From positions 2,170,001 through 2,234,000 of the forward strand of contig NZ_JAPEOX010000001.1 in assembly GCF_026340675.1 (NCBI RefSeq): a stretch of DNA of 64,000 bases, written 5' to 3'. This stretch comes from Streptomyces sp. NBC_01264. GTDB lineage: Bacteria > Actinomycetota > Actinomycetes > Streptomycetales > Streptomycetaceae. This document shows positions 1-64,000 of the stretch, piece after piece; position 1 is the first letter of the stretch; each line of letters opens with the position of its first letter. Position numbers and translations under genes: made by a program. Below the pieces are notes generated by a model that saw only the letters and a program-made list of their open reading frames with translations, did no database searches and was not told where the DNA came from.

Positions 1-4
1 GCGG

Positions 5-625
5 ATGCGCGCCCTGGACGAGCGGCTCCCCGAGCGGGACGGCGTCGCCGTCTTCAACCGGGTGTACCTCACGGTGACGCAGACCCTGCACGAGGGGATC
101 ACCCAGGGCGCGTTCCCCTCGCCGCGCAGGGCGGAGGCGCTCAGCGTCCGCTTCGCCGAGCGCTACCTGACGGCGGTGGAGGCGGAGCGGGCGCCGGCGT
201 GCTGGCGGCCGCTGCTCCAGTACCGCCGCCACCCCGGGATCCGGCCGCTCCAGCACGCACTGGCCGGGATCAACGCGCACATCGGCCACGACCTGGCGCT
301 GGCCGTGGTCGCCACCTGCCGCTCGCTCGACTGCGAACCGGCCGCGCTCGAAGCGGACTTCGACCGGGTCGGCGACACCCTGGTCTCCCTGGAGGAGCAC
401 ATTCGGGAGGACCTGATGCCGGGCCCGGACCTGCTGGAGGTCGCGGACCCGCTGACGCATCTGCTCGGCGCCTGGAGCCTGGAGCGGGCCCGCGCGGGGG
501 CCTGGGCGTCGGCCCGTCTGCTCTGGTCGCTGCGGCGCTCCCCCGACCTGGCGGAGGAATTCACCGAGTCCCTCGACGCGGGCGTCGGCCTGGTCGGCCG
601 CTGCCTGCTGACCCCTACGGGCTGA
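5..625 (+). CDS. DUF5995 family protein (5' end probably outside window)
   Basis: The protein (206 residues from the first ATG) resembles the actinobacterial DUF5995 family: a helical protein with a VFNRVYLTVT segment near the N-terminus and a C-terminal stretch with LLEVADPLTHLLGAW. The family has no established reaction. Relatives normally carry about 10-20 more residues before the MRALD segment, and the frame is open to the window edge, so the true start is probably upstream and this entry is treated as 5'-partial. No ribosome binding site can be assessed. Family assignment is from memory of conserved segments; function is unknown. Confidence 0.65.
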   Translation: MRALDERLPERDGVAVFNRVYLTVTQTLHEGITQGAFPSPRRAEALSVRFAERYLTAVEAERAPACWRPLLQYRRHPGIRPLQHALAGINAHIGHDLALAVVATCRSLDCEPAALEADFDRVGDTLVSLEEHIREDLMPGPDLLEVADPLTHLLGAWSLERARAGAWASARLLWSLRRSPDLAEEFTESLDAGVGLVGRCLLTPTG

Positions 626-668
626 TATCCCGGTGCGTGCCGTGAGCACGCGCGCCTAGGCTCGGCCG

Positions 669-1286
669 ATGACCAGCTTCGCCACGCACCGGCTCCGCGT
701 GCACGACGCCACGCTGCCGGTCCACCGGCGGATGTCGGCCCTGCGCACCTGCCTGACCCAGTTCGCCCCGTACGGGCTCCGCGCGACCTTCCACCACCTG
801 CGGGGCAGTGCGGGCATCCCCCGCGACCCGGCCCGGGACCCCGATTCGCTGGTGCGGGCGGTGGAAGAGCTCCAGGCCGCCCGTGAGGTGTGGGTACCGG
901 GCATCCGCGCCTGGCAGGCGGCCCGGCGGATCCAGAAGCGGGCCGGGGTACGCCTGCCGCACCCGCCCGAACCACGGCCCTGGGTGTCGTGTCCGAACCT
1001 GGAGTTCCATCCGCTGGGCCCGCTGGCCGAGGTGATGCCCCGGATCCTGCGGGCCCGGGAGTACACGGGTGAGGGCTGCGCCGTGTGCGAGGCCGCCCGC
1101 TCCGTCATGAACTGGAGCGACGGCCACCGCGTGTACGCGCTGTGCACGCACTGCGGGGTGGAGCGGGGCCCTTCGGCCCCGGACCCGGTCTACGACCTCC
1201 ACCGCCGGATCGCCTGCGCGGCGCGCTGGGGGGCCGTCTGGCGCGGGGACGCGGAGTGGGAGCGGCCGTACCCGCCCCGAGCATGA
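669..1286 (+). CDS. Hypothetical protein with C-terminal zinc-ribbon-like cysteines
   Basis: This 205-residue protein matches no family I can name. Residues C137, C140, C159 and C162 form two CxxC pairs 18 residues apart, the spacing of a small zinc ribbon; the N-terminal 120 residues look helical and Arg-rich. A TAGGCT hexamer at 657-662 lies 6 nt before the ATG and no Shine-Dalgarno is visible, so a leaderless transcript is plausible. The gene ends at a strong hairpin (1291-1318). Metal binding is an inference from cysteine spacing only. Confidence 0.6.
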   Translation: MTSFATHRLRVHDATLPVHRRMSALRTCLTQFAPYGLRATFHHLRGSAGIPRDPARDPDSLVRAVEELQAAREVWVPGIRAWQAARRIQKRAGVRLPHPPEPRPWVSCPNLEFHPLGPLAEVMPRILRAREYTGEGCAVCEAARSVMNWSDGHRVYALCTHCGVERGPSAPDPVYDLHRRIACAARWGAVWRGDAEWERPYPPRA

Positions 1287-1290
1287 GAAC

Positions 1291-1318
1291 GGGCCGCCCC
1301 CGCGCACGGGGGCGGCCC
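1291..1318. terminator. Perfect 12-bp hairpin between convergent genes
   Basis: GGGCCGCCCCCG (1291-1302) pairs perfectly with CGGGGGCGGCCC (1307-1318) around a CGCA loop. It lies between the stop of the plus-strand hypothetical gene and the stop of the minus-strand davB-like gene, so it probably serves as a bidirectional terminator. No T-run follows, as is usual in Streptomyces. Confidence 0.8.
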
Positions 1319-1347
1319 GCGGTCACGGGTCCGGAGGGCCTGGGGGG

Positions 1348-3045
1348 TCAGTCCTCCGGGAGTTCGACCGGGGCTATCTCGTCGTAGACGTCGCCCGGGC
1401 CGGGGTTGGTGGAGTCCGTGGAGCCGCCGAGGTGGTGCATGACGCCCCAGACGGCGTTGAGGGCCGTCTGGACGGCGCCCTCCGCCCAGCCCGCCGTCCA
1501 GGAGATGTCGTCGCCCGCGAGGAAGATGCCGCGCTTGTCCTCGGGGAGGCGGTCCTGCATGAAGTGGGTGAACAGGCGGCGCTGGTAGCGGTAGTGGCCC
1601 GGCAGGTTGGCCTTGAACGCGCCCATGAAGTAGGGCTCGTTCTCCCAGGACACGGTCACCGGGTTGCCGATGATGTGGCGGCGGATGTCGACCTTCGGGT
1701 AGATCTCGCCGAGGGACTTCAGCATGACCTCCATCCGCTCGTTCGCGGACAGCGGCAGCCACTTCAGGCTGTCGTCGCACCAGGTGTAGGAGAGGCAGAT
1801 GACGGCCGGCTTGTCGGGGCCGTTGTCGAGGAGGTACGTGCCGCGGGTCATGCGGTCCGTGAGGGTCATCGACATGACGTCGCGGCCCGTCTCCTCGTCC
1901 TTGTCCAGCCAGAACGGGCGGTCGACGGGGATGAAGAGCTTCGAGGACTCCATGTAGTGGGTGCGCTCGATCGCCGTCCAGTGGTCGATCGGGAAGAGCG
2001 TGTCGTCGCACGCGATCTTCGAGAGCAGCATCCAGGACTGGGCCGTGAAGATCGCGGCGCGGTACGTGCGGATGTCGCCCGAGGCGTCCGTGACCGTGAT
2101 GCGGTTGCCCGCCGTGCGGTGCAGGCGGGTGACCGCCGGACGCGGGGTGCCCCCGTGCAGGGAGGACAGGGAGGTGCCCTGGGCCCAGTGCACGATCTTC
2201 TCGGGCTCGCGGTCCCACATGCGCAGCGGGAGCTGCTGCGAGCCGCCCACGATGCCGCGGTGGTGGTCGTCGGCCTCGGTGTAGACGACGCGCAGGATCT
2301 CCAGGATCGAGTTCGGGAAGTCGGTGTCCCAGCCGCCCGTGCCGAAGCCGACCTGGCCGAAGATCTCGCGCTTGCGGAAGGACTTGAAGGCCTCGGACTT
2401 GCAGAGGAACCCGTAGAAGGTCTCGTCGTCGAGCTTCTCGACGAGCTTCGCCCAGATCTCCCGGATGCGCGGGACGTCCCGCTCGCGCATCGCGGTGTTC
2501 ATGTCGGAGAAGTCGGCGCCCTCGTCCAGGCAGGCGTTCCACGCGGCGGAGACGTCGCGGTAGACCTGCGGGAGGTCGGCGATGGTCTCGGCGTAGTGGG
2601 TCTCGCCCTTGAGGTCGACCACCGTCGAGGGGGTGGCCTCGGCGAGCGGGTTCGGGAAGGGCTCGGTGACCAGGCCGACGAGGTCGATGTAGTGCTGGAG
2701 GGCCGTGGAGGACGGCGGGAAGCGCATGGCGCCCATCTCCGCGGTCAGTTCCTCGGTGCCCGCTCCCTCGAAGCCGACGGTGCGCAGCCGGCCGCCGATC
2801 TGGTCGGCCTCGTAGATGACGGGCTTGAGGCCCATCTTCATCAGCTCGTAGGCGGAGATGATGCCGGACAGCCCGCCGCCGATGACGGCGACCTCGGTGC
2901 CGTGCTCGGTCGCCGGTATCTGCCCGAGGCCCGCCGGGTGGGCCAGGAAGTCGTCGTACGCGTAGGGGAAGTCCGGGCCGAACATCGTGATCGGCAGCGC
3001 GCCGTCGCTGTGCGGGACGGCGGTGGTGGGCACCGTGGACGTCAT
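1348..3045 (-). CDS. davB: L-lysine 2-monooxygenase (DavB-like flavoprotein)
   Basis: This 565-residue flavoprotein of the amine oxidase superfamily is predicted to convert L-lysine to 5-aminovaleramide with O2. The N-terminal segment (about residues 19-75: ITMFGPDFPY, HPAGLG, YELMKMGLKPVIYEA) closely follows Pseudomonas DavB as I remember it, as does the C-terminal GIFLAGDDISWTAGW block. The Rossmann motif VIGGGLSG is at 54-61. Length equals DavB (about 560). AGGAGT lies 8 nt before the ATG. It follows the davA-like amidase gene by 77 bp on the same strand. The related tryptophan and phenylalanine 2-monooxygenases are the alternatives, but the DavA-type partner favours lysine. Substrate remains inferred. 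Confidence 0.82.
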   Translation of the reverse strand: MTSTVPTTAVPHSDGALPITMFGPDFPYAYDDFLAHPAGLGQIPATEHGTEVAVIGGGLSGIISAYELMKMGLKPVIYEADQIGGRLRTVGFEGAGTEELTAEMGAMRFPPSSTALQHYIDLVGLVTEPFPNPLAEATPSTVVDLKGETHYAETIADLPQVYRDVSAAWNACLDEGADFSDMNTAMRERDVPRIREIWAKLVEKLDDETFYGFLCKSEAFKSFRKREIFGQVGFGTGGWDTDFPNSILEILRVVYTEADDHHRGIVGGSQQLPLRMWDREPEKIVHWAQGTSLSSLHGGTPRPAVTRLHRTAGNRITVTDASGDIRTYRAAIFTAQSWMLLSKIACDDTLFPIDHWTAIERTHYMESSKLFIPVDRPFWLDKDEETGRDVMSMTLTDRMTRGTYLLDNGPDKPAVICLSYTWCDDSLKWLPLSANERMEVMLKSLGEIYPKVDIRRHIIGNPVTVSWENEPYFMGAFKANLPGHYRYQRRLFTHFMQDRLPEDKRGIFLAGDDISWTAGWAEGAVQTALNAVWGVMHHLGGSTDSTNPGPGDVYDEIAPVELPED

Positions 3046-3122
3046 GGGGTACGACTCCTAGCGGGGTGGGGCAGGGGGAAGGGCGAGCGGGAGGGGAGGC
3101 GACGGCGGGCGCGGGGCCGCGG

Positions 3123-3923
3123 TCAGACGAGCGAGGCGTACAGCCCGGGGCGCCGGTCGCGCAGGTACGGGTTGGTCTCGCGCGAGACGCGCAGCAGCTC
3201 GGGGTCGGCCTCGCCGAACACCAGCTCCTCGCCGCGTCCGGCCCTGGTCCGGGTGACCCCGTCGGGGCTCGCCAGGCAGCTGAGTCCGACGAACTCGAAC
3301 TCGCCTTCCGGGCCGGTGCGGTTGACGTACGCGATGTACATCTGGTTCTCGAAGGCCCGTACGGGGACCAGCTGTTCGGCGACGAACTGGAACGGGTGCA
3401 TCTGCGCGGTCGGCACCAGGAGGAGGTCGGTGCCGGCGAGCGCGTGCGCCCGGACGTTCTCGGGGAACTCCACGTCGTAGCAGATCATCACGCCGACGCG
3501 CAGGCCACCGAGGTCCGCCTGGACCACCGGGGTGTCGCCGGGGGTGAAGGCCGCCTGCTCGAAGCAGCCGAAGAGGTGGGTCTTGCGGTAGTTCGCGAGC
3601 CGTTCCCCGTCGGGGCCGACGAGCTGCGCCGCGTTGTAGACGGCCTCGCCGTCGCGCTCGGGGTAGCCGTAGAGCACGGCCAGCCCGTGGCGGCGGGCGA
3701 TCTCGCCGATGGCGCGGGCGGACATGCCGTCGGCCGGTTCGGCGAGCCGGGCGATGTCCTCGATCTCCAGCGCGTAGCCGGTGAGGAACATCTCCGAGGT
3801 CACGAGGAGTCCGGCCCCCGCCTGTGCGGCGCGGGCCGCGGCCTCGTCGAGCGCCTTCAGGTTGTCGGCGGTGTCGCCGAGCCGTCCGGAACTCTGGAGG
3901 AGGGCGGTGCGCAGCGGGGGCAT
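3123..3923 (-). CDS. davA: 5-aminovaleramidase (DavA-like, nitrilase superfamily)
   Basis: A 266-residue carbon-nitrogen hydrolase predicted to cleave 5-aminovaleramide to 5-aminovalerate and ammonia. The nitrilase triad is visible: E44 in SEMFLTGY, K114 in NYRKTHLFG, C148 in VMICYDVEFPE. The YGYPER and NYRKTHLFG segments match Pseudomonas DavA as I recall it. I chose the ATG at 3923 (MPPLRT) because upstream in-frame codons read through promoter DNA and have no family counterpart. It is the first gene of a davA-davB unit. Lrp-type TTGCGC half-sites and a promoter-like sequence lie just upstream (3962-4061). Confidence 0.82.
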   Translation of the reverse strand: MPPLRTALLQSSGRLGDTADNLKALDEAAARAAQAGAGLLVTSEMFLTGYALEIEDIARLAEPADGMSARAIGEIARRHGLAVLYGYPERDGEAVYNAAQLVGPDGERLANYRKTHLFGCFEQAAFTPGDTPVVQADLGGLRVGVMICYDVEFPENVRAHALAGTDLLLVPTAQMHPFQFVAEQLVPVRAFENQMYIAYVNRTGPEGEFEFVGLSCLASPDGVTRTRAGRGEELVFGEADPELLRVSRETNPYLRDRRPGLYASLV

Positions 3924-3961
3924 GGGCGAACCTCTGTGGCAGGAGGGGTGGGGGTCCCTAA

Positions 3962-3991
3962 ACGGTACGTTCGCGCGTTCGACCGGGACAA
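3962..3991 (-). promoter_or_regulatory. Candidate davA promoter
   Basis: On the minus strand TTGTCC (complement of 3986-3991) and TACCGT (complement of 3962-3967) are separated by 18 bp. The expected transcription start is about 30 nt upstream of the davA ATG. Assigned by eye. Confidence 0.4.
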
Positions 3992-4000
3992 GGTGTGACC

Positions 4001-4061
4001 GTTGCGCTCCGCGCATCGATTCGTTGCGCATCGGAGGGAGAAGGCGGCGATTCGTTGCGCG
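4001..4061. promoter_or_regulatory. Three GTTGCGC half-sites upstream of the dav promoter
   Basis: GTTGCGC starts at 4001, 4023 and 4054; the last two are preceded by GATTC. All three lie immediately upstream of the predicted davA -35 box, where an activator would bind. The same core recurs three times (one inverted) at 12375-12433 upstream of a permease/Lrp operon, so an Lrp-family operator is proposed. Confidence 0.45.
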
Positions 4062-4100
4062 AAGGCCGTACGAACGGTCCGAAAGGCCTTTTCGTGAGGT

Positions 4101-4541
4101 CTACCGGCCCGGGCGGAAGGCCGGGTGCACGCTCAGCCTGCGCAGGTCTTCCAGGATGTCGGGAGCGTGGTTGGAGACCACCCGGCCGCTCCAGCCGTCG
4201 CAGAGCGCGGGGACGGTGAGGGTGCCGTCGTGATCGTGCCCGGCGGCCTCGTAGGCGCGGCGCAGCGCCTCGTGCCCGGCGGGGTCGGAGCCGGGCCGCA
4301 GGACGGTCAGCGCCACGGTGTCCCGCAGGCCCAGGTCGGCGAAGGCGGCGGTGACGCCGAGGCAGCTCGGACAGTCGTCGGCGGCGACGTAGAGCCGGTA
4401 CCGGTGCGGTTCCGGCGAGAATCCGGTCCCGATCCGGCCCCGCAGGAGGGCGGCCCGGCCGCGGCTCCGGGTCGGGACGGGGGGCTGCGCAGGGGCCTGG
4501 ACAGGGATCTGGACATGGGTCTGCACGGGCGTCGTGGGCAT
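4101..4541 (-). CDS. Short thioredoxin-fold protein resembling the N-terminal domain of ECM4-type glutathione transferases
   Basis: The 146-residue protein has a Pro/Gln-rich N-terminal repeat (VQTHVQIPVQAPAQPPV) followed from about residue 45 by a thioredoxin-like domain: RYRLYVAADDCPSC, then TVPALCDGWSGRVVSNHAPDIL. The VPxL and RVVSN features are those of the N-terminal domain of glutathionyl-hydroquinone reductases (ECM4/Xi class), but the roughly 200-residue helical C-terminal domain is missing and the active-site region reads CPSC instead of CPWA. The ATG at 4541 has GGAG 6 nt upstream. A leader peptide gene precedes it by 47 nt. A thiol-related role is inferred; the exact substrate is unknown. 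Confidence 0.6.
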   Translation of the reverse strand: MPTTPVQTHVQIPVQAPAQPPVPTRSRGRAALLRGRIGTGFSPEPHRYRLYVAADDCPSCLGVTAAFADLGLRDTVALTVLRPGSDPAGHEALRRAYEAAGHDHDGTLTVPALCDGWSGRVVSNHAPDILEDLRRLSVHPAFRPGR

Positions 4542-4588
4542 GGGTCTCCTCGGTCTGTGTGCGTACGTGCGTGCGTGCTCGGCGGGCC

Positions 4589-4705
4589 TCAGGAGGCCGG
4601 GGCCGTGGCACTGCAGACGCGGAGGAGATCTATGTGCAGCCTGCGGGTGAGCCAGGAGCGGCGCAGCGGGGAGGTGGTGGAGGAGGGTGTGGTGAGCTGA
4701 TCCAC
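4589..4705 (-). CDS. Leader peptide of the Streptomyces HIDLLRV type
   Basis: A GTG at 4705, with AGGAAGGGGG just upstream, opens a 38-residue ORF whose second half reads SWLTRRLHIDLLRVCSATA and stops 47 nt before the downstream ATG. The R-HIDLLRV-x-S core is a recurrent short leader found ahead of sulfur and cysteine genes in actinomycetes, thought to act by attenuation. The cysteine near the end would be the sensing codon. It was too short for standard ORF calling. Start codon and mechanism are inferred; the core motif is clear. Confidence 0.65.
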   Translation of the reverse strand: MDQLTTPSSTTSPLRRSWLTRRLHIDLLRVCSATAPAS

Positions 4706-4785
4706 CGGGCCCCCTTCCTGTCCGCGCCCGCATTAGGCTGGCGTTCGCAGTCTCACGGCACCGCCGGGGGCCGTCAAGACCGCCC

Positions 4786-4858
4786 GCACGAGTGCCTGAG
4801 CGAGTGCCTGCTCGGGTGCCTGAGCGAGTGCTGCTCGGGTGCTTGCCCGGGCGCCCGC
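4786..4858. repeat. Degenerate 12-bp tandem repeat
   Basis: Units alternate between GTGCCTGAGCGA and GTGCCTGCTCGG, about five copies from 4792, the last ones decayed. The array occupies the 5' untranslated region of the GNAT gene. A similar 12-bp periodicity encodes the VQTHVQIPVQAP stretch of the neighbouring minus-strand protein. Confidence 0.7.
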
Positions 4859-4883
4859 GCCCGATGGAAGGAAACTCCCGCCC

Positions 4884-5591
4884 ATGTCCCGCGAGTCCCG
4901 GCCCGACGCAGTCCTCGACAACCCCGTCTGGGCCGCGCTCGGCGGCCCGCACCGGGGTTTCGCCGAGCTCGGTCCCGCCGGACTCGCCGCCCGGTACCCG
5001 GCCGGAGTGTCACCCTTCGCCGCGCTCCACGACCCGGAGGACCCGCGGGCCTGGGCGGACCTGGCCGAGCTCGTCGGCCCCGGCCGGGAGGTCTGGGTGA
5101 CCGGGCTGCCGACCCCGCCCGCGGGCTGGGAGACCCTGATGTCGATACCGGGCGTGCAGCTCGACGGCCGGGCGGTGCCCGGCAAGGAGGAGCCGGAGGC
5201 GGTCCCGCTGGGGCCCGCCGACGTGGCGGAGATGCTGGAGCTGGTCGAGCTGACCCGGCCCGGCCCGTTCGGAGACCGCACCGTCGAGCTGGGCACGTAC
5301 CTCGGGATCCGCCGGGGCGGCCGGCTCGTCGCGATGGCGGGCGAGCGGATGCGGCCGCCGGGCTGGTCGGAGATCAGCGCGGTGTGCACGCACCCCGACC
5401 ACCGTGGCCAGGGGCTCGCCGGGCGGCTGATCCGTGCGGTCGCGGCCGCCGTGGAGGAGCGCGGGGACACCCCCTTCCTGCACGCCGCGGCGCAGAACAC
5501 CTCGGCCGTGGGGCTGTACCTCTCGATGGGCTTCACCCTGCGCCGCGAGCCGGTGTTCATCGGGCTTCGCACGCCCGACACGAAGGCTTAA
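4884..5591 (+). CDS. GNAT family N-acetyltransferase
   Basis: This 235-residue protein has a GCN5-type acetyltransferase fold in its C-terminal half: AVCTHPDHRGQGLAGRLI (about 170-190) is the acetyl-CoA-binding motif A, followed by NTSAVGLYLSMGF, the usual end of the domain. The N-terminal 110 residues look like the modified first half seen in two-part GNAT proteins. I chose the ATG at 4884 because GGAAGGA lies about 9 nt upstream. It stands alone between two leader-peptide-controlled units that diverge from it. The acceptor substrate cannot be told from sequence. Confidence 0.8.
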   Translation: MSRESRPDAVLDNPVWAALGGPHRGFAELGPAGLAARYPAGVSPFAALHDPEDPRAWADLAELVGPGREVWVTGLPTPPAGWETLMSIPGVQLDGRAVPGKEEPEAVPLGPADVAEMLELVELTRPGPFGDRTVELGTYLGIRRGGRLVAMAGERMRPPGWSEISAVCTHPDHRGQGLAGRLIRAVAAAVEERGDTPFLHAAAQNTSAVGLYLSMGFTLRREPVFIGLRTPDTKA

Positions 5592-5612
5592 CACGGATTG
5601 ACATTCCACCCG

Positions 5613-5641
5613 TTGTGGCCCGGTCCCCGCTGATCTAGCGT
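5613..5641 (+). promoter_or_regulatory. Candidate promoter for the leader peptide and monooxygenase operon
   Basis: TTGTGG (5613-5618) and TAGCGT (5636-5641) are spaced 17 bp apart, 44 nt before the leader peptide ATG. A perfect TTGACA at 5598-5603 is too far from any -10-like hexamer to pair with it. Assigned by eye. Confidence 0.35.
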
Positions 5642-5684
5642 CGGAAGGACGACCGGGAGCACGAGACGAAGGGGGTGGCCCGGC

Positions 5685-5795
5685 ATGACCGTTCGCACCG
5701 CGGGTGACGCCCTCACCCCCCGCCGTGCCGTCCATCTGCACTCCCGCGCGCACATCGACCTGCTGCGCGTCGCCGGCTCCCTCTGTCGTTCCTGA
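5685..5795 (+). CDS. Leader peptide of the Streptomyces HIDLLRV type
   Basis: The ATG at 5685 opens a 36-residue ORF ending in RAHIDLLRVAGSLCRS, the classic C-terminal signature of the short leaders found upstream of sulfur-assimilation genes in Streptomyces. A purine-rich AAGGGGG precedes the start. The stop is 102 nt before the first monooxygenase gene. The penultimate CR codons and the motif suggest cysteine-responsive attenuation of the three downstream genes. The motif is directly visible; the mechanism is inferred. Confidence 0.72.
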   Translation: MTVRTAGDALTPRRAVHLHSRAHIDLLRVAGSLCRS

Positions 5796-5897
5796 TCAGC
5801 GTTCCGCAGCCCGCGTCCCGCGCCCTGCGTCCGCGCCCCGCGTCCCGCGAGCCCTTCCGTCCTTCGCCGCGCCGCCCGATCAGGAGGCCGTTCCGCC

Positions 5898-7079
5898 ATG
5901 CCCGTGCACCCTTCTCCCTCCGCTTCCCCCTCCCCCGCGCTCCACCTCGCCGTGGCCCTCGACGGGGCGGGCTGGCATCCCGCCGCCTGGCGCGAACCGG
6001 GGGCCGGCGCCGACCGGTTGTTCACCGCCGGCTACTGGGCCGCGCTCGTCGCCGAGGCGGAGGCCGGGCTGCTGGACTTCGTCACCTTCGAGGACTCACT
6101 GAGCCTGCAGTCCACCGATCCGGCGGGGCCCGACGGCCGCACCGACCTGGTGCGGGGCCGGCTCGACGCGGTGCTGGTCGCCGCCCGGGTGGCGCCGCTC
6201 AGCCGGCACATCGGGCTGGTCCCGAGCGTGGTGGCCACCCACACCGAGCCCTTCCACGTCTCCAAGGCGCTCGCCACCCTGGACTACGTGAGCCGCGGGC
6301 GCGCCGGGCTGCGCATCCAGGTCTCCGAACGCCCGGACGAGGTAGGCCACTTCGGGCGCCGTACGGCACCCCTGGACCCGGCGGAGCTGTACGCGGAGGC
6401 CGCCGACCACGTCGAGGTGGTGCGCCGGCTGTGGGACAGCTGGGAGGACGACGCCGAGATCCGGGACGCGGCCACCGGGCGGTTCATCGACCGCGCCAAA
6501 CTGCACTACATCGACTTCGAGGGCCCCCGATTCAGCGTGAAGGGCCCCTCCATCACCCCCCGGCCGCCCCAGGGCCTGCCCCCGGTCAGCGCACTGGCCT
6601 CCGACACCGCCGTGTACCCCTTCCTCGCCCGGTCCGCCGACATCGGCTACGTGACGGCGCGCGATGCCGGCGAGGTCCGCGCCGCCGTCGCCGCGCTCCC
6701 CGCCACCCCGCACCTGTTCGGCGAGCTGACGGTCTTCCTCGACGAGCGGCAGGCCACGGCGGAGCGACGGCTCCAGCGGCTGGACGCCGCGCACGGGGCC
6801 GCGTACACGAGTGACAGCCGCGTCTTCGCGGGGACCGCGGCGGACCTCGCCGACCTGCTGCTGGAGTGGCGGGAGGCCGGGCTGACCGGCTTCCGGCTGC
6901 GGCCGGGCGTCCTCGCCCACGACCTGCCGGCGATCACCCGCGGCCTGGTCCCGGAGCTCCAGCGGCGCGGGGTCTTCCGGCGGTCCTACGAGGCCTCCTC
7001 GCTCCGCGGCCTGCTGGGGCTGGCGCGCCCGGCGAACCGGTACGCCGCCGCCGCTTCCCTCACTTCCCCCGCCGCCTGA
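5898..7079 (+). CDS. LLM-class flavin-dependent monooxygenase
   Basis: This 393-residue protein belongs to the bacterial luciferase-like (beta/alpha)8 family. Visible family segments are LHLAVALDGAGWHP at the N-terminus, the strand LLDFVTFEDS, and PFHVSKALATLDYVSRGRAGLRI, the standard ATLDxLSxGR region. A substrate loop (about 160-210) is followed by a C-terminal part ending LQRRGVFRRSYE, shared with the next two genes' family. First gene of a three-monooxygenase unit behind a sulfur-type leader, suggesting desulfonation or oxidation of organosulfur compounds. The substrate is not identifiable. No flavin reductase lies nearby. Confidence 0.82.
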   Translation: MPVHPSPSASPSPALHLAVALDGAGWHPAAWREPGAGADRLFTAGYWAALVAEAEAGLLDFVTFEDSLSLQSTDPAGPDGRTDLVRGRLDAVLVAARVAPLSRHIGLVPSVVATHTEPFHVSKALATLDYVSRGRAGLRIQVSERPDEVGHFGRRTAPLDPAELYAEAADHVEVVRRLWDSWEDDAEIRDAATGRFIDRAKLHYIDFEGPRFSVKGPSITPRPPQGLPPVSALASDTAVYPFLARSADIGYVTARDAGEVRAAVAALPATPHLFGELTVFLDERQATAERRLQRLDAAHGAAYTSDSRVFAGTAADLADLLLEWREAGLTGFRLRPGVLAHDLPAITRGLVPELQRRGVFRRSYEASSLRGLLGLARPANRYAAAASLTSPAA

Positions 7080-7105
7080 TTCCCCAGGAAGGACCGACAG
7101 CAGTC

Positions 7106-8473
7106 ATGAGCAAGCCGCTCAAGCAGATCCATCTCGCAGCGCACTTCCCCGGGGTCAACAGCACCACCGTGTGGAGCGACCCGGCCGCCGGGAGCCAGAT
7201 CGACTTCGATTCCTTCGTCCATTTCGCGCGGACCGCCGAGCGCGCGAAGTTCGACTTCCTCTTCCTCGCCGAGGGCCTGCGCCTACGCGAACAGGGCGGC
7301 GAGATCTACGACTTGGACGTCGTGGGCCGCCCGGACACCTTCACCGTGCTGGCGGCGCTCGCCGCCGTCACCGAGCACCTCGGGCTGACCGGCACCATCA
7401 ACTCCACCTTCAACGAACCGTACGAGGTGGCCCGCCAGTTCGCCTCCCTGGACCATCTGTCGGGGGGCCGCGCCGCCTGGAACGTGGTCACCTCCTGGGA
7501 CGCCTTCACCGGCGAGAACTTCCGGCGCGGCGGCTTCCTGCCGCGCGAGGAACGCTACGAGCGGGCAAGGGAGTTCCTCGACACCGCCCACGAGCTCTTC
7601 GACTCCTGGGACGGCGGCGAGATCCTCGCCGACCCGGCCTCCGGGGAGTTCCTGCGCGACGCGGGCCCCGGCGCCTTCGCCCACGGGGGCAAGCAGTTCG
7701 ACATCTCCGGGCACTTCAACGTGCCGCGCAGCCCGCAGGGGCGGCCGGTGATCTTCCAGGCGGGCGATTCGGACGAGGGCCGGGAGTTCGCCGCGGCCTC
7801 CGCGGACGCCATCTTCGGCCGGTACCGCACGCTGGAGGAGGGCCGCGTCTTCTACGCGGACGTGAAGGGGCGCCTGCCCCGGTACGGACGCACCCCCGAC
7901 GAGCTGAAGATCCTGCCGGCGGCGAGCTTCGTGCTCGGCGACACCGACGCCGAGGCGCGGGAACTGGCCCACGAGGTACGGCTCCAGCAGGTCAGCGGGG
8001 CGACCGCGATCAAGTACCTGGAGCACGTGTGGAACCGGGACCTGTCCGGCTACGACCCGGACGGGCCGCTGCCGGAGGTCGATCCCGAGCCCGGTGAGAA
8101 CACCATCGCGCTGGGGCGGGCGAGCGTGCGCATGAACGGGGACCCGCTGGCCGTGGCGCGGGAGTGGCGGGAGCTGGCCGCCGCCGAGGGCCTGTCGATC
8201 CGGGAGCTGATGATACGGACGACCGCCCGGCAGTCCTTCGTCGGCTCGCCCCTCACCGTCGCGCAGTCCATCGACGCCCTGGTCCAGGCGGACGCGGCCG
8301 ACGGTTTCATCCTGGTCCCGCACCTGACGCCCGGCGGGCTCGACGCCTTCGCGGACACCGTGGTCCCGCTGCTCCAGGAGCGCGGGGTGTTCCGCCGCGA
8401 GTACGCGGGCCCGACGCTGCGCGACCACCTCGGGCTGGCCGCGCCGCGCGCGCTCGCCCCGGTCCGCGGCTGA
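7106..8473 (+). CDS. NtaA/SnaA/DszA-type flavin monooxygenase
   Basis: This 455-residue monooxygenase has the marks of the nitrilotriacetate/DszA branch: KQIHLAAHFPGVNSTTVW, FDFLFLAEGL, ASLDHLSGGRAAWNVVTSW and GRPVIFQAGDSDEGREFA. Family members oxidise substrates such as NTA, EDTA or dibenzothiophene sulfone with reduced FMN from a separate reductase. Start at 7106 is set by an AGGAAGGA sequence upstream and the conserved MSKPLKQIHL N-terminus. It follows the previous gene by 26 bp in the same transcript. The C-terminal LLQERGVFRREY motif repeats that of its neighbour. Substrate unknown; organosulfur use is inferred from the leader peptide. Confidence 0.88.
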   Translation: MSKPLKQIHLAAHFPGVNSTTVWSDPAAGSQIDFDSFVHFARTAERAKFDFLFLAEGLRLREQGGEIYDLDVVGRPDTFTVLAALAAVTEHLGLTGTINSTFNEPYEVARQFASLDHLSGGRAAWNVVTSWDAFTGENFRRGGFLPREERYERAREFLDTAHELFDSWDGGEILADPASGEFLRDAGPGAFAHGGKQFDISGHFNVPRSPQGRPVIFQAGDSDEGREFAAASADAIFGRYRTLEEGRVFYADVKGRLPRYGRTPDELKILPAASFVLGDTDAEARELAHEVRLQQVSGATAIKYLEHVWNRDLSGYDPDGPLPEVDPEPGENTIALGRASVRMNGDPLAVAREWRELAAAEGLSIRELMIRTTARQSFVGSPLTVAQSIDALVQADAADGFILVPHLTPGGLDAFADTVVPLLQERGVFRREYAGPTLRDHLGLAAPRALAPVRG

Positions 8474-8528
8474 AGAGCGCGGACCCGCAGACCCGAATCC
8501 GAAGTCGCACCAGAGAAGGGGCCACACC

Positions 8529-9674
8529 ATGCCCGGTATCCCGCTCGGGGTCCTCGACCTCATCCCGATCCCGTCCGGCTCCACGGCGGCCGACGCCCTG
8601 CGCTCCACCGTCGACCTGGCCCGGCAGGCGGAGCGGTTCGGGTACGCCCGCTACTGGTTCGCCGAGCACCACCTGAATCCGGGGGTCGCGGGGACCTCGC
8701 CCTCCGTCGTGCTGGCACTGACCGCCTCGGCCACCTCCACGATCCGGATCGGCTCGGGGGCGGTCCAACTGGGGCACCGCACGGCCCTGTCCACGGTCGA
8801 GGAGTTCGGCCTGCTGGACGCCGTGCACCCCGGGCGGATCGACCTCGGCCTGGGCCGCTCGGCGGGCGGTCCGCCCCCGCGCCGCGCCGGGGCCGAGCCG
8901 CCGGTGGCGTACACCACGGCGAACGGGCTGCGCATACCGAAGCCGTTCTCCTGGGCCCACCTGCGCGATCACCCGCGCATCGCGCTCCAGAACCGGCTGC
9001 TCCAGCTGCCGGGCGCCACGCCGCAGGAGTACGCCGAGCAAGTGGGCGACGTACTGGCCCTGTTGCGCGGGGAGTACCGCTCACCCGAGGGGGTGGAGGG
9101 GCGCGCCGTGCCCGGGGAGGGTGCCGAGGTACAGGTGTGGATCCTGGGCAGCAGCGCGGGGGTGAGCGCGGAGACGGCCGGGGCGGGCGGGCTGCGGTTC
9201 ACGGCCAACTACCACGTGAGCCCGGCGAGCGTGCTGGAAGCGTCCGAGGCCTACCGGGCGGCCTTCAAGCCCTCGGCGGAGCCGGGCGGGCTGGACCGGC
9301 CGTACCTGAGCGTGTCCGCCGACGTGGTGGTGGCTCCGGACGACGACGAGGCCCGGGAGCTGGCCGCCGGGTACGCGCCCTGGGTGCACAGCATCAGGTC
9401 GGGCGAAGGCGCGATCCCCTTCCCTTCGCCCGGGGAGGCCCGGGCACTGACCCGGGACTGGTCGGCGGCCGACCACGAGCTGGTCGCGGACCGGGTGGAG
9501 ACCCAGTTCGCCGGTTCCCCGGCCACCGTCGCCGACGCGCTGGAGCGGCTGTGGGAGGCGACCGGCGCGGACGAGCTGCTGATCACCACGATCACGCACG
9601 GGCACACCGACCGGGTGCGCTCGTACCGGCTGCTGGCCGGGGAGTGGGCCCGCCGGGGGCACCTGCGCCCGTAG
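8529..9674 (+). CDS. LLM-class oxidoreductase, MsnO8-like group
   Basis: A 381-residue luciferase-like protein of the group with N-terminus LGVLDLIPIPSGST and YARYWFAEHHLNPGVAGTSP, IGSGAVQLGHRTALSTVEEF and HPGRIDLGLGRSAGG. These are typical of the MsnO8/luciferase group 1 monooxygenases. AGAAGGGG precedes the ATG. It sits 55 bp downstream of the NtaA-like gene and probably ends the operon. Three distinct monooxygenase subfamilies in one transcript suggest a degradative route with several oxidative steps. The exact substrate is unknown. Confidence 0.85.
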   Translation: MPGIPLGVLDLIPIPSGSTAADALRSTVDLARQAERFGYARYWFAEHHLNPGVAGTSPSVVLALTASATSTIRIGSGAVQLGHRTALSTVEEFGLLDAVHPGRIDLGLGRSAGGPPPRRAGAEPPVAYTTANGLRIPKPFSWAHLRDHPRIALQNRLLQLPGATPQEYAEQVGDVLALLRGEYRSPEGVEGRAVPGEGAEVQVWILGSSAGVSAETAGAGGLRFTANYHVSPASVLEASEAYRAAFKPSAEPGGLDRPYLSVSADVVVAPDDDEARELAAGYAPWVHSIRSGEGAIPFPSPGEARALTRDWSAADHELVADRVETQFAGSPATVADALERLWEATGADELLITTITHGHTDRVRSYRLLAGEWARRGHLRP

Positions 9675-9690
9675 GGGCGGCTCGGGGAGG

Positions 9691-9735
9691 CGGGAAGGAG
9701 GCCGGCGGGGAAGGAAGGCCGGCGGGAAGGCGGGG
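9691..9735. repeat. Short direct repeats after the monooxygenase operon
   Basis: CGGGAAGG and GGCCGGCGGG are repeated three and two times in this 45-bp stretch just downstream of the operon. No hairpin terminator is apparent. Function unknown, possibly simple slippage. Confidence 0.4.
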
Positions 9736-9821
9736 ATGCGCCCGGCCGGGGTTTGGTGCCGTGCGGAGCGGTCACACGCGCAGGGAAACCTTCCGGCGAC
9801 CGCAGCGCGAAAGGAACCGTC

Positions 9822-10265
9822 ATGACCCACAGGGCCTCCAGGGCCGCCACGACCTCTGCGCCCCCTGCTCCGGCGACTCCCCGGATATCGGCCGGCGCGG
9901 CCCGGCTGCCCGGTCCGGCCCCCCACCACTGGCAGTGGCAGATGCGCGCGGCCTGCCGCGCACTCGGCTCGAACCGGTTCTTCCACCCCGCGGGCGAGCG
10001 GGGCGAGGACCGGGAGGAGCGCGACGCGGCGGCGAAGCGGATCTGCGCCGACTGCCCGGTGCGCGCCGCGTGCCTGGAGCACGCCCTGCGCACGCGGGAG
10101 CCGTACGGGGTGTGGGGCGGCCTGACCGAGGAGGAGCGCCGCGCGCTGCTCGTCCGCTCCCGCAGGACCGGCAGGAGCCCGGCCGCCCTCGCGGCCGCGG
10201 CGGCCACCGCGCCGGAGGGACGGACCGGGCGGAGCGGACCGGCTACGCGGGCGCGCCGGAAGTGA
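9822..10265 (+). CDS. WhiB-family iron-sulfur regulator
   Basis: A 147-residue WhiB-like protein. C45, C75, C78 and C84 give the standard CX29CX2CX5C ligands for a 4Fe-4S cluster, followed by GVWGG (96-100) that contacts sigma factor region 4, and a basic C-terminal tail. Such proteins bind the principal sigma factor and sense NO or O2. I chose the ATG at 9822 because AAGGA lies 6 nt upstream. Its 3' end overlaps the end of the convergent Lrp gene by 23 bp. Which Wbl class it belongs to is not clear; the 40-residue Ala/Pro-rich N-terminus is unusual. Confidence 0.88.
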   Translation: MTHRASRAATTSAPPAPATPRISAGAARLPGPAPHHWQWQMRAACRALGSNRFFHPAGERGEDREERDAAAKRICADCPVRAACLEHALRTREPYGVWGGLTEEERRALLVRSRRTGRSPAALAAAAATAPEGRTGRSGPATRARRK

Positions 10266-10698
10266 AGCGGCGCAGGAGCGGGGAGAGGACGAGCACGGAC
10301 TTGGTGCGCTCCACGAAGGGCTCGCCCGCGATCCGCTCCAGGACCCGCTCGAAGTGCCTCATGTCGGAGGCGAAGATCTGGACGAGGGCGTCCGCGTCGC
10401 CGGTGACGGTCGACGCGGACACCACCTCGGGGTAGCGCTCCAGCCCCCGCCGGATGTCGTCCGGCGAGGTGTTGTGGCGGCAGTACATCTCGATGAAGCC
10501 CTCGGTCTCCCAGCCCATCGAGGCGGGGTCCACGCGGACGGTGAAGCCGGTGATGGCTCCTTCGGCGCGCAGCCGGTCCACACGCCGCTTGACGGCGGGG
10601 GCCGAGAGTCCGACCTCGGAGCCGATGTCCGCGAAGGAGCGGCGGGCGTCCTTGGCGAGGGCGTGCACGATGCGTTCGTCGAGATCGTTCAGTCGCAC
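10243..10698 (-). CDS. Lrp/AsnC-family regulator
   Basis: A 151-residue feast/famine regulator: N-terminal winged helix (LNDLDERIVHALAKDARRSF, then VGLSAPAVKRRVDRLRAEG, about 3-48) and a C-terminal RAM ligand-binding domain (about 70-145, VSASTVTGDADALVQIF). It starts at GTG 10698, 10 bp after the stop of the amino-acid permease gene, so the two are translated from one mRNA. The effector is presumably an amino acid carried by that permease; with the dav genes sharing TTGCGC sites, lysine is a candidate. That link is inference. Confidence 0.9.
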   Translation of the reverse strand: MRLNDLDERIVHALAKDARRSFADIGSEVGLSAPAVKRRVDRLRAEGAITGFTVRVDPASMGWETEGFIEMYCRHNTSPDDIRRGLERYPEVVSASTVTGDADALVQIFASDMRHFERVLERIAGEPFVERTKSVLVLSPLLRRFTSGAPA

Positions 10699-10708
10699 TG
10701 CGCGTGGA

Positions 10709-12178
10709 TCACTTCTCTGCTGCGGCCGGTTCTACAGCGGCCAGACGGGAGCGGCGGATGCCGTACTGGAAGTAGATCACGAGCCCGACGGCCATCCAGC
10801 CACCGAAGACGATCCAGGTGGCGGTGTCCAGGCTGAACATCATGTAGGCGCAGGCGAGCAGACCCAGGATCGGCGTGACGGGGAAGAGCGCCACCTTGAA
10901 GGTGCGCGGCATGTCCGGGCGGGTCCTGCGCAGGATGACGACGGCGACGTTGACGAGGCCGAAGGCGAAGAGGGTGCCGATGCTGGTGGCGTCCGCCAGC
11001 TTGCCCAGCGGGATGAAGGCCGCGAGCGTCCCGCAGAAGAGGGAGACGATGACCACGTTGGCGCGGGGGGCGCCGCTCTTCGCGTCGACCCGGGCGAAGA
11101 CCTTGGGCACGAGGCCGTCGCGGGACATGGCGAAGAGGATGCGGGTCTGTCCGTAGAGGACGGCGAAGACGACGGAGGCGATGGCCACGACGGCGCCGGC
11201 GGCCAGGACGACGCCCCAGAAGGTGTGGCCGGAGACGTCGGTCATGATCTGGGCGAGCGCGGCCTCGGTGCCCTCGAAGTCCTGCCACGGCATGGCGCCG
11301 ACGGCGACGAAGGCGACGAGGACGTAGAGCACGGTCACGATCAGCAACGAGAGCATGATCGCGCGGGGCAGGTCGCGCTTGGGGTTCTTCGCCTCTTCAC
11401 CGGCGGTGGAGGCGGCGTCGAAGCCGATGTACGAGAAGAAGAGCGTGGCGGCGCCGGCGCTGATGCCGGTGATGCCGAGCGGCGCGAGCGGGGCGTAGTT
11501 GCCGGCCTTGATGCCCATGAAGCCGATGCCGATGAAGAGCAGCAGGGTGACGATCTTCACGCCGACCATGATCGAGTTGATCCGGGCGCTCTCCTTGGCG
11601 CCGCGCATCAGGAAGACCATGGCGAGCAGGACGACGACCAGTGCCGGCAGGTTGATGAAGCCGCCTTCACCGAGCGGGGCCGAGACCCCGTCGGGGATGG
11701 TGACGCCTATGGTCCCGTCGAGGAGCTCGTTGAGGTACTCGCCCCAGCCGACGGCGACGGCCGCGACGGAGACCCCGTACTCCAGGACCAGGCACCAGCC
11801 GCAGACCCAGGCGACGAGCTCGCCCATGGTGGCGTACGAGTACGAGTACGAGGATCCGGAGACCGGCACCGAGCCGGCCAGCTCCGCGTAGGAGAGGGCC
11901 GAGAACAGGGCGGTCAGGCCCGCGATGACGAAGGAGATCGTGACGGCGGGGCCGGCCTTGGGGGCCGCGGTGCCGAGGACGACGAAGATGCCGGTGCCGA
12001 GCGTCGCGCCGATGCTGATCATCGTCAGCTGCCACATAGTGAGCGAGCGGCGCAGGGAGCCGCCCTCGCCCTGGCCGCCCTCGGCGACCAGCTGCTCCAC
12101 CGGCTTGCGGCGCAGCAGGGGGTGGACCGCTTTGGGGCGCTCGGGGGTGAGCGGTGGCGCCTGGCCGTGATCGAGCAC
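10709..12178 (-). CDS. APC-family amino acid permease
   Basis: A 489-residue membrane transporter of the amino acid/polyamine/organocation superfamily, cationic amino acid transporter-like. After a 45-residue cytosolic N-terminus come about 12 membrane segments, starting with LTMISIGATLGTGIFVVLG (the conserved GTGIF ligand-binding turn), then AGLTALFSALSYAELAG, and later FFSYIGFDAASTAGEE, a hallmark of the CAT group. GTG start at 12178 with AAGGAG upstream. It leads an operon with the Lrp gene. Basic amino acid uptake is the best guess from the subfamily. Confidence 0.88.
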   Translation of the reverse strand: MLDHGQAPPLTPERPKAVHPLLRRKPVEQLVAEGGQGEGGSLRRSLTMWQLTMISIGATLGTGIFVVLGTAAPKAGPAVTISFVIAGLTALFSALSYAELAGSVPVSGSSYSYSYATMGELVAWVCGWCLVLEYGVSVAAVAVGWGEYLNELLDGTIGVTIPDGVSAPLGEGGFINLPALVVVLLAMVFLMRGAKESARINSIMVGVKIVTLLLFIGIGFMGIKAGNYAPLAPLGITGISAGAATLFFSYIGFDAASTAGEEAKNPKRDLPRAIMLSLLIVTVLYVLVAFVAVGAMPWQDFEGTEAALAQIMTDVSGHTFWGVVLAAGAVVAIASVVFAVLYGQTRILFAMSRDGLVPKVFARVDAKSGAPRANVVIVSLFCGTLAAFIPLGKLADATSIGTLFAFGLVNVAVVILRRTRPDMPRTFKVALFPVTPILGLLACAYMMFSLDTATWIVFGGWMAVGLVIYFQYGIRRSRLAAVEPAAAEK

Positions 12179-12268
12179 GAGGGGACTCCTTTGTCACTGC
12201 GGGTGGGGTTTCAGGCGTCGACCGCAGCGGTCCGGAGCAGGAGCAGGCCGAGAGGGCCTGGGCATGGG

Positions 12269-12289
12269 GGACCGCCGAGCAGGCGGTCC
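12269..12289 (-). promoter_or_regulatory. Hairpin in the permease 5' untranslated region
   Basis: GGACCGCC pairs with GGCGGTCC around a 5-nt loop, about 90 nt upstream of the permease start. A second stem (CAGGCC/GGCCTG, about 12244-12260) lies between it and the gene. Whether these regulate translation or terminate transcription is unknown. Confidence 0.35.
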
Positions 12290-12374
12290 ACGCCACTCCA
12301 CGTACAGCGAGTGAGCCTACGAGCTGAGTGATACCGCCCGTAATGCACCATCCTTGCACATTGACGACTGATCG

Positions 12375-12433
12375 TTGCGCGGATCTGTCCTGGATGGTCC
12401 TTTGTTGCGCGGGGATGATCGATCAGTGCGCAA
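12375..12433. promoter_or_regulatory. TTGCGC half-sites in the permease/luciferase divergent region
   Basis: TTGCGC at 12375-12380 and 12405-12410 (30 bp apart) and its inverse GCGCAA at 12428-12433. They sit in the 309-bp gap between the divergent permease-Lrp operon and the luciferase-like operon, upstream of the latter's -35 box. The same core is found three times before davA. Autoregulation by the Lrp protein encoded next to the permease is the simplest reading. Confidence 0.45.
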
Positions 12434-12452
12434 GCGACCTCGACCGGCATTC

Positions 12453-12481
12453 TTGACACTTCGTCAGATCTGCCGCAGCGT
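12453..12481 (+). promoter_or_regulatory. Promoter giving a leaderless luciferase-like mRNA
   Basis: TTGACA (12453-12458), 17 bp, CAGCGT (12476-12481), then 6 nt to the ATG at 12488. Transcription would start at or next to the A of the ATG. No Shine-Dalgarno is visible before the gene, which fits a leaderless message. Confidence 0.55.
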
Positions 12482-12487
12482 GCGGCC

Positions 12488-13612
12488 ATGGACCTGGACG
12501 TGCTCTACGAGATCGACGTACCGCGGCCCTGGCGGGGAGCCCACCCGCACGGCCAGCGGGCCGCCGAGCAGCGCGCCTACCGGGAGGCGGTGGAGCAGAT
12601 CCGGCTCGCCGACCGGATGGGCTTCCGTACCGTCTGGGCGGTCGAACACCACTTCCGCGAGGGCCGCTCCCACTGCCCGGCCCCCGAGGTGCTCCTCGGA
12701 CACCTGGCCGGACTCACCGAGCGGATCCGGCTGGGCTTCGGCGTGACCCTGACCCCCTTCGCCTTCACCCCGCCGCAGCGCATCGCGGAGAAGGTCGCCA
12801 CCGTCGACGTGCTCTCCGGCGGCCGGGTGGAATGGGGCACCGGCCGGTCCACGCCCATGGAGCAGGCGGCCTTCGGCGTGGATCGGGAGAAGTCCCGCGA
12901 CGACTGGCGCGAGGCCATAGAAATCGTGACCGGAATGTGGCGCGAGGAGTACTTCGCGTACGAGTCGGAGCGCTTCACCTTCCCGCGCCGCATGGTCACC
13001 CCCAAACCCGTGCAGGATCCGCACCCGCCCGCCTGGATGGCGGCCACCTCCCCCGGCTCGGCGGAGGTCGCGGGCGCGCACGGCCTCGGGCTGCTCTCCT
13101 TCTCGATCATGCAGCCGCTGGAGGCGATGGCCGCCCAAGTGGCCGCCTACCGGGCCGCGGCCGCCGCCCCCAGTCCCCTCACCGACGTCACCACGGACCG
13201 GGTCGCGGCCTACACCCTGGTCCACGCCACCGGGCCGCGCGCCGAGCCGGGTCCGCGGGTCTGGGAGTCGGTCGCCTGGTGGTACTCCAACCTCGCGCGG
13301 TTCACGCTGGACTGGGAGCTGCCCCACCTGAGCCCCGAGGAGCGGGAGCGGACCTTCCCGCTGCTCACGCCGATCCTCGAAGGGAACCTACCCGTACGGG
13401 AGTTCAGCGACGGGGACATGATCCTCATCGGGGACGCGGAGACGATCGTCGCCAAGGCCAAGCGGTACGCGGACCTCGGCGTCGACCAGCTCATCTGCTA
13501 CGTCCAGTGGGGGTACCTGGAACACCGCGAGATCCTGCGGACCCTGGAGATCCTGGGCAAGGAAGTCATCCCGGAGCTGGCCCGGTACACGCCCCGCAAG
13601 GCCTCCGCGTGA
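12488..13612 (+). CDS. LLM-class flavin-dependent oxidoreductase
   Basis: A 374-residue luciferase-like monooxygenase: GFRTVWAVEHHFREGRSHCP, IRLGFGVTLTPF, and VDVLSGGRVEWGTGRSTP are standard family segments; a C-terminal ILIGDAETIVAKAKRYADLGVDQL completes the barrel. It is divergent from the permease-Lrp operon and first in a three-gene unit with start/stop overlaps (GTGA to the SDR gene). Reduced FMN or F420 may be the cofactor; sequence alone does not decide. The coupled SDR and esterase suggest stepwise processing of one small carbonyl or ester substrate. Confidence 0.84.
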   Translation: MDLDVLYEIDVPRPWRGAHPHGQRAAEQRAYREAVEQIRLADRMGFRTVWAVEHHFREGRSHCPAPEVLLGHLAGLTERIRLGFGVTLTPFAFTPPQRIAEKVATVDVLSGGRVEWGTGRSTPMEQAAFGVDREKSRDDWREAIEIVTGMWREEYFAYESERFTFPRRMVTPKPVQDPHPPAWMAATSPGSAEVAGAHGLGLLSFSIMQPLEAMAAQVAAYRAAAAAPSPLTDVTTDRVAAYTLVHATGPRAEPGPRVWESVAWWYSNLARFTLDWELPHLSPEERERTFPLLTPILEGNLPVREFSDGDMILIGDAETIVAKAKRYADLGVDQLICYVQWGYLEHREILRTLEILGKEVIPELARYTPRKASA

Positions 13613-14448
13613 GCGACGGCCCCGACACCGTCGCGGACACCTCCCCCGACACCTCCCCCGTCCCCGACTACGCCGCCCTGCACCGCCTCGACGGCCGCGC
13701 CCTCGTCCTGCTCGGCGCCGGCAACGGCATCGGCCGCCAGACCGCCCACGCGCTGGCCGCGGGCGGCGCGCACGTGCTGTGCGTGGACGTGGACGAGGAG
13801 CGGGCCCGGGCGGTCGCCGCCGAGACCGGGGGCGTCCCGTACGCCGCCGACGTCACGCGGCGCGAGGCCGTACGGGAGCTCTTCGCCTCGGCGCCGGGAC
13901 TGCTCGGCGGCCGTCCGGTCGGCGGGGTCGTCGACATCGTCGGCATGGCCCGGTACGCGGCGCTGCCCGAGCTGGACGACTCCGGCTGGGACTGGCACTT
14001 CGACCTGGTGCTGCGGCACGCCTGGCTGGCCGTCCAGTACGGCGGCGAGGCCGTCGCGGCGGCCGGCGGCGGACCGCTGGTCTTCGTCGCCTCCGTCTCC
14101 GGGCTGACCGCGGCCCCGCTGCACGCCGCCTACGGGGCCGCGAAGGCCGGCCTGATGTCGTTGGTGCGCTCGGCGGCGGTAGAGCTGGGTCCGCGCGGGG
14201 TACGGGTGAACGCGGTGGCACCGGGGGTGGTGTGGACCCCGCGGGTCGCCGCCCTGCTGGGTCCCGAGGGGCGCCGGCTCAACGCGGAGAACGCTCCGCT
14301 GGGCCGGGTCGCGGAGACCCGGGACATCGCGGCCGCGCTGTACTTCCTGGCGTCGCCGCAGTCCTCGTACATGACGGGCCAGACGCTGGTGGTGGACGGC
14401 GGCGTCGGCGTGAAGTTCCCGTACCCGACGGTCGGAGGCGCACGATGA
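13609..14448 (+). CDS. Short-chain dehydrogenase/reductase
   Basis: A 279-residue SDR. The cofactor motif GAGNGIG is at about 36-42, followed by an acidic VDVDEE at the end of strand 2, favouring NAD over NADP. The catalytic set is S (VASVSG, about 162), Y175 and K179 in YGAAK, and the C-terminal SPQSSYMTGQTLVVDGG is typical. The GTG start at 13609 overlaps the stop of the preceding monooxygenase (GTGA). The 25-residue acidic, Asp/Pro/Thr-rich N-terminal extension is unusual. Substrate unknown. Confidence 0.87.
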   Translation: MSDGPDTVADTSPDTSPVPDYAALHRLDGRALVLLGAGNGIGRQTAHALAAGGAHVLCVDVDEERARAVAAETGGVPYAADVTRREAVRELFASAPGLLGGRPVGGVVDIVGMARYAALPELDDSGWDWHFDLVLRHAWLAVQYGGEAVAAAGGGPLVFVASVSGLTAAPLHAAYGAAKAGLMSLVRSAAVELGPRGVRVNAVAPGVVWTPRVAALLGPEGRRLNAENAPLGRVAETRDIAAALYFLASPQSSYMTGQTLVVDGGVGVKFPYPTVGGAR

Positions 14449-15521
14449 GCACACGGGAAGCCGGACCGGACGCGGGCCCGGACGCGTCCTCGGCCGCGCA
14501 CGCCCCCACGCACACCGACGCGGACGCCGGGCCCTGGCTGGACCCCGCCCCCTTCCTGCGCGGTGTGGCCTGGCTGGACGGGGGCCGCCCCGTGCGGGCC
14601 GACCCGGCCGACACCATGCGGCTGCCCTGGGACACCGGCGAGCGGGCCACCCTGCCCATCGGGGTGCGCCTGGAGTTCAGCGCGCCCGGCACCCGTGCGG
14701 TGGAGATCCACTACCGGGCGACCGTGCCCGGCCCCACCGACGCGCTGCGCGACCTCGCGCACGGATTCGCCCTGTGGGACCGGCACGGGGTGGTCTGCGA
14801 GCTGTACACCGAACCGGCTGCCGAGGCCGTCGTACGCCTCGAACTGCCGGGCATTTCCGGCCCGTTCACCATCCACCCGCCCGAGACCCAGTCCCCGCTG
14901 ATCCTCGGCCTGCGCGGGATCGGCGGCCCGCTCGCCCCCGCACCGCCCACCACCCGCTGGGTGGTGCACGGCGACTCCATCACCGAGGGCTGGTGGTCCA
15001 CCCGTCCCGCGCACGGCTGGCCCTCGGTGGCCGGGCGCTCGCTCGGCTGGGACACCGTCAACCTCGGCTACGCGGGCGCCGCGCGCGGGGAGCTGGCCTG
15101 CGCCGAGCAGATCGCCGGACTCCCCGCCGACGCCCTCACCCTCGCCTTCGGCACCAACTGCTGGTCCCGCGTGCCGTTTTCGGCCCCCCTGCTGTACGAG
15201 ACCACCCGCGCGTTCCTCGAACTGGTCCGCCAGGGCCACCCCCGGACCCCGCTGCTCCTCCTCTCCCCCGTGCTGCGCCCCGACGCGGAGCGCACCCCCA
15301 ACAAGCTGGGCGCCACCCTGGGCGCCCTGCGGGACGCAATGGAGCGCGCCACCCGGGAGCGGATCGCCGCCGGGGACGAGCGGCTGGTGCTGCTGCCGGG
15401 GCGGGAGGTGCTGGGCCCCGAGCACTTGGCGGACGGTCTGCACCCCAATGACGCGGGACACCGCACGCTCGGCCTCGCTGTGGCCACGGCCATGAGGCGG
15501 GCCGGGTTCGACCTGGGGTGA
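14445..15521 (+). CDS. SGNH/GDSL-family hydrolase with N-terminal beta domain
   Basis: A 358-residue protein. Block I GDSITEG gives the nucleophile S178 (about), block III is GTNCW, and block V DGLHPNDAGH supplies Asp and His near 330-333. About 170 residues of beta-rich sequence precede the catalytic domain, resembling the carbohydrate-esterase-2-like arrangement. No signal peptide is seen, so it is probably cytosolic. ATGA overlap with the SDR gene means tight translational coupling. Likely an esterase acting on the same pathway as the preceding oxidoreductases; substrate unknown. Confidence 0.8.
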   Translation: MSTREAGPDAGPDASSAAHAPTHTDADAGPWLDPAPFLRGVAWLDGGRPVRADPADTMRLPWDTGERATLPIGVRLEFSAPGTRAVEIHYRATVPGPTDALRDLAHGFALWDRHGVVCELYTEPAAEAVVRLELPGISGPFTIHPPETQSPLILGLRGIGGPLAPAPPTTRWVVHGDSITEGWWSTRPAHGWPSVAGRSLGWDTVNLGYAGAARGELACAEQIAGLPADALTLAFGTNCWSRVPFSAPLLYETTRAFLELVRQGHPRTPLLLLSPVLRPDAERTPNKLGATLGALRDAMERATRERIAAGDERLVLLPGREVLGPEHLADGLHPNDAGHRTLGLAVATAMRRAGFDLG

Positions 15522-15659
15522 GTGAAACAGCCCACATCGGAGGAATTGAACAGATCGGCTCCGGCACGTCGTGTCCTGCACAAGTTGCCGCCGCTCCACT
15601 CCGCTCGGACGGACGAAAGCCGCGGCGCAGGCAGGGACACACACGTGGGAGAGATCAAC

Positions 15660-16607
15660 ATGGGCATCAAGCGCGGAACCACCCTGGCGGCCGTGGCGGC
15701 CGTCGTCGCACTCACCGCGACCGCGTGCGGCGGGAGCGACCCGGCGGGCGACAACGCCAAGCCGGCCGGAGCGGTCGCCGCTCCCTCCCAGGCCCCCTCC
15801 TCGGGCGACGGCTACGGCTCGGAGGCCGACGCGGCCGGTGCCGCCGGCGACGCCAAGCCCGGCGGTCAACTGGCCATCGCCCAGGACGAGAAGCTCGGCT
15901 CCGTCCTCACCGACAGCGCGGGCTTCACCCTCTACCGCTTCGACAAGGACACCGCCAAGCCGTCGAAGTCCAACTGCGACGGGGACTGCGCGAGGACCTG
16001 GCCGGTGGTCGCGGCCGGAGACGACACCGCCGCGGCGGGCATGGACCCGGCGCTGCTGGGCGAGGTGGTCCGTACCGACGGCAGCAAGCAACTGACGGTG
16101 GCGGGCTGGCCCGTGTACCGGTTCAGCAAGGACACCAAGGCGGGCGACACCAACGGGCAGGGCGTCGGCGGGACCTGGTTCGCGGCGGCCCCCGACGGCA
16201 AGAAGGCGGCCAAGGCGGCCCCCGCGCCCGGCGGCGCGGGCCAGGCCTCCGGCGCGCTGACCGTGGCCAAGGACCCCAAGCTCGGCGAACACATCGTCGA
16301 CGGCAACGGAATGACCGTCTACCGGTTCAAGCCGGACACCGCGTGGCCCATGGTCTCCAAGTGCGAGGGCGCCTGCGTGGCCAAGTGGCCGGTCGTCCCG
16401 CCGGTGGACCAGGCGAACACCAAGGGGATCATCGAGAAGAACTACCTGGTGCTCGACCGCCCCGACGGCAAGAAGCAGCAGACCGTGAACTGCTGGCCGG
16501 TCTACACCTTCACCGGTGACAAGAAGGCCGGCGACATCAACGGCCAGGGCGTCGGCGGCACCTGGTACGCGGTCGCCCCCGACGGCAAGCTGATCACCGT
16601 CCAGTAG
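15660..16607 (+). CDS. Lipoprotein with duplicated PF03640-type repeats
   Basis: A 315-residue secreted lipoprotein. The signal peptide ends in ALTATAC, giving a lipidated cysteine at about 24. After a Ser/Gly/Pro-rich linker come two copies of the secreted repeat pattern: DSAGFTLYRFDKD, C-GDCARTWPV, then GWPVYRFSKD with NGQGVGGTWFA; and GNGMTVYRFKPD, CEGACVAKWPV, NCWPVYTFTGD, NGQGVGGTWYA. Each half holds a Cys pair (CxGxC). The start at 15660 has GGGAGAG upstream. Such proteins are common in Streptomyces, of unknown function, possibly metal or redox related. Confidence 0.85.
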   Translation: MGIKRGTTLAAVAAVVALTATACGGSDPAGDNAKPAGAVAAPSQAPSSGDGYGSEADAAGAAGDAKPGGQLAIAQDEKLGSVLTDSAGFTLYRFDKDTAKPSKSNCDGDCARTWPVVAAGDDTAAAGMDPALLGEVVRTDGSKQLTVAGWPVYRFSKDTKAGDTNGQGVGGTWFAAAPDGKKAAKAAPAPGGAGQASGALTVAKDPKLGEHIVDGNGMTVYRFKPDTAWPMVSKCEGACVAKWPVVPPVDQANTKGIIEKNYLVLDRPDGKKQQTVNCWPVYTFTGDKKAGDINGQGVGGTWYAVAPDGKLITVQ

Positions 16608-16671
16608 GCCCCCGCCCGGGCTTCCGCCTGCCGGCGCCCGTCCGACCACCCGACCGTCCGACCACCTGACC

Positions 16672-16711
16672 GCGCGGCCCCCGCCCCCCTCCCCCCGGGC
16701 GGGGGCCGCGC
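16672..16711. terminator. Perfect 15-bp hairpin
   Basis: The 15 bases 16672-16686 pair perfectly with 16697-16711 around a pyrimidine-rich 10-nt loop, 65 bp after the lipoprotein stop and 41 bp before the response regulator start. Strong terminator-like structure for the lipoprotein gene. Confidence 0.8.
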
Positions 16712-16715
16712 ACCG

Positions 16716-16744
16716 TTCCGCCCCGGCCGGGCGGAACCTAGACT
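16716..16744 (+). promoter_or_regulatory. Promoter with embedded palindrome for the LytTR regulator
   Basis: TTCCGC (16716-16721), 17 bp, TAGACT (16739-16744), 7 nt, ATG at 16752. TTCCGCCC/GGGCGGAA (16716-16723 and 16729-16736) form a perfect 8-bp inverted repeat covering the -35 box and spacer. No Shine-Dalgarno precedes the gene, so the mRNA is probably leaderless and the palindrome may be an operator. Confidence 0.5.
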
Positions 16745-16751
16745 CCGCATC

Positions 16752-17627
16752 ATGCTGCGCGTACTGGCCGTCGACGACGAGAAGCCCCTGCTCGAAGAGC
16801 TCCTCTACCTGCTGCGCTCGGACCCCCGGGTGCTCAGCGCCGAGGGTGCCTCGGACGCCACCGAGGCGCTGCGCCGGATCACCCGGGCGCTGGAGAGTGG
16901 GCCGGACGGTGCCGACGGCATCGACGTGGTCTTCCTCGACATCCACATGGCGGGGCTGACCGGGCTGGACGTCGCCCGGCTGCTGGCCGGGTTCGCGCGG
17001 CCGCCGCTGATCGTGTTCGTCACCGCGCACGAGGGGTTCGCCGTACAGGCCTTCGACCTCAAGGCCGTGGACTACGTGCTCAAGCCCGTACGGCCGGAGC
17101 GGCTGGCCGAGGCCGTGCGGCAGGCCTGGGCGCAGTCCGGCCGGTCCGGGGAGCAGCCCGTGGCGGCCGCCCCCGAGGCGGTGCCCGCGGTGCCCGCCGT
17201 ACCGGCGGCCCGCGCGGCCGTCGCCAAGACCCCCGGGGCCCCCGTCGCGGCGGGCGCCGGGGCCTCCGCAGCCCGCGGCGCGGACCGCGCGCACGACCAG
17301 ATCGCCGTCGAACTGGGCGGAGTCACCCGCTTCGTGGCGATCGCGGACATCACGTACGTGGAGGCCCAGGGCGACTACGCCCGGCTGCACACCGACGAGG
17401 GCACCAGCCATCTGGTGCGGATCCCGCTGGCCACCCTGGAGGAGCGGTGGGCGGCGCGCGGCTTCGTCCGCATCCACCGCCGCCACCTGGTCGCACTGGC
17501 CCGCATCGACGAACTGCGGCTGGACGCGGGCACCACCACGGTCCGCGTCGGCGCGGCCGAACTCCAGGTGAGCCGCAGGCACACACGGGAGCTGCGGGAC
17601 CTGCTGATGCGCCAGGCCATGGGCTGA
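16752..17627 (+). CDS. LytTR-family response regulator
   Basis: A 291-residue regulator. Receiver domain (1-122) has D8/D9, phosphoacceptor D63 in VVFLDIHMAG, T91 and K111. A 65-residue Ala/Pro/Val linker follows, then a LytTR DNA-binding domain (about 190-288: ITYVEAQGDYARLH, FVRIHRRHLVAL, ELQVSRRHTRELRDLL). The likely partner is the LytS-type kinase at 20258; the acetate-type symporter gene lies between them, as in BtsSR/BtsT-like carboxylate-sensing systems. A hairpin follows the stop directly. Confidence 0.92.
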   Translation: MLRVLAVDDEKPLLEELLYLLRSDPRVLSAEGASDATEALRRITRALESGPDGADGIDVVFLDIHMAGLTGLDVARLLAGFARPPLIVFVTAHEGFAVQAFDLKAVDYVLKPVRPERLAEAVRQAWAQSGRSGEQPVAAAPEAVPAVPAVPAARAAVAKTPGAPVAAGAGASAARGADRAHDQIAVELGGVTRFVAIADITYVEAQGDYARLHTDEGTSHLVRIPLATLEERWAARGFVRIHRRHLVALARIDELRLDAGTTTVRVGAAELQVSRRHTRELRDLLMRQAMG

Positions 17628-17628
17628 A

Positions 17629-17653
17629 CCGCCCCGGGCCGGGGCGGAGCCCC
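17629..17653 (+). terminator. Hairpin after the LytTR gene
   Basis: CCGCCCC pairs with GGGGCGG around GGGCC, beginning 2 nt after the stop, and GGGGCGGAGCCCC forms an alternative stem. The latter sequence also occurs in the dispersed repeat at 60.2-60.3 kb. Confidence 0.5.
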
Positions 17654-17815
17654 GAGGGGGCCCGCGCCGACCGCCCGGCGCTGCGGCGGACCGTTCACCG
17701 TGCGGGCAGGTGCGTACGGCGATCCGCCCGGGCCGTCGGCCGCAGCGCCGGCCGGACCGCCCGCCCGGGCGGGCTTCCGCGGGTATCGTGGATCTTCGGC
17801 CCCGGGAGGAAGCGG

Positions 17816-18091
17816 ATGTCCGAAATCCAGGCGCTGCTCGACGCGCTGACCGGACTGCCCCGCACCCGGCCGGCCGGTCCCGCCGAGGCGGAGGTGCTGC
17901 TGGCCCGCCTGCGGAGCGCGGCCGCACGCTGGGCCGATGTCCTGTACGAGGCCCAGGAGGGCGCGTACGGACACCTGCCGCCCCGGGCCGAGGCGGCCCT
18001 GACGCTGGCGTTCCGGCGCGCCGAGGAATCGTACGTGGAGCTGGAGATCGCGCTGCGCGACTGCGCGGAGCACCGCGATCCCGCCCGCTGA
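17816..18091 (+). CDS. Small hypothetical helical protein
   Basis: A 91-residue protein (MSEIQALLDALTGL to AEHRDPAR) predicted almost fully alpha-helical with no cysteine except near the C-terminus. GGGAGGA lies 6 nt before the ATG. I do not recognise the family; it lies between the LytTR regulator and the symporter on the same strand, with a hairpin upstream and 150 bp downstream, so it may be its own unit. Confidence 0.6.
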   Translation: MSEIQALLDALTGLPRTRPAGPAEAEVLLARLRSAAARWADVLYEAQEGAYGHLPPRAEAALTLAFRRAEESYVELEIALRDCAEHRDPAR

Positions 18092-18241
18092 GCCGGGCCG
18101 TCCGGATCCGGCCTGACCTGCGAGAGGGCCTGTCGCCTCGTCCGGGGGCGTGCGTAGACTCCCGGAGCCCCGGCAGACGGCCGGGACCCGACACCCGTGC
18201 GGGGCCGTGCCCGCGCCCGCGCCCCAGCCGAAGGACCGCCG

Positions 18242-20053
18242 GTGAACCAGACGTACGCGCTGACCGCGGTCGCCGTCGTCGTCCTGGTCACGGTGCTGGT
18301 CGGCGCGCTGGGGCTGCGCATCTCCCGGACCACCTCGGACTTCTACGTGGCTTCGCGCACGGTCGGCCCGCGCCTCAACGCGGCGGCCATCGGCGGCGAG
18401 TACCTCTCGGCGGCCTCCTTCCTCGGCGTGGCCGGGCTGGTGCTGCTCCAGGGGCCGCAGATGCTCTGGTACCCGGTGGGCTACACCGCCGGGTACCTGG
18501 TGCTGCTGGTACTGGTGGCGGCCCCGCTGCGGCGCTCGGGCGCGTACACGCTGCCCGACTTCGCCGAGGCCCGGCTCGAATCGCAGGCGGTGCGCCGGAT
18601 CGCGGTGCTGTTCGTGCTCGGCGTCGGCTGGCTGTACCTGCTGCCGCAGCTCCAGGGCGCGGGGCTGACCCTGGAGATCCTCACCGGCGCCCCGCACTGG
18701 GTGGGCGGGGTGGTCGTCGCCTGTGTGGTGACGGCGGCGGTGGCGGCCGGCGGGATGCGGTCCATCACCTTCGTGCAGGCCTTCCAGTACTGGCTGAAGC
18801 TCACCGCCCTGCTGGTGCCCGCGTTCTTCCTGCTGGCCGCCTGGGCGGGGGACGGCGCCCCGCGCGCCTCCTTCGACGCCCCGGCCGTCTTCCGCGAGCA
18901 CGCCGCCGTCACGCTGGCCGAGGACGTACGGCTGTCCCTGGACGCGCCGCTGACGGTGACGGTGACCGGGCAGGTGGACGGTCGGGCGTACGCGGGCCAT
19001 TCCGTGACCCTCGGCGCCGGGCAGCATTCCGTACGGGCGCACGCGCGGCTGGAGTTCGCCCCGGACTCGGCGGTGCCGCAGAGCCGGGTGGAGTCCGGAC
19101 CCGGGGTGTCGAGCTGGTCGGAGCCGCTGTCCGGGGACCGTCCCGAGCTGCGGCTGTACGCGACGTACGGGCTGATCCTGGCCACCTTCCTCGGGACCAT
19201 GGGGCTGCCGCACGTGGCGGTGCGCTTCTACACGAGCCCCAACGGCCGGGCGGCGCGGCGCACCACGCTGGTGGTGCTCGGCCTGGTCGGCTCCTTCTAC
19301 CTGCTGCCGCCGGTGTACGGGGCGCTGGGCCGGATCTACGCCCCGGAGCTGGCCCTGACCGGGGAGGGGGACGCGGTGGTGCTGGTGCTGCCGGCCCGGG
19401 TGGTGGGCGGGCTCGCCGGGGAGCTGCTGGGGGCGCTGCTGGCGGGGGGCGCGTTCGCGGCGTTCCTGTCCACGGCCTCGGGGCTCACGATGGCGGTGGC
19501 GGGGGTGCTGCACCAGGACGTGCTGCCTTCGCGCGGGGTGCGCAGCTTCCGGGTCGCGGTGCTGGTGGCGATCCTGGTGCCACTGGCCGGGAGCGTGGCG
19601 GTGACGGAGGTGCCGGTGGCGGACGCGGTGGGGCTGGCCTTCGCCGTGTCGGCGTCCTCGTTCTGTCCGCTGCTCGTGCTGGGGATCTGGTGGCGCGGGC
19701 TGACGCCGCCGGGGGCGGTGGCCGGGCTGGTGACGGGGGGCGGGGCGGCGCTCAGCGCGGTGCTGGCGACACGGGCCGGGCTGGCGCCGGCGGGGTGGGT
19801 GAACACGCTGCTGGCGTGGCCGGCGGTGTGGTCGGTGCCACTGGGCTTCCTAACGATGGTGGTGGTGTCGCTGGGTACGCGCGGGCGGATCCCGCCGGGC
19901 ACGGCGGCGACGCTGGCGCGGCTGCACCTGCCGGAGGCGGTGTCGGAGCCGGCTCCTGCGGGCGGCGAAGCCGGGGGCGGGGGTACGGGCAGGGGCCCGG
20001 GAGCGGGCAGGGTCGGCTCCACCGCGCCCTCCGGGAAGGGCGGTGCTCCGTGA
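18242..20053 (+). CDS. Sodium:solute symporter, cation/acetate type
   Basis: A 603-residue membrane protein of the SSS family (ActP-like). About 13 membrane segments; DFYVASRTVGPRLNAAAIGGEYLSAASFLG is replaced here by its recognisable parts DFYVASRTVGP and GGEYLSAASFLG, the classic acetate-symporter signature. A hydrophilic loop of about 100 residues (215-310) splits the core, as in actinobacterial relatives. GTG start at 18242 after GAAGGA. The usual small DUF485 partner is absent. Its stop overlaps a GTG (GTGA) that opens a mini-ORF. Transport of a short carboxylate is likely. Confidence 0.86.
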   Translation: MNQTYALTAVAVVVLVTVLVGALGLRISRTTSDFYVASRTVGPRLNAAAIGGEYLSAASFLGVAGLVLLQGPQMLWYPVGYTAGYLVLLVLVAAPLRRSGAYTLPDFAEARLESQAVRRIAVLFVLGVGWLYLLPQLQGAGLTLEILTGAPHWVGGVVVACVVTAAVAAGGMRSITFVQAFQYWLKLTALLVPAFFLLAAWAGDGAPRASFDAPAVFREHAAVTLAEDVRLSLDAPLTVTVTGQVDGRAYAGHSVTLGAGQHSVRAHARLEFAPDSAVPQSRVESGPGVSSWSEPLSGDRPELRLYATYGLILATFLGTMGLPHVAVRFYTSPNGRAARRTTLVVLGLVGSFYLLPPVYGALGRIYAPELALTGEGDAVVLVLPARVVGGLAGELLGALLAGGAFAAFLSTASGLTMAVAGVLHQDVLPSRGVRSFRVAVLVAILVPLAGSVAVTEVPVADAVGLAFAVSASSFCPLLVLGIWWRGLTPPGAVAGLVTGGGAALSAVLATRAGLAPAGWVNTLLAWPAVWSVPLGFLTMVVVSLGTRGRIPPGTAATLARLHLPEAVSEPAPAGGEAGGGGTGRGPGAGRVGSTAPSGKGGAP

Positions 20054-20223
20054 CCGGAGCAGCCCACCGGGACGAGAGCGGTGCTCCGATCGTGGCGCGG
20101 CGCTCCACGGCCGGAGCGGAGCTCACGGCAGACGCCGGAGCGGCAACCCGAAGCACCGCTCGCGGTCGAGCCCGGTGCACTCAGACCGGAGCGCTGCTCT
20201 CGGCGAAGGGCGGCACGTCATGA
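20050..20223 (+). CDS. Mini-ORF 1, coupled between symporter and kinase
   Basis: A GTG at 20050 overlaps the symporter stop and opens a 57-residue ORF (starts VTGAAHRDESG, ends TGALLSAKGGTS) whose stop overlaps the ATG of the next mini-ORF. The product has no recognisable domain. Its last residues TGALLS repeat the first residues of the kinase, showing that the segment arose by duplication of the kinase start. It may serve to hand ribosomes on rather than make a useful protein. Confidence 0.4.
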   Translation: MTGAAHRDESGAPIVARRSTAGAELTADAGAATRSTARGRARCTQTGALLSAKGGTS

Positions 20224-20296
20224 CCGCAGCACTGTTCTCCGAGGAGGGCGGCACACCATGACCGGAGCACTGCTCTCGCTGCTCGGCGCGGCCGGT
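20188..20296 (+). repeat. Three tandem copies of a kinase start segment
   Basis: A unit of about 38 bp (ACCGGAGCRCTGYTCTC, then GGGCGGCAC and ATG) is present three times, the third copy being the real kinase N-terminus. Each of the first two ends in ATGA, forming a stop/start overlap. Confidence 0.65.
20220..20261 (+). CDS. Mini-ORF 2, 13 codons, coupled to kinase
   Basis: ATG at 20220 encodes MTAALFSEEGGTP and stops at 20261, where ATGA also starts the kinase. GAAGGGCGG lies 6 nt upstream of this ATG and GGAGGGCGG lies the same distance before the kinase ATG, so each start has its own ribosome binding site. Confidence 0.45.
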   Translation: MTAALFSEEGGTP

Positions 20297-21493
20297 GGGG
20301 CGCTGCTGCTCGGGCTCGGCTGGATCGGCGGACGCCGACAGGCCCGGCGGGGCGAGCGTGCTCTGGGCCTCGGCCTCGGCACCCCCGTCGAGCGGGCCAC
20401 CTTCCACACCCTGCACACCGCTTCCCTCGCCGCTCCCCCGCTGCGCGCCGGCCTCACCGAGGACGCCGCCCGCAAGGCGGCCCGACGCCTGCGCTCCCTC
20501 CTCGGCACCGAGGCCCTGTGTCTGACGGACCGTGAGAGCGTCCTCGCCTGGGACGGCCCCGGCGCCGATCACCACGAGCGCCGGGCGATGGCCCGGGTCG
20601 CGGTCATGCTGGACTCGGGGCGCAGCCAGAGCGTGCGCACCGAGTGCGAGCGGCCCGACTGCCCCCTCAAGTGGGCCGTGGTCGCCCCGCTGACCGGTGA
20701 GGACGGGATGCTGGGCGCGCTGGTGGCCTACGGGTCACGGGAGTCGGCGGTGCTGGTGCGGGCCGCCACCGAGGTCGCGCGCTGGGTGTCCGTACAGCTG
20801 GAGCTGTCCGAGCTGGACCGTTCGCGGACCCGGCTGATGGAGGCCGAGATCAAGGCGCTGCGCGCGCAGATCTCCCCGCACTTCATCTTCAACTCCCTGG
20901 CGGCGATCGCCTCGTTCGTGCGCACCGATCCGGAGCGGGCCCGGGACCTGCTGCTGGAGTTCGCGGACTTCACCCGCTACTCCTTCCGGCGGCACGGGGA
21001 GTTCACCACGCTGGCGGAGGAGTTGCGGTCCATCGAGCAGTACCTGGCCCTGGCCGGTGCCCGGTTCGGGGAGCGGCTCAAGCTGACCTTGCAGGTGGCC
21101 CCCGAGGTGCTGCCGGTGGCCCTGCCCTTCCTGTGCCTGCAGCCGCTGGTGGAGAACGCCGTGAAGCACGGGCTGGAGGACTCCACCGAGGAGTGCCGGA
21201 TCACCATCGCGGCCCGGGACGCGGGCGCGGAGGCGCTGATCACCATCGAGGACAACGGCATCGGCATGGATCCGTCCCTGCTGCGCCGGATCCTGGCCGG
21301 GGAGCATCCGGGCTCCTCCGCGGGCATCGGGCTGCCCAATGTGGACGAGCGGCTGCGCCAGGTCTACGGGGACGGCCACGGGCTCGTCATCGAGACGGGT
21401 GTGGGCGCGGGCATGAAGATAACGGTCCGGATTCCCAAATACCGTGCGGGGGTGCACAGTTCGGCCCCACCTGGCCGAATTCCCCGGCGCTGA
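20258..21493 (+). CDS. LytS-type sensor histidine kinase
   Basis: A 411-residue kinase. One membrane helix near the N-terminus (LLSLLGAAGGALLLGLGWIG), a GAF-like domain (about 55-180), then the His_kinase domain with phosphorylated H208 (about) in QISPHFIFNSL, and a C-terminal ATPase domain with LQPLVENAVKHG (N box) and IEDNGIGM, GIGLPNVDERL. Probable partner of the LytTR regulator at 16752. The single membrane segment suggests internal sensing or sensing through the symporter. It is translationally coupled to two upstream mini-ORFs. Confidence 0.9.
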   Translation: MTGALLSLLGAAGGALLLGLGWIGGRRQARRGERALGLGLGTPVERATFHTLHTASLAAPPLRAGLTEDAARKAARRLRSLLGTEALCLTDRESVLAWDGPGADHHERRAMARVAVMLDSGRSQSVRTECERPDCPLKWAVVAPLTGEDGMLGALVAYGSRESAVLVRAATEVARWVSVQLELSELDRSRTRLMEAEIKALRAQISPHFIFNSLAAIASFVRTDPERARDLLLEFADFTRYSFRRHGEFTTLAEELRSIEQYLALAGARFGERLKLTLQVAPEVLPVALPFLCLQPLVENAVKHGLEDSTEECRITIAARDAGAEALITIEDNGIGMDPSLLRRILAGEHPGSSAGIGLPNVDERLRQVYGDGHGLVIETGVGAGMKITVRIPKYRAGVHSSAPPGRIPRR

Positions 21494-21549
21494 GCGGTCC
21501 GCTTCCTGCCATCCTGGTGAGGGCGCGAACGACCGGAGGGATCGCCGAC

Positions 21550-24500
21550 GTGCGGGTCGGGCGAGAACAGCACCGCGATGAATGCCGTGCGGCGTTACGG
21601 ACATGGGTGCGGGGAACCATCGGCGAGGCGGGCGCCGGAGCCTGCCTGCTCGTGGAGGGGGAGCCCGGCGCGGGCCGCACCTCCTTCCTGCGCGAGGCAC
21701 TGGCCGACGCGTCCGCACTCGGCTGCCGGGTCCGGTACGGGGCCGCCGAGTCCCTGGGCACCGGGCTTCCGCTGCGCGCGGCGCTGGACTGCCTGCATCC
21801 GGCCGGCCCGGGGCGGGTACGGGCCCTGACCCTGCTCCGGGAGGCCGCCCGGTCGGCCGAACCCGGCGGGGCGCTGCTGGCGGCCGTGGACCTGCTGGCC
21901 GCCGACGTAGAGGAGTGGTGCGCGCGGCGGCCGCTCCTGCTGGCCCTGGACGACCTCCAGTGGGCGGATCCGGCTTCCCTGCTGCTGTGGCGCCACCTCG
22001 CGCGGGCCGCGCAGCGGCTGCCGCTGCTGCTCCTGACGGCCCGGCGGCGGCTCCCCCGGCGGCCGGAGGTGGAGGAGCTGTGCGCCTCCCTGGGCGGCGG
22101 GCCGGCCGGGCGCACGCTCCGGCTGGAGCCGCTGACCGGCACGGAATCGGCCGCACTGCTCCGGGAGGTACTGGGCGCGGCGCCCGGCCCCCGGCTGCGG
22201 GAGGCCGCCGGACAGGCGGGCGGCAACCCCCGGCTGCTGCGGGAGTTGCTCGCGCACTGGTCCGGAATCGTTGATGTCCGCGGGGCCCACGCCGAACTCA
22301 CCATCAGTGTCGAAGAGTTGCCGCCGCCCCCGGAGGCGGTGACCCGGGAGCTGGGCCGGCTCCCCGCGGCGGCCGTGGCCACGCTCCGGCAGGCCGCCCT
22401 GCTCGGACCGGCCTTCACGGCGCGCGAGCTGGCCCTCGTACGGACCCTCCCGGTCCGGGACCTGCTCGCGGACCTGGAGGCCCCCCTCCTGACCGGGGTA
22501 CTGGAACCGGCCACCCTGCCCGCCGGGCTCCCGGCCGGTCCGCCCGCTCACCACCCGGCCGGCGGTGACGCCCTGCGGTTCCGGCAGCCGGCCGTGCGGC
22601 TGGCCCTGTACGCGGAGCTGCCGCGGGCCGCCCGCAGCGCCCTCCACCAGGACGCCGCGCGGACCTTCGCCGAGGCCGGGCTCGATCCCGCCCGGACCGC
22701 GGGACAGCTGCTGGCCGCGGGGGTGCTGGACCCGTGGGCGGTCCGGTGGACGGCGGAGTCGGCGCAGGCCCTGATCGCGGTGGCGCCCGAAACGGCGGCG
22801 GAACTGCTGGGCCGGGCCGTGGCCCGGAACGCTGAGCAGAGCATGGAGCCGGGCGCGGATCCGGACGCGGAGACTCCCCCCGACCGGACCGGGAGTCCGT
22901 ACCGGGAGGCCCTGGAGGACGGGCTCGCCGATGCCGCGCTGATGCTGCGGCGGCCCGAGTCCGTGGAGCTGATCCGTGCGCTGCGGGAGCGGGCGCGGGA
23001 TCCCGGGCGGCGGACCGCGCTGGCCTTCAAGCTGGTCTCGGCGCTGATGATCCAGGGGGACATGGCCCGGTCCCTGGAGGTCACCGAGGAGGCACTGGCC
23101 GAAACGACCGAGAAGACGCCGGCCCAGGCGACACCGGCCGAGGCCCCGACTGAGGAACCGGCTGCGGAAGTGCCCGGCGCGGCCATGCGGTTGCGGCTGG
23201 AGGCGTGCCGGGTCCTGGCGCTGGCCGATCTGCACCGGCCCGAGGAGGCGTACGCGCTCGCCGGGCCGCTGGTCGCCCGGGCCCGGCTGCTCGGTGATCC
23301 GCTCTGCGGCGCGGAGGCCGAACACGCCATGTCCTTCGCGCTGTTCCACCTGAACCGGGGCCGGGAGTCGCTGCGCCACGTGGCGGCCGGGATCGCGCAC
23401 GCCCGCCGCAGCCCGGCCGCCAACGACATGCGGCTGCTGCTGCTCGCCAACCAGGCGGAGGGCCACCTGCGGTTCGACGAACCGCACGCCGCCGCGGCGG
23501 CGCTGCGCGAGGCCCGGCAGCTGGCCGCCCGGACGGGTTCGACGGGCCGACTCGTGGTCACGGAGGCCCTGCTGGCCGATCTCCGCTACCGGCTCGGCGA
23601 CTGGGACGCCGCACTGGCCGGGCTCGCCCGGGCGGAGGGCATGCCCGTCTCGGACGCCTGGCTGCCGGTGCTGAGCCGCGGACTGCGCGCACTGATCCTG
23701 GGCCACCGGGGCGAACAGGCGGCTGCACGGGCTGAGTTGGCCACCCTCGGACCGGACGCGTACGAGCCGTCCGCGGCCCGTCGGCACACCACGCGCGTAC
23801 TGCTGGCCCGCGCCCTGCTGGCGGAGCGCGACGGGAGCCCCCGCACGGCACTGGAGGCGTTGCTGCCCGCGCTGGAGGACGGTGTGGACGAGGCGGTGGC
23901 CTCCGACCGTCCCTGGGCGCTGTCGGAGGCCGTCCGGCTCGCGCTGGAGGACCGGGACACCGGGACGGCCCGGTCCGCACTGGCCGCCTGCGCCCGCATG
24001 GCGGCGGCCCTGCCGGAGCAGCCGGGTCCGGCGCTGGCGCTGCTGCGCTCCCGCGGGCTGTTCGCGCAGGACCCGGAGCTGCTGGCGGAGTGTGCGGCGC
24101 GGGCGCGGGGCAGGCTGGTGGCGGGCCAGACCCTGGAGGACCTGGCGGTGGCGCGGGCCTGGCACGGGGACCTGCCGGGCGCGCGATCGGCGCTGACCGG
24201 CGCGGTGGCCTCGTACGAGCTCCTCGGCGCCCGGTGGGACATCGCCCGGGCCGACGCACGACTGCGGAGCCTGGGGGTGCGGCGGGGCAGCCGGGCGGCC
24301 CGGCGGCGGCCAGCGCGGGGGTGGGAGGCGCTGACTCCGGCGGAGCTGAAGGTGGCGCTGCTGGTCGCGCGCCGCCGGACGAACCCGGAGATCGCCTCGG
24401 CGCTCTTCCTGTCCCGCCGGACCGTCCAGACCCACGTCTCGCACATCCTGGCGAAGCTGGAGGTCCGCTCACGCGCGGAGGTGGCCGTCATCGTAGCCGG

Positions 24501-24648
24501 GCAGGAGGGCACGCAGGGCCCGCAGGGCGTAGTACGTACGGGACTTGACCGTGCCGACCGGTACTCCGAGCGCCTCGGCGGCCTCGCCGACGCTGGCCCC
24601 GCGGAAGTAGATCTGGAGGAGGACGGCCCGGTGATCGGGGCTGAGTGA
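21550..24648 (+). CDS. Large LuxR-family ATPase regulator (LAL type)
   Basis: A 1032-residue regulator: N-terminal NTPase (Walker A-like GEPGAGRTS at about 39-47, Walker B LLALDDLQWAD), a long helical TPR-like middle, and a C-terminal LuxR helix-turn-helix (LTPAELKVALLVARRRTNPEI, RRTVQTHVSHILAKLEV, about 926-975). The invariant Walker A lysine is replaced by arginine (GRT), which may weaken ATP hydrolysis. GTG start at 21550 with GGAGGG upstream. The last 60 codons overlap the convergent sigma gene by 180 nt; the HTH ends just inside the overlap, so the tail is poorly conserved extension. Confidence 0.85.
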   Translation: MRVGREQHRDECRAALRTWVRGTIGEAGAGACLLVEGEPGAGRTSFLREALADASALGCRVRYGAAESLGTGLPLRAALDCLHPAGPGRVRALTLLREAARSAEPGGALLAAVDLLAADVEEWCARRPLLLALDDLQWADPASLLLWRHLARAAQRLPLLLLTARRRLPRRPEVEELCASLGGGPAGRTLRLEPLTGTESAALLREVLGAAPGPRLREAAGQAGGNPRLLRELLAHWSGIVDVRGAHAELTISVEELPPPPEAVTRELGRLPAAAVATLRQAALLGPAFTARELALVRTLPVRDLLADLEAPLLTGVLEPATLPAGLPAGPPAHHPAGGDALRFRQPAVRLALYAELPRAARSALHQDAARTFAEAGLDPARTAGQLLAAGVLDPWAVRWTAESAQALIAVAPETAAELLGRAVARNAEQSMEPGADPDAETPPDRTGSPYREALEDGLADAALMLRRPESVELIRALRERARDPGRRTALAFKLVSALMIQGDMARSLEVTEEALAETTEKTPAQATPAEAPTEEPAAEVPGAAMRLRLEACRVLALADLHRPEEAYALAGPLVARARLLGDPLCGAEAEHAMSFALFHLNRGRESLRHVAAGIAHARRSPAANDMRLLLLANQAEGHLRFDEPHAAAAALREARQLAARTGSTGRLVVTEALLADLRYRLGDWDAALAGLARAEGMPVSDAWLPVLSRGLRALILGHRGEQAAARAELATLGPDAYEPSAARRHTTRVLLARALLAERDGSPRTALEALLPALEDGVDEAVASDRPWALSEAVRLALEDRDTGTARSALAACARMAAALPEQPGPALALLRSRGLFAQDPELLAECAARARGRLVAGQTLEDLAVARAWHGDLPGARSALTGAVASYELLGARWDIARADARLRSLGVRRGSRAARRRPARGWEALTPAELKVALLVARRRTNPEIASALFLSRRTVQTHVSHILAKLEVRSRAEVAVIVAGQEGTQGPQGVVRTGLDRADRYSERLGGLADAGPAEVDLEEDGPVIGAE

Positions 24649-25101
24649 TCGCAGGGCGCCCCGGACATCGAGGACGGCCACGGACCGCTCGGTGCGGTCC
24701 TCGTCGGCCGGCGACTGCTCCAGCCCGTCGGGCCCGACCTCGGCGGGGCGCGACAGGCGGGCCCGGCGGGCGTCGATGGCCACGCGCCGGGCGACGGTGT
24801 ACAGCCAGGGCCGCATGGACGCGTGGGCGCCGTTCTCCAGGGCTTCGGGGTGCTTCCAGGCGCGGAACAGGGTCTCCTGGAGCAGGTCCTCCGCCCGGTG
24901 GCGGTCACCGAACGTGAGGCCGAGGAGGAACCCGTGGAGCGCCTTGCCATGCTCCCTCTCCAGCCGGGCGAGGGCGTACGCGTCGGTGCGGCGGCCGGCC
25001 CTGCCTGAGCCGGCGGCGGCGCCGATGGCGGGGCCGGCGCCGACGGCGGGGCCGGGGCCGGGGCTGATGACGGCGCCGGCGGTCGCGAACATGGGCGACA
25101 T
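24469..25101 (-). CDS. ECF-type RNA polymerase sigma factor
   Basis: A 210-residue sigma-70 family protein. Region 2 is about 42-100 (AEDLLQETLFRAWKHPE, WLYTVARRVAIDARR) and region 4 about 150-203 (LSPDHRAVLLQIYFRGAS, LGVPVGTVKSRTYYALRAL). A Gly/Ala/Pro-rich N-terminal extension of about 35 residues precedes region 2. GGAAGGGGGAG precedes the ATG at 25101; an internal ATG 9 nt on is an alternative. No anti-sigma gene is adjacent. It converges with, and overlaps by 180 nt, the LuxR ATPase gene. Confidence 0.88.
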   Translation of the reverse strand: MSPMFATAGAVISPGPGPAVGAGPAIGAAAGSGRAGRRTDAYALARLEREHGKALHGFLLGLTFGDRHRAEDLLQETLFRAWKHPEALENGAHASMRPWLYTVARRVAIDARRARLSRPAEVGPDGLEQSPADEDRTERSVAVLDVRGALRSLSPDHRAVLLQIYFRGASVGEAAEALGVPVGTVKSRTYYALRALRALLPGYDDGHLRA

Positions 25102-25334
25102 GGGCTCCCCCTTCCGGGTCGGATGTACCGAGCGTGCCGGACCGCACGCGTGGAGTTATCCGCCGCCTGACGTATCCCGCCGCGCCGTGCGCCCACCGGT
25201 CGCCCCCCGTCGGTGAACGGTCGCCCCGGTGGGTGCGGCGGCGGGCACGGCGGCGCGCGAACGGCCCCGCCGACGTCCGGGTGGACGGTGGCGGGGCCGC
25301 GGGAAGAAGGGGCCGGCCCCTGGGGAAAGGGAGT

Positions 25335-25363
25335 CCGGGGCCGGGGCGGACCTCCGGCCCCGG
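25335..25363 (-). terminator. Perfect 10-bp hairpin after the VOC gene
   Basis: CCGGGGCCGG (25335-25344) pairs with CCGGCCCCGG (25354-25363), 33 bp beyond the VOC protein stop. The 294-bp gap to the sigma start holds this hairpin, GC-rich filler and presumably the sigma gene promoter, which I could not place. Confidence 0.65.
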
Positions 25364-25395
25364 GGCAGGGCCGGGCCGGAGGTCCAGGACGGGGC

Positions 25396-26193
25396 TCAGT
25401 CCTGCGACGGGTCCAGCACCACGAAGTCGGCGTTCGCCGGGTCGAGGCAGACGGCCAGCCGGCCGACGCCCTCGGCGTCCGCCGGCCCCATCTGCACGCT
25501 GCCTCCGTGCCCGGTGACCTCGGCCACCGCCGCGTCACAGTCGGTGACGCGGAAGACCGGGTGCCAGTACGGCCGCCCGCCCGCCACCGCGAGATCCTCG
25601 GCGGAGAGTTCCATGAGCCCGCCCTGCATGCTTCCCTCGGGCTGCCCGGCGGGGGTGATCAGGGTGTACGTGCCCTCGCCGCCCGGCATCGGCATATCGC
25701 TGAACTGCCAGCCGAAGACGCTCCCGTAGAACTCCCGGGCGGCCGTGGCGTCGCTCGTGTACAGCTCGGTCCAGGACAGCGATCCCGGCTGGTCCACGAG
25801 GTCGACGCCCTTGGTCTCGCCGGGCTGCCAGACGGCGAACTGGCCCCCCAGCGGGTCGCTGAACTGCGCCATCGTGCCCCACTCGTCGAGCGTGCGCGGG
25901 GCCACCCGCACGGTGCCGCCCGCGTCCTGGACGGCGCGGGTCGTGGCCTCGGCGTCGGGGACGCTGTAATAGATCATCCAGGCCGGGCGGGCGCCCTCCT
26001 CGGTGAGCTTGCCCAGCCCGGCGACGATCTTCCCGTCCCTGCGGAACATGCCGCCTTCCCTCTCCTCCCCCTCGCCCATGGACTCGTAGTCCCACCCGAG
26101 GACGGCTCCGTAGAAGGCCGAGGCCGCGGGGACGTCCGGTGCGCCGAGGTCGAGCCAGCAGGGGGAGCCGGGGACGAAGTCAGTGGTGATCAT
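25396..26193 (-). CDS. Two-domain VOC (glyoxalase/bleomycin resistance) protein
   Basis: A 265-residue protein with two vicinal-oxygen-chelate domains: residues about 8-118 (SPCWLDLGAPDVPAASAFYG, ending GGQFAVWQ) and about 135-262 (SLSWTELYTSDATAAREFYG, ending ADFVVLDPSQD). This duplicated form is common in Streptomyces and resembles hydroxylase CalE10-like proteins of unknown substrate. The first metal ligands appear absent (Trp and Asp replace His), so a metal-independent role is possible. Start at ATG 26193; upstream frame is read-through. Confidence 0.85.
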   Translation of the reverse strand: MITTDFVPGSPCWLDLGAPDVPAASAFYGAVLGWDYESMGEGEEREGGMFRRDGKIVAGLGKLTEEGARPAWMIYYSVPDAEATTRAVQDAGGTVRVAPRTLDEWGTMAQFSDPLGGQFAVWQPGETKGVDLVDQPGSLSWTELYTSDATAAREFYGSVFGWQFSDMPMPGGEGTYTLITPAGQPEGSMQGGLMELSAEDLAVAGGRPYWHPVFRVTDCDAAVAEVTGHGGSVQMGPADAEGVGRLAVCLDPANADFVVLDPSQD

Positions 26194-26294
26194 GACGACT
26201 GCCTTTCGCGGATCGGGTACGACCAGCGTGGCACCGGACACCTGCCCCCGCCCGTCGGTCCGCGGGCGGGGCGGCGCCGGGTTCAGGACACCCC

Positions 26295-27560
26295 CTACGG
26301 CCGTACGTTCCCGAAGGCCCGGCGGGCGAAGTGGGTCAGGGCGTGCTCCTCGCGCAGTTCCCGCAGGCGCCGGAGGGCCGGGGCTCCGTAGATCCGCTCC
26401 AGCAGGTCCGTGTCGAAGTCGTGGGTGCCGTAGAGGTACGGACGGCCGCCCGCCTCCGCGCAGGCCTCCAGCAGCTCCCGCAGGACGCGCCTGGTCTCGG
26501 AGATCCCGCGGGAATCGGACGTTGCGGCCGCCGTGAAGATGCCGATCAGGTACTGGACCGGCGCGTCGACCACGGGCGCCAGGACGAAGGGAGTGGCCGA
26601 TTCGGGGCGGCGGATCACCAGGAAGTACAGGGCGACCAGGGTCTCGGAGAGCGGGTACTCCTCGAGCATGCCCTCCACCTTCTTCGTGAAGAGCTTGAAT
26701 CCCTCCTCGTCGAAGATGTGGTCCACCCACATGTTCGCGTGGGAGTCCTCTTCGAGCAGGTGGTGGAGGTGCTTCGCGGTTTCGCCGTGGCTGAAGAGCA
26801 TGTAGTCCGGAACCGCGAACTCCTGGGCCGGGTCCGCGGGCGCGGGTGCGTCGTCGGTGAGCGATACGTGCGAGTACCAGGCCGCCCGGTCGTACATGCC
26901 GAAGAAGCTCGACACCCACGGTTCCTGGACGTCCTTCATCATGAATTCCGTGAGGTCGGAGAGGCCGGTGTGCTCGACCCTGGCCGCACGGGTGACGGGC
27001 CTGTACGGAACCGTCTTCAGGACCACCTTCTTGATGAACCCCACCTGCGCGAGGCCGCCGAGGGCGTAGCGGAACAGCTCGGAGTTCTCCCGGTCCGAGC
27101 ACCGGCGCGAGCGGCCCGTTCCGTCGACGAGCTCGATCTCGTGCACCTGGTCGCTCTGGATCCCGGAACGGCAGGATGCGAGACCGAACCCTCCGATGGA
27201 GAGGTTTCCGCCCACGGTGATGTTCAGGTAGCTGGGGAGGACGGGATTGGAGCGGCCGTGGCGGTTGAGCCACTTCTCCAGTTCGAGCCAGGTGATCCCG
27301 CTCGGGACCTCCACCAGGTGCTCTTCCCCGTCGGCCCCGACGAAACGCGGCGCGGCATCGGGCCGGTAGTTGTCGATGACCACCCCGGGGGACAGCGTCT
27401 GGCCGTTGGTCGAGCGGCCGGCTCCCCGGACGGTCATGTCCAGGCCCGCCGTGCCCGCCTCCCGCATCGCCTCCGCCACGGTGTCGCCCTCGTCCTCCCG
27501 CAGCACCGCCTGGGGAGGAACGACGGAAGTCCGCCCGAAGTCCCGGCTGAATGTGTCCAC
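26295..27560 (-). CDS. FAD-linked oxidase, cytokinin dehydrogenase-like
   Basis: A 421-residue PCMH-type flavoprotein. FAD domain: VRGAGRSTNGQT (about 45-56) and LNITVGGNLSIGGFG followed by RSGIQSDQV, the arrangement found in cytokinin dehydrogenases. The covalent-FAD His of the usual GHS motif is Arg (GAGRST), so FAD is probably bound non-covalently. The C-terminal domain has YLIGIFTAAAT and DFDTDLLERIYG. GTG start at 27560 after GGTGGAGA. No plant-type cytokinin pathway genes lie nearby; substrate unknown. Confidence 0.78.
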   Translation of the reverse strand: MDTFSRDFGRTSVVPPQAVLREDEGDTVAEAMREAGTAGLDMTVRGAGRSTNGQTLSPGVVIDNYRPDAAPRFVGADGEEHLVEVPSGITWLELEKWLNRHGRSNPVLPSYLNITVGGNLSIGGFGLASCRSGIQSDQVHEIELVDGTGRSRRCSDRENSELFRYALGGLAQVGFIKKVVLKTVPYRPVTRAARVEHTGLSDLTEFMMKDVQEPWVSSFFGMYDRAAWYSHVSLTDDAPAPADPAQEFAVPDYMLFSHGETAKHLHHLLEEDSHANMWVDHIFDEEGFKLFTKKVEGMLEEYPLSETLVALYFLVIRRPESATPFVLAPVVDAPVQYLIGIFTAAATSDSRGISETRRVLRELLEACAEAGGRPYLYGTHDFDTDLLERIYGAPALRRLRELREEHALTHFARRAFGNVRP

Positions 27561-27661
27561 CTGTCTCCACCTTTCCACGGCCTGGGGCAGCACGACGCGT
27601 CGTCGGCGGTCGCCAGTCTGGGCCGGGGCGCTAGCGCACCACTCAAACGAGCGCCGGACAG

Positions 27662-27698
27662 CACTGCGCCGGGGCCCCACGGGGACCCCGGCGCAGTG
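27662..27698 (-). terminator. Perfect 13-bp hairpin after guaB1
   Basis: CACTGCGCCGGGG (27662-27674) pairs with CCCCGGCGCAGTG (27686-27698), 12 bp beyond the guaB1 stop, separating it from the flavin oxidase gene. Confidence 0.82.
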
Positions 27699-27709
27699 GT
27701 GAAGGGTGA

Positions 27710-29236
<1,527 letters not shown>

Positions 29237-29288
29237 TCACACCGCCCCGGCGAAACGTCCATGACATGTGGGGCCGGATGGTCGGTTC

Positions 29289-30452
29289 CTACGGGACCTT
29301 GGTCCTCCGGACGGGTAGGTGCGGGTCCGCCCGGCCATGGACGGGGCCCCGGCTCCAGGCCAGCGGAAGAATCCTTCCGCCGTACCGGACGGCCGTGAAC
29401 TCGGCGGCGATGGCGAGCGCGGTCTCCTCGGGGGTTCCCCCGCCGAGGTCCAGGCCGATCGGTGAGCGCAGCCGGGCCAGCGCGGCCGCCGGCACCCCCT
29501 CCGCCCGCAGTCGGCGGGCCCGCTCCTCGTGGGTGCGGCGCGATCCCATGGCTCCGACGTACCCGAGGGGCAGGCCCAGGGCGAGCGCGAGCAGCGGGAC
29601 GTCGAATTTGGCGTCGTGGGTCAGTACGCACACCGTCGTACGGGAATCCAGGCGGCCGCCCTCCCACTCCGCGGCCAGGTGCCGGTGCGGCCAGTCCACG
29701 ACCACCTCGTCCGCCTCGGGGAACCGGGCGGCGGTGACGAAGACGGGCCGGGCGTCGCACACCGTGACCCGGTAGCCCAGGAAGGCGCCCACGCGGGTCA
29801 GGGCGGCGGCGAAGTCGATGGCTCCGTAGACCAACAGCCGGGGTGGCTCGGCGGCCGATTCCACCAGCAGGGTCAGGGGCTGCCCGCAGAGCCCGCCCGC
29901 CGTGCCCAGTTCGGCGGTGCCGGTGCGGCCGGCCGCCAGCCAGCCCCGGACCCGTTCGGCGGCGGCCCGGTCCAGCTCGGCGCCCCCGCCCAGGCGGCCC
30001 TCGTAGGAGCCGTCCGCGTGCACGGCTATGGCCCGGCCGAGCTGCTCCGGCGGCCCGCAGACCACCCGGCCCAGCGCGGAGCGGGTCCCGCCGCAGGCCG
30101 CGTCGAGCACGGCGCCGATGACGGGCCGCACGGGGTCGTGCACGCGCACCGGGGTGATCAGGACGTCGAGGACTCCCCCGCAGGTCAGCCCTACCGCGAA
30201 GGCGTCGTCGTCGCTGTATCCGAAGCGGTGGACGCTGCTGTGTCCGGAGCCGATCGCCTCCAGGCAGAGCTCGTGCACGGCGGATTCCACGCAGCCCCCG
30301 GAGAGGGAGCCGAGCGCGGTGCCCCCGGTGTCGACGGCCAGTGAGGCGCCCGGACCGCGCGGCGCGCTGCCGCTGACGGCGACCACCGTGGCCACCGCGA
30401 AGTCCCGTCCGGCGGCGCACCACGCGCGTAGCTCTTCGGCGATGTCGAGCAT
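29289..30452 (-). CDS. xdhC: XdhC/CoxI-family molybdenum enzyme maturation factor
   Basis: A 387-residue protein with the N-terminal XdhC domain (GSAPRGPGASLAVD, GSLSGGCVESAV, about 27-60) and a C-terminal Rossmann-like domain (LLVYGAIDFAAALTRVGAFLGY, then LALGLPLGYVGAMGSRRTHEER). Such proteins bind and sulfurate the molybdenum cofactor before insertion into xanthine dehydrogenase-type enzymes, here presumably the three-subunit enzyme at 35.8-39.6 kb. Its ATG overlaps by 1 nt the stop of the transposase-like gene. Confidence 0.88.
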   Translation of the reverse strand: MLDIAEELRAWCAAGRDFAVATVVAVSGSAPRGPGASLAVDTGGTALGSLSGGCVESAVHELCLEAIGSGHSSVHRFGYSDDDAFAVGLTCGGVLDVLITPVRVHDPVRPVIGAVLDAACGGTRSALGRVVCGPPEQLGRAIAVHADGSYEGRLGGGAELDRAAAERVRGWLAAGRTGTAELGTAGGLCGQPLTLLVESAAEPPRLLVYGAIDFAAALTRVGAFLGYRVTVCDARPVFVTAARFPEADEVVVDWPHRHLAAEWEGGRLDSRTTVCVLTHDAKFDVPLLALALGLPLGYVGAMGSRRTHEERARRLRAEGVPAAALARLRSPIGLDLGGGTPEETALAIAAEFTAVRYGGRILPLAWSRGPVHGRADPHLPVRRTKVP

Positions 30453-31762
30453 CAGCGGATGTACTCGCGGCGCGGGCTCTGCCCGGGGATGACCGGTCTG
30501 GGTGGCAGCGTCGGGGGGAGGGCGTGCGCGGCGGCGACCGCACGGGTGGGGGCGGTCCGGGCCGGGCCGGGGTACGCCTCGGGCTGCAGCGGGTGGGGCT
30601 CCCGTCCGCGCGCGCCCAGCAGCATCGCGGCGTGGGCGACGCTGGCGAGGGTGGCGTGGTGGTGCCAGCCGCGGAAGGACCGGCCCTCGAAGTCCCGGAT
30701 CCCGGCGGGCTCGCAGACCTCGGTGAAGTCGAGCGCGACCCGGTCGGTGAGTTTGGCGAGAAGGAACAGCTGCGCGAGCGGCCGGTCGCCGATGTTGGTG
30801 ATCCAGAACTCCGAGGGCAGCAGGGCGGCCTCGGTCCAGGCCCCGACGAGCAGCAGCGGGGTGGGCGGCGCCGGTACGAGGCGGTCCTCACCGGGGGTGG
30901 CGAAGATGGCGGCCGAGGTGAGCAGGGTGACCGCTCCCTCGGCGCGGCCGTGCCGGGTCCATTCGACGACCCGCCGCTGGGAGCGCAGGGAGTCGATGAG
31001 CTCGCGGGCCGGCGCGGTGTGCGGTCCGGGTTTGTGCCGGCCGGCTCCGCCGAAGGAGACGGGCAGGGTGCCGTCCACCTTGAATACGAAGGGGATGTCC
31101 TGCATCGCGAACGATTCGATGCACTGGGGCAGTTCGCTGTTGGCGACTTCCATCACCACGGGTCTGCGCTGGAGCTGCCAGGCGGAGGCCATCCGCTGGA
31201 CCGCGTGCACCGCGTCCTGGGCGGGGGTGAGCGAGCGGGCCGTGTCGGGGATGCCGGCCCGTCGGCGCCGCAGGAGTTCCGCCGTCCAGGGCCCGGGGAG
31301 GGTGAGGGTCCATTCGACGGGGAAGCCGGCATCGCTGGAAGTGAGCCAGATCCCGCTGGCCTGCTGACAGTTGGCGGTGCGGCCCAGCTGGGGGACGAAC
31401 TGCCGCCCCACGCCGACCGATCGGTCGCCGGCCTTCTCGATGACCATGGGCTGCACCACCCAGGCCAGCGGGCGCTGCGCGGTGCGTTCCAGGTGCTGGG
31501 CGAGGGAGCGGCGGACCGGGGTCCAGTCCCAGGGGGATTTACTGATGAACTGCTGAAGGCTCTGTTCTACGGAACTGGCCCCGGTTCCGGCAATGTTACG
31601 AATTGTTTTCTTGCCGTTGGTCTGCACCAGGCCGTTCAGGTATACGCGGGCCCAGTTTCGCTGGTCCCGCCGAGGTAACGACTCGAAGAAGAGCGAGATC
31701 AGAACGTCGATCAATTCGGAGATTTCCTTCGTGGATTCCTCCGGCAGGACTACGCGAGCCAT
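30452..31762 (-). CDS. Domesticated IS701-type transposase-like protein
   Basis: A 436-residue protein related to IS701 transposases (SVGVGRQFVPQLGRTANCQ at 115-133; RDFEGRSFRGWHHHATL at about 356-372). The first catalytic Asp pair of the usual VxDDTGFPKKG is replaced (WVVQPMVIEKAG, 101-112) and the second Asp region reads VVMEVANSE; only the late Glu (E359) remains. No inverted repeats flank it. It is embedded in a close gene run and overlaps xdhC by 1 nt, so it appears to be an inactive, retained derivative, perhaps a DNA-binding protein. Confidence 0.7.
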   Translation of the reverse strand: MARVVLPEESTKEISELIDVLISLFFESLPRRDQRNWARVYLNGLVQTNGKKTIRNIAGTGASSVEQSLQQFISKSPWDWTPVRRSLAQHLERTAQRPLAWVVQPMVIEKAGDRSVGVGRQFVPQLGRTANCQQASGIWLTSSDAGFPVEWTLTLPGPWTAELLRRRRAGIPDTARSLTPAQDAVHAVQRMASAWQLQRRPVVMEVANSELPQCIESFAMQDIPFVFKVDGTLPVSFGGAGRHKPGPHTAPARELIDSLRSQRRVVEWTRHGRAEGAVTLLTSAAIFATPGEDRLVPAPPTPLLLVGAWTEAALLPSEFWITNIGDRPLAQLFLLAKLTDRVALDFTEVCEPAGIRDFEGRSFRGWHHHATLASVAHAAMLLGARGREPHPLQPEAYPGPARTAPTRAVAAAHALPPTLPPRPVIPGQSPRREYIR

Positions 31763-31834
31763 CTGGGCCTCCCCCGCGACCAGCTAGATCCATTACCCTA
31801 CTTGACCGCGGAGAACGGCCGTAGGTCCCGGCGG

Positions 31835-32482
31835 CTACTTCCTGAGGTCGCTGGCAGTATCGAGCCGCTCTTCCTCTACCACGAGGGGGATGGGGATCTG
31901 GTTCGCCGCATAGTAGAGCGCGATCAGGAAGTGTGCGACGAGAGTGAGCGGGGCCGAGAAGAACGCCAGGGCGACGGTGCACGGGTAGGCGATGGCGCCC
32001 AGACCGAAGCGGACCCTGGTGGCCCGTGCGCCGTCCTTGTCCACGTGGTCGTGGAAGAGGTGTCCGACGCGGGTGACGTACCACCAGAAGGCCAGGAACG
32101 CCAAGGCGTAGGCCACGGTGAGGAGGCTGTAGAGGACGGCGGCCGCGTTGGCCGATCCTCCTTCCTCCATGAGGTGTTCGGCGAGCACATTGGTCGTGTA
32201 CGGGACCACCGACACCACCATCAGCACCAGGAGGTTCAGGAACAGCAAAGGACGGTCGACGCGCTTGATGTGACTGAAGATGGTGTGGTGGTTCACCCAC
32301 ATCACGCCGATGATGAGGAAACTCACCACATAAGCGGCGTAGTGCGGCCACTGTTCCCGCACTCCGTGCCAGAAGTCGGAGCCTGTTTCTTCCGGAACTT
32401 TCAATTCCAGGACGAGGATCGTGATGATGACCGCGAATACGCCGTCACTGAATGCCTCGACCCGGCCGGTTTCCGATTCCAT
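31835..32482 (-). CDS. TMEM175-family integral membrane protein
   Basis: A 215-residue protein with about six membrane segments and the family signature FSDGVFAVIITILVLEL in the first (residues 11-27). Bacterial TMEM175 proteins form tetrameric potassium-selective channels. GAAGGGGGAGG lies just before the ATG at 32482. It is separated from the large operon upstream by a perfect hairpin (32531-32560) and probably has its own promoter in that 102-bp gap. Confidence 0.88.
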   Translation of the reverse strand: MESETGRVEAFSDGVFAVIITILVLELKVPEETGSDFWHGVREQWPHYAAYVVSFLIIGVMWVNHHTIFSHIKRVDRPLLFLNLLVLMVVSVVPYTTNVLAEHLMEEGGSANAAAVLYSLLTVAYALAFLAFWWYVTRVGHLFHDHVDKDGARATRVRFGLGAIAYPCTVALAFFSAPLTLVAHFLIALYYAANQIPIPLVVEEERLDTASDLRK

Positions 32483-32530
32483 GGCCTCCCCCTTCGCACT
32501 TCTTGCATATATCTACGGCTGCCGCACATA

Positions 32531-32560
32531 CGGGGAGGGTGTACATCCCCACCCTCCCCG
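32531..32560 (-). terminator. Perfect 11-bp hairpin closing the large operon
   Basis: CGGGGAGGGTG (32531-32541) pairs with CACCCTCCCCG (32550-32560), 24 nt after the last gene of the 24-gene run. It marks the operon end. Confidence 0.8.
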
Positions 32561-32584
32561 CACACGCTACCCAGATTTCCGCAA

Positions 32585-32926
32585 TCAGCCGCCGAATCCG
32601 GCAGTCTGGCGCCAGATCCGGCCATCCCGGACGACGAGCGTCCCGAACGCGTGCTCCGGTTCGCCGTTCAGGTTCATGATCGCCCGGTAGAAGATCGTGT
32701 CGTCGGTCTCGATGTACTCCTGGAGCTCCACGAGGGTGGGCTTCACCGTCAGGTACCCGGTGAACGTCTCGCGCACCGCGTCGATGCCGACGGAGACGCC
32801 TTCGAAGCGCAACAGCACCGCGTCGTCGGTGTAGTTCTTCATGACGGCTTCGATGTCCAGCGCGGCGAGCGCGTCCATCTGCCGGACGAACACCGGGTGC
32901 AGCGTGGAGATGTCGTACTTGGGCAT
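32585..32926 (-). CDS. SnoaL/NTF2-like fold protein (fourth copy)
   Basis: A 113-residue protein with the SnoaL-like cone fold pattern: a helix with LAALDIEAVMKNYTDDAVLLRFEG, then beta strands ending GTLVVRDGRIWRQTAGF. Such folds act as small-molecule isomerases, cyclases or binding proteins. It is last in the operon, 12 bp downstream of the histidine kinase gene. No catalytic residue can be assigned. Confidence 0.8.
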   Translation of the reverse strand: MPKYDISTLHPVFVRQMDALAALDIEAVMKNYTDDAVLLRFEGVSVGIDAVRETFTGYLTVKPTLVELQEYIETDDTIFYRAIMNLNGEPEHAFGTLVVRDGRIWRQTAGFGG

Positions 32927-32938
32927 GTCGACTCCCTT

Positions 32939-34486
32939 TCAACTCTTCGATGGGGATGGAGCGGTGGAATCCGTGGAATCCGTGGGACCGGAGGGCTCTT
33001 CGCCCGCGGCCGGCACGGCGCAGGACGGATCGGTCCCGGACAGCGGCAGCCGGACGGTCATCCGGGTCTCCCCCGGCCGCGAGCGGGCCGTGATCGAACC
33101 GTGGTGGCGCTGGGTCACGATGCGGTAGCTGAGGTGGAGCCCGAGCCCCGTTCCCTTGCCCACGTCCTTGGTCGTGTAGAAGGGTTCGAAGATCCTCGGC
33201 AGGGATGCGGCGGGGATGCCCGAGCCGGTGTCGGCGATCTCCACCACCATGCAGACGCCTTCGACCCGGGCCCGCAGGGTGAGGGTTCCGGCGCCTTCCA
33301 TGGCCGCCGCGGCATTGTCGACCAGGTTGGTCCACACCTGGTTCAGCTCGCTCGGATAGCCCGTCAGTTCGGGCAGGTCCGGGTCGTACGAGCGGACGAT
33401 CCCGATGCCCGCGAGCTTGGAACGCAGCACGACCAGCGTGTTCTCCAGCCCGTCGGTCACCGCGAAGCGCTGCTCGGGGGCCCGGTCGAGATTGGCGTAA
33501 TCACGGGTCGCCGAAACGAGTTGGGAGATCCGCGGACCGGCCGCCCGCAGCTCGGCGGCGAGCGAGCGGATCTCCAGGAGGGCCGCCAGATGGTCCAGGG
33601 CCGCGGGCAGGGCCGGCTCGCCGACCCCCTCCAGCCGCTCCAGCAGCCCGCCCAGGTTCAGTCCGAGGTCGGAGACCCCCGAGCCCAGCAGCCCCGCCCG
33701 CTCCGCGCCCGCCTCCTCGGCCCAGTCGGCGATCTCCTCCTCGGCGTCCGCCTGCGCCAGCGGATCGGTGACCTCGGGCGGGGTCACCTTGTCCAGCTCG
33801 ACGGCCAGCTGGTCGAACACGGCGCGCTCCGCGCCGGTGGCGGCCGCGCCCCACGCCTGGGCGGTGCGCGTGAGCTGGTCCAGGGCGGGCGCCAGTTCCT
33901 GCGCGGCCCGGGCCACGGCCGCGGCGGGATTGTTCAGCTCGTGCGCGAGGCCGGCCGCGAGGGTGCCCAGCGCCTCGACGGTGGCCCGTTTGCGGGCCTG
34001 GACCTCGGAGGACTTGATGCGCCAGGCCAGTACGGGGATCAGTACGGCGGCCACCCCGTGGCAGCGGGTCAGCATCTCGAAGAAGACCGGTTTCGCGTAC
34101 GCCACCACGGTCGTGGCGGGCCCGCTCGCCGCGGCCGTGGCCACGTACGCCCCGTCCGTCAGCAGGGGAAGTTCGCCGGTGAACCGGTGCGCGGCCGAGG
34201 GTTTGCCGTCGTGCTCCTCGGCGGCCGCGCTCTCCTCCTCGGTGGAGTGCCGGGTGAGGACCTCTTCGCGGCCGTCGACGACCTTGGTGACCACCAGCCC
34301 ACCGGAGAGCAGGACGTGGAAGCCCGTGGCCTCCTCCCCGTCGCGGAACAGCACCTCCCCGTCGGCGAGCACCCTCGGTTCGGAGACCGAGACCAGCCAG
34401 TCCAGCTGCTCCTCGGTGAGGCCCTCGAAGATCTCCAGCCCGCGCAGGGCGGTGCGCAGCGCGGCGGTGCCCGGGGCCCCGGTCAT
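32939..34486 (-). CDS. Histidine kinase with cyclic-nucleotide-binding domain
   Basis: A 515-residue cytosolic kinase: N-terminal cNMP-binding domain (about 15-145: IFEGLTEEQLDWLVSVSE, GEVLFRDGEEATGFHVLLSG), dimerisation helix with phosphorylated H182 in AAGLAHELNNPAAA, and an ATPase domain with NLVDNAAAAM, IADTGSGIP and GKGTGLGLHLSY. In other actinomycetes this kinase type sits next to a response-regulator/thioredoxin-reductase fusion and a UBP zinc finger protein; here those two are at 56.6-58.6 kb, across the operon. Its ATG overlaps the MFS stop (ATGA). Confidence 0.85.
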   Translation of the reverse strand: MTGAPGTAALRTALRGLEIFEGLTEEQLDWLVSVSEPRVLADGEVLFRDGEEATGFHVLLSGGLVVTKVVDGREEVLTRHSTEEESAAAEEHDGKPSAAHRFTGELPLLTDGAYVATAAASGPATTVVAYAKPVFFEMLTRCHGVAAVLIPVLAWRIKSSEVQARKRATVEALGTLAAGLAHELNNPAAAVARAAQELAPALDQLTRTAQAWGAAATGAERAVFDQLAVELDKVTPPEVTDPLAQADAEEEIADWAEEAGAERAGLLGSGVSDLGLNLGGLLERLEGVGEPALPAALDHLAALLEIRSLAAELRAAGPRISQLVSATRDYANLDRAPEQRFAVTDGLENTLVVLRSKLAGIGIVRSYDPDLPELTGYPSELNQVWTNLVDNAAAAMEGAGTLTLRARVEGVCMVVEIADTGSGIPAASLPRIFEPFYTTKDVGKGTGLGLHLSYRIVTQRHHGSITARSRPGETRMTVRLPLSGTDPSCAVPAAGEEPSGPTDSTDSTAPSPSKS

Positions 34487-35781
34487 GCGGTGCTCCCTTC
34501 CGTCCTGTTGCGGGCCGCCAGCCGCAGGGTGGCCAGCAGGGCCAGGGCGCACACCGCGGCGACGGTGGCCATGAAGCCGACCGAGGTGCGGTGCAGTCCG
34601 TGGATGTTGGTGAGCAGTCCGGCCAGCACCGCCGGCACGCTCATCGCGAGGTACGCGAACACGTAGACGGCGGCGGTCAGTTCGCCCCGGTGCGCCGGCT
34701 CGGCCAGCGCGCTCAGGGCGCGGAAGGAGCCGAGGAAGGCGGCGCCCCAGCCGGCTCCGAGCACCGCGGTGGCCACGAGGAACACGGGGGCGGAGCCGAG
34801 CCCGAGCGCGAGGAGCACCAGGGCCAGTCCGCCCAGCAGCCCGAGCAGGCCGAGGACGGCGGTGCGCAGGGCCTCGGTGCGGCCCAGCAGGAGCTGGGCG
34901 GCGGTGGCGGCTCCGGCGAGGAGGGCCACGGTGGCTCCGCCGACGAGGTAGTTGGTGCTCTGGAGCAGGGACAGGGCCAGGTGCGGGCCGAGCGAGAGGT
35001 AGAACCCTCCGACCGACCAGACGGCCACGATGGTCAGGATCAGCACGGCGAAGCGGCCGCGCGCCGCGGCGGGGATGTGGATCCGGTGCGGGGCCAGTTT
35101 GAAGCGGCCGCCGGCCGCCCGGCCCGCCGCCCGCCCCGGCGCGCTCTCCGCCATCCGGGCCACCCCGACCAGGGAGACGGCGAAGGCCCCGACGAGCAGG
35201 AGGTAGGTCAGCACGGTCGGAGCGGGTGCGTACTGCACCAGCAGCCCGGCCCCGATGCCGCCGAGGCCGATGCCCACCGTCGGGCCGGCGCTGTTGACCT
35301 GGGCGCCGAGCGCGGGCCGCGAACGCGGGGCCAGTTCCAGCAGGGCGGCGCCCATGGCCCCGGCGGCCAGGCCCACCGCCAGCCCCTGCACGGCGCGGGC
35401 GGCGAGCAGCAGGCCGAGCCCCTGGGCCGCGGCGAACAGGCCCATGGCGACGATCGCCAGGACCAGCCCGGCCGCGAGTACGGGCCGCCGGCCGAGGGTG
35501 TCGGACAGCGAGCCGAACAGCAGGAGTCCGGCGAGCACGGTGACGGCGTACAGGGCGAAGACCACCGTGATCATGCCGGAGGACAGGCCCCACTCCTGCT
35601 GGTAGAGGACGTAGAGGGCGGAGGGGACGGAGGAGGAGAGCATCAGCAGGACGAGGACCGCGCCCACCACCCAGAAGCCGGAGCTTCTCGGTGCGCCTGC
35701 GGCGCCGGCGGCTGGACGCAAGGTGACCCCCGTGGTGGTCGCGGACGGCGCGGTCCGTGCTGTCGTGGGCAACGGTTCCAC
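34483..35781 (-). CDS. MFS transporter
   Basis: A 432-residue protein with 12 predicted membrane segments, the loop 2-3 motif LLFGSLSDTLGRRPVL typical of the major facilitator superfamily, and a central hydrophilic loop (about 200-225). It resembles drug/metabolite exporters of the DHA1 type. Overlap with the kinase gene downstream and 26 bp to the molybdenum enzyme gene upstream place it in the operon; export of a pathway product is a reasonable guess. Confidence 0.88.
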   Translation of the reverse strand: MEPLPTTARTAPSATTTGVTLRPAAGAAGAPRSSGFWVVGAVLVLLMLSSSVPSALYVLYQQEWGLSSGMITVVFALYAVTVLAGLLLFGSLSDTLGRRPVLAAGLVLAIVAMGLFAAAQGLGLLLAARAVQGLAVGLAAGAMGAALLELAPRSRPALGAQVNSAGPTVGIGLGGIGAGLLVQYAPAPTVLTYLLLVGAFAVSLVGVARMAESAPGRAAGRAAGGRFKLAPHRIHIPAAARGRFAVLILTIVAVWSVGGFYLSLGPHLALSLLQSTNYLVGGATVALLAGAATAAQLLLGRTEALRTAVLGLLGLLGGLALVLLALGLGSAPVFLVATAVLGAGWGAAFLGSFRALSALAEPAHRGELTAAVYVFAYLAMSVPAVLAGLLTNIHGLHRTSVGFMATVAAVCALALLATLRLAARNRTEGSTA

Positions 35782-35807
35782 TGCTTCAACTCCCCCGTGG
35801 TGGGCGG

Positions 35808-36635
35808 TCAGGCGGGTGCCTGCACGGCCCTCGTGAGCGCGCGGGCGGTGAGTACGCCCGCGAGGTGGCCGAGGTACTCGGCCGAGGTGCCGCGCCCCGG
35901 GACGAACAGCTCCCGGGGTTCGGCGCGGAAGGCCGCGAGCACGTTCTGCGTGCCGTACGGGCCTCCGCCGATCCGTTCCTCGACCCCGCGCAGCCGCACC
36001 GCGCGGGCGGTGGCCCCGGTGACCGCGATGCGCGGCCCGTCGGGGGTGATCCGTACGGCGACGGCGCAGACCGGGTAGCGGGTCGCCCGGTCGGCGGTCT
36101 TCTCGAAGGCGGCGGCGCCGCCCGCGACCACCGGGACGAGCAGGGCGGTGATGACGGTGCCCGCCGGAACCCCGGAGGCGGCCAGCTCCTCGGCGGTGAT
36201 CACCGACACCCCGCCGGGGCCGGCCAGTTCGGCCGTGGCGCCGGCGGCGATGGCGGCGACGGGCAGGTCGGTGGCCCGGCCGGTGGCGGCGAGGTTGCCC
36301 CCGGCGGTGCCGAGGTTGCGGACCTGGGGGTCGCCGTTGGCGCGGGCCGCGGCGGCGATCTCCGGCGCCCCGGCCAGCACCAGGGGATCCGCGGCCAGCT
36401 CGGCCAGGGTGGTCAGCGCCCCGATCCGGAGCCCCCCGGGTACCGGCTCGATCCCCCGGAGCTCTTCCATCCGGCGCAGGTCGACGAGGAGGGAGGCCCG
36501 CTCCTCCCCCGTGCGCAGGCCGGGCAGCAGGCTCTGCCCGCCGGCCAGCACCCGGGCACCGGGACGGCCGGCGAGCAGGGTCAGCGCCTCGTCGAGGCCG
36601 ACGGGGCGTACGTAGTCGAACTCCGTGAGGATCAC
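35808..36635 (-). CDS. Molybdenum hydroxylase FAD-binding medium subunit
   Basis: A 275-residue subunit of the xanthine dehydrogenase/CO dehydrogenase family. FAD contacts: LAGGQSLLPGLR (about 30-41) and NLGTAGGNLAATGRATDLPV (about 110-128). It passes electrons from the 2Fe-2S small subunit to an acceptor via FAD. The GTG at 36635 overlaps the stop of the large subunit gene (GTGA), so the three subunits are made together. Confidence 0.9.
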   Translation of the reverse strand: MILTEFDYVRPVGLDEALTLLAGRPGARVLAGGQSLLPGLRTGEERASLLVDLRRMEELRGIEPVPGGLRIGALTTLAELAADPLVLAGAPEIAAAARANGDPQVRNLGTAGGNLAATGRATDLPVAAIAAGATAELAGPGGVSVITAEELAASGVPAGTVITALLVPVVAGGAAAFEKTADRATRYPVCAVAVRITPDGPRIAVTGATARAVRLRGVEERIGGGPYGTQNVLAAFRAEPRELFVPGRGTSAEYLGHLAGVLTARALTRAVQAPA

Positions 36636-39049
36636 TGGGCTTCCCCTCTCAGGCGGCGCCAGACCTTTTCCGGGGTGACGGGCATGTCGATGTGCTGCAC
36701 GCCCAGGTCGGACAGGGCGTCGACGACGGCGTTGACCACGGCCGCGGCGGGCGGCACGGTGGCGATCTCGCCGGCGCCCTTGGCTCCCAGCGGGTTGTGC
36801 GGGGTGGGCGTGGTGGTCTTGTCGAGGGTGAAGAAGGGGGCGTCGATGGCGCGTGGCAGCGCGTAGTGGCCCAGGTCGCGGCTGACGAGCTGCCCGTCCG
36901 GGTCGTACTCGGCGTGCTCCATGAGGGCCTGGCCGAGGCCGTGCAGGATGCTGCCCTCGATCTGGCCGAGGACGATCTTCGGGTTGCCGATGTTCCCGGC
37001 GTCGTCGACGGCGGTATAGGCCACCACCTCGGTCTCGCCGGTCAGTTCGTCGATCTCGACGACCGCCACGTGCGTCCCGAAGGGGTAGTTGAAGTCCGGT
37101 GGGTCGAAGTGGGTGGTCTCGTCGAGGGCGGGCTCGATCTCGGGCGGGAGCCCCCAGCCGTACCACATGGCCATCGCCAGCTCGGCGAAGGTCTTGGTGT
37201 TCTCCTCGTTGCCCGCTTCGAAGACCTTGCCGTCCGCGTAGACGACCTTGTCCTCGGGGACGCCGAGGAAGACGGCTCCGGCCTTGACCAGCTTGGCCTT
37301 GAGCTTCCGGGCGGTCAGGGCGATGGCGGGCGCCGCCATGCTGTAGGAGCGCGAGCCGTAAGTCCCCTGGCCGTACGGGGCCTTGAGCGTGTCCCCCTCG
37401 TACACCTGGACCGTCGCCGGGTCGATGCCGAGCTCGTCTGCGGCGACCTGCGCGAAGACGGTGCCGTGGCTCTGGCCGGTGGAGGCGGAGCCGACGGTGA
37501 CGGTGACCTCGCCGGTCGGGTGGACGCGGATGTTCGCGCTCTCCCAGGTACCGCCGAGCATGCCCTCCTTGGACATCCGGGTGGAGGGGCCGACCCCGCA
37601 GATCGCCACGTAGGAGGCGATGCCGACGCCGAGCCGCTTGCCGCGGGTGCGGGCCTCGGTCTTGCGGGCGGGCATGTCGGCGTAGCCGGAGAGCTCGATG
37701 GCCCGGTCGAAGTTGAGTTGGTAGTCGCCCGAGTCGTAGGTCCAGCCGAGGCCGTTGTCGTACGGGAACTTCTCCTTCGGCACCAGGTTCCTGCGGCGCA
37801 CCGCCGCCGGGTCCATGCCGATCTCGGAGGCGTAGCGGTCCACGAGCCGCTCCATCAGGAACGCGGCCTCGGCGCGCCCGCTGCCGCGCTGGGCGCCGAG
37901 CGGGACGGTGTTGGTGAAGGCGACGTAGACCTCGCAGAACGCGGCGTCGATGTCGTACATGCCGCTGATGGAGCGGCCCATCAGGGCGGTGGCGACGCCG
38001 GGGCCGATGGTGGAGGGGTAGGCGCCGAGGTTGGCGTAGCTCGTGCAGCGCACGGCGGTGATCCGGCCGTCGCGGGTGCCGGCCAGGGTGACGTGCTGGC
38101 GGTGGTCGCGGCCCTGGACGGTGGAGTTCATCAGCCCGGTGCGGGTGTCGACCCATTTCACGGGCCGGCCGAGCGCCTTGGAGAGCAGCAGGACCAGCGC
38201 CATGTCGGGGTACAGGTACCCCTTGGTGCCGAAGCTGCCGCCGACGGTCGGGGCGACGACGCGGAGCTTGTTGAAGGGGATGCCGAGGACCAGGGCGGAG
38301 AGCAGGAAGCGGTGGTTGTGCGGGCCCTGGGTGGAGGCGTACAGCGTGTACTCGCCGGTGGCGGCGTTGTAGTCGCCGACCGCGCCGCGCGGCTCGATGG
38401 GGCTGTTGATGGTGCGCTGGTTGACGAGATCGAGCTCTACCGTGACCTCCGCCTCGGCGATGGCCGCGTCGGTGCGGTCCTTGTCGCCGCAGGTCCAGTA
38501 CGCGTTCAGGTTGCCGGGCACGGCCTCGTGGAGCTGCGGGGCGCCTTCGGCGAGGGCCTCGTCGGCGCGGGTCACCACGGGCAGCGGCTCGTACTCGACG
38601 GAGATGGCGGCGAGCGCCGCGGCGGCCTGGCGCGGGGTCTCGGCGACGACCACGGCGATGGCGTCGCCGACGTGGCGCACGGTGTCGCCGGACAGCACTG
38701 GGCGGGAGCCGGGAAGTCCGTAGGGGTGGGGCGGGAAGTGGCTCTCGACCCCGCCGGGTATCCAGATGCAGGGCAGCGGCATGACGTCGGTGAAGTCGGC
38801 CGCGGTGGCCACCTTCAGTACGCCCGGCAGCTGCTCGGCGGCCTTGGCGTCGATGGAGAGGATCTTCGCGTGGGCCACGGGGCTGCCGAGGATCGCCATG
38901 TGGGCGGTGCCCGGCAGGTCGATGTCTCCCACGTACGTGGCCTCGCCGCGCAGGAGCTGCGGGTCCTCACGGCTGTCCAGTGGCTGTCCGAGCAGGCCGT
39001 TGCCCTGGATCGGCGCCTGGAGCGGGGTCTCCCCCGTGACTGCGGTCAT
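36632..39049 (-). CDS. Molybdenum hydroxylase large (molybdopterin) subunit
   Basis: An 805-residue catalytic subunit of the xanthine dehydrogenase family. Molybdopterin contacts VGGSFGTKG (about 280), the [15 protein letters not shown] segment and the catalytic Glu in [11 protein letters not shown] near the C-terminus are present. The CO-dehydrogenase active-site loop (AYxCSFR) is absent, so an aldehyde or N-heterocycle oxidase is more likely. ATG at 39049 with GAGGGAG upstream; 5 bp after the small subunit stop. Substrate unknown; carbonyl oxidation fits the neighbours. Confidence 0.9.
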
Positions 39050-39054
39050 CTCCC

Positions 39055-39594
39055 TCACCCCTCCTGTCCGGACGCGGCGGCGGTGGCCGGCTGCGCGGTG
39101 CCCTGCTCCACGGGCGCCTGCGCGCGGGCCGCGGAGCAGGCGCGCTGCACTCCCCGTACGACGCTGTGGTAGCCCGTGCAGCGGCACAGGTTGCCGGTGA
39201 GCCACTCGCGGATCTCGGGCTCGGTGGGCGGCTCGCGGTCGGTGGTGTTGTCGACCAGTTCACCCAGGGCCATGACCATCCCGGGAGTGCAGAAGCCGCA
39301 CTGGGTGCCGTGTTCCTCGCGCAGGGCCTCCTGGAGGCCGGTGAGTTCACCGCCGGGGGTGGTGACCCCTTCGATGGTGGTCACCGCGGAGCCGGCGGCC
39401 GCCGCGGTGAGGATCAGGCAGCTCTTGACGGAACGGCCGTCGAGCCGGACGACGCAGGTTCCGCACTGGCCGGTGTCGCAGCCGACCTTGGTGCCGGTCA
39501 GCCCGAGGCCGTCGCGGAGCCGTTCGACGAGCAGTTCGTTCGGCTGCGCCGAGAACTGCTCGGGTCTTCCGTTGACGTTCAGTGAGAGGTCCAT
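39055..39594 (-). CDS. Molybdenum hydroxylase 2Fe-2S small subunit
   Basis: A 179-residue subunit with eight cysteines for two 2Fe-2S clusters: C39, C44, C47, C59 (plant ferredoxin type, GCDTGQCGTC) and C99, C102, C137, C139 (GFCTPGM, LCRCTGY). It ends in an Ala/Gln-rich tail. The ATG at 39594 is internal to a longer open frame and matches the family start. Its start overlaps the end of the F420-oxidoreductase-like gene by 16 nt. Confidence 0.92.
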   Translation of the reverse strand: MDLSLNVNGRPEQFSAQPNELLVERLRDGLGLTGTKVGCDTGQCGTCVVRLDGRSVKSCLILTAAAAGSAVTTIEGVTTPGGELTGLQEALREEHGTQCGFCTPGMVMALGELVDNTTDREPPTEPEIREWLTGNLCRCTGYHSVVRGVQRACSAARAQAPVEQGTAQPATAAASGQEG

Positions 39595-40193
39595 GCCAGC
39601 GCCTGCGCTTCCGTGAGCGGCCGGTTGAAGAGGGGCCCGCCGGGCTGCTGGAGAATTCCTCCGGAGTGCAGCGGACCGGTGTCCACGGGAGCGAATCCGA
39701 GATCCGTGATGATTCCCGCGACTATTTCCTTGGCTTTCCCGTCGTCGCCCGCCGTGAAATGGGCCAGACGCGGGCCCTGCGCGGTGCCGGCGACGGCGAG
39801 CGTCTCGAAGTGCATGGTGTTCAGGGATTTGACGATCCGGGTCCCCGGATACCATTCGGCGACGAGTTCGCTGGATCCCCGGCCGCCCAGGTCCCGGGCA
39901 TTGCCCGGGCCGTCGAACGCGTTGGTCGCGTCCACCAGCACGGTGTCCCGTACGGCGTCCTGGGGCAGCAGCCCCTGGACGCTGTCGAACGGCACCATCA
40001 GGACGAGGACTTCGGACCGGGCCGCGGCCTCGGCGGGGTACGCCGCCGAGGCCGCGGGGCCCAGTTCGGCCAGCAGGTCCGCGAGGCTCCGCGGGCCCCG
40101 TGCGTTGGCGAGCACGACCTGGTGGTCCGCCGCCACGAGGATCCTGGCCAGGGTCGATCCGATCCGGCCCGTTCCGACGATGCCGATCCGCAT
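39579..40193 (-). CDS. NADPH-dependent F420 reductase-like protein
   Basis: A 204-residue Rossmann-fold protein: IGIVGTGRIGSTLARIL (3-19), NARGPRSLADL, then LVLMVPFDSV and VKSLNTMHFETLA, the order seen in F420:NADP oxidoreductases (Fno). Such enzymes exchange hydride between F420 and NADP; several relatives act only as NAD(P) oxidoreductases. In this operon it could supply or recycle F420H2. The C-terminal GGPLFNRPLTEAQA is typical of the group. Confidence 0.75.
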   Translation of the reverse strand: MRIGIVGTGRIGSTLARILVAADHQVVLANARGPRSLADLLAELGPAASAAYPAEAAARSEVLVLMVPFDSVQGLLPQDAVRDTVLVDATNAFDGPGNARDLGGRGSSELVAEWYPGTRIVKSLNTMHFETLAVAGTAQGPRLAHFTAGDDGKAKEIVAGIITDLGFAPVDTGPLHSGGILQQPGGPLFNRPLTEAQALAWTSH

Positions 40194-40230
40194 GAGGGCT
40201 CCTCCGGTGGTCTGCGTGCGAGCGGTGAGG

Positions 40231-41715
40231 TCAGTCCATTCCGATCCAGACCGACTTGGTCTGGGTGTAGCTCTCCAGGGACTCGGGGCCGCACTCGCGC
40301 CCGTAGCCGGAGGCCTTGTAGCCGCCGTAGGGCACCGACGGGTCGTACTGGTTGTAGCAATTGACCCAGACCGTGCCGGCCTTGATCTGCGAGGCGACCC
40401 GGTGGGCGCGGCGCAGGTCCTTGGTGTGGACCCCGGCGGCGAGGCCGTACGCGCTGTCGTTGGCGATGCGCACGGCGTCCTCCTCGGTGTCGAAGGGGAT
40501 GATCGACAGGACGGGTCCGAAGATCTCCTCCTGGGCGATCCGCATGGAGTTGTCGACGCCGGTGAAGATGGTCGGCAGGAAGTACAGGCCGTCGGAGGAG
40601 GCCCCTTCGGGGGTCCAGCCGGTGCCGCCGACGCGCAGGACGGCGCCTTCCTTCTCGCCGACCTCGATGTACGAGCTGACCTTGTCGAACTGGCCGCGGT
40701 GGGCGAGCGGCCCGAAGAGGGTGGCCGGGTCGCGCGGGTCCCCGGGCCGCAGGGCGGCCGCGCGGGCCACGAGCCGTTCGACCATCTCGTCGTGGATCGG
40801 GCGGTGCAGCAGCAGCCGGGAGCCGGCGGTGCAGATCTCGCCCTTGTTGTAGTAGATGCCGAAGAAGGCCAGTTCCTCGGCGGCGTCGAGGTCTGCGTCG
40901 GCGAAGACGATGTTGGCGGACTTGCCGCCGAGCTCCATCGTCACCTTCTTCAGGGTGCCGGCCGCCTTGCGGATGATCGACTGGCCCACGGAGGTGGACC
41001 CGGTGAAGGCGATCTTGTCGATGCCGGGGTGCCCGGTGAGGGTCTCGCCCAGTTCCACGCCCGGACCGGTGATGACGTTCAGCACCCCGTCCGGAATCTC
41101 CGCCTCCTGGAACAGCTCGGCGATCTTCAGGGCGGTGAGCGGGGTGGCGGGCGAGGGCTTGTGGACCACCGTGTTCCCGGCCGCGAGGGCCGGGGCGATC
41201 TTCGTCATCGACAGGAGCAGCGGGAAGTTGAAGGGGGTGATGGCGCAGACCACGCCCAGCGGTTCGCGCAGGGTGTACGCCAGCTGCCCGCCGGCCGGGG
41301 CCCGGGAGGAGCCGTCCACCCGGGTCACGGCGCCGGCGTAGTAGTGCATGAGCTGGGCGGCCATGGGGGCATCGACCGTGGAGGAGAAGGCGAACGGTTT
41401 CCCCATGTCCACCGTCTCCAGCAGGGCGATCTCCTCCAGGTCGCGCTCGATGAGCTCCCCGACCCGGTTCAGCCGCAGCGCGCGTTCCTGGGCGGAGAGT
41501 CTGCTCCAGGGGCCTTCCTCGTACGCCGTGCGGGCGGCGGCCACGGCCGCGTCCGCGTCGGCGGCGGCGGCCTGGGCCACCGGCACGATCTCCTGGCCGT
41601 CCACGGGGCTGATGTCCGGTTCGGTGCGGTGGTCCTGGGCCGGGACCCAGGCGCCGCCGATGAACAGTTTCCCCGGGTTGGCCAAAGGCTGGTCGCTGAG
41701 CGCGCGCTGGGGCAT
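40231..41715 (-). CDS. NAD(P)-dependent aldehyde dehydrogenase
   Basis: A 494-residue ALDH-superfamily enzyme oxidising an aldehyde to the acid. Key parts: cofactor loop FTGSTSVGQSI, general base E in TMELGGKSANIV (about 262), and nucleophile Cys in NKGEICTAGSRLL (about 296), then EIFGPVLSIIPF. It resembles phenylacetaldehyde/betaine aldehyde dehydrogenases. 37 bp upstream of the F420-like gene. The specific aldehyde is unknown. Confidence 0.93.
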   Translation of the reverse strand: MPQRALSDQPLANPGKLFIGGAWVPAQDHRTEPDISPVDGQEIVPVAQAAAADADAAVAAARTAYEEGPWSRLSAQERALRLNRVGELIERDLEEIALLETVDMGKPFAFSSTVDAPMAAQLMHYYAGAVTRVDGSSRAPAGGQLAYTLREPLGVVCAITPFNFPLLLSMTKIAPALAAGNTVVHKPSPATPLTALKIAELFQEAEIPDGVLNVITGPGVELGETLTGHPGIDKIAFTGSTSVGQSIIRKAAGTLKKVTMELGGKSANIVFADADLDAAEELAFFGIYYNKGEICTAGSRLLLHRPIHDEMVERLVARAAALRPGDPRDPATLFGPLAHRGQFDKVSSYIEVGEKEGAVLRVGGTGWTPEGASSDGLYFLPTIFTGVDNSMRIAQEEIFGPVLSIIPFDTEEDAVRIANDSAYGLAAGVHTKDLRRAHRVASQIKAGTVWVNCYNQYDPSVPYGGYKASGYGRECGPESLESYTQTKSVWIGMD

Positions 41716-41782
41716 GGCTGTGGCTGCCTTCCGGTTTCGGGTGCGAGGGGCGGAGCGCCAGGGGGCAGGACACCCCCTACGG

Positions 41783-42523
41783 CTAGCCCTGCGCGAGCTG
41801 ACGTAAGAACGTCTCCGCGAGGGCCTTGGAGGAGTAGGGGTTCTGGCCGGTGGTGAGCTTGCGGTCCACCACCACGTGCGAGTCCCAGATCGCGTCGGCC
41901 TTCTCGTAGCGGGCGCCGAGCCGGGTGAGTTCGGCCTCCAGGATCAGCGGGAGCCGGCCGGCCATGTTGGTGACCAGCTCCTCGCTGTGCGAGAAGGCGG
42001 TCATCCGGTAGCCCGCGAAGGGCCACTGGCCCTCGCCGTCGCGCAGGGCCAGCAGGGCGGTGTGCCCGTGGCAGACCGTGGCCAGGGGCTTGTCCTGGGC
42101 GATGGCCCAGCGCAGGATCTGCGCGAGCTCGTCGGACTTGGGCAGGTCACCGATGGCCCCGTGGCCACCGCTGATGTAGATGCCGTCGTAGTCGGCGATG
42201 TCCTTCTCGCCCAGGGCCTCCAGGGCGATCGGGTTTCTCAGCTGCGGGGTGTTCTCTATGACGCGGCTGTACTCCAGGGCACTGGCCGTGTCCGTGTCCG
42301 CGGAGCCCTGGGGGCGGACCCACCGGAGGAACTGGGGATCGATGCTGGTCGCGTCGACCGTCGGGGTCCGGCCCGCGATCGTCGCCACGTCCACGGTGTG
42401 GCCCGCGTTCTTGAAGAGGGTGTAGGGAACGGCGAATTCCTCGGCCCAGAAACCCGAGGGGTGTTGTTCCCCGTCCAGCAGATGAAGCGTGGCCTTGGCC
42501 GTCATGACGACGAGAATCTTCAT
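41783..42523 (-). CDS. DJ-1/PfpI-family protein C (Hsp31-like)
   Basis: A 246-residue class I glutamine-amidotransferase-like protein. Nucleophile C151 in ATVCHGHTALLAL, the acidic residue in FWAEEFAVPY (about 28) and YISGGHGA are the features of Hsp31/glyoxalase III-type enzymes that hydrate methylglyoxal to lactate or repair glycated residues. It starts by ATGA overlap with the ParA-like gene. One of three such proteins in the operon. Confidence 0.87.
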   Translation of the reverse strand: MKILVVMTAKATLHLLDGEQHPSGFWAEEFAVPYTLFKNAGHTVDVATIAGRTPTVDATSIDPQFLRWVRPQGSADTDTASALEYSRVIENTPQLRNPIALEALGEKDIADYDGIYISGGHGAIGDLPKSDELAQILRWAIAQDKPLATVCHGHTALLALRDGEGQWPFAGYRMTAFSHSEELVTNMAGRLPLILEAELTRLGARYEKADAIWDSHVVVDRKLTTGQNPYSSKALAETFLRQLAQG

Positions 42524-43350
42524 GACTCTTCTCCTTGGTCTGTCTGGATTCGCTGCCGATTCAACACGCCCCCCGCTAGGGGCGTAAGGGGGAGGCGCCA
42601 GGCCCGCGATACTTCGTCACGTGCGTCCAACGCCGAGATGATGGTGCGGAATTCACCGACCAGGGGATGGTCGGGATGGGCTTCGGAGAATATGCGTTCC
42701 CCGTAGAGCGCGGCCATTTCCGGAACATAGGGAAGGATTCCGGCCAACGGCGTACGGTAGACCTCCTCGGCCCGCCGCCGGGCGGCCTCCCGGTCGATGC
42801 CCTCGGGCGCCATGCTCATCACCAGGGTCCGCCGGCAGGCGAGCCGGCCGGTCAGGGCGATGGTCTCCTCGACGCCGAGGAGGTCGACCCGGTCGGCCCG
42901 GGCCATGATCAGCAGGACGTCGGCGCTCGCCATCGCGGTGACCGACTCGTTGTTGAGCCCGGCGTGGGTGTCGAGCAGCAGGACGTCCAGGGAGTGGGTC
43001 ACGGCCAGCCGGTCGAAGCCCTCGGGCAGCAGCCCCACGTCGTAGCCGGTGGTCATGAGTTCCCGCAGCGCCGCCGTCCCGGTCCGCGCCGGTACGACGT
43101 ACAGGCTGCGGCCGCAGCTCGTGGCGACCTCCTGGGCGGCGGCCTCGATCTCGCACCGGCCGAGCAGGTAGTCGGCCAGGGACGGGCCGGGGCGGAGCCG
43201 GAAGAGCAGGTCCAGGGTGGGCGACTGGATGTCCGTGTCGATCACCCCCACCCGGCGCCCCTCGCCCGCCAGGAGCAGGGCCAGGTTCGCCAGTACCGAG
43301 GACTTTCCGGTACCGCCGCGGTACGAGTGCACCACGATGGTCCGGGTCAT
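42520..43350 (-). CDS. ParA/MinD-like ATPase
   Basis: A 276-residue P-loop ATPase of the MinD/ParA type with the deviant Walker A YRGGTGKSS (10-18), D in GVIDTDIQSPTLDLLF, and LLLDTHAGLNNESV. Such proteins dimerise on ATP to position complexes or control assembly. It is translated directly after the RsbU-like phosphatase (1-nt overlap) and before a DJ-1 gene, so it is part of the signalling set. Not a plasmid partition gene by context: no parB or parS. Confidence 0.85.
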   Translation of the reverse strand: MTRTIVVHSYRGGTGKSSVLANLALLLAGEGRRVGVIDTDIQSPTLDLLFRLRPGPSLADYLLGRCEIEAAAQEVATSCGRSLYVVPARTGTAALRELMTTGYDVGLLPEGFDRLAVTHSLDVLLLDTHAGLNNESVTAMASADVLLIMARADRVDLLGVEETIALTGRLACRRTLVMSMAPEGIDREAARRRAEEVYRTPLAGILPYVPEMAALYGERIFSEAHPDHPLVGEFRTIISALDARDEVSRAWRLPLTPLAGGVLNRQRIQTDQGEES

Positions 43351-44609
43351 CAGGCGACGACCTGGCGATCGGCCCCGCCCGCGTGCGGCCCCCGCGCCGC
43401 GCGTGGCCGGTGCAGGGCCAGCATGGTGACGTCGTCGTGCTGTTCGGCTGTTCCGGTGTGTTCGCGTACCGCGGTGTCCATCCGGTCGACCACCTCCCTG
43501 CCGCTGACCGGGGGGCCGGACAGCAGCTGCAGCATCCGCTCGTCGCCGAGGAAACCGCCGCTGGGGCAGCGCGCCTCGGGCACTCCGTCGGTGAACACGA
43601 AGAGCGTGTCACCCGGGTCCAACTGGGCGTAGCCAAGCGTGTACACACAGTCCGGAAGTACTCCGACGGCGGGGCCCGTGACCTCCAGCGCGCGGGGCTC
43701 GCCACCGTCCGCGTCCAGCAGCAGCGGCGGGTTGTGGCCGCCGTTGATGTAGACGAGGGATCCGGTGAGCGGGTCGAGCACCCCGAAGAAGAGGGTGGCG
43801 AAATAGCCCTGCCGCAGGTGGTTGCGGGTCAGGTAGCCGTTGGTGGCGGTGACCGCGTTGAGGAGCGGGGTGGCACCCACCACCGGGATGCGCCGGCTGT
43901 TGCCGGTGCGGCCGGCGGCCACCAGGTGCTGGAGGCCGCTGTTCTCGGCGGTGTGCCGCAGCAGGGAACGGATGAGCGCCATGAAGAGCGCGGCTCCGAC
44001 CCCCTTGTCACAGACGTCGGCGACGACGAAGGCCAGGCGCCTGCCGCGGGAGAGCTCGAAGACGTCGTAGAAGTCCCCGGCGACCTGCCGGGCGGGCCGG
44101 AAGCACACGTCGATCTCCCAGCCCTCCGGGACCGGCAGCGATTCCGGCAGGAAGCCGGCCTGGATCTCCCGGCCGATCTCCAACTCCTTCTCATAGCCCA
44201 TCAGTTCGGCGCGGGCGTCGGCTTCGCGCAGGGTGCGGCCGAGTCCGGCGCGCTCCGAGCAGCTGTGCAGCCGGGCCCCGACGAGGGCGGGCAGGAAGGG
44301 GGGTACGAGGTAGTCGTGGCCGATCCGGACATGTTCCTCCAGGGCGGCGAACTCCGTCACGGTCCAGACGACCACGATGGGGGCACCGCCCCAGCGGCGC
44401 AGTCGGCGTACGACGGTCCGCACGGACTCCCCGTCGGCCTGGGCCGGGGCGAGCAGCACGTCCGCTTCGGGCAGCTCCTCCAGTGGGCCGGCCAGCAGTT
44501 CGGCCAGCGTACGCGGGACGAGTTCCGCACCCATCTCCTCCAGCGCTCCGAGGAGTTCGAGGGGAGGTGGCGGGTACTGGTCGAGGATGATCACGGTAGT
44601 GGAGGGCAT
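43350..44609 (-). CDS. RsbU-type PP2C phosphatase with N-terminal receiver-like domain
   Basis: A 419-residue protein. The first about 120 residues look like a degenerate response-regulator receiver (VIILDQYPPPP, LLAPAQADGE) lacking the usual DD pair. A coiled segment (YEKELEIGREIQAGFLPESLP) leads to a SpoIIE/RsbU PP2C domain with metal-binding Asp in VAGDFYDVFEL and VADVCDKGVGAALFMAL. It would dephosphorylate a STAS protein, freeing it to bind the anti-sigma kinase next door. Overlaps that kinase gene by 19 nt. Confidence 0.9.
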   Translation of the reverse strand: MPSTTVIILDQYPPPPLELLGALEEMGAELVPRTLAELLAGPLEELPEADVLLAPAQADGESVRTVVRRLRRWGGAPIVVVWTVTEFAALEEHVRIGHDYLVPPFLPALVGARLHSCSERAGLGRTLREADARAELMGYEKELEIGREIQAGFLPESLPVPEGWEIDVCFRPARQVAGDFYDVFELSRGRRLAFVVADVCDKGVGAALFMALIRSLLRHTAENSGLQHLVAAGRTGNSRRIPVVGATPLLNAVTATNGYLTRNHLRQGYFATLFFGVLDPLTGSLVYINGGHNPPLLLDADGGEPRALEVTGPAVGVLPDCVYTLGYAQLDPGDTLFVFTDGVPEARCPSGGFLGDERMLQLLSGPPVSGREVVDRMDTAVREHTGTAEQHDDVTMLALHRPRAARGPHAGGADRQVVA

Positions 44610-45055
44610 GGGTCCGTCCCCTCAGCCATCACAGTCAGCGTGCTGATGTTGCGGCCGTCCCTGCGTACGTAGTCGAACTCGTCCACGCTGGTCAGTGCGA
44701 GGTGGATGCCGAGTCCGCCGATCCGGCGCCGCTCGGGAGCGGTGTGCGGTTCGGGCGGCAGTCTCCCCTGAACGGGGTCGAAGGCCGGGGCGTGGTCCTC
44801 GATGCGGATCCGTACCCGGCCCGGCCCGGAGCGGCCCCGGACGGTGATCCGTCCGTCGCCGCCCCGGTACCCGTGCATCACGATGTTGGTGGCCAGCTCG
44901 TCCACGGCCAGCCGGATCCGGTACGAGGCGCCCTTGCCCAGGCCCGCGCTCCCGGCCAGCCGCCGGACGAGCGCGGCGATGTCGCCCAGTGCCCCCAGGG
45001 TGGCGGGCACTTCCAGCTCGGCGGACATCCTTTCCGTCGTGACCGCCTCGTCCAT
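44591..45055 (-). CDS. RsbW-type anti-sigma/serine kinase
   Basis: A 154-residue HATPase_c_2 protein. N-box LAVDELATNIVMHGY (about 50-64), G1-like RIRIEDHAPAFDP and G2 GGLGIHLALTSVD are seen. RsbW proteins bind and block a sigma factor and phosphorylate STAS antagonists. No SigB-type sigma gene is in the window apart from the ECF at 24.5 kb, so the target is elsewhere or not a sigma factor. Confidence 0.88.
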   Translation of the reverse strand: MDEAVTTERMSAELEVPATLGALGDIAALVRRLAGSAGLGKGASYRIRLAVDELATNIVMHGYRGGDGRITVRGRSGPGRVRIRIEDHAPAFDPVQGRLPPEPHTAPERRRIGGLGIHLALTSVDEFDYVRRDGRNISTLTVMAEGTDPCPPLP

Positions 45056-45060
45056 CGGAC

Positions 45061-45372
45061 TCAGTCGTCGGAGAGCACGATGCTGCGGTCGAGCCCGGCC
45101 GTCCGGATGGTCCGGGCGACGGGCTCGATGGCGCCGACCACCTTGATGGTGACGTGCTCCCCCACCTTCTGCTGGGCGAAGACCAGGGAGCGCAGTCCGG
45201 CGCTGGCCATGTAGCCGACCCCGGCCATGCGGATCTCGACGGTGCTAGTGCCGTGGCCGGCGGCCTTCTCGATGGTCTGGTGGAAGTCCGGCGCGGTCTT
45301 GGCGTCCAGTTCGCCGTCCAGCTCGATCACGGTGGTGTCGCCCTCGATGCTCAGGGACACGGAAAGCGGCAT
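45061..45372 (-). CDS. STAS-domain anti-sigma antagonist
   Basis: A 103-residue STAS protein: VSLSIEGDTTVIELDGELDAKTAP and the phospho-site region VGYMASAGLRSLVFA, where the usual SSAGL reads ASAGL with one Ser remaining. It would be phosphorylated by RsbW and dephosphorylated by RsbU. 5 bp upstream of the RsbW gene and 24 bp after glgX. Confidence 0.9.
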   Translation of the reverse strand: MPLSVSLSIEGDTTVIELDGELDAKTAPDFHQTIEKAAGHGTSTVEIRMAGVGYMASAGLRSLVFAQQKVGEHVTIKVVGAIEPVARTIRTAGLDRSIVLSDD

Positions 45373-45396
45373 GTCAGGTCTCCTTCGGTGCGTGGG

Positions 45397-47528
<2,132 letters not shown>

Positions 47529-47532
<4 letters not shown>

Positions 47533-47903
47533 CGCGCGGCCCTGGCGACTGGCTTCGCGGCGGCCTTGGCGGCCGTCTTGGCGGCGGCCGCCTCGGCCTC
47601 GCCCGTGGAGAAGAAGTCGAGGAAGCCGGTGGCCGACATGACGAACCGGACTTCCTCGCTCACCCCGTAGAGGGTGACGGCGACCCCGGCGTGCTGGGCC
47701 TCGCGGTAGACGACGAGCAGGGTGCGCAGCCCGGCGCTGGAGACGTAGGTGACGGCCGTCAGGTCGATGCGCAGCGGCCGGCCCTCGCGGACCAGCGGCA
47801 GCAGCGTCTGCAGCAGCGATCCGGAGGTCTCACTGTTGATCTCGCCGATGGCGACGAGTACGGTGCCCGCCTTGTTGCGGCGTTCCTTCACGTTCAGGGT
47901 CAT
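47529..47903 (-). CDS. STAS-domain protein with Ala/Lys-rich tail
   Basis: A 124-residue protein: STAS domain (1-100) with the intact phospho-site motif VTYVSSAGLRTLL, followed by a 22-residue Ala/Lys/Arg tail (AAAAKTAAKAAAKPVARAAR) reminiscent of histone H1-like tails. The tail could bind nucleic acid. Gene order is STAS, glgX, STAS, RsbW, RsbU, ParA on the minus strand. Confidence 0.88.
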
Positions 47904-47939
47904 TGCATTCCCCTCTGAGTGGGGCGCCCCCGTTGAGCG

Positions 47940-49760
47940 CTACTGGGCGGTCGGGCGCAGCCGGACCTTGACCTTGACCCGGCCCTGGACGTCGGGCAGC
48001 CGGACGGTGAGTCCGTCGGCGTCGAAGTCCGTGTACGGCTTCTCGTCGATCTCGACGGACGCGATCCGCACCGAGCCGGCGGGGAGCAGGTCGGGCGAGA
48101 CGCGCAGCACGCGGTCGGGCAGGTTCGTCGGGTCGGGCTGGAAGTGGAAGTCCATCTCCCGGCCGTTGATGAGCAGGTTGTTGTAGACGGCGGACAGGTA
48201 GCAGAGCTCCGCCGAGTGGTACATGGACATCGAGTGGCTGCCCTTGAGCCGCTCGGTCCCGAGCAGGTACGGGGTCCCGCTCGCGAGGACGTTGAAGTAG
48301 ACGGCACCCTCGTCGTGGTCGAGGAAGAAGGTGTTGTAGAAGGCCTCCGCCTGCCGGGCCTCGCGCAGGAAGCCGTCACCGCCGACGGTGCCGTTCAGGA
48401 TGAGGTAGGCGAGGATCGCCTGCTCCTGCTGCCACCAGGCCTTGCGGTCGTGCCAGGCGAAACGATACGCCTCCTCGTCCCCGGACTTGACGCGCTCGAC
48501 CACGTCGTACCAGCCTCCGCGCTGCACGTCGCTGCCGACGGCCGGCATGATCTCGCCGATCTTGCGGGCGAGCTCCTCGTAGGCCGGCTTGGCCTTCAGC
48601 GAGTTCATCCGCATCAGGTTCCAGGCGATCTTGAGGTTGTGGCCGACGACCGCGCGGTTCTGCTGCCAGCTGTGCGCGGTGTCGTGGGACCAGTCGCGGA
48701 AGAAGCGCTCCTGGACGAAGGGGCTGTTCTTGTAGTCCGGGAACTTGTCCGCGATCGTGTCGAAGGTGTACTCGAGGAAGTCGGCGTAGCTCTGCTCGCC
48801 GGTCGCCAGGTACAGGTTGATCAGGTACGCGGGCGCGTGGTCGCCGACCGAGTTCCAGTTCTTGCGCTCCGCGTTCTCCCCGAGGGACTCGTGGTCGGCG
48901 CTGAAGAGGATCGGGTCGATGTGCGAGTAGTAGCCGCCCTGCTCCGGGTCCTTGAAGAACTTGTCGAACAGCCGGATCGTGGCGTCCGCGTCGTTCTTGA
49001 TCCGGATGTCGCCGGTGACCCGGTAGGTCTGGATCGGGCCGGCCAGCGCGTAGATCTGCTCGTACATCGGGATCGCGTCGTAGTCGTCGGAGAACTCCGA
49101 GGTGAACAGTTTGCGTTCGCTGTCCCCGTCGACGCTGATGCCGTGGTACCAGAAGACCACGTCCTCCTCGCTGTCCACGACGCGCATGTGCTTGCGCAGG
49201 TACTCGGTGCCGCGCTCGGCGACCTCCAGGTACTCGTCCTTGCCGGTCAGCAGGTAGGCCGAGGCCATGCCGTAGACCAGGCGGGAGATCGTGTCGGTCT
49301 CCTGGACATGACTGGCGGTCTTGTCACCGCCGAGCCGGACCTCGGTGCGGTACTCGGTGAAGTCCACCGGCCCGTCGCCGAACTGCGCCCGCTTGTAGAA
49401 GTCGGCCAGCGACTCGATCTGCTTGATCCACCAGCTGGGCTCCTCGAAGCGGTAGTCCTCGGCCCCGCGGCCCAGGAACACCAGGCGCTTGGCCTCGAAG
49501 CGGCCGCCCTGCTCGGGGTAGTGCACCCCGTAGACGTAGAGGAACCGTCCCGGCGAGAGCATCTCGTCGATGTGCCCGGAGGCGTCGATGTACGGCTCGT
49601 CCAGGTTGCGGACCAGCTCGGCGCTGGGGTCCCCGGCCAGGGAGACGTCGAACTCGCGGCCGTCCGAGGTCTTCAGCCTCAGCAGCCGGGTTCCGGAGTC
49701 GAAGCGGCCGACGTAGCCGGCGATCGTGTCGGAGAAGGAGAAGCTCACGGCGTCCGCCAT
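47940..49760 (-). CDS. AGE-family epimerase/isomerase-like protein with N-terminal extension
   Basis: A 606-residue protein. The middle (about 100-500) has the (alpha/alpha)6 barrel pattern of N-acylglucosamine 2-epimerase relatives: SRLVYGMASAYLLTGKDEY, GYYSHIDPI, SWQQNRAVVGHNLKIAW with the His typical of the active site, and WWQQEQAILAYLILNG. About 100 N-terminal residues form an additional beta-rich domain (VGRFDSGTRLLRLKTSDG) and a C-terminal beta stretch follows. Normal family length is about 400. I chose the ATG at 49760; a GTG 9 nt upstream is possible. Sugar substrate unknown. Confidence 0.72.
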   Translation of the reverse strand: MADAVSFSFSDTIAGYVGRFDSGTRLLRLKTSDGREFDVSLAGDPSAELVRNLDEPYIDASGHIDEMLSPGRFLYVYGVHYPEQGGRFEAKRLVFLGRGAEDYRFEEPSWWIKQIESLADFYKRAQFGDGPVDFTEYRTEVRLGGDKTASHVQETDTISRLVYGMASAYLLTGKDEYLEVAERGTEYLRKHMRVVDSEEDVVFWYHGISVDGDSERKLFTSEFSDDYDAIPMYEQIYALAGPIQTYRVTGDIRIKNDADATIRLFDKFFKDPEQGGYYSHIDPILFSADHESLGENAERKNWNSVGDHAPAYLINLYLATGEQSYADFLEYTFDTIADKFPDYKNSPFVQERFFRDWSHDTAHSWQQNRAVVGHNLKIAWNLMRMNSLKAKPAYEELARKIGEIMPAVGSDVQRGGWYDVVERVKSGDEEAYRFAWHDRKAWWQQEQAILAYLILNGTVGGDGFLREARQAEAFYNTFFLDHDEGAVYFNVLASGTPYLLGTERLKGSHSMSMYHSAELCYLSAVYNNLLINGREMDFHFQPDPTNLPDRVLRVSPDLLPAGSVRIASVEIDEKPYTDFDADGLTVRLPDVQGRVKVKVRLRPTAQ

Positions 49761-49761
49761 G

Positions 49762-50196
49762 TCATGCACCGTCCTTGTCGTGTTGACCGTGTTCGTCCTC
49801 GAATCCCTGGCTGACTTCGACGATCACCCCGTCGGGATCGCGGACCCACACGGTCCGCCAGCCGCAGATGAAATCGTCGAAGTCCAGTGGCCCCAGGGTC
49901 ACTTCGGCCGCTTCGCCGAGCGTGGCCAGGAAGCCGTCCACGCTGTCGGTCTGGAAGGCCAGGTGGCGCATCCGGCCCGGTGCCGCCGGCCCGTCGTGCT
50001 GGGCCGTCTCGGCCGGCTCGGTGCCCGCCGCGAAGAGCTCCAGGTACACGTCCCCCTGGCGGAGGAAGATGATCTGTGCGTCTCCGAGGTCGACCACCCG
50101 GGCCCGGGTGAAGCCGAAGTACCGGGTGTAGAAGTCCTCGGTGGTCTTCTGGTCGGCGCAGTTCAGGCCCACGTGCGACCAGACCATCGGGGCCAT
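49762..50196 (-). CDS. Single-domain VOC protein
   Basis: A 144-residue glyoxalase/dioxygenase-fold protein: SHVGLNCADQKTTEDFYTRYFG at the N-terminus (H8 as first metal ligand), MRHLAFQTDSVDGFL (second His), and WVRDPDGVIVEVSQG (Glu ligand). Retained ligands suggest a metal-dependent enzyme, such as lactoylglutathione- or mycothiol-type isomerase. Overlaps the DJ-1 gene upstream by 1 nt. Confidence 0.87.
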   Translation of the reverse strand: MAPMVWSHVGLNCADQKTTEDFYTRYFGFTRARVVDLGDAQIIFLRQGDVYLELFAAGTEPAETAQHDGPAAPGRMRHLAFQTDSVDGFLATLGEAAEVTLGPLDFDDFICGWRTVWVRDPDGVIVEVSQGFEDEHGQHDKDGA

Positions 50197-50834
50197 CAGC
50201 CGGTGCCCCGGCGGCTCTGGTCCCCCTTGGCCCGCGTGCCCCGGTCGGCGGCGATCAGCTCGATGATCCGGCGGGCGAACAGGTGGTGGTGGGCCCCGGT
50301 GCGGCCGGTGACCAGGTCGCCGTCGACGACCACGTCCTCGTCCACGTACTCGCCGCCCATGTTCCGGACGTCACCGATGAGGTTGTTGTGGCAGACGACC
50401 TTGCGGCCGCGCACCTTGTCCGGGATCGAGGCGGCCAGCCACATGCCGTGGCAGATGATCCCCTTGAGGACCGTCGGCTCCTCGAAGGCCCGGCGCAGCA
50501 GCTCCGTCGCCGGGGCCAGCACGTCCACGTCCTCGGTGTAGCGCAGCCGGTCGGCCACCATGCCCGAGGGCACGATGATCGCCGAGTAGCGCCGCAGGTC
50601 CTCGTCGCTCAGCCCCTCCAGGGACTGGGTCGCGGTGAACGGCGCCCGGTACTCGTGCCCGGAGAAGGTGATGGAGTCGTTGCCCCACAGCCGGGTCAGG
50701 AAGTCGACCTCGGCGCCCTCCTCCGCGAACCGGTGGCCGTAGTAGAAGATCTCCGGCTCGTAGAAGTCGCTCTCGACCAGGACCGCGATCCGGGTTCCGG
50801 TCAACGCACCCTCGCGCAGGACCACATCAGGCAC
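50196..50834 (-). CDS. DJ-1/PfpI-family protein B
   Basis: A 212-residue PfpI-type protein with nucleophile C128 in GIICHGMWLAAS, acidic partner E26/E28 region in ESDFYEPEIFYYG and the C-terminal GRTGAHHHLFARRIIEL. It resembles PfpI protease/deglycase relatives. Ends 8 nt inside no other gene; its start overlaps the end of the GMC oxidoreductase gene by 8 nt. Confidence 0.85.
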   Translation of the reverse strand: MPDVVLREGALTGTRIAVLVESDFYEPEIFYYGHRFAEEGAEVDFLTRLWGNDSITFSGHEYRAPFTATQSLEGLSDEDLRRYSAIIVPSGMVADRLRYTEDVDVLAPATELLRRAFEEPTVLKGIICHGMWLAASIPDKVRGRKVVCHNNLIGDVRNMGGEYVDEDVVVDGDLVTGRTGAHHHLFARRIIELIAADRGTRAKGDQSRRGTG

Positions 50835-52431
50835 GGGACACCCCCTTCAGGAAGTCCGCCGCGCGCTCGGCGATCATCGCGATGGCGGTGTGGCAGTTGC
50901 CCGACGGGACGGCGGGCATCACGCTCGCGTCGACGACGCGCAGGTTCCGTACGCCGTGCACCCGCAGTTCCGGGTCGACGACGGAGAGGTCGTCGATGCC
51001 CATCCGGCAGGAGCCGGCCTGGTGGTGGTAGCTCTCCGACTTCTGCTTCACGAAGGTGCGCAGGTCCTCGTCGGACACGTAGCCGGGTCCGGGCTGGAGC
51101 TCCTGCTTGTACCAGGGCGAGAAGGCGGAGGTCGCGAAGATCTCCCGGGCGGTCTTGACGCCCTGCACCATCCGCTCCAGGTCCCAGCGGTCACCCAGGT
51201 AGTTGGGGTGGATCAGCGGGTGGGCCAGCGGATCGGCGCTCGCCAGCTTGATCCAGCCCCGCGAGACGGGCCGGACGACACCGGGCAGGATGGACACCGT
51301 GTTCGGGTGGTCCTGACCGACGATCACGTCGAAGGGCACGTGAACGAAGGCGATCTGCAGGTCCGGCGCCGGCAGCCCGGGCCGGGACGAGAGGAACAGC
51401 GCGCTCTCCGACAAGTTCTGTGCGGGTGGCGGCAGTTCCTGGGTGACCTCGGCCATCAGCCCGGTCAGTACGTGGTTGTGGAAGTTCTCCCCGACCCCGG
51501 GCAGCTCCGCGACGGTCCCGATGCCGTGCTCGCGCAGCTGCTCGGGGTGCCCGATCCCGGAGAGCAGCAGCAGCTTCGGCGATTCGATCGCCCCGGCGGC
51601 CACGATCACCTCCCGGCGGGCCCGTACGGTGTGCGGCCCGGGCTCGGGGGCGGTGCTGTGCCCGTCGCGCACGGTCCGGCCGGGGATCTCAGCGGGGGCC
51701 TGGAGCTGGACGTACTCCACACCCGTGCAGGTGTCCCCGTCGAAGAGCAGCCGGGTGCTCTGCGCACTGGTGCGCAGGGTCAGGTTGGAGCGGTCGAGCG
51801 CCGGTTCCAGGTAGGCGGCGAGGACGCCCTGGCGGCGGCCGTCCGCCACGTCGATGTGGTGCCAGCCGGTGCCGAAGAGTCCGCGCCGCGGCCCGTCGGT
51901 GTTGAAGTCGGCGATCTCCTCGTGCCCGAGCTCGACGGCGGCGTCGATGAAGGCGCGGGAGACCGGGTTGGGGCCGTGTCGCCCGGCGTGGGTGATCCGC
52001 TGCGGCCCGCGGGTGCCGGTGGTCGGCGCGGTGGCGTCCTCCTGGCCCTCCAGCAGCGAGAAGTAGGGCAGGACGTCCTCGTGCGCCCAGCCGGCCGCGC
52101 CCTGGTAGGCCCAGTTGTCGAAGTCCGAGGCGTGGCCCCGGATGTGCATCATGATGTAGAGGTTGCTGCTGCCCCCGGGGGCCTTGCCGCGCGGTTCGTA
52201 GGTGCGGCGGCCGTCCAGGCCGGGCTGCGGGACGCTGGTGTAACCCCAGTCGACGGGTCCGCCGAGCAGCTTGTACCAGGAGGACGGATCGTCCACCTCG
52301 GGAGGGATGCGGCCGGCCCCCGCCTCCAGGACCAGGACGGTGACGTCCGGGTCCTCGGAGAGCCGGTTCGCCAGGACGCTGCCGGCGGTGCCGGAGCCCA
52401 CGACGATGTAGTCGTACTCATCCACGGCCAT
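50827..52431 (-). CDS. GMC-family FAD oxidoreductase
   Basis: A 534-residue glucose-methanol-choline oxidoreductase. FAD motif YIVVGSGTAGSVLANRLS (8-25), GGSSNLYIMMHIRGHASDFDNW (seen as parts GGSSNLY and RGHASDFDNW), and C-terminal active-site His in SYHHQAGSCRMG with second His in GNCHTAIAM. It oxidises an alcohol (sugar, polyol, choline-like) to a carbonyl. ATG at 52431 chosen from the conserved start; upstream frame is another gene. 11 bp after a SnoaL-like gene. Confidence 0.92.
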   Translation of the reverse strand: MAVDEYDYIVVGSGTAGSVLANRLSEDPDVTVLVLEAGAGRIPPEVDDPSSWYKLLGGPVDWGYTSVPQPGLDGRRTYEPRGKAPGGSSNLYIMMHIRGHASDFDNWAYQGAAGWAHEDVLPYFSLLEGQEDATAPTTGTRGPQRITHAGRHGPNPVSRAFIDAAVELGHEEIADFNTDGPRRGLFGTGWHHIDVADGRRQGVLAAYLEPALDRSNLTLRTSAQSTRLLFDGDTCTGVEYVQLQAPAEIPGRTVRDGHSTAPEPGPHTVRARREVIVAAGAIESPKLLLLSGIGHPEQLREHGIGTVAELPGVGENFHNHVLTGLMAEVTQELPPPAQNLSESALFLSSRPGLPAPDLQIAFVHVPFDVIVGQDHPNTVSILPGVVRPVSRGWIKLASADPLAHPLIHPNYLGDRWDLERMVQGVKTAREIFATSAFSPWYKQELQPGPGYVSDEDLRTFVKQKSESYHHQAGSCRMGIDDLSVVDPELRVHGVRNLRVVDASVMPAVPSGNCHTAIAMIAERAADFLKGVSRA

Positions 52432-52442
52432 CGCGCGCCCCC

Positions 52443-52823
52443 TCAGCCCTGGCCGAGCACCTGGAAGGGAACCGTGTCGTGGTAGTTCGCCATGTAGGCG
52501 ATCTTTCCGTCCACGATCCGGAAGAAGTTCATGACCTCGGCCTCGATCTCCGCCCCGGTGGGGGTGACCGCGGTCAGGTGGGAGACGGCCGCGGCCTTCT
52601 CCCCGTCGACGAGGAAGTGCACGGGCTCGTTGCGGAAGACCCGGTACATGGCCCCCATGCCCTTCATCATCGACCGCAGCGTCTCCAGGCCCTCGATGTG
52701 GCCGGCGAGCTGCTCGTCCATGACCTGGTCCTCGGCGAACAGGTCGCACCAGCTGTCCCAGTCACCGGCGTTGGCGTACTCGTAGTACTTCTGCAAGATC
52801 TGCCGCGCGTCCATGGCGCTCAT
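52443..52823 (-). CDS. SnoaL/NTF2-like protein (third copy)
   Basis: A 126-residue SnoaL-fold protein: ILQKYYEYANAGDWDSWCDLFAEDQVMDE and FFRIVDGKIAYMANYHDTVPF. Ketosteroid isomerase-type proteins with this fold act on small cyclic substrates or only bind them. GATGAG start region; 4 bp after the previous SnoaL gene. Confidence 0.85.
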   Translation of the reverse strand: MSAMDARQILQKYYEYANAGDWDSWCDLFAEDQVMDEQLAGHIEGLETLRSMMKGMGAMYRVFRNEPVHFLVDGEKAAAVSHLTAVTPTGAEIEAEVMNFFRIVDGKIAYMANYHDTVPFQVLGQG

Positions 52824-52827
52824 CCCC

Positions 52828-53283
52828 CTATCCGTCCCTGCGGGTTCCGTCCGGGGCGAAGGGCGCCCAGAACTGGCTGAAGGCGGTGGCCGTGTCGCCG
52901 AAGAGACCGTCGTGGCCCTCGACGATCCGGCCGTCGCGCCAGCGCATGAAGTGGAAGACCGGGTAGTCCATCCGCTCGTACGGGGAGTTGCTCGACTCGT
53001 CGGCGCCGCCGCGCACGGCGACGTTGCGGCAGACGTCCGCGCTGCAGTCCTCGCCGACGAGGACCGCTTCGATGTCCATGCGGAAGGTGCCGCCCGTGAG
53101 CTTGTGGGTCTGGCCCATCAGCTCCAGGAAGGCGTCCAGGCTCTCGTACCAGCCGGCGAGCGGGTGGTTGCCGGGGACCTGCCAGCGCAGGTCCTCCGCG
53201 TAGTACTCCAGGATCCTGGCCCGGTCGCCGGAGCCGAGGGCGCGGTACGCCGCCTCGACCCGTTCCCGTGTCACTTCGGTCAT
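52828..53283 (-). CDS. SnoaL/NTF2-like protein (second copy)
   Basis: A 151-residue SnoaL-like protein: VEAAYRALGSGDRARILEYYAEDLRWQVPGNHPLAGWY (recognised in parts), then FHFMRWRDGRIVEGHDGLFGD. Good GGAGAA ribosome site just before the ATG at 53283. The copy differs strongly from its neighbours, so these are not recent duplicates. Confidence 0.85.
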   Translation of the reverse strand: MTEVTRERVEAAYRALGSGDRARILEYYAEDLRWQVPGNHPLAGWYESLDAFLELMGQTHKLTGGTFRMDIEAVLVGEDCSADVCRNVAVRGGADESSNSPYERMDYPVFHFMRWRDGRIVEGHDGLFGDTATAFSQFWAPFAPDGTRRDG

Positions 53284-53303
53284 CGTCGCTTCTCCTTCGG
53301 CGC

Positions 53304-53735
53304 TCAGAGGGAGGCTGAACCGGGCATGGGCGCCAGTTCGTTGACGGTGTACTGCCGGATCAGCGGCCCGTCGGGGCCGGTGACCACGGTCCAGGTCTGG
53401 TCGGCGTCGAAGCCGAGCCACACGCTGCGGGCGGCCGGCGGGTCCCAGATCTTGGCCTGCCAGTTGACGAGGACCCGGACGATCGCCCGGTCGCCCTCGA
53501 TGACGGGCTCCACCTTGGTGACCGTGTGCACCTCGTCGAAGAAGCGGTTGGTGACCGCCTCGTACCAGCGGCCGAAGCCCTGGTGGCCGAGGAAGGTGTC
53601 CTCCGGGACCTTGAACTCCAGGTCCTCGGTGATCAGGGCCAGCACCTGGTCCGGCTGGACGTGCTGGTCCAGGGCCACGTACCACTTCTCGGCGAAATCG
53701 CGGATCGCGTCCTCGGTCAGCCGCTCGGCGGGCAT
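53304..53735 (-). CDS. SnoaL/NTF2-like protein (first copy)
   Basis: A 143-residue SnoaL-like protein: ALDQHVQPDQVLALITEDLEFKVPE and GFGRWYEAVTNRFFDEVHTV, with a strand rich in tryptophan (AKIWDPPAARSVWLGF). GGAGGAGA lies 6 nt before the ATG at 53735. First of three adjacent SnoaL genes just downstream of the ThDP enzyme. Confidence 0.83.
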   Translation of the reverse strand: MPAERLTEDAIRDFAEKWYVALDQHVQPDQVLALITEDLEFKVPEDTFLGHQGFGRWYEAVTNRFFDEVHTVTKVEPVIEGDRAIVRVLVNWQAKIWDPPAARSVWLGFDADQTWTVVTGPDGPLIRQYTVNELAPMPGSASL

Positions 53736-53761
53736 GCGGTCTCCTCCTGTCTGTGGCGGTG

Positions 53762-55426
53762 TCAGATTTGTATGTCCACGAGGAACGGCCCGGGGTGGGC
53801 GAGCATCCGGCCCACCGCGGCGATCGCCTCGTCGGGCTTCTCCACCCGCATCCCGCCCGCCCCGAGCGACCGGGCCAGAGCGGCGAAGTCGATCTCGGGG
53901 TGCGAGAGGTCGAAGGAACCCGGGAAACCGTGCTGCGGAATCTCCCGCTCCCGCCAGTACTGGGCGATGTTGTCGTCCAGCAGCCGGTACTTGCGGTTGT
54001 TGCAGACCACGAACTTGGCGTCGATGCCGTGCCGGGCCGCGGTCCACAGCGCCTGGTAGGTGTACATCGAGCCGCCGTCGCCCGCGAAGCCGACGACGAG
54101 CCGCTCCGGCCGGGCCAGCTTCACGCCGACCGCGCCCGGGAAGCCCACGCCCAGCGATCCGCCCCGGGTGAGGTGGTAGTCGCCCGGCCGCTCCGGCGGC
54201 AGGTACCGGGTGACCAGCGGAGAGGTGGTCAGCGCCTCGTCGAAGACGATCAGGTCCCCGCCGGTGCGCTCGGCCAGCGTCCGCAGGAAGACCGCCATCG
54301 GCGAACCGGCTGCCTCTTCGGAGCCCTTGGCCTCCCGCTCGGCCTGGTCCGCCCGCACCCGCTCCCGGGTCCGCGCGTCCAGCCGCCCGGCCGCCGCCGC
54401 CCGCTGCGCGGGGGTGAGCACGTGGTCCAGTACGCCGGCCAGCGCGCGCAGCGCCTGCCGGGGATCGGCGGCGAGCCCGAGGTCCACCGGGTGGTTCTTG
54501 GCGATCTCGTAGGCGTTCAGGTCGATGTGCACGACCCGCGCGCCGGCCCGGAAGGGGCTCTCCAGCTCCGGGAACACCTCGGGGAAGACGTAGGTGCCGA
54601 CGATCAGCACCCCGTCCGCGTTGCCGATCAGCTCCTTGCTGTGCGGGCCGAACATGTGGCCGGTCTGACCGCGGCGCAGCGGGTGCGAGGCCGCGATGTT
54701 CACCTCCGAGGAGTCGACCTCGTACACGTCGGCGCCCAGCAGCTCGGCGACGGCGACGAGTTCGCGCTGCGCCCCGGAGAGGGAGACCCCGTCCCCGACG
54801 AGGACGACCGGCCGCTCGGCGGAGGCCAGCAGCTCGGCCGCCCGCCCCACCGAGGCGGGCGAGGGCGCCACGTCCGTGAGGGGCACCGTGGCGGGCAGCA
54901 CGAGCTCGGAGTTGAGCTCGTCCAGCACGTCCATCGGCAGCGCCACGAACACCGGGCCGCGCGGCGGGGTCAGGGCGATCTTCACCGCCCGGCGGATCGT
55001 GCGGAGCACGGAGTGCCGGTCGGTGACCCGGGTCGCGTACTTGGTCACCGGCTTCGCCATCGCCACCAGGTCGGACGCCATCTGCGCGTCCATGGCGTCG
55101 TAGCGCACCCCGGCGTCACCGGCGACCACGACGAGCGGGGTGTGGCCGCGCAGCGACTGGTAGAGCATGCCGATGCCGTTGCCCAGCCCCACCCCGGAGT
55201 GGAGCTGGAGCAGCGCCGCCCCGCCGGTGGCCCGGGCGTAGCCGTCGGCGATGCCGGCGGCCACCGTCTCCTGGAGGGCGAGGACGTAGTGGAAGTCCTC
55301 CGCCGCGTCGACCGCGTCGAGGAATCCCTGTTCCACCGTCCCCGGATTTCCGAACATGACGTTCAGGCCGTCGGCCTTGAACTGGTCGATCAGCCTTTCC
55401 CGTCCGGGAGTGGCTCCAGAACTCAT
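53762..55426 (-). CDS. ThDP-dependent decarboxylase/carboligase
   Basis: A 554-residue enzyme of the acetolactate synthase/benzoylformate decarboxylase family. Catalytic Glu E53 in LALQETVAAG, central domain (about 195-330), and the thiamine motif GDGGSMYTYQALW ending in NN (about 455-482). RGPVFVALPMDVLDE is shared with benzoylformate decarboxylase-like proteins. It probably splits or joins a 2-keto acid or an aldehyde. Second gene of the operon, 46 bp after the first DJ-1 gene. Confidence 0.88.
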   Translation of the reverse strand: MSSGATPGRERLIDQFKADGLNVMFGNPGTVEQGFLDAVDAAEDFHYVLALQETVAAGIADGYARATGGAALLQLHSGVGLGNGIGMLYQSLRGHTPLVVVAGDAGVRYDAMDAQMASDLVAMAKPVTKYATRVTDRHSVLRTIRRAVKIALTPPRGPVFVALPMDVLDELNSELVLPATVPLTDVAPSPASVGRAAELLASAERPVVLVGDGVSLSGAQRELVAVAELLGADVYEVDSSEVNIAASHPLRRGQTGHMFGPHSKELIGNADGVLIVGTYVFPEVFPELESPFRAGARVVHIDLNAYEIAKNHPVDLGLAADPRQALRALAGVLDHVLTPAQRAAAAGRLDARTRERVRADQAEREAKGSEEAAGSPMAVFLRTLAERTGGDLIVFDEALTTSPLVTRYLPPERPGDYHLTRGGSLGVGFPGAVGVKLARPERLVVGFAGDGGSMYTYQALWTAARHGIDAKFVVCNNRKYRLLDDNIAQYWREREIPQHGFPGSFDLSHPEIDFAALARSLGAGGMRVEKPDEAIAAVGRMLAHPGPFLVDIQI

Positions 55427-55472
55427 CGAACTCCCCCTCCTTTGCGTACCGTCGTGCCGGAGTTGCCGCCAA

Positions 55473-56297
55473 TTACCAGCCGTACCGGGTGAGACCGTTC
55501 TCCAGGACTTCCACGATCTTCTGCCCCGTGAGATAGGAATCCGGGGTCGAACGACCGGTCACGAAGGGGAAGTCGACGATCACCGAAAGGGGATGGCCGA
55601 AATTCCCGTGGTACGCGCCGCGCGGCCCGGTGGCATCGCGCAGGATGTACTCCAGCGGATACGGCGGCGGCCCCATGTTGAAATCGGTACCGAGGAATCC
55701 GGTGCCGTCCTTGTAGTCGTACTCCTTGCAGTGGCCGGTCACGTGCTTGCCCCAGATGATGCTGCGGCGGTCGCCCCAGTCCCGGGCGAAGGCCAGGCAG
55801 GCGACGCCGTAGCACTCGGCGGCGACGACCTTGCCCGCGTTCTTGAAGGCGAGGATCAGGGCGTGCACGCGCTCGTTGTTGGCGAGGTCGACGATCGGAC
55901 CGCTGCCGCCCACGATGAGCACCGCGTCGAAGCCGGCGATGTCGGCCTGCAGCTTGTCCAGATCGCGGTGGTACTGCTCCAGCTTGGGCAGATAGGCCGA
56001 GTCGCTCGTGTACGGGCGCTCGGGGGCCCACGCTTCGATGTCGAGGGGGGAGTCGAGCCGGCTCGACTGCTCGAACTCCCGGCCCAGCCGGGCGTTCTCC
56101 TCGGTGGTGACCGAGCGTCCCAGCGGAGGATCGATGTAGTTCGCGTCGAGGCTCGGCGGGAGAGCGTGGGCACGCTTTCCGGTCGGCGTGGCGAATACGA
56201 CTTCATAGCCCTTCTCGTCGAACTGGGATACGGGGCCGATCAGTTCCTCGGCCCAGTAACCGTGTTCGGAGACAATGACCAGAATCTTTCTGCTCAC
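55473..56297 (-). CDS. DJ-1/PfpI-family protein A, first gene of the operon
   Basis: A 274-residue DJ-1-type protein: ILVIVSEHGYWAEELIGPVSQF at the start (acidic E18/E19), nucleophile C162 in VAAECYGVACLAF, VLIVGGSGPIVDL, and VIVDFPFVTGRST near the end. GTG at 56297 with GGAGGA 5 nt upstream. It is the promoter-proximal gene of the large minus-strand run and lies below a candidate promoter and repeat-rich region. Confidence 0.87.
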   Translation of the reverse strand: MSRKILVIVSEHGYWAEELIGPVSQFDEKGYEVVFATPTGKRAHALPPSLDANYIDPPLGRSVTTEENARLGREFEQSSRLDSPLDIEAWAPERPYTSDSAYLPKLEQYHRDLDKLQADIAGFDAVLIVGGSGPIVDLANNERVHALILAFKNAGKVVAAECYGVACLAFARDWGDRRSIIWGKHVTGHCKEYDYKDGTGFLGTDFNMGPPPYPLEYILRDATGPRGAYHGNFGHPLSVIVDFPFVTGRSTPDSYLTGQKIVEVLENGLTRYGW

Positions 56298-56337
56298 GGA
56301 TTCCTCCAGGCGCCGCCTGTTGTCGTTGGCGTCCCCC

Positions 56338-56366
56338 ACACTGGCCGCGCCCGGGGTTCCCGTCAA
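56338..56366 (-). promoter_or_regulatory. Candidate promoter of the 24-gene operon
   Basis: On the minus strand TTGACG (complement of 56361-56366), 17 bp and CAGTGT (complement of 56338-56343). Transcription would start about 35 nt upstream of the first gene. The repeats at 56380-56472 lie just upstream, where an activator would bind. By eye. Confidence 0.45.
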
Positions 56367-56379
56367 AGCGCTGGTGTGC

Positions 56380-56472
56380 GACTTCGTGAGGTAGTCGCCC
56401 AGGTCATGGGGGCACCTCAGGAAGTCGTCCGGCGAGGTCATGAAGTAGCTTCAGGACTACCTGACTTCGTCC
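56380..56472. repeat. Direct and inverted repeats upstream of the operon promoter
   Basis: AGGTCATG followed 8 nt later by TCAGGA occurs at 56401 and again at 56435, period 34 bp. GACTTCGTGAGG (56380-56391) and CCTCAGGAAGTC (56416-56427) form an inverted repeat with one mismatch, and GACTTCGTC recurs at 56463. This looks like a multi-site operator. Confidence 0.5.
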
Positions 56473-56522
56473 GAATCACTGAACCGTCGCCGGGGCCCCG
56501 TCTTATGGTCTGGACGCGCCGG

Positions 56523-56552
56523 AATCACGGGCGCGCTGCAATCACGGGCGCG
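56523..56552 (+). repeat. 13-bp direct repeat before the UBP gene
   Basis: AATCACGGGCGCG occurs at 56523-56535 and 56540-56552, spaced 17 bp start to start, 40 nt before the UBP zinc finger gene. Possible operator for that gene. Confidence 0.45.
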
Positions 56553-56592
56553 ATGCGCGAGAGCGCGGGAGCGCGAGAGAGGGACGGGGACG

Positions 56593-56865
56593 ATGACGAT
56601 GGACCTGTTGTGCACCCACATCGAGTCGATACGTCCGGTGAAACCCGGCACCGAGGGCTGCGAGGAGTGCCTCGTCTCCGGTGACGCCTGGGTGCACCTG
56701 CGGATGTGCCTCAGCTGCGGACACGTCGGCTGCTGCGATTCCTCGAAGAACCGTCACGCCACCCGGCACTACGGGACCACCGGCCACCCCATCGCCGCCT
56801 CCCACGAGCCCGGCGAGGACTGGGCCTGGTGCTACGCCGACAAGCTGATGCTGGACCCGGCGTGA
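56593..56865 (+). CDS. UBP-type zinc finger protein
   Basis: A 90-residue stand-alone ZnF-UBP domain. Cys/His ligands are visible in LLCTHIESI, GCEECLVSG, MCLSCGHVGCC, NRHATRHYG and HPIAASH. In eukaryotes the fold binds ubiquitin tails; bacteria lack ubiquitin, and the partner here is unknown. Its stop overlaps the next gene's GTG (GTGA), linking it to the redox response-regulator fusion, an arrangement common in actinomycetes. Confidence 0.9.
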   Translation: MTMDLLCTHIESIRPVKPGTEGCEECLVSGDAWVHLRMCLSCGHVGCCDSSKNRHATRHYGTTGHPIAASHEPGEDWAWCYADKLMLDPA

Positions 56866-58619
56866 GCGCGGCCCCGGAGAGCGCCGGCACCGCGCCCACG
56901 GGCACCGCCGCCACGAGCACCCCCGCCGCGAGCGCCGAAGCCGCGGCGCGCGCGGAGAACCGCAAGCCCGTCATCCTGGCCGTGGACGACGACCCGCAGG
57001 TGCTGCGCGCCGTCCGCCGCGACCTGCGCAGCGCGTACGGCGACCGCTACCGGGTGCTCGGCGCCTCCTCGGCCGCCGACGCGCTCAAGATCCTGGACTC
57101 CCTCGACGAGCGCGGCCACGACCCGGCGCTCTTCCTCGTCGACCAGCGGATGCCGGACGTCACCGGGGTCGAGTTCCTGCTGGAGGCCGTCAGCCGCTTC
57201 CCCGACGCCCGCCGCGTGCTGCTCACCGCGTACGCCGAGACGGACGCGGCGATCACCGCCATCAACCGGGTCCGTCTGGACTACTACCTGCTCAAGCCCT
57301 GGGACCCCCCGCACGAGCGGCTCTTCCCGGTGCTGGACGACCTGCTCTCCGACTGGCTCGCCACCTACCGCCCGGCGTACGACGGGATCATCGTCGCGGG
57401 CCACCTGGTCTCCCCCGGCACCCACGCCGTCCGGGACTTCTTCACCCGCAACGGCCAGCCCTTCCGCTTCCTCAACGTGGAGCGCGACCCCGAGGCGCTG
57501 ACCGTGATCGCCGCCGCCCAGCCCGACGCCGCCCTGCCCCTGGTCCGCTTCCCGGACGGCTCGGTGGTCTCCGCGCCGACGGACACCCAGCTCGCCCAGC
57601 GCCTGGGCCTGGCCACCACCGCCTCGCGCCCGCACTACGAGTGCGTCATCGTCGGCGCGGGCCCGGCGGGCCTCGCGGCCGGGGTGTACTCGGCCTCCGA
57701 GGGCCTGTCGACACTCATGCTGGACTCCCGCGCCCCGGGCGGCCAGGCCGGCACCTCCAGCCTGATCGAGAACTACCTCGGCTTCCCCTCGGGCCTCTCG
57801 GGCGGCGACCTGACCCGCCGCGCCACCATCCAGGCCTCCCGCTTCGGCGCCGAGATCCTGCACCCGGTGGAGGTGACCTCGCTGACCCGCGACGACCCGG
57901 CGAAGATCCTGACCCTGGCCGACGGTACGGAGATCAGCGCCGAGACGGTGCTCCTGGCGACCGGGGTCGCCTACAACCGCCTGGACGCCCCCGGCGCCGA
58001 CCGCTTCGAGGGCGCCGGGCTCTACTACGGCGCGGCGACCACGGAGAGCTCGGCGTGCATCTCGCAGCACGTGTTCATCGTGGGCGGGGCCAACTCGGCC
58101 GGCCAGGCGGCCGTGCACTTCGCCAAGTACGCCGCCCGGGTCACGATCCTGGTCCGCGCGGCCTCGCTCGACGACAGCATGTCCCGCTACCTGATCGACG
58201 AGATCGACCGGACCCCCAACATCGAGGTGCGGGTGCACACGACGGTCGTCCGCCTGCACGGCGAGGACCACCTCGAACGCCTGACCCTGCACGACTCCGG
58301 GACCGGCGAGGACAAGGAGGTCCCGGCCCGCTTCATGTTCACCTTCATCGGCGCCCGCCCGCACACGCAGTGGCTGGCCGGGGTGGTGGAGCGGGACGAG
58401 TACGGCTTCCTCCTCACCGGCTCGGACCTGATCTCCAACGGCGGCGAGCTCCCGGCGGAATGGAGCCTGGAGCGCGCCCCGTACCCGCTGGAGACCAGCG
58501 TCCCCGGGGTCTTCGCGGCGGGGGACGTACGGGCCCACTCGGTCAAACGCGTCGCCTCGGGCGTGGGCGAGGGAGCCATGGCGGTCTCCCTGATCCACCG
58601 CTACCGGTCGATGGGCTGA
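56862..58619 (+). CDS. Response regulator/thioredoxin-reductase-like fusion
   Basis: A 585-residue fusion: Ala-rich N-terminus, receiver domain (about 38-160, acidic VDDD, phosphoacceptor D in LFLVDQRMPDVTG, LLKPWDPP), a thioredoxin-like linker domain (about 175-250), then a FAD/NAD(P) module (VIVGAGPAGLAAGVY, LLATGVAYNRL, VFIVGGANSAGQAAV, VFAAGDVRAHSVKRVASGVGEG). The redox-active CxxC of thioredoxin reductases is missing: the segment reads ESSACISQ with one Cys (about 396), so disulfide reduction is unlikely. The probable kinase partner is at 32939. GTG start overlaps the UBP gene. Confidence 0.86.
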   Translation: MSAAPESAGTAPTGTAATSTPAASAEAAARAENRKPVILAVDDDPQVLRAVRRDLRSAYGDRYRVLGASSAADALKILDSLDERGHDPALFLVDQRMPDVTGVEFLLEAVSRFPDARRVLLTAYAETDAAITAINRVRLDYYLLKPWDPPHERLFPVLDDLLSDWLATYRPAYDGIIVAGHLVSPGTHAVRDFFTRNGQPFRFLNVERDPEALTVIAAAQPDAALPLVRFPDGSVVSAPTDTQLAQRLGLATTASRPHYECVIVGAGPAGLAAGVYSASEGLSTLMLDSRAPGGQAGTSSLIENYLGFPSGLSGGDLTRRATIQASRFGAEILHPVEVTSLTRDDPAKILTLADGTEISAETVLLATGVAYNRLDAPGADRFEGAGLYYGAATTESSACISQHVFIVGGANSAGQAAVHFAKYAARVTILVRAASLDDSMSRYLIDEIDRTPNIEVRVHTTVVRLHGEDHLERLTLHDSGTGEDKEVPARFMFTFIGARPHTQWLAGVVERDEYGFLLTGSDLISNGGELPAEWSLERAPYPLETSVPGVFAAGDVRAHSVKRVASGVGEGAMAVSLIHRYRSMG

Positions 58620-58689
58620 GAGCGAACATCGCGCCGACCCGCGCCGATCCACTTGCGATCAAGGGCGGGCCGGACGCACCGTTGATTAC

Positions 58690-59187
58690 ATGATTACAAC
58701 CGAGCAGAACGAACAGCTCCGCACCTGGTTCGCCGAGCACCTGCCGGTGGACGTCTACACCTCGCTCCTCTCGGTCACGGTCGACCGGGAGGAGATCACC
58801 GTCGTCGGCGCGATCCCCGAGACGGAGACGGTCGCGGCCTTCCGCGAGCGCACCCGCGAACAGCGCATGGAAGTCGCCCGGGACGCGGAGGAGCTCTACC
58901 GCCGCAAGGTGTCCTGGGCCGCGCAGTCGGGCGAGGACCTGACCCTCTTCACACACCTCGCGGTCCCCGTCATGACCCGCTTGCGCCAGCCCGAACGCCA
59001 GGTCCTCGACACCCTGGTCGCGGGCGGCGTCGCCCGCAGCCGCGCCGACGCCCTGGCCTGGTGCGTCCGCCTGGTCGGACGCAACACCGACACCTGGCTC
59101 ACGGACCTGCGCGAGTCCCTGGACCGGGTCCAGCAGGTCCGCGCCGAGGGTCCGGACCTCGCCGACTCCCAGAAGTCCGGGTCATAA
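58690..59187 (+). CDS. Conserved hypothetical helical protein
   Basis: A 165-residue protein; the first half has a small alpha/beta pattern (VTVDREEITVVGAIPE), the rest is helical (FRERTREQRMEVARDAEELYRR and VLDTLVAGGVARSRADALAWCVRLV, the latter resembling a ribbon-helix-helix-like dimer segment). I know similar actinobacterial proteins only as hypotheticals. It may follow the upstream redox unit (70-bp gap). Confidence 0.6.
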   Translation: MITTEQNEQLRTWFAEHLPVDVYTSLLSVTVDREEITVVGAIPETETVAAFRERTREQRMEVARDAEELYRRKVSWAAQSGEDLTLFTHLAVPVMTRLRQPERQVLDTLVAGGVARSRADALAWCVRLVGRNTDTWLTDLRESLDRVQQVRAEGPDLADSQKSGS

Positions 59188-59278
59188 CGGCGAAAGATCT
59201 CCCCGCGCCCGCAAGATCGCGCAAACCTGGCACGGACCACCGGCGATCAACGCCCGACCCCAGGGAGAGGCCCGCACC

Positions 59279-59608
59279 ATGACCACCACCGTCGAATACA
59301 TCCGCTACCGGATCGCATTGGACGACCAGCCGGCTTTCGAGGACGCGTACGTCAGGGCCTCCGAAGCCCTGGCCGCCTCGCCGGAGTGCATCGACTTCGA
59401 ACTGGCCCGCTGCGATGAAGAGCCCGAGCGCTACATCCTGCGCATCCGCTGGACCTCGATCGACGCCCACCTGAACGGATTCCGCAAGGGCGAGCACTTC
59501 CCCGCGTTCTTCAGCGCGATCCGCCCGTACGTCACGGCCATCGAGGAAATGCAGCACTACCTCGTCACCAAGGTGGCCGGCCCCGGAAAGGCTTCCACCC
59601 CGTCATGA
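59279..59608 (+). CDS. Antibiotic biosynthesis monooxygenase (ABM) domain protein
   Basis: A 109-residue ABM/dimeric ferredoxin-like fold protein: VEYIRYRIALDDQPAFEDAY, CIDFELARCDEEPERYILRIRWTS and FFSAIRPYVTAIEEMQHY. Members act as quinone or heme-linked monooxygenases. GGGAGAG precedes the ATG. It overlaps the downstream truncated hemoglobin gene by 4 nt (ATGA), an unfused version of the hemoglobin-ABM chimera known from Streptomyces avermitilis. Confidence 0.85.
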   Translation: MTTTVEYIRYRIALDDQPAFEDAYVRASEALAASPECIDFELARCDEEPERYILRIRWTSIDAHLNGFRKGEHFPAFFSAIRPYVTAIEEMQHYLVTKVAGPGKASTPS

Positions 59609-60105
59609 GCACCACACCCGACACCACCCCGGACACCAAGCCTCCGACGCCCACCATCTACGAGTGGATGGGCGGCGAGGAGGCGATGAACCGCCTCACG
59701 GACGTCTTCTACGCACACGCCCTGCGGGACGAGATCCTGGCCCCGGTCTTCGCCGGCATGGACTCCGAGCACCCCCAGCACGTGGCGGTCTGGCTGGCGG
59801 AGGTCTTCGGCGGCCCGAAGCAGTACACCGCGTCCCACGGCGGCCACCAGCACATGGCCACCAAACACCTGGGCCGCGGCATCACCGAACAGCAGCGCCG
59901 CCGCTGGGTGGACCTCCTGTCGGACACGGCCGACGAGGTGGGCCTGCCCACGGACCCCGAGTTCCGCGCGGTCTTCGCGTACTACATCGAGTGGGGCACC
60001 CGCATGGCCCTGATCTACTCGGGCCCCAACCCACCCCCGGTCGACGCGGCCGACATCCCGGTCTGGTCCTGGGGCCAGACCCCACCCTGGATCCCGAAGT
60101 CCTGA
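59605..60105 (+). CDS. Group II truncated hemoglobin (GlbO-like)
   Basis: A 166-residue globin: YEWMGGEEAMNRLTDVFYAHAL with Tyr B10, AVWLAEVFGGP, then HQHMATKHLGRGITEQQRRRW with proximal His and the Trp (G8) of the trHbO group. Bacterial trHbO proteins bind O2/NO and help detoxify reactive species. Unusual Thr/Pro-rich N-terminus of 15 residues and a tryptophan-rich C-terminal tail (VWSWGQTPPW). Translated with the ABM gene and followed by a hairpin. Confidence 0.92.
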   Translation: MSTTPDTTPDTKPPTPTIYEWMGGEEAMNRLTDVFYAHALRDEILAPVFAGMDSEHPQHVAVWLAEVFGGPKQYTASHGGHQHMATKHLGRGITEQQRRRWVDLLSDTADEVGLPTDPEFRAVFAYYIEWGTRMALIYSGPNPPPVDAADIPVWSWGQTPPWIPKS

Positions 60106-60112
60106 CCACACA

Positions 60113-60140
60113 CCCGGCGGAGCCCCTGGGCTCCGCCGGG
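60113..60140 (+). terminator. Perfect 12-bp hairpin after the hemoglobin gene
   Basis: CCCGGCGGAGCC (60113-60124) pairs with GGCTCCGCCGGG (60129-60140) around a 4-nt loop, 8 nt beyond the stop. Confidence 0.8.
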
Positions 60141-60204
60141 GCACGTTCAGCCCCGCCGCACCGTCCGACTCCGCCGTGCCCATCCGGCCCCGCCGGGGCA
60201 AATC

Positions 60205-60249
60205 CAGCCTCGCCGGCGTTTGAGGCGCGGGGTCCGGGGCGGAGCCCCG
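60205..60249. repeat. Dispersed Streptomyces repeat, copy 1
   Basis: 45-bp element beginning CAGCCTCGCCGGCGTTTGAG and ending GGGGCGGAGCCCCG; it can fold via GGGGC/GCCCC. Copy 2 at 60295-60339 is 43/45 identical and offset by exactly 90 bp. The head TTCAGCCCCGCCG also recurs at 60146, 60255 and 60293. Such sequences are common between Streptomyces genes. Confidence 0.75.
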
Positions 60250-60293
60250 AATCCTTCAGCCCCGCCGTGGCATCCGACCCGGCCCGGGCACAT

Positions 60294-60731
60294 TCAGCCC
60301 CGCCGGCGCTTGAGGCGCGGGGTCCGGGGCGGAGCCCCGGCAGCCGGCCCCGGGCCGGACTCGGCGAGCAGCACCGTCAACCCGGGCGCGTCACCCTCGC
60401 CCTCGGACTCGGCCCGCCAGAAATCGACGGCCTCCTCGAGGATCTCGCGCAGCGTCTCCCAGTCCGCGGACCGCGCCTCCGCATAGCCCCGCCAGGAGGT
60501 CACGACCAGCAGCCGCCCCGGCGCAGCCGGCAGCCACGACAGATCCCGCAGCGCATCGGCCAGCGCGTCCCAGTTCCCCCCGAAGTACTCGGGGACCGAC
60601 AACGCGGCCCCACACCTCCGCATCAGCTCCGCCTTGCTCCGTACGCCGTCCAGATCCAGCCGTACGGTCGCCCACCCGGCGGCCTCGGCCGCTTCGAGCG
60701 CGGGGGCCATGGGCCGCGGGTCCAAGGTCAT
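60294..60731 (-). CDS. Barstar-family RNase inhibitor
   Basis: A 145-residue barstar-like protein. The core (about 15-105) has DLDGVRSKAELMRRCG and VPEYFGGNWDALADALRDL, the inhibitor helix region, and VLLAESGP. It should bind and block the RNase encoded just upstream in the same operon (ATGA overlap). The last about 15 residues (PPRTPRLKRRRG) are encoded by dispersed repeat copy 2 and lie past the domain end, so they are probably accidental. Confidence 0.88.
   Translation of the reverse strand: MTLDPRPMAPALEAAEAAGWATVRLDLDGVRSKAELMRRCGAALSVPEYFGGNWDALADALRDLSWLPAAPGRLLVVTSWRGYAEARSADWETLREILEEAVDFWRAESEGEGDAPGLTVLLAESGPGPAAGAPPRTPRLKRRRG
60295..60339. repeat. Dispersed Streptomyces repeat, copy 2 (inside barstar 3' end)
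   Basis: Same 45-bp element as 60205-60249, two mismatches; its antisense strand supplies the barstar C-terminal codons and stop. Confidence 0.75.
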
Positions 60732-61213
60732 CGGAGAACCGCCTTGAAGGTCTCGTAGTGGTCGTCCGTGTAGAAGAACTCCCCGCCCCCACCGGTCACG
60801 ATGCGCCGGGCCCCACGGTCCCGCTCACCGGGCGTCTTCACGGTGAACTCGTGGTAGTAGCCGCGCTTCTTCTGCGGCAGGACCTTCTCGAAATTGCCGA
60901 AGACGGTCCCGTCCTGCCGGTACTGGTACGGCCCGCCCTTGTCGATCAGCGTCAGCACGTCCCGGGCCTGCTGCGGCAATGCCGAAGCCCGTACCGTCGC
61001 CATGCCCTTCGCCCATCCGGGCGTCGGCACGGCGGAACTCGCCGCCCCGCTCGGGGCAACGTCAACGCCGGAGCCGGCGCTCGCGCTCGTACTGGTGGCC
61101 GCGGCGGACGCGGGTTTCTTCCCGCTGCAACCCACCGCACCGACCAGCGCCGCGCAGAGGAACACGGCCCCCAGCAAACGCAGCAACGATCGGGGCACGT
61201 TCCGAAAGATCAT
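60728..61213 (-). CDS. Secreted/lipidated guanyl-preferring RNase (RNase Sa family)
   Basis: A 161-residue protein: signal peptide with lipobox-like VGAVGC (C29), Ser/Ala-rich linker, then an RNase N1/T1/Sa domain (about 78-161). Compared with RNase Sa, the guanine-binding E109 (NFEKVLP), catalytic E122 (YYHEFTV), R137 (ARRIVTG) and H152 (YTDDHYETF) are present. The disulfide cysteines of RNase Sa are absent. Lipid anchoring outside the cell with an intracellular inhibitor is inferred. Overlaps barstar by ATGA. Confidence 0.88.
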   Translation of the reverse strand: MIFRNVPRSLLRLLGAVFLCAALVGAVGCSGKKPASAAATSTSASAGSGVDVAPSGAASSAVPTPGWAKGMATVRASALPQQARDVLTLIDKGGPYQYRQDGTVFGNFEKVLPQKKRGYYHEFTVKTPGERDRGARRIVTGGGGEFFYTDDHYETFKAVLR

Positions 61214-61262
61214 GCACCGATCGTGCCAAATATCCGATTCTCCCGCGAATCGCGCGGTGTCT

Positions 61263-61487
61263 TCAGAGGGCGGACATCTTGGTGTACGGACTCAGGATGC
61301 GCTTACGGACCTCAGGCCCGAATTCGACGAGGACAGCGATCCCCTCCTCAACGGCGACGACACGGCCGAGGCCGTGCTCATCGTGAGAAACCCGGTCGCC
61401 GACGCTGAAGTGCCGGAGCGGCGCTTCCACGGGGGCCTTGAACGGGCTGGACGGCAGATGGCGGCGAGGTACTGCGGACTTTGTCAT
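61263..61487 (-). CDS. Small hypothetical with SH3/KOW-like motif
   Basis: A 74-residue protein. The second half, FSVGDRVSHDEHGLGRVV followed by VLVEFGPEVRKRI, has the VGDRVxHxxxGxGxV pattern of SH3-like barrels such as the UvrD/PcrA tail or CarD N-domain. ATG at 61487 chosen; no clear Shine-Dalgarno. Possibly an RNA polymerase- or nucleic-acid-binding protein; uncertain. Confidence 0.6.
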   Translation of the reverse strand: MTKSAVPRRHLPSSPFKAPVEAPLRHFSVGDRVSHDEHGLGRVVAVEEGIAVLVEFGPEVRKRILSPYTKMSAL

Positions 61488-61623
61488 TGCACCCAGTATG
61501 CGCCCAGCGGGCCGCTGAACGGTCCGCCGTTCGGATCTCAATTACGGCACCATCCGCATCGGCGAACCTCACGTGCCCGCGTTTGACCGGCATTCGTCCG
61601 GACAATCGGACCAATCCGAACAA

Positions 61624-62670
61624 TCACTCGTCGGGGTCGGCCCGCTCCAGCGCCGGCCGCAAACCGGGCTCCGATTCGGTCAGCAGGTAGTCCGCGACGG
61701 CGGTGTCGGTGACCAGGCTCGTCACGAGCCCCGAGCGCAGCACCGCACCGATCGCGGACGCCTTGCGCAGCCCGCCGGCGATGGCGACGACCTCGGGGAT
61801 CCGGCGCAGCCGGTCGGCCTCCACGGTGATGCACCGCTCGCCGAGGTCCCGCCCGACCCGACGCCCTTCGGCGTCGAACAGATGGGCCGACATCTCGGCC
61901 GCGACGCCCAGCGAGGCGTAGTGCGCCCGCTCCTCGTCGCTCAGCATGTCGTGGACGGTGGAGATGCCCGGCTCCCAGGACCCGATGGAGACGGCGGCGA
62001 CCGTCACCTTGTCGAAGTACTCGAAGGCCCGCGCGATCCCCGTCTGGTTGCGCAGGGCCGCCGCGGTGGCCGGATCGGGCAGCAGCATCGGCGCGTAGAT
62101 CGGGTGGGCGTCGCCGCCCGACACCTGCGCGGCCCTGCGCACGGCCTCCACGGACCCGCGCTCGGCCGTACCGGCGTCGTACACGCCCGTCAGCTGGACG
62201 ACCGTGCACGGAGGCAGCCGGTGCAGGGAGGCGGCCATGTGGATGGTGGAGCGACCCCAGGCCAGGCCCAGTACGTCGCCTTCGTTGACGAGCTCGCCCA
62301 GCAGATCGGCGGCCACGGCACCGAGGTTCTCGGGGTCCGGCGCGTCCTCGGTCGCATCGGCCGGGGACTCGACGACCACGGCGTGCCGCAGCCCGTACCG
62401 GGCGCGCAGCGCGTCGGACCGCTCCGCGTCCAGCTCCGCCGGTACGCGGATCTCGATGCGTACGAGGTCGCGCTCCAGGGCGGTCTCCAGGACCCGGGCC
62501 ACCTTGAAGCGGCTCACGCCGAACTCCTCGGCGATCTGGATCTTGGACTTCCCCTCCAGGTAGAAGCGGCGCGCCATGGCCGCCGCCTGCACCAGCTCCG
62601 CGGGTCCCATCCGCAGGGCTGACCGTCCCGCCGACATTGCAGACACCGCGTTCTCCTCACTGCTGTTCAC
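61624..62670 (-). CDS. SorC-family sugar-binding transcriptional regulator
   Basis: A 348-residue regulator: N-terminal helix-turn-helix (KSKIQIAEEFGVSRFKVARVLE, about 41-62) and a C-terminal sugar-phosphate-binding domain (about 85-340) with LGLAWGRSTIHMAASL and the VAIAGGLRKASAI loop. It lies 105 bp downstream of rpe and may respond to a pentose phosphate. The start could also be the ATG at 62637. Confidence 0.9.
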   Translation of the reverse strand: MNSSEENAVSAMSAGRSALRMGPAELVQAAAMARRFYLEGKSKIQIAEEFGVSRFKVARVLETALERDLVRIEIRVPAELDAERSDALRARYGLRHAVVVESPADATEDAPDPENLGAVAADLLGELVNEGDVLGLAWGRSTIHMAASLHRLPPCTVVQLTGVYDAGTAERGSVEAVRRAAQVSGGDAHPIYAPMLLPDPATAAALRNQTGIARAFEYFDKVTVAAVSIGSWEPGISTVHDMLSDEERAHYASLGVAAEMSAHLFDAEGRRVGRDLGERCITVEADRLRRIPEVVAIAGGLRKASAIGAVLRSGLVTSLVTDTAVADYLLTESEPGLRPALERADPDE

Positions 62671-62775
62671 ACCATCGTGTTCACACTCTCGACTCGCCGT
62701 TCATCCTGTCAGATCCGACGGCCGTTGATCAGCCTGGACAGCTCCCGTTCACCGAGCTGTTCACCAAGCCTTGTT

Positions 62776-63462
62776 TCAGTGGTTGCAAGCCCAGGGCGCA
62801 GCAGCGATCGCCGCACCCGCCTGGTCACGCAGCGTGCGAACGGCTGCCGCCGGATCGACCGCTCCGTATACGGCGCTGCCCGCGACGAACACGTCCGCGC
62901 CGGCCTCCGCGCACCGCTCGATGGTCGTGGCGGAGACGCCTCCGTCGACCTGCAGCCACAGCTCCAGACCGTGCCTGGAGATCAGCTCCCGGGTCCGGCG
63001 GATCTTGGGCAGCATGATGTCGAGGAAGGGCTGGCCGCCGAAGCCGGGCTCCACCGTCATGATCAGCAGCATGTCGAGCTCGGGAAGGATGTCCTCGTAC
63101 TGCTCGATGGGCGTCGCCGGCTTCAGCGCCATGGACGCGCGCGCCCCCTTGGCCCGGATCTCCCGCGCGAGCCGCACGGGGGCTGCGGCGGCCTCGGCGT
63201 GGAAGGTCACGGAACCCGCGCCGGCCTCGATGTACTGGGGGGCCCAGCGGTCGGGGTCCTCGATCATCAGGTGCAGATCGAGCGGGATGTCCGTAGCCCG
63301 GCTCAGCGACTCCACGACCGGCACGCCGAGGGTGAGGTTCGGGACGAAGTGATTGTCCATGACGTCGACATGCAGCCAGTCGGCCCCCTGAACGGCCTTC
63401 GCCTCCTCGGCGAGCCGGGCGAAGTCGGCGGACAAGATGCTGGGATTGATCTGAACGGCCAT
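62776..63462 (-). CDS. rpe: Ribulose-phosphate 3-epimerase
   Basis: A 228-residue TIM-barrel enzyme interconverting ribulose-5-phosphate and xylulose-5-phosphate. Metal ligands and catalytic Asp: [12 protein letters not shown] and LHLMIEDP; phosphate-binding loops [12 protein letters not shown] and LQVDGGV. Start at 63462 ([14 protein letters not shown]). Normal length for the family. Core metabolic gene; marks the right edge of the accessory block. Confidence 0.95.
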
Positions 63463-63512
63463 GCCCCAAGCGTGCCATGCCGTCGACGGCTTCCGGCCAC
63501 TACCCCGGAAGT

Positions 63513-63533
63513 GGGGGGTGGGGGTGGGGAGGG
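63513..63533 (+). other. G-quadruplex motif 1
   Basis: Runs of 6, 5, 4 and 3 G separated by single bases (T, T, A), 51 bp upstream of the rpe start on its template strand. Confidence 0.6.
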
Positions 63534-63595
63534 CGGTGGTGGGGTGACGGGTTGGGGGCTTGCGCTGCGGGGTGGGCGGGGCGTTGACAGGGTCC

Positions 63596-63620
63596 GGGGG
63601 GAGGAGGGGGGAGGGGCGGG
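63596..63620 (+). other. G-quadruplex motif 2
   Basis: Runs of 6, 6, 4 and 3 G with loops of 4, 1 and 1 bases. Confidence 0.55.
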
Positions 63621-63905
63621 CCGGTTGGCTGTGCGCAGCCCCCTCCGGCCGGTGGACATCCATGCACCGCCCCGGCAGGACCGTGAGCTCAGCCGGTACG
63701 GAGGCGCGGGGCGGTCAGAGCATCCAGGGCCGGGGGGCTGGACACCCTTCCCGTGACCGTCGACAGCCACTAGGAGCTAGAGGGGGATGAGGACGGCCTC
63801 AGGGTCGGGGGGCGCGACAGATCGCTACACACTCCCACTCGGCTAAGCGACTACCCACCGTCCGTGGCTGATCTAGAAGGGTGCGAGAGGGAGAGGTAAT
63901 CAAGT

Positions 63906-63935
63906 TTGACTAGCTGGGGTGGATGGTCCTACGGT
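63906..63935 (+). promoter_or_regulatory. Promoter giving a leaderless mRNA
   Basis: TTGACT (63906-63911), 18 bp, TACGGT (63930-63935), then 6 nt to ATG 63942. Transcription should start at the ATG. Confidence 0.55.
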
Positions 63936-63941
63936 CGGAGG

Positions 63942-64000
63942 ATGAGCGAGAAGCTGGCGGCAATACTCCCGTGCAGGTCCATCCCCGAGACAGTCGACTT
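63942..64000 (+). CDS. N-terminal fragment of an unidentified gene, cut by window end
   Basis: Nineteen codons from ATG 63942 (MSEKLAAILPCRSIPETVD) run off the window. No family can be assigned. Start is supported by the promoter placing transcription at the ATG; an in-frame-open alternative ATG lies at 63923 in another frame. Confidence 0.4.
   Translation, partial: MSEKLAAILPCRSIPETVD

Follow-up and report, generated by a model that had tools for sequence, protein, structure and literature searches.

The closest described system to the locus reported here is the icfG operon (slr1852-1862) of Synechocystis sp. PCC 6803 (PMC12329169, PMC8670252). According to the accessible portions of these papers, work on it in Synechocystis treats it as a hub of carbon control, and its targets are unsettled. 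Slr1861 phosphorylates Slr1856 and Slr1859, IcfG dephosphorylates Slr1856, and mutants of the operon show no or poor growth on glucose or low carbon (PMC12329169). The same portions place genes for an N-acetylglucosamine-2-epimerase-like protein, STAS, GlgX, STAS, PP2C and an RsbW-like kinase in this one operon (PMC8670252, PMC12329169). Our literature search, which covered the accessible parts of open-licence papers, returned no description of an icfG-type cluster outside cyanobacteria. Here we analyse a predicted operon with such a centre in a window of 64,000 nucleotides from Streptomyces sp. NBC_01264.

Gene content and borders of the operon

The original prediction had pointed to 24 same-strand genes with overlaps and gaps of at most 67 bp, followed by a hairpin. 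The open reading frames confirm this arrangement: all 24 lie on the minus strand, the first starting at GTG 56297 and the last ending with its stop at 32585 (Table 1), 9 of the 23 junctions overlap, and the widest gap (67 bp with the starts selected in our analysis) separates DJ-1c from the aldehyde dehydrogenase (ALDH). The hairpin was recovered as well. It has no T-run and is kept in genome G012, where a C-G pair replaces a U-A pair. A known RNA element was rejected, with 0 matches to 4227 Rfam families at gathering score.

Pfam searches confirmed three DJ-1/PfpI and four SnoaL-like proteins, the VOC protein, ThDP enzyme, GMC oxidoreductase, AGE-like protein, GlgX, ALDH, three molybdenum hydroxylase subunits and the MFS transporter. 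The proposed F420-type reductase had to be given up, as the product can be called no more than a Rossmann protein (31 bits for npdG, cut-off 149.8). The list in the prediction had omitted six regulatory genes, which encode two STAS proteins, a cNMP-binding sensor kinase, a MinD/ParA ATPase, a SpoIIE-type PP2C and an RsbW-like ATPase, and because the partner-switch genes were left out, the likeness to icfG was missed. The centre of the operon matches this described system as far as the accessible text presents it (PMC12329169, PMC8670252).

Table 1. Features of the operon and its flanks, in order of descending position within the operon, followed by its borders and neighbours.
Feature	Position	Strand	Basis
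DJ-1a, ThiJ/PfpI-like	55473..56297	-	Pfam ThiJ_like 9e-17
ThDP enzyme, benzoylformate-decarboxylase-like	53762..55426	-	sequence match
SnoaL-like protein a	53304..53735	-	Pfam
SnoaL-like protein b	52828..53283	-	Pfam
SnoaL-like protein c (SnoaLc)	52443..52823	-	Pfam
GMC oxidoreductase, choline/alcohol-oxidase-like	50827..52431	-	Pfam
DJ-1b, DJ-1/PfpI	50196..50834	-	Pfam
VOC protein	49762..50196	-	Pfam
AGE-family protein (N-acylglucosamine/cellobiose 2-epimerase-like)	47940..49760	-	Pfam GlcNAc_2-epim
STAS1, anti-sigma-antagonist-like	47529..47903	-	sequence match
GlgX debranching enzyme, operon-type lineage	45397..47532	-	TIGR02100 688 bits, above cut-off; tree
STAS2, anti-sigma-antagonist-like	45061..45372	-	sequence match
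RsbW-like serine kinase	44591..45055	-	HATPase_c_2 5e-23
SpoIIE-type PP2C phosphatase	43350..44609	-	6e-43
MinD/ParA-type ATPase	42520..43350	-	RGGTGKS loop
DJ-1c	41783..42523	-	CHG and GGHG motifs
Aldehyde dehydrogenase (ALDH)	40231..41715	-	Pfam
NAD(P)-Rossmann protein	39579..40193	-	Pfam
Molybdenum hydroxylase 2Fe-2S subunit	39055..39594	-	Pfam
Molybdenum hydroxylase large subunit	36632..39049	-	Pfam
Molybdenum hydroxylase FAD subunit	35808..36635	-	Pfam
MFS transporter	34483..35781	-	Pfam
cNMP-binding and HATPase sensor kinase	32939..34486	-	Pfam
SnoaL-like protein d	32585..32926	-	Pfam
Candidate operon promoter TTGACG-N17-CAGTGT	56338..56366	-	kept in aligned upstream regions, window and 19 Streptomyces loci
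18-pair hairpin 3' of last gene	32524..32567	-	MFE z -4.9; 0/200 shuffles match
TMEM175-like channel	31835..32482	-	sequence match
XdhC-family protein	29289..30452	-	syntenic in G012
zf-UBP protein, divergent	56593..56865	+	
Response regulator fused to FAD oxidoreductase	56862..58619	+	listed ORF 56706-58619

The second hexamer of the candidate promoter fits poorly, and a consensus scan restricted to positions 40000-56700 returned 0 sites, missing the candidate. The upstream ATG 56441 was rejected as the start of DJ-1a, since 1-bp indels in two loci (L104 and L105) disfavour it. G012 repeats the gene order over 28 genes, namely the 24 plus the four that follow, and every one of the 18 Streptomyces loci of the window type whose 10-kb flanks are complete (within the best 80 of 523 loci) carries the genes from DJ-1a to MoCo. 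The gene set therefore goes beyond chance.

The divergent FAD/response-regulator gene, the TMEM175-like channel and the XdhC-family protein, from a family of maturation factors for molybdenum hydroxylases, probably also belong to the cluster. Of the 34 full-flank non-Streptomyces loci (from the best 80 of 523), 9 have a TMEM175 relative no more than 10 kb from AGE, and in loci L110 and L117 relatives of the response-regulator/FAD gene and of the cNMP kinase follow AGE. Judging from the overlap with the zf-UBP stop, GTG 56862 is the probable start of the response-regulator/FAD gene. A DDE_5 gene (30452-31762) was rejected as an intact insertion sequence, none of seven inverted-repeat pairs flanking it as a terminal pair.

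A predicted partner switch around the glucan enzyme

AGE, STAS1, GlgX and STAS2 are adjacent in this order on one strand, with the kinase and PP2C alongside and carrying their catalytic residues. Both window STAS proteins have the phospho-acceptor serine; among the matches listed, it is kept in STAS1 in 52/52 non-Streptomyces and 22/22 readable Streptomyces proteins and in STAS2 in 51/53 and 22/22, respectively. Kinase residues E53 and N57 occur in all 22 + 41 aligned matches listed, and the three Asp positions of PP2C in 22/22 Streptomyces and in 38, 37 and 38 of 38 other matches listed. The RsbV/RsbW/RsbU and SpoIIAA/AB/SpoIIE switches likewise combine a serine-bearing STAS substrate, a Bergerat-type kinase and a SpoIIE-type phosphatase. 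In contrast to these, the 24 genes include no sigma gene, and the two STAS genes flank a glucan enzyme. The annotated plasmid loci name no sigma gene either, a single sigma-factor query against 101 loci matched only the syntenic G012 copy, and a sigma-70-type gene lies 7.5 kb away within the window.

We propose that PP2C, triggered by a carbon or redox signal, would dephosphorylate the STAS proteins, which would then draw the kinase off its partner; this could be one of the cluster's enzymes or a sigma factor whose gene lies elsewhere.

The AGE-like protein and a distinct GlgX

Membership of the AGE-like protein in the cellobiose 2-epimerase/AGE superfamily is indicated by its Pfam GlcNAc_2-epim domain, a match to 3vw5 (1.7e-5) and the kept His of the HxxE motif. 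However, it has 606 aa compared with 389 aa in cellobiose 2-epimerase, and Lys replaces the Glu of HxxE in all 25 aligned rows, which makes its reaction uncertain. We assume the catalytic roles usually given to the AGE histidines and to this Glu; the position of the second catalytic His lies beyond the end of the alignment to 3vw5. The score against NCBIfam EpiA is 25 bits (cut-off 800). Identity to 24 selected relatives from several phyla is 58-80%, and the AGE proteins of cyanobacterial loci other than that of Synechocystis share 58-64% with that of the window.

In a tree of 37 used rows (38 selected), the operon GlgX forms a lineage separate from the two other GlgX of the same genome (support 100/100). 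It is a GlgX debranching enzyme with the catalytic Asp/Glu/Asp motifs, like the c-di-GMP-controlled GlgX of S. venezuelae as presented in the accessible part of PMC9530166, but no RxxD occurs in its first 260 residues, so that c-di-GMP control of that kind was rejected. In one plasmid-borne Streptomyces locus, the module has a maltotransferase and GlgB as neighbours.

Distribution within the genus

Among 199 same-genus genomes, AGE, the ThDP enzyme, DJ-1a and DJ-1b occur in an identical set of 27, none without the others at the cut-offs used (a 29% AGE fragment in G112, E 9e-4, was not counted). The surroundings of AGE were examined in all 27 genomes. The full switch (both STAS, kinase and PP2C) is near AGE in 14; no kinase or PP2C relative is near it in 13, of which G118 and G136 stop at a contig edge. 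GlgX with at least 45% identity lies beside AGE in 24, while G195 and G197 lack a close one. STAS2 matches of 26-31% (G014, G136, G195, G202) and a 26% GlgX match (G195) were left out as module genes; including them, the tallies are 25 for GlgX and 18 for STAS2. SnoaLc was found in 17 of the 199 genomes (E 1e-30) and copies of the molybdenum large subunit with at least 90% identity in 12, own genome included, all within the 27; this subunit matches in 52 genomes, reduced to these 12 by setting aside matches of 40-44%. In a phylum-wide draw of 296 genomes (E 1e-60), AGE was found in one, the window's own.

In this genus, AGE thus tracks the switch less closely than it does the carbonyl module. 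An icfG-type core as the constant unit was dropped because of the 14 of 27, and for the same reason we place the hub at AGE, joined by GlgX in most genomes. The upstream half (DJ-1a, ThDP enzyme, SnoaL, GMC, DJ-1b and VOC) is a second module, in which SnoaL, GMC and VOC often accompany the other three. Given the counts for switch, SnoaLc and molybdenum large subunit among the 27, the 24 genes do not form a single conserved unit. The absence of co-conservation, which the original prediction named as refuting it, is contradicted by AGE, ThDP, DJ-1a and DJ-1b.

Loci outside Streptomyces

The genome loci are the best 80 of 523 confirmed and biased toward close relatives of the query, and some are metagenome bins with possibly wrong taxonomy. 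The core was found in loci of Deinococcota, Chloroflexota, Pseudomonadota, Bacteroidota and Cyanobacteriota, some plasmid-borne. Within these 80, 42 of the 57 non-Streptomyces loci show the order AGE-STAS-GlgX-STAS, and a further 8 have AGE-STAS-GlgX; the 34 loci with full flanks carry GlgX (34), STAS2 (32), STAS1 (31), a DJ-1b relative (31), kinase (30) and PP2C (29). A Deinococcus plasmid has near-identical order from DJ-1a to MinD, and a Runella plasmid from DJ-1a to the kinase, with GMC preceding a larger SnoaL block. DJ-1a (E 1e-30) is present in 17 of 39 core-bearing non-Streptomyces genomes, which represent 39 of the 57 loci, and absent from 22. Outside the genus the pattern is thus reversed, with a near-constant switch and an optional carbonyl module, as gauged by DJ-1a.

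The absence of DJ-1a from these 22 genomes would suit a pair of units that share a promoter but are otherwise independent, namely a glucan regulator of the icfG type, AGE included, and an aldehyde/dicarbonyl detoxification set (DJ-1 as glyoxalase III or deglycase, VOC, ALDH). The CHG/GGHG motif of DJ-1c, which we take to be of the Hsp31 type, fits this as well. Still, we regard such a pairing as unlikely, because AGE, ThDP, DJ-1a and DJ-1b are inseparable in the 199 genomes, where it is the switch that can be missing near AGE, and because DJ-1a has Tyr after its Cys where the other two DJ-1 proteins have His.

Recurrence of SnoaL, EthD, ABM and CMD genes near the core, folds that are common in tailoring, together with the patchy distribution, is what would be expected if the cluster made a small molecule from sugar for secretion, with SnoaL, VOC and GMC as tailoring enzymes, the MFS protein as exporter and the partner switch for timing. 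There is only a slim chance of this, as the 24 genes contain no PKS, NRPS or terpene-cyclase domain and GlgX suits primary metabolism.

The predicted oxidising tail

DJ-1c and the molybdenum hydroxylase share families and motifs with DJ-1/Hsp31 glyoxalase III and molybdenum aldehyde oxidoreductases, and their activities are predicted ones. The large subunit falls below all 13 curated cut-offs listed. Form I aerobic CO dehydrogenase was rejected: the loop reads AQRGSGR, where the form I active-site motif is presumably AYRCSFR, and TIGR02416 gives 626 bits (cut-off 991).

Within 10 kb of the core, F420-like, Fer2 and MoCo relatives occur in 0 of the 34 full-flank non-Streptomyces loci and ALDH in 1 (best 80 of 523). 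The tail may thus be unrelated, as in a chance collection of same-strand genes. For the operon as a whole we give chance almost no credence, since cross-phylum order and the identical 27-genome profiles oppose it, and for AGE, STAS, GlgX, kinase, PP2C, DJ-1a, DJ-1b and ThDP it is already refuted.

Discussion

The composition, order and co-inheritance of hub and modules are read directly from the genomes, while the substrates and the target of the switch are inferred. The window operon combines the hub, the switch (often with MinD), the carbonyl module and a lineage-specific tail (DJ-1c, ALDH, molybdenum hydroxylase and MFS transporter). We lean, with some reserve, towards a hub of AGE and the distinct GlgX to which switch and carbonyl module attach separately, a glucan sugar being converted via carbonyl intermediates, in this operon under a partner switch. 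GlgX would trim a branched glucan and the AGE-like enzyme isomerise the sugar derived from it; GMC, ThDP, SnoaL, VOC and DJ-1 proteins would pass on keto- or aldehyde intermediates, which ALDH and the molybdenum hydroxylase may oxidise to acids. The protein families thereby suggest the theme originally predicted, in which sugars give rise to reactive aldehydes or dicarbonyls that are then oxidised. The joint inheritance of AGE, DJ-1a, ThDP and DJ-1b, also in genomes that lack the switch near AGE, suggests that these proteins act in a common reaction sequence and that some DJ-1 proteins serve a specific function in metabolism.

A more speculative form, which we consider improbable, sees the cluster as a glucan-to-carbonyl pathway that has spread horizontally across phyla and centres on an AGE with changed chemistry. 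In loci with the switch, the kinase and STAS proteins would act on GlgX/AGE themselves, retaining or freeing them, instead of on a sigma factor, and the MinD/ParA protein would position the enzyme assembly on storage glucan. If true, keto- or aldehyde products would be made from glucan only when needed.

Compared with icfG, as far as the gene names in the accessible text of the papers allow, the window's AGE–STAS–GlgX–STAS–kinase–PP2C series has the same content in nearly the same order. The window operon differs in that the kinase precedes the phosphatase, that a carboxymuconolactone decarboxylase (slr1853) is not among its 24 genes, and that it adds MinD and 17 other genes. Because Streptomyces, Deinococcus, Bacteroidota and others carry this gene set, what an icfG-type operon controls could also be studied in hosts that do not photosynthesise.

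Organization and boundaries of the operon

All 24 genes of the original prediction are present on the minus strand from 56297 to 32585 and, as it had stated, they are tightly packed (largest gap 67 bp, overlaps at 9 of 23 junctions) and followed by a hairpin. The hairpin has 18 pairs and is kept, with a compensating change, in the syntenic Streptomyces genome G012. The 5' part comprises DJ-1a, a ThDP enzyme, SnoaLa, SnoaLb, SnoaLc, GMC, DJ-1b and VOC; the middle part AGE (the AGE-like hub gene), STAS1, GlgX, STAS2, an RsbW-like kinase, a SpoIIE-type PP2C (with STAS1, STAS2 and the kinase, the "switch") and MinD/ParA; and the 3' part DJ-1c, ALDH, a Rossmann protein ("F420-like"), the 2Fe-2S (Fer2), large (MoCo) and FAD subunits of a molybdenum hydroxylase, MFS, a cNMP-binding kinase and SnoaLd. 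Composition and order are thereby established.

Directly 5' of the GTG at 56297 lies TTGACG-N17-CAGTGT, which the window shares with the corresponding regions of 19 Streptomyces loci. Because its second hexamer matches poorly and a consensus promoter scan did not pick out the site, we regard it as a candidate operon promoter only. A longer reading of the first gene from an ATG is disfavoured by 1-bp indels in two of the Streptomyces upstream regions.

Features flanking the operon
Feature	Position	Strand	Remark
Sigma-70 region 2/4 gene	24469-25101	-	~7.5 kb past operon end; 90% match in G012
DDE_5 transposase-like gene	30452-31762	-	syntenic in G012
TMEM175-like channel gene	31835-32482	-	beyond operon end
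zf-UBP gene overlapping response-regulator/FAD-oxidoreductase fusion	56593-58619	+	divergent from operon
165-aa gene with no Pfam match, followed by ABM monooxygenase and globin genes	58690-60105	+	downstream of FAD fusion
Barstar-family gene and, just upstream, overlapping ribonuclease-family gene	60294-61213	-	barnase/barstar-like pair

Beyond the operon end, TMEM175, DDE_5, XdhC and IMPDH genes follow in an order identical in G012; the XdhC family has an established role that fits the molybdenum hydroxylase. No terminal inverted repeat flanks the DDE_5 gene; several other Streptomyces and allied genomes carry relatives of it (31-42%) close to AGE, and the gene is perhaps domesticated. Among the best 80 of 523 AGE loci, 9 of the 34 non-Streptomyces ones with full flanks have a TMEM175 relative no more than 10 kb from AGE, and the 165-aa gene is present in 17 of the 21 Streptomyces loci with full flanks. 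Since relatives of the divergent FAD/response-regulator gene (53%) and of the cNMP kinase (33-35%) come downstream of AGE in loci L110 and L117, the sequences suggest that this divergent gene is part of the system. The fusion is a possible partner of the cNMP kinase (32939-34486).

Co-inheritance of the carbonyl module and optional parts

AGE occurs in 27 of 199 same-genus genomes, plus one 29% fragment, and the genomes with ThDP, with DJ-1a and with DJ-1b are, by set comparison, precisely these 27, showing co-inheritance. The naive odds for identical 27-genome sets, 10^-33, are meaningless as a probability, the genomes being related. The Streptomyces AGE copies represent several AGE lineages, so the joint presence is not that of one inherited block, and for AGE and ThDP it holds also across separate contigs (G017, G136) and other gene orders. 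The original prediction had proposed looking for its gene set in other actinomycetes; in the 199 genomes this four-gene part recurred intact, but not the full switch (14), SnoaLc (17 of the 27 and 0 of 172 others, E 1e-30) or the molybdenum subunit, which reaches at least 90% identity in 12 genomes, all within the 27 (other matches 40-44%). In a second Streptomyces arrangement (G003, G011, G017, G084, G093, G199), AGE-GlgX adjoins a DDE-type gene without switch genes, and DJ-1a-ThDP-DJ-1b lies some kb from AGE or on another contig.

The AGE surroundings of all 27 genomes were compared over stretches of ~20 kb, shorter in a few. The switch lies near AGE in 14 genomes, those with AGE at least 72% identical, as does MinD in likewise 14; kinase and PP2C are both absent near AGE in 13, including two whose stretch runs into a contig edge (G118, G136). 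GlgX (at least 45%) stands beside AGE in 24, the exceptions being G136 (3.5-kb contig), G195 and G197. Outside the genus the carbonyl module is optional: DJ-1a occurs in 17 of 39 core-bearing non-Streptomyces genomes (from the best 80 of 523 loci), and a close DJ-1b (at least 50%) is in the locus in 13 of 17 with DJ-1a versus 4 of 22 without (Fisher p 0.0004, cells related by descent). Given these counts, AGE tracks the carbonyl module within the genus and the switch outside it, and the optional switch speaks against a switch-plus-GlgX (icfG-type) core as the unit. None of the 34 full-flank non-Streptomyces loci (best 80 of 523) had a relative of Fer2, MoCo or the F420-like protein at 10 kb or less from the core. 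FAD, MFS, cNMP kinase and SnoaLd were compared only with G012, because the 10-kb flanks of the Streptomyces loci stop short of them.

Spread and GlgX lineage

The nearest named proteins to AGE are from Streptomyces (92-96% identity), with two named Streptomyces loci reaching 98%. AGE matched 20 plasmid records by tblastn (Streptomyces 8, Nostoc 4, Gloeothece 2, and one each in Deinococcus, Gemmobacter, Runella, Gloeocapsopsis, Halomontanus and Persicobacter), four of them weakly (24-37%); the Deinococcus, Gemmobacter and Runella copies are 59-64% identical to that of the window. The Deinococcus plasmid keeps the window order between DJ-1a and MinD, has fewer SnoaL-type genes and shows a gap in which no kinase is annotated; the Runella plasmid keeps the order between DJ-1a and the kinase, with GMC preceding a larger SnoaL/NTF2-like block. 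Gemmobacter, Gloeothece and Gloeocapsopsis plasmids carry AGE and GlgX with no STAS annotated.

Of 523 confirmed genomic loci, the best 80 were used (23 Streptomyces, 57 others). Among these 57, AGE-STAS-GlgX-STAS is found in 42, and in 8 AGE-STAS-GlgX lacks a nearby second STAS; GlgX lies upstream of AGE in three and downstream with no STAS between in two, one shows another state and one has no GlgX in the contig. On Streptomyces plasmid L036 the module is flanked by genes annotated as a maltotransferase (GlgE-like), GlgB, a phosphotransferase and an NDP-sugar synthase; the maltotransferase and the phosphotransferase have relatives in L084, L106, G003 and G014. EthD, carboxymuconolactone decarboxylase and ABM genes lie near the core in 27 (a count resting on transitive grouping), 20 and 8 of 64 loci among the best matches listed (L058, L060, L081 and others, mostly cyanobacterial).

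The 10.67-Mb genome has three GlgX above the family cut-off. The operon GlgX keeps all three catalytic motifs. It shares 64% identity with its Deinococcus operon counterpart versus 40% and 42% with the other two copies of the genome, from which a 100/100 branch splits it. A second type of GlgX that accompanies AGE, with no STAS (Gemmobacter, Gloeothece, Gloeocapsopsis, Nostoc C052, L110, G003, G011), forms a separate group on the ordinary-GlgX side of the midpoint-rooted tree.

Proposed function and relation to the icfG operon

The switch residues are intact, with conservation across phyla of the serine in STAS, the E/N of the kinase and the Asp residues of PP2C. The AGE-like protein retains the His of HxxE, with Lys replacing Glu in 25 of 25 aligned rows; the other catalytic His, as known from cellobiose 2-epimerase, falls outside the part that was aligned. 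We infer that a sugar would be the substrate of the pathway and that carbonyl intermediates may be made and then passed into the oxidising tail. The switch would have a signal and a target; a single sigma query found no sigma gene beside the core among 101 loci, the syntenic G012 match aside.

The original prediction knew of no described system with this content. The icfG operon (slr1852-1862) of Synechocystis sp. PCC 6803 encodes, by published annotation, an N-acetylglucosamine 2-epimerase (Slr1855), two (putative) anti-sigma antagonists (Slr1856, Slr1859), GlgX2 (slr1857), the IcfG phosphatase (slr1860) and a kinase (slr1861) (PMC8670252, PMC12329169). This is the content of AGE, STAS, GlgX, STAS, kinase and PP2C in the window, as compared by names and order. 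Our literature searches found neither a cross-phylum spread of such a core nor its joining to the DJ-1/ThDP module, and the terms icfG, STAS, anti-sigma and partner are absent from the first 300,000 of 445,374 characters of a large review on prokaryotic alpha-glucan enzymes (PMC11046441). The switch-plus-GlgX core is already known from a cyanobacterium, and its cross-phylum spread and joining to the DJ-1/ThDP module are apparently new.
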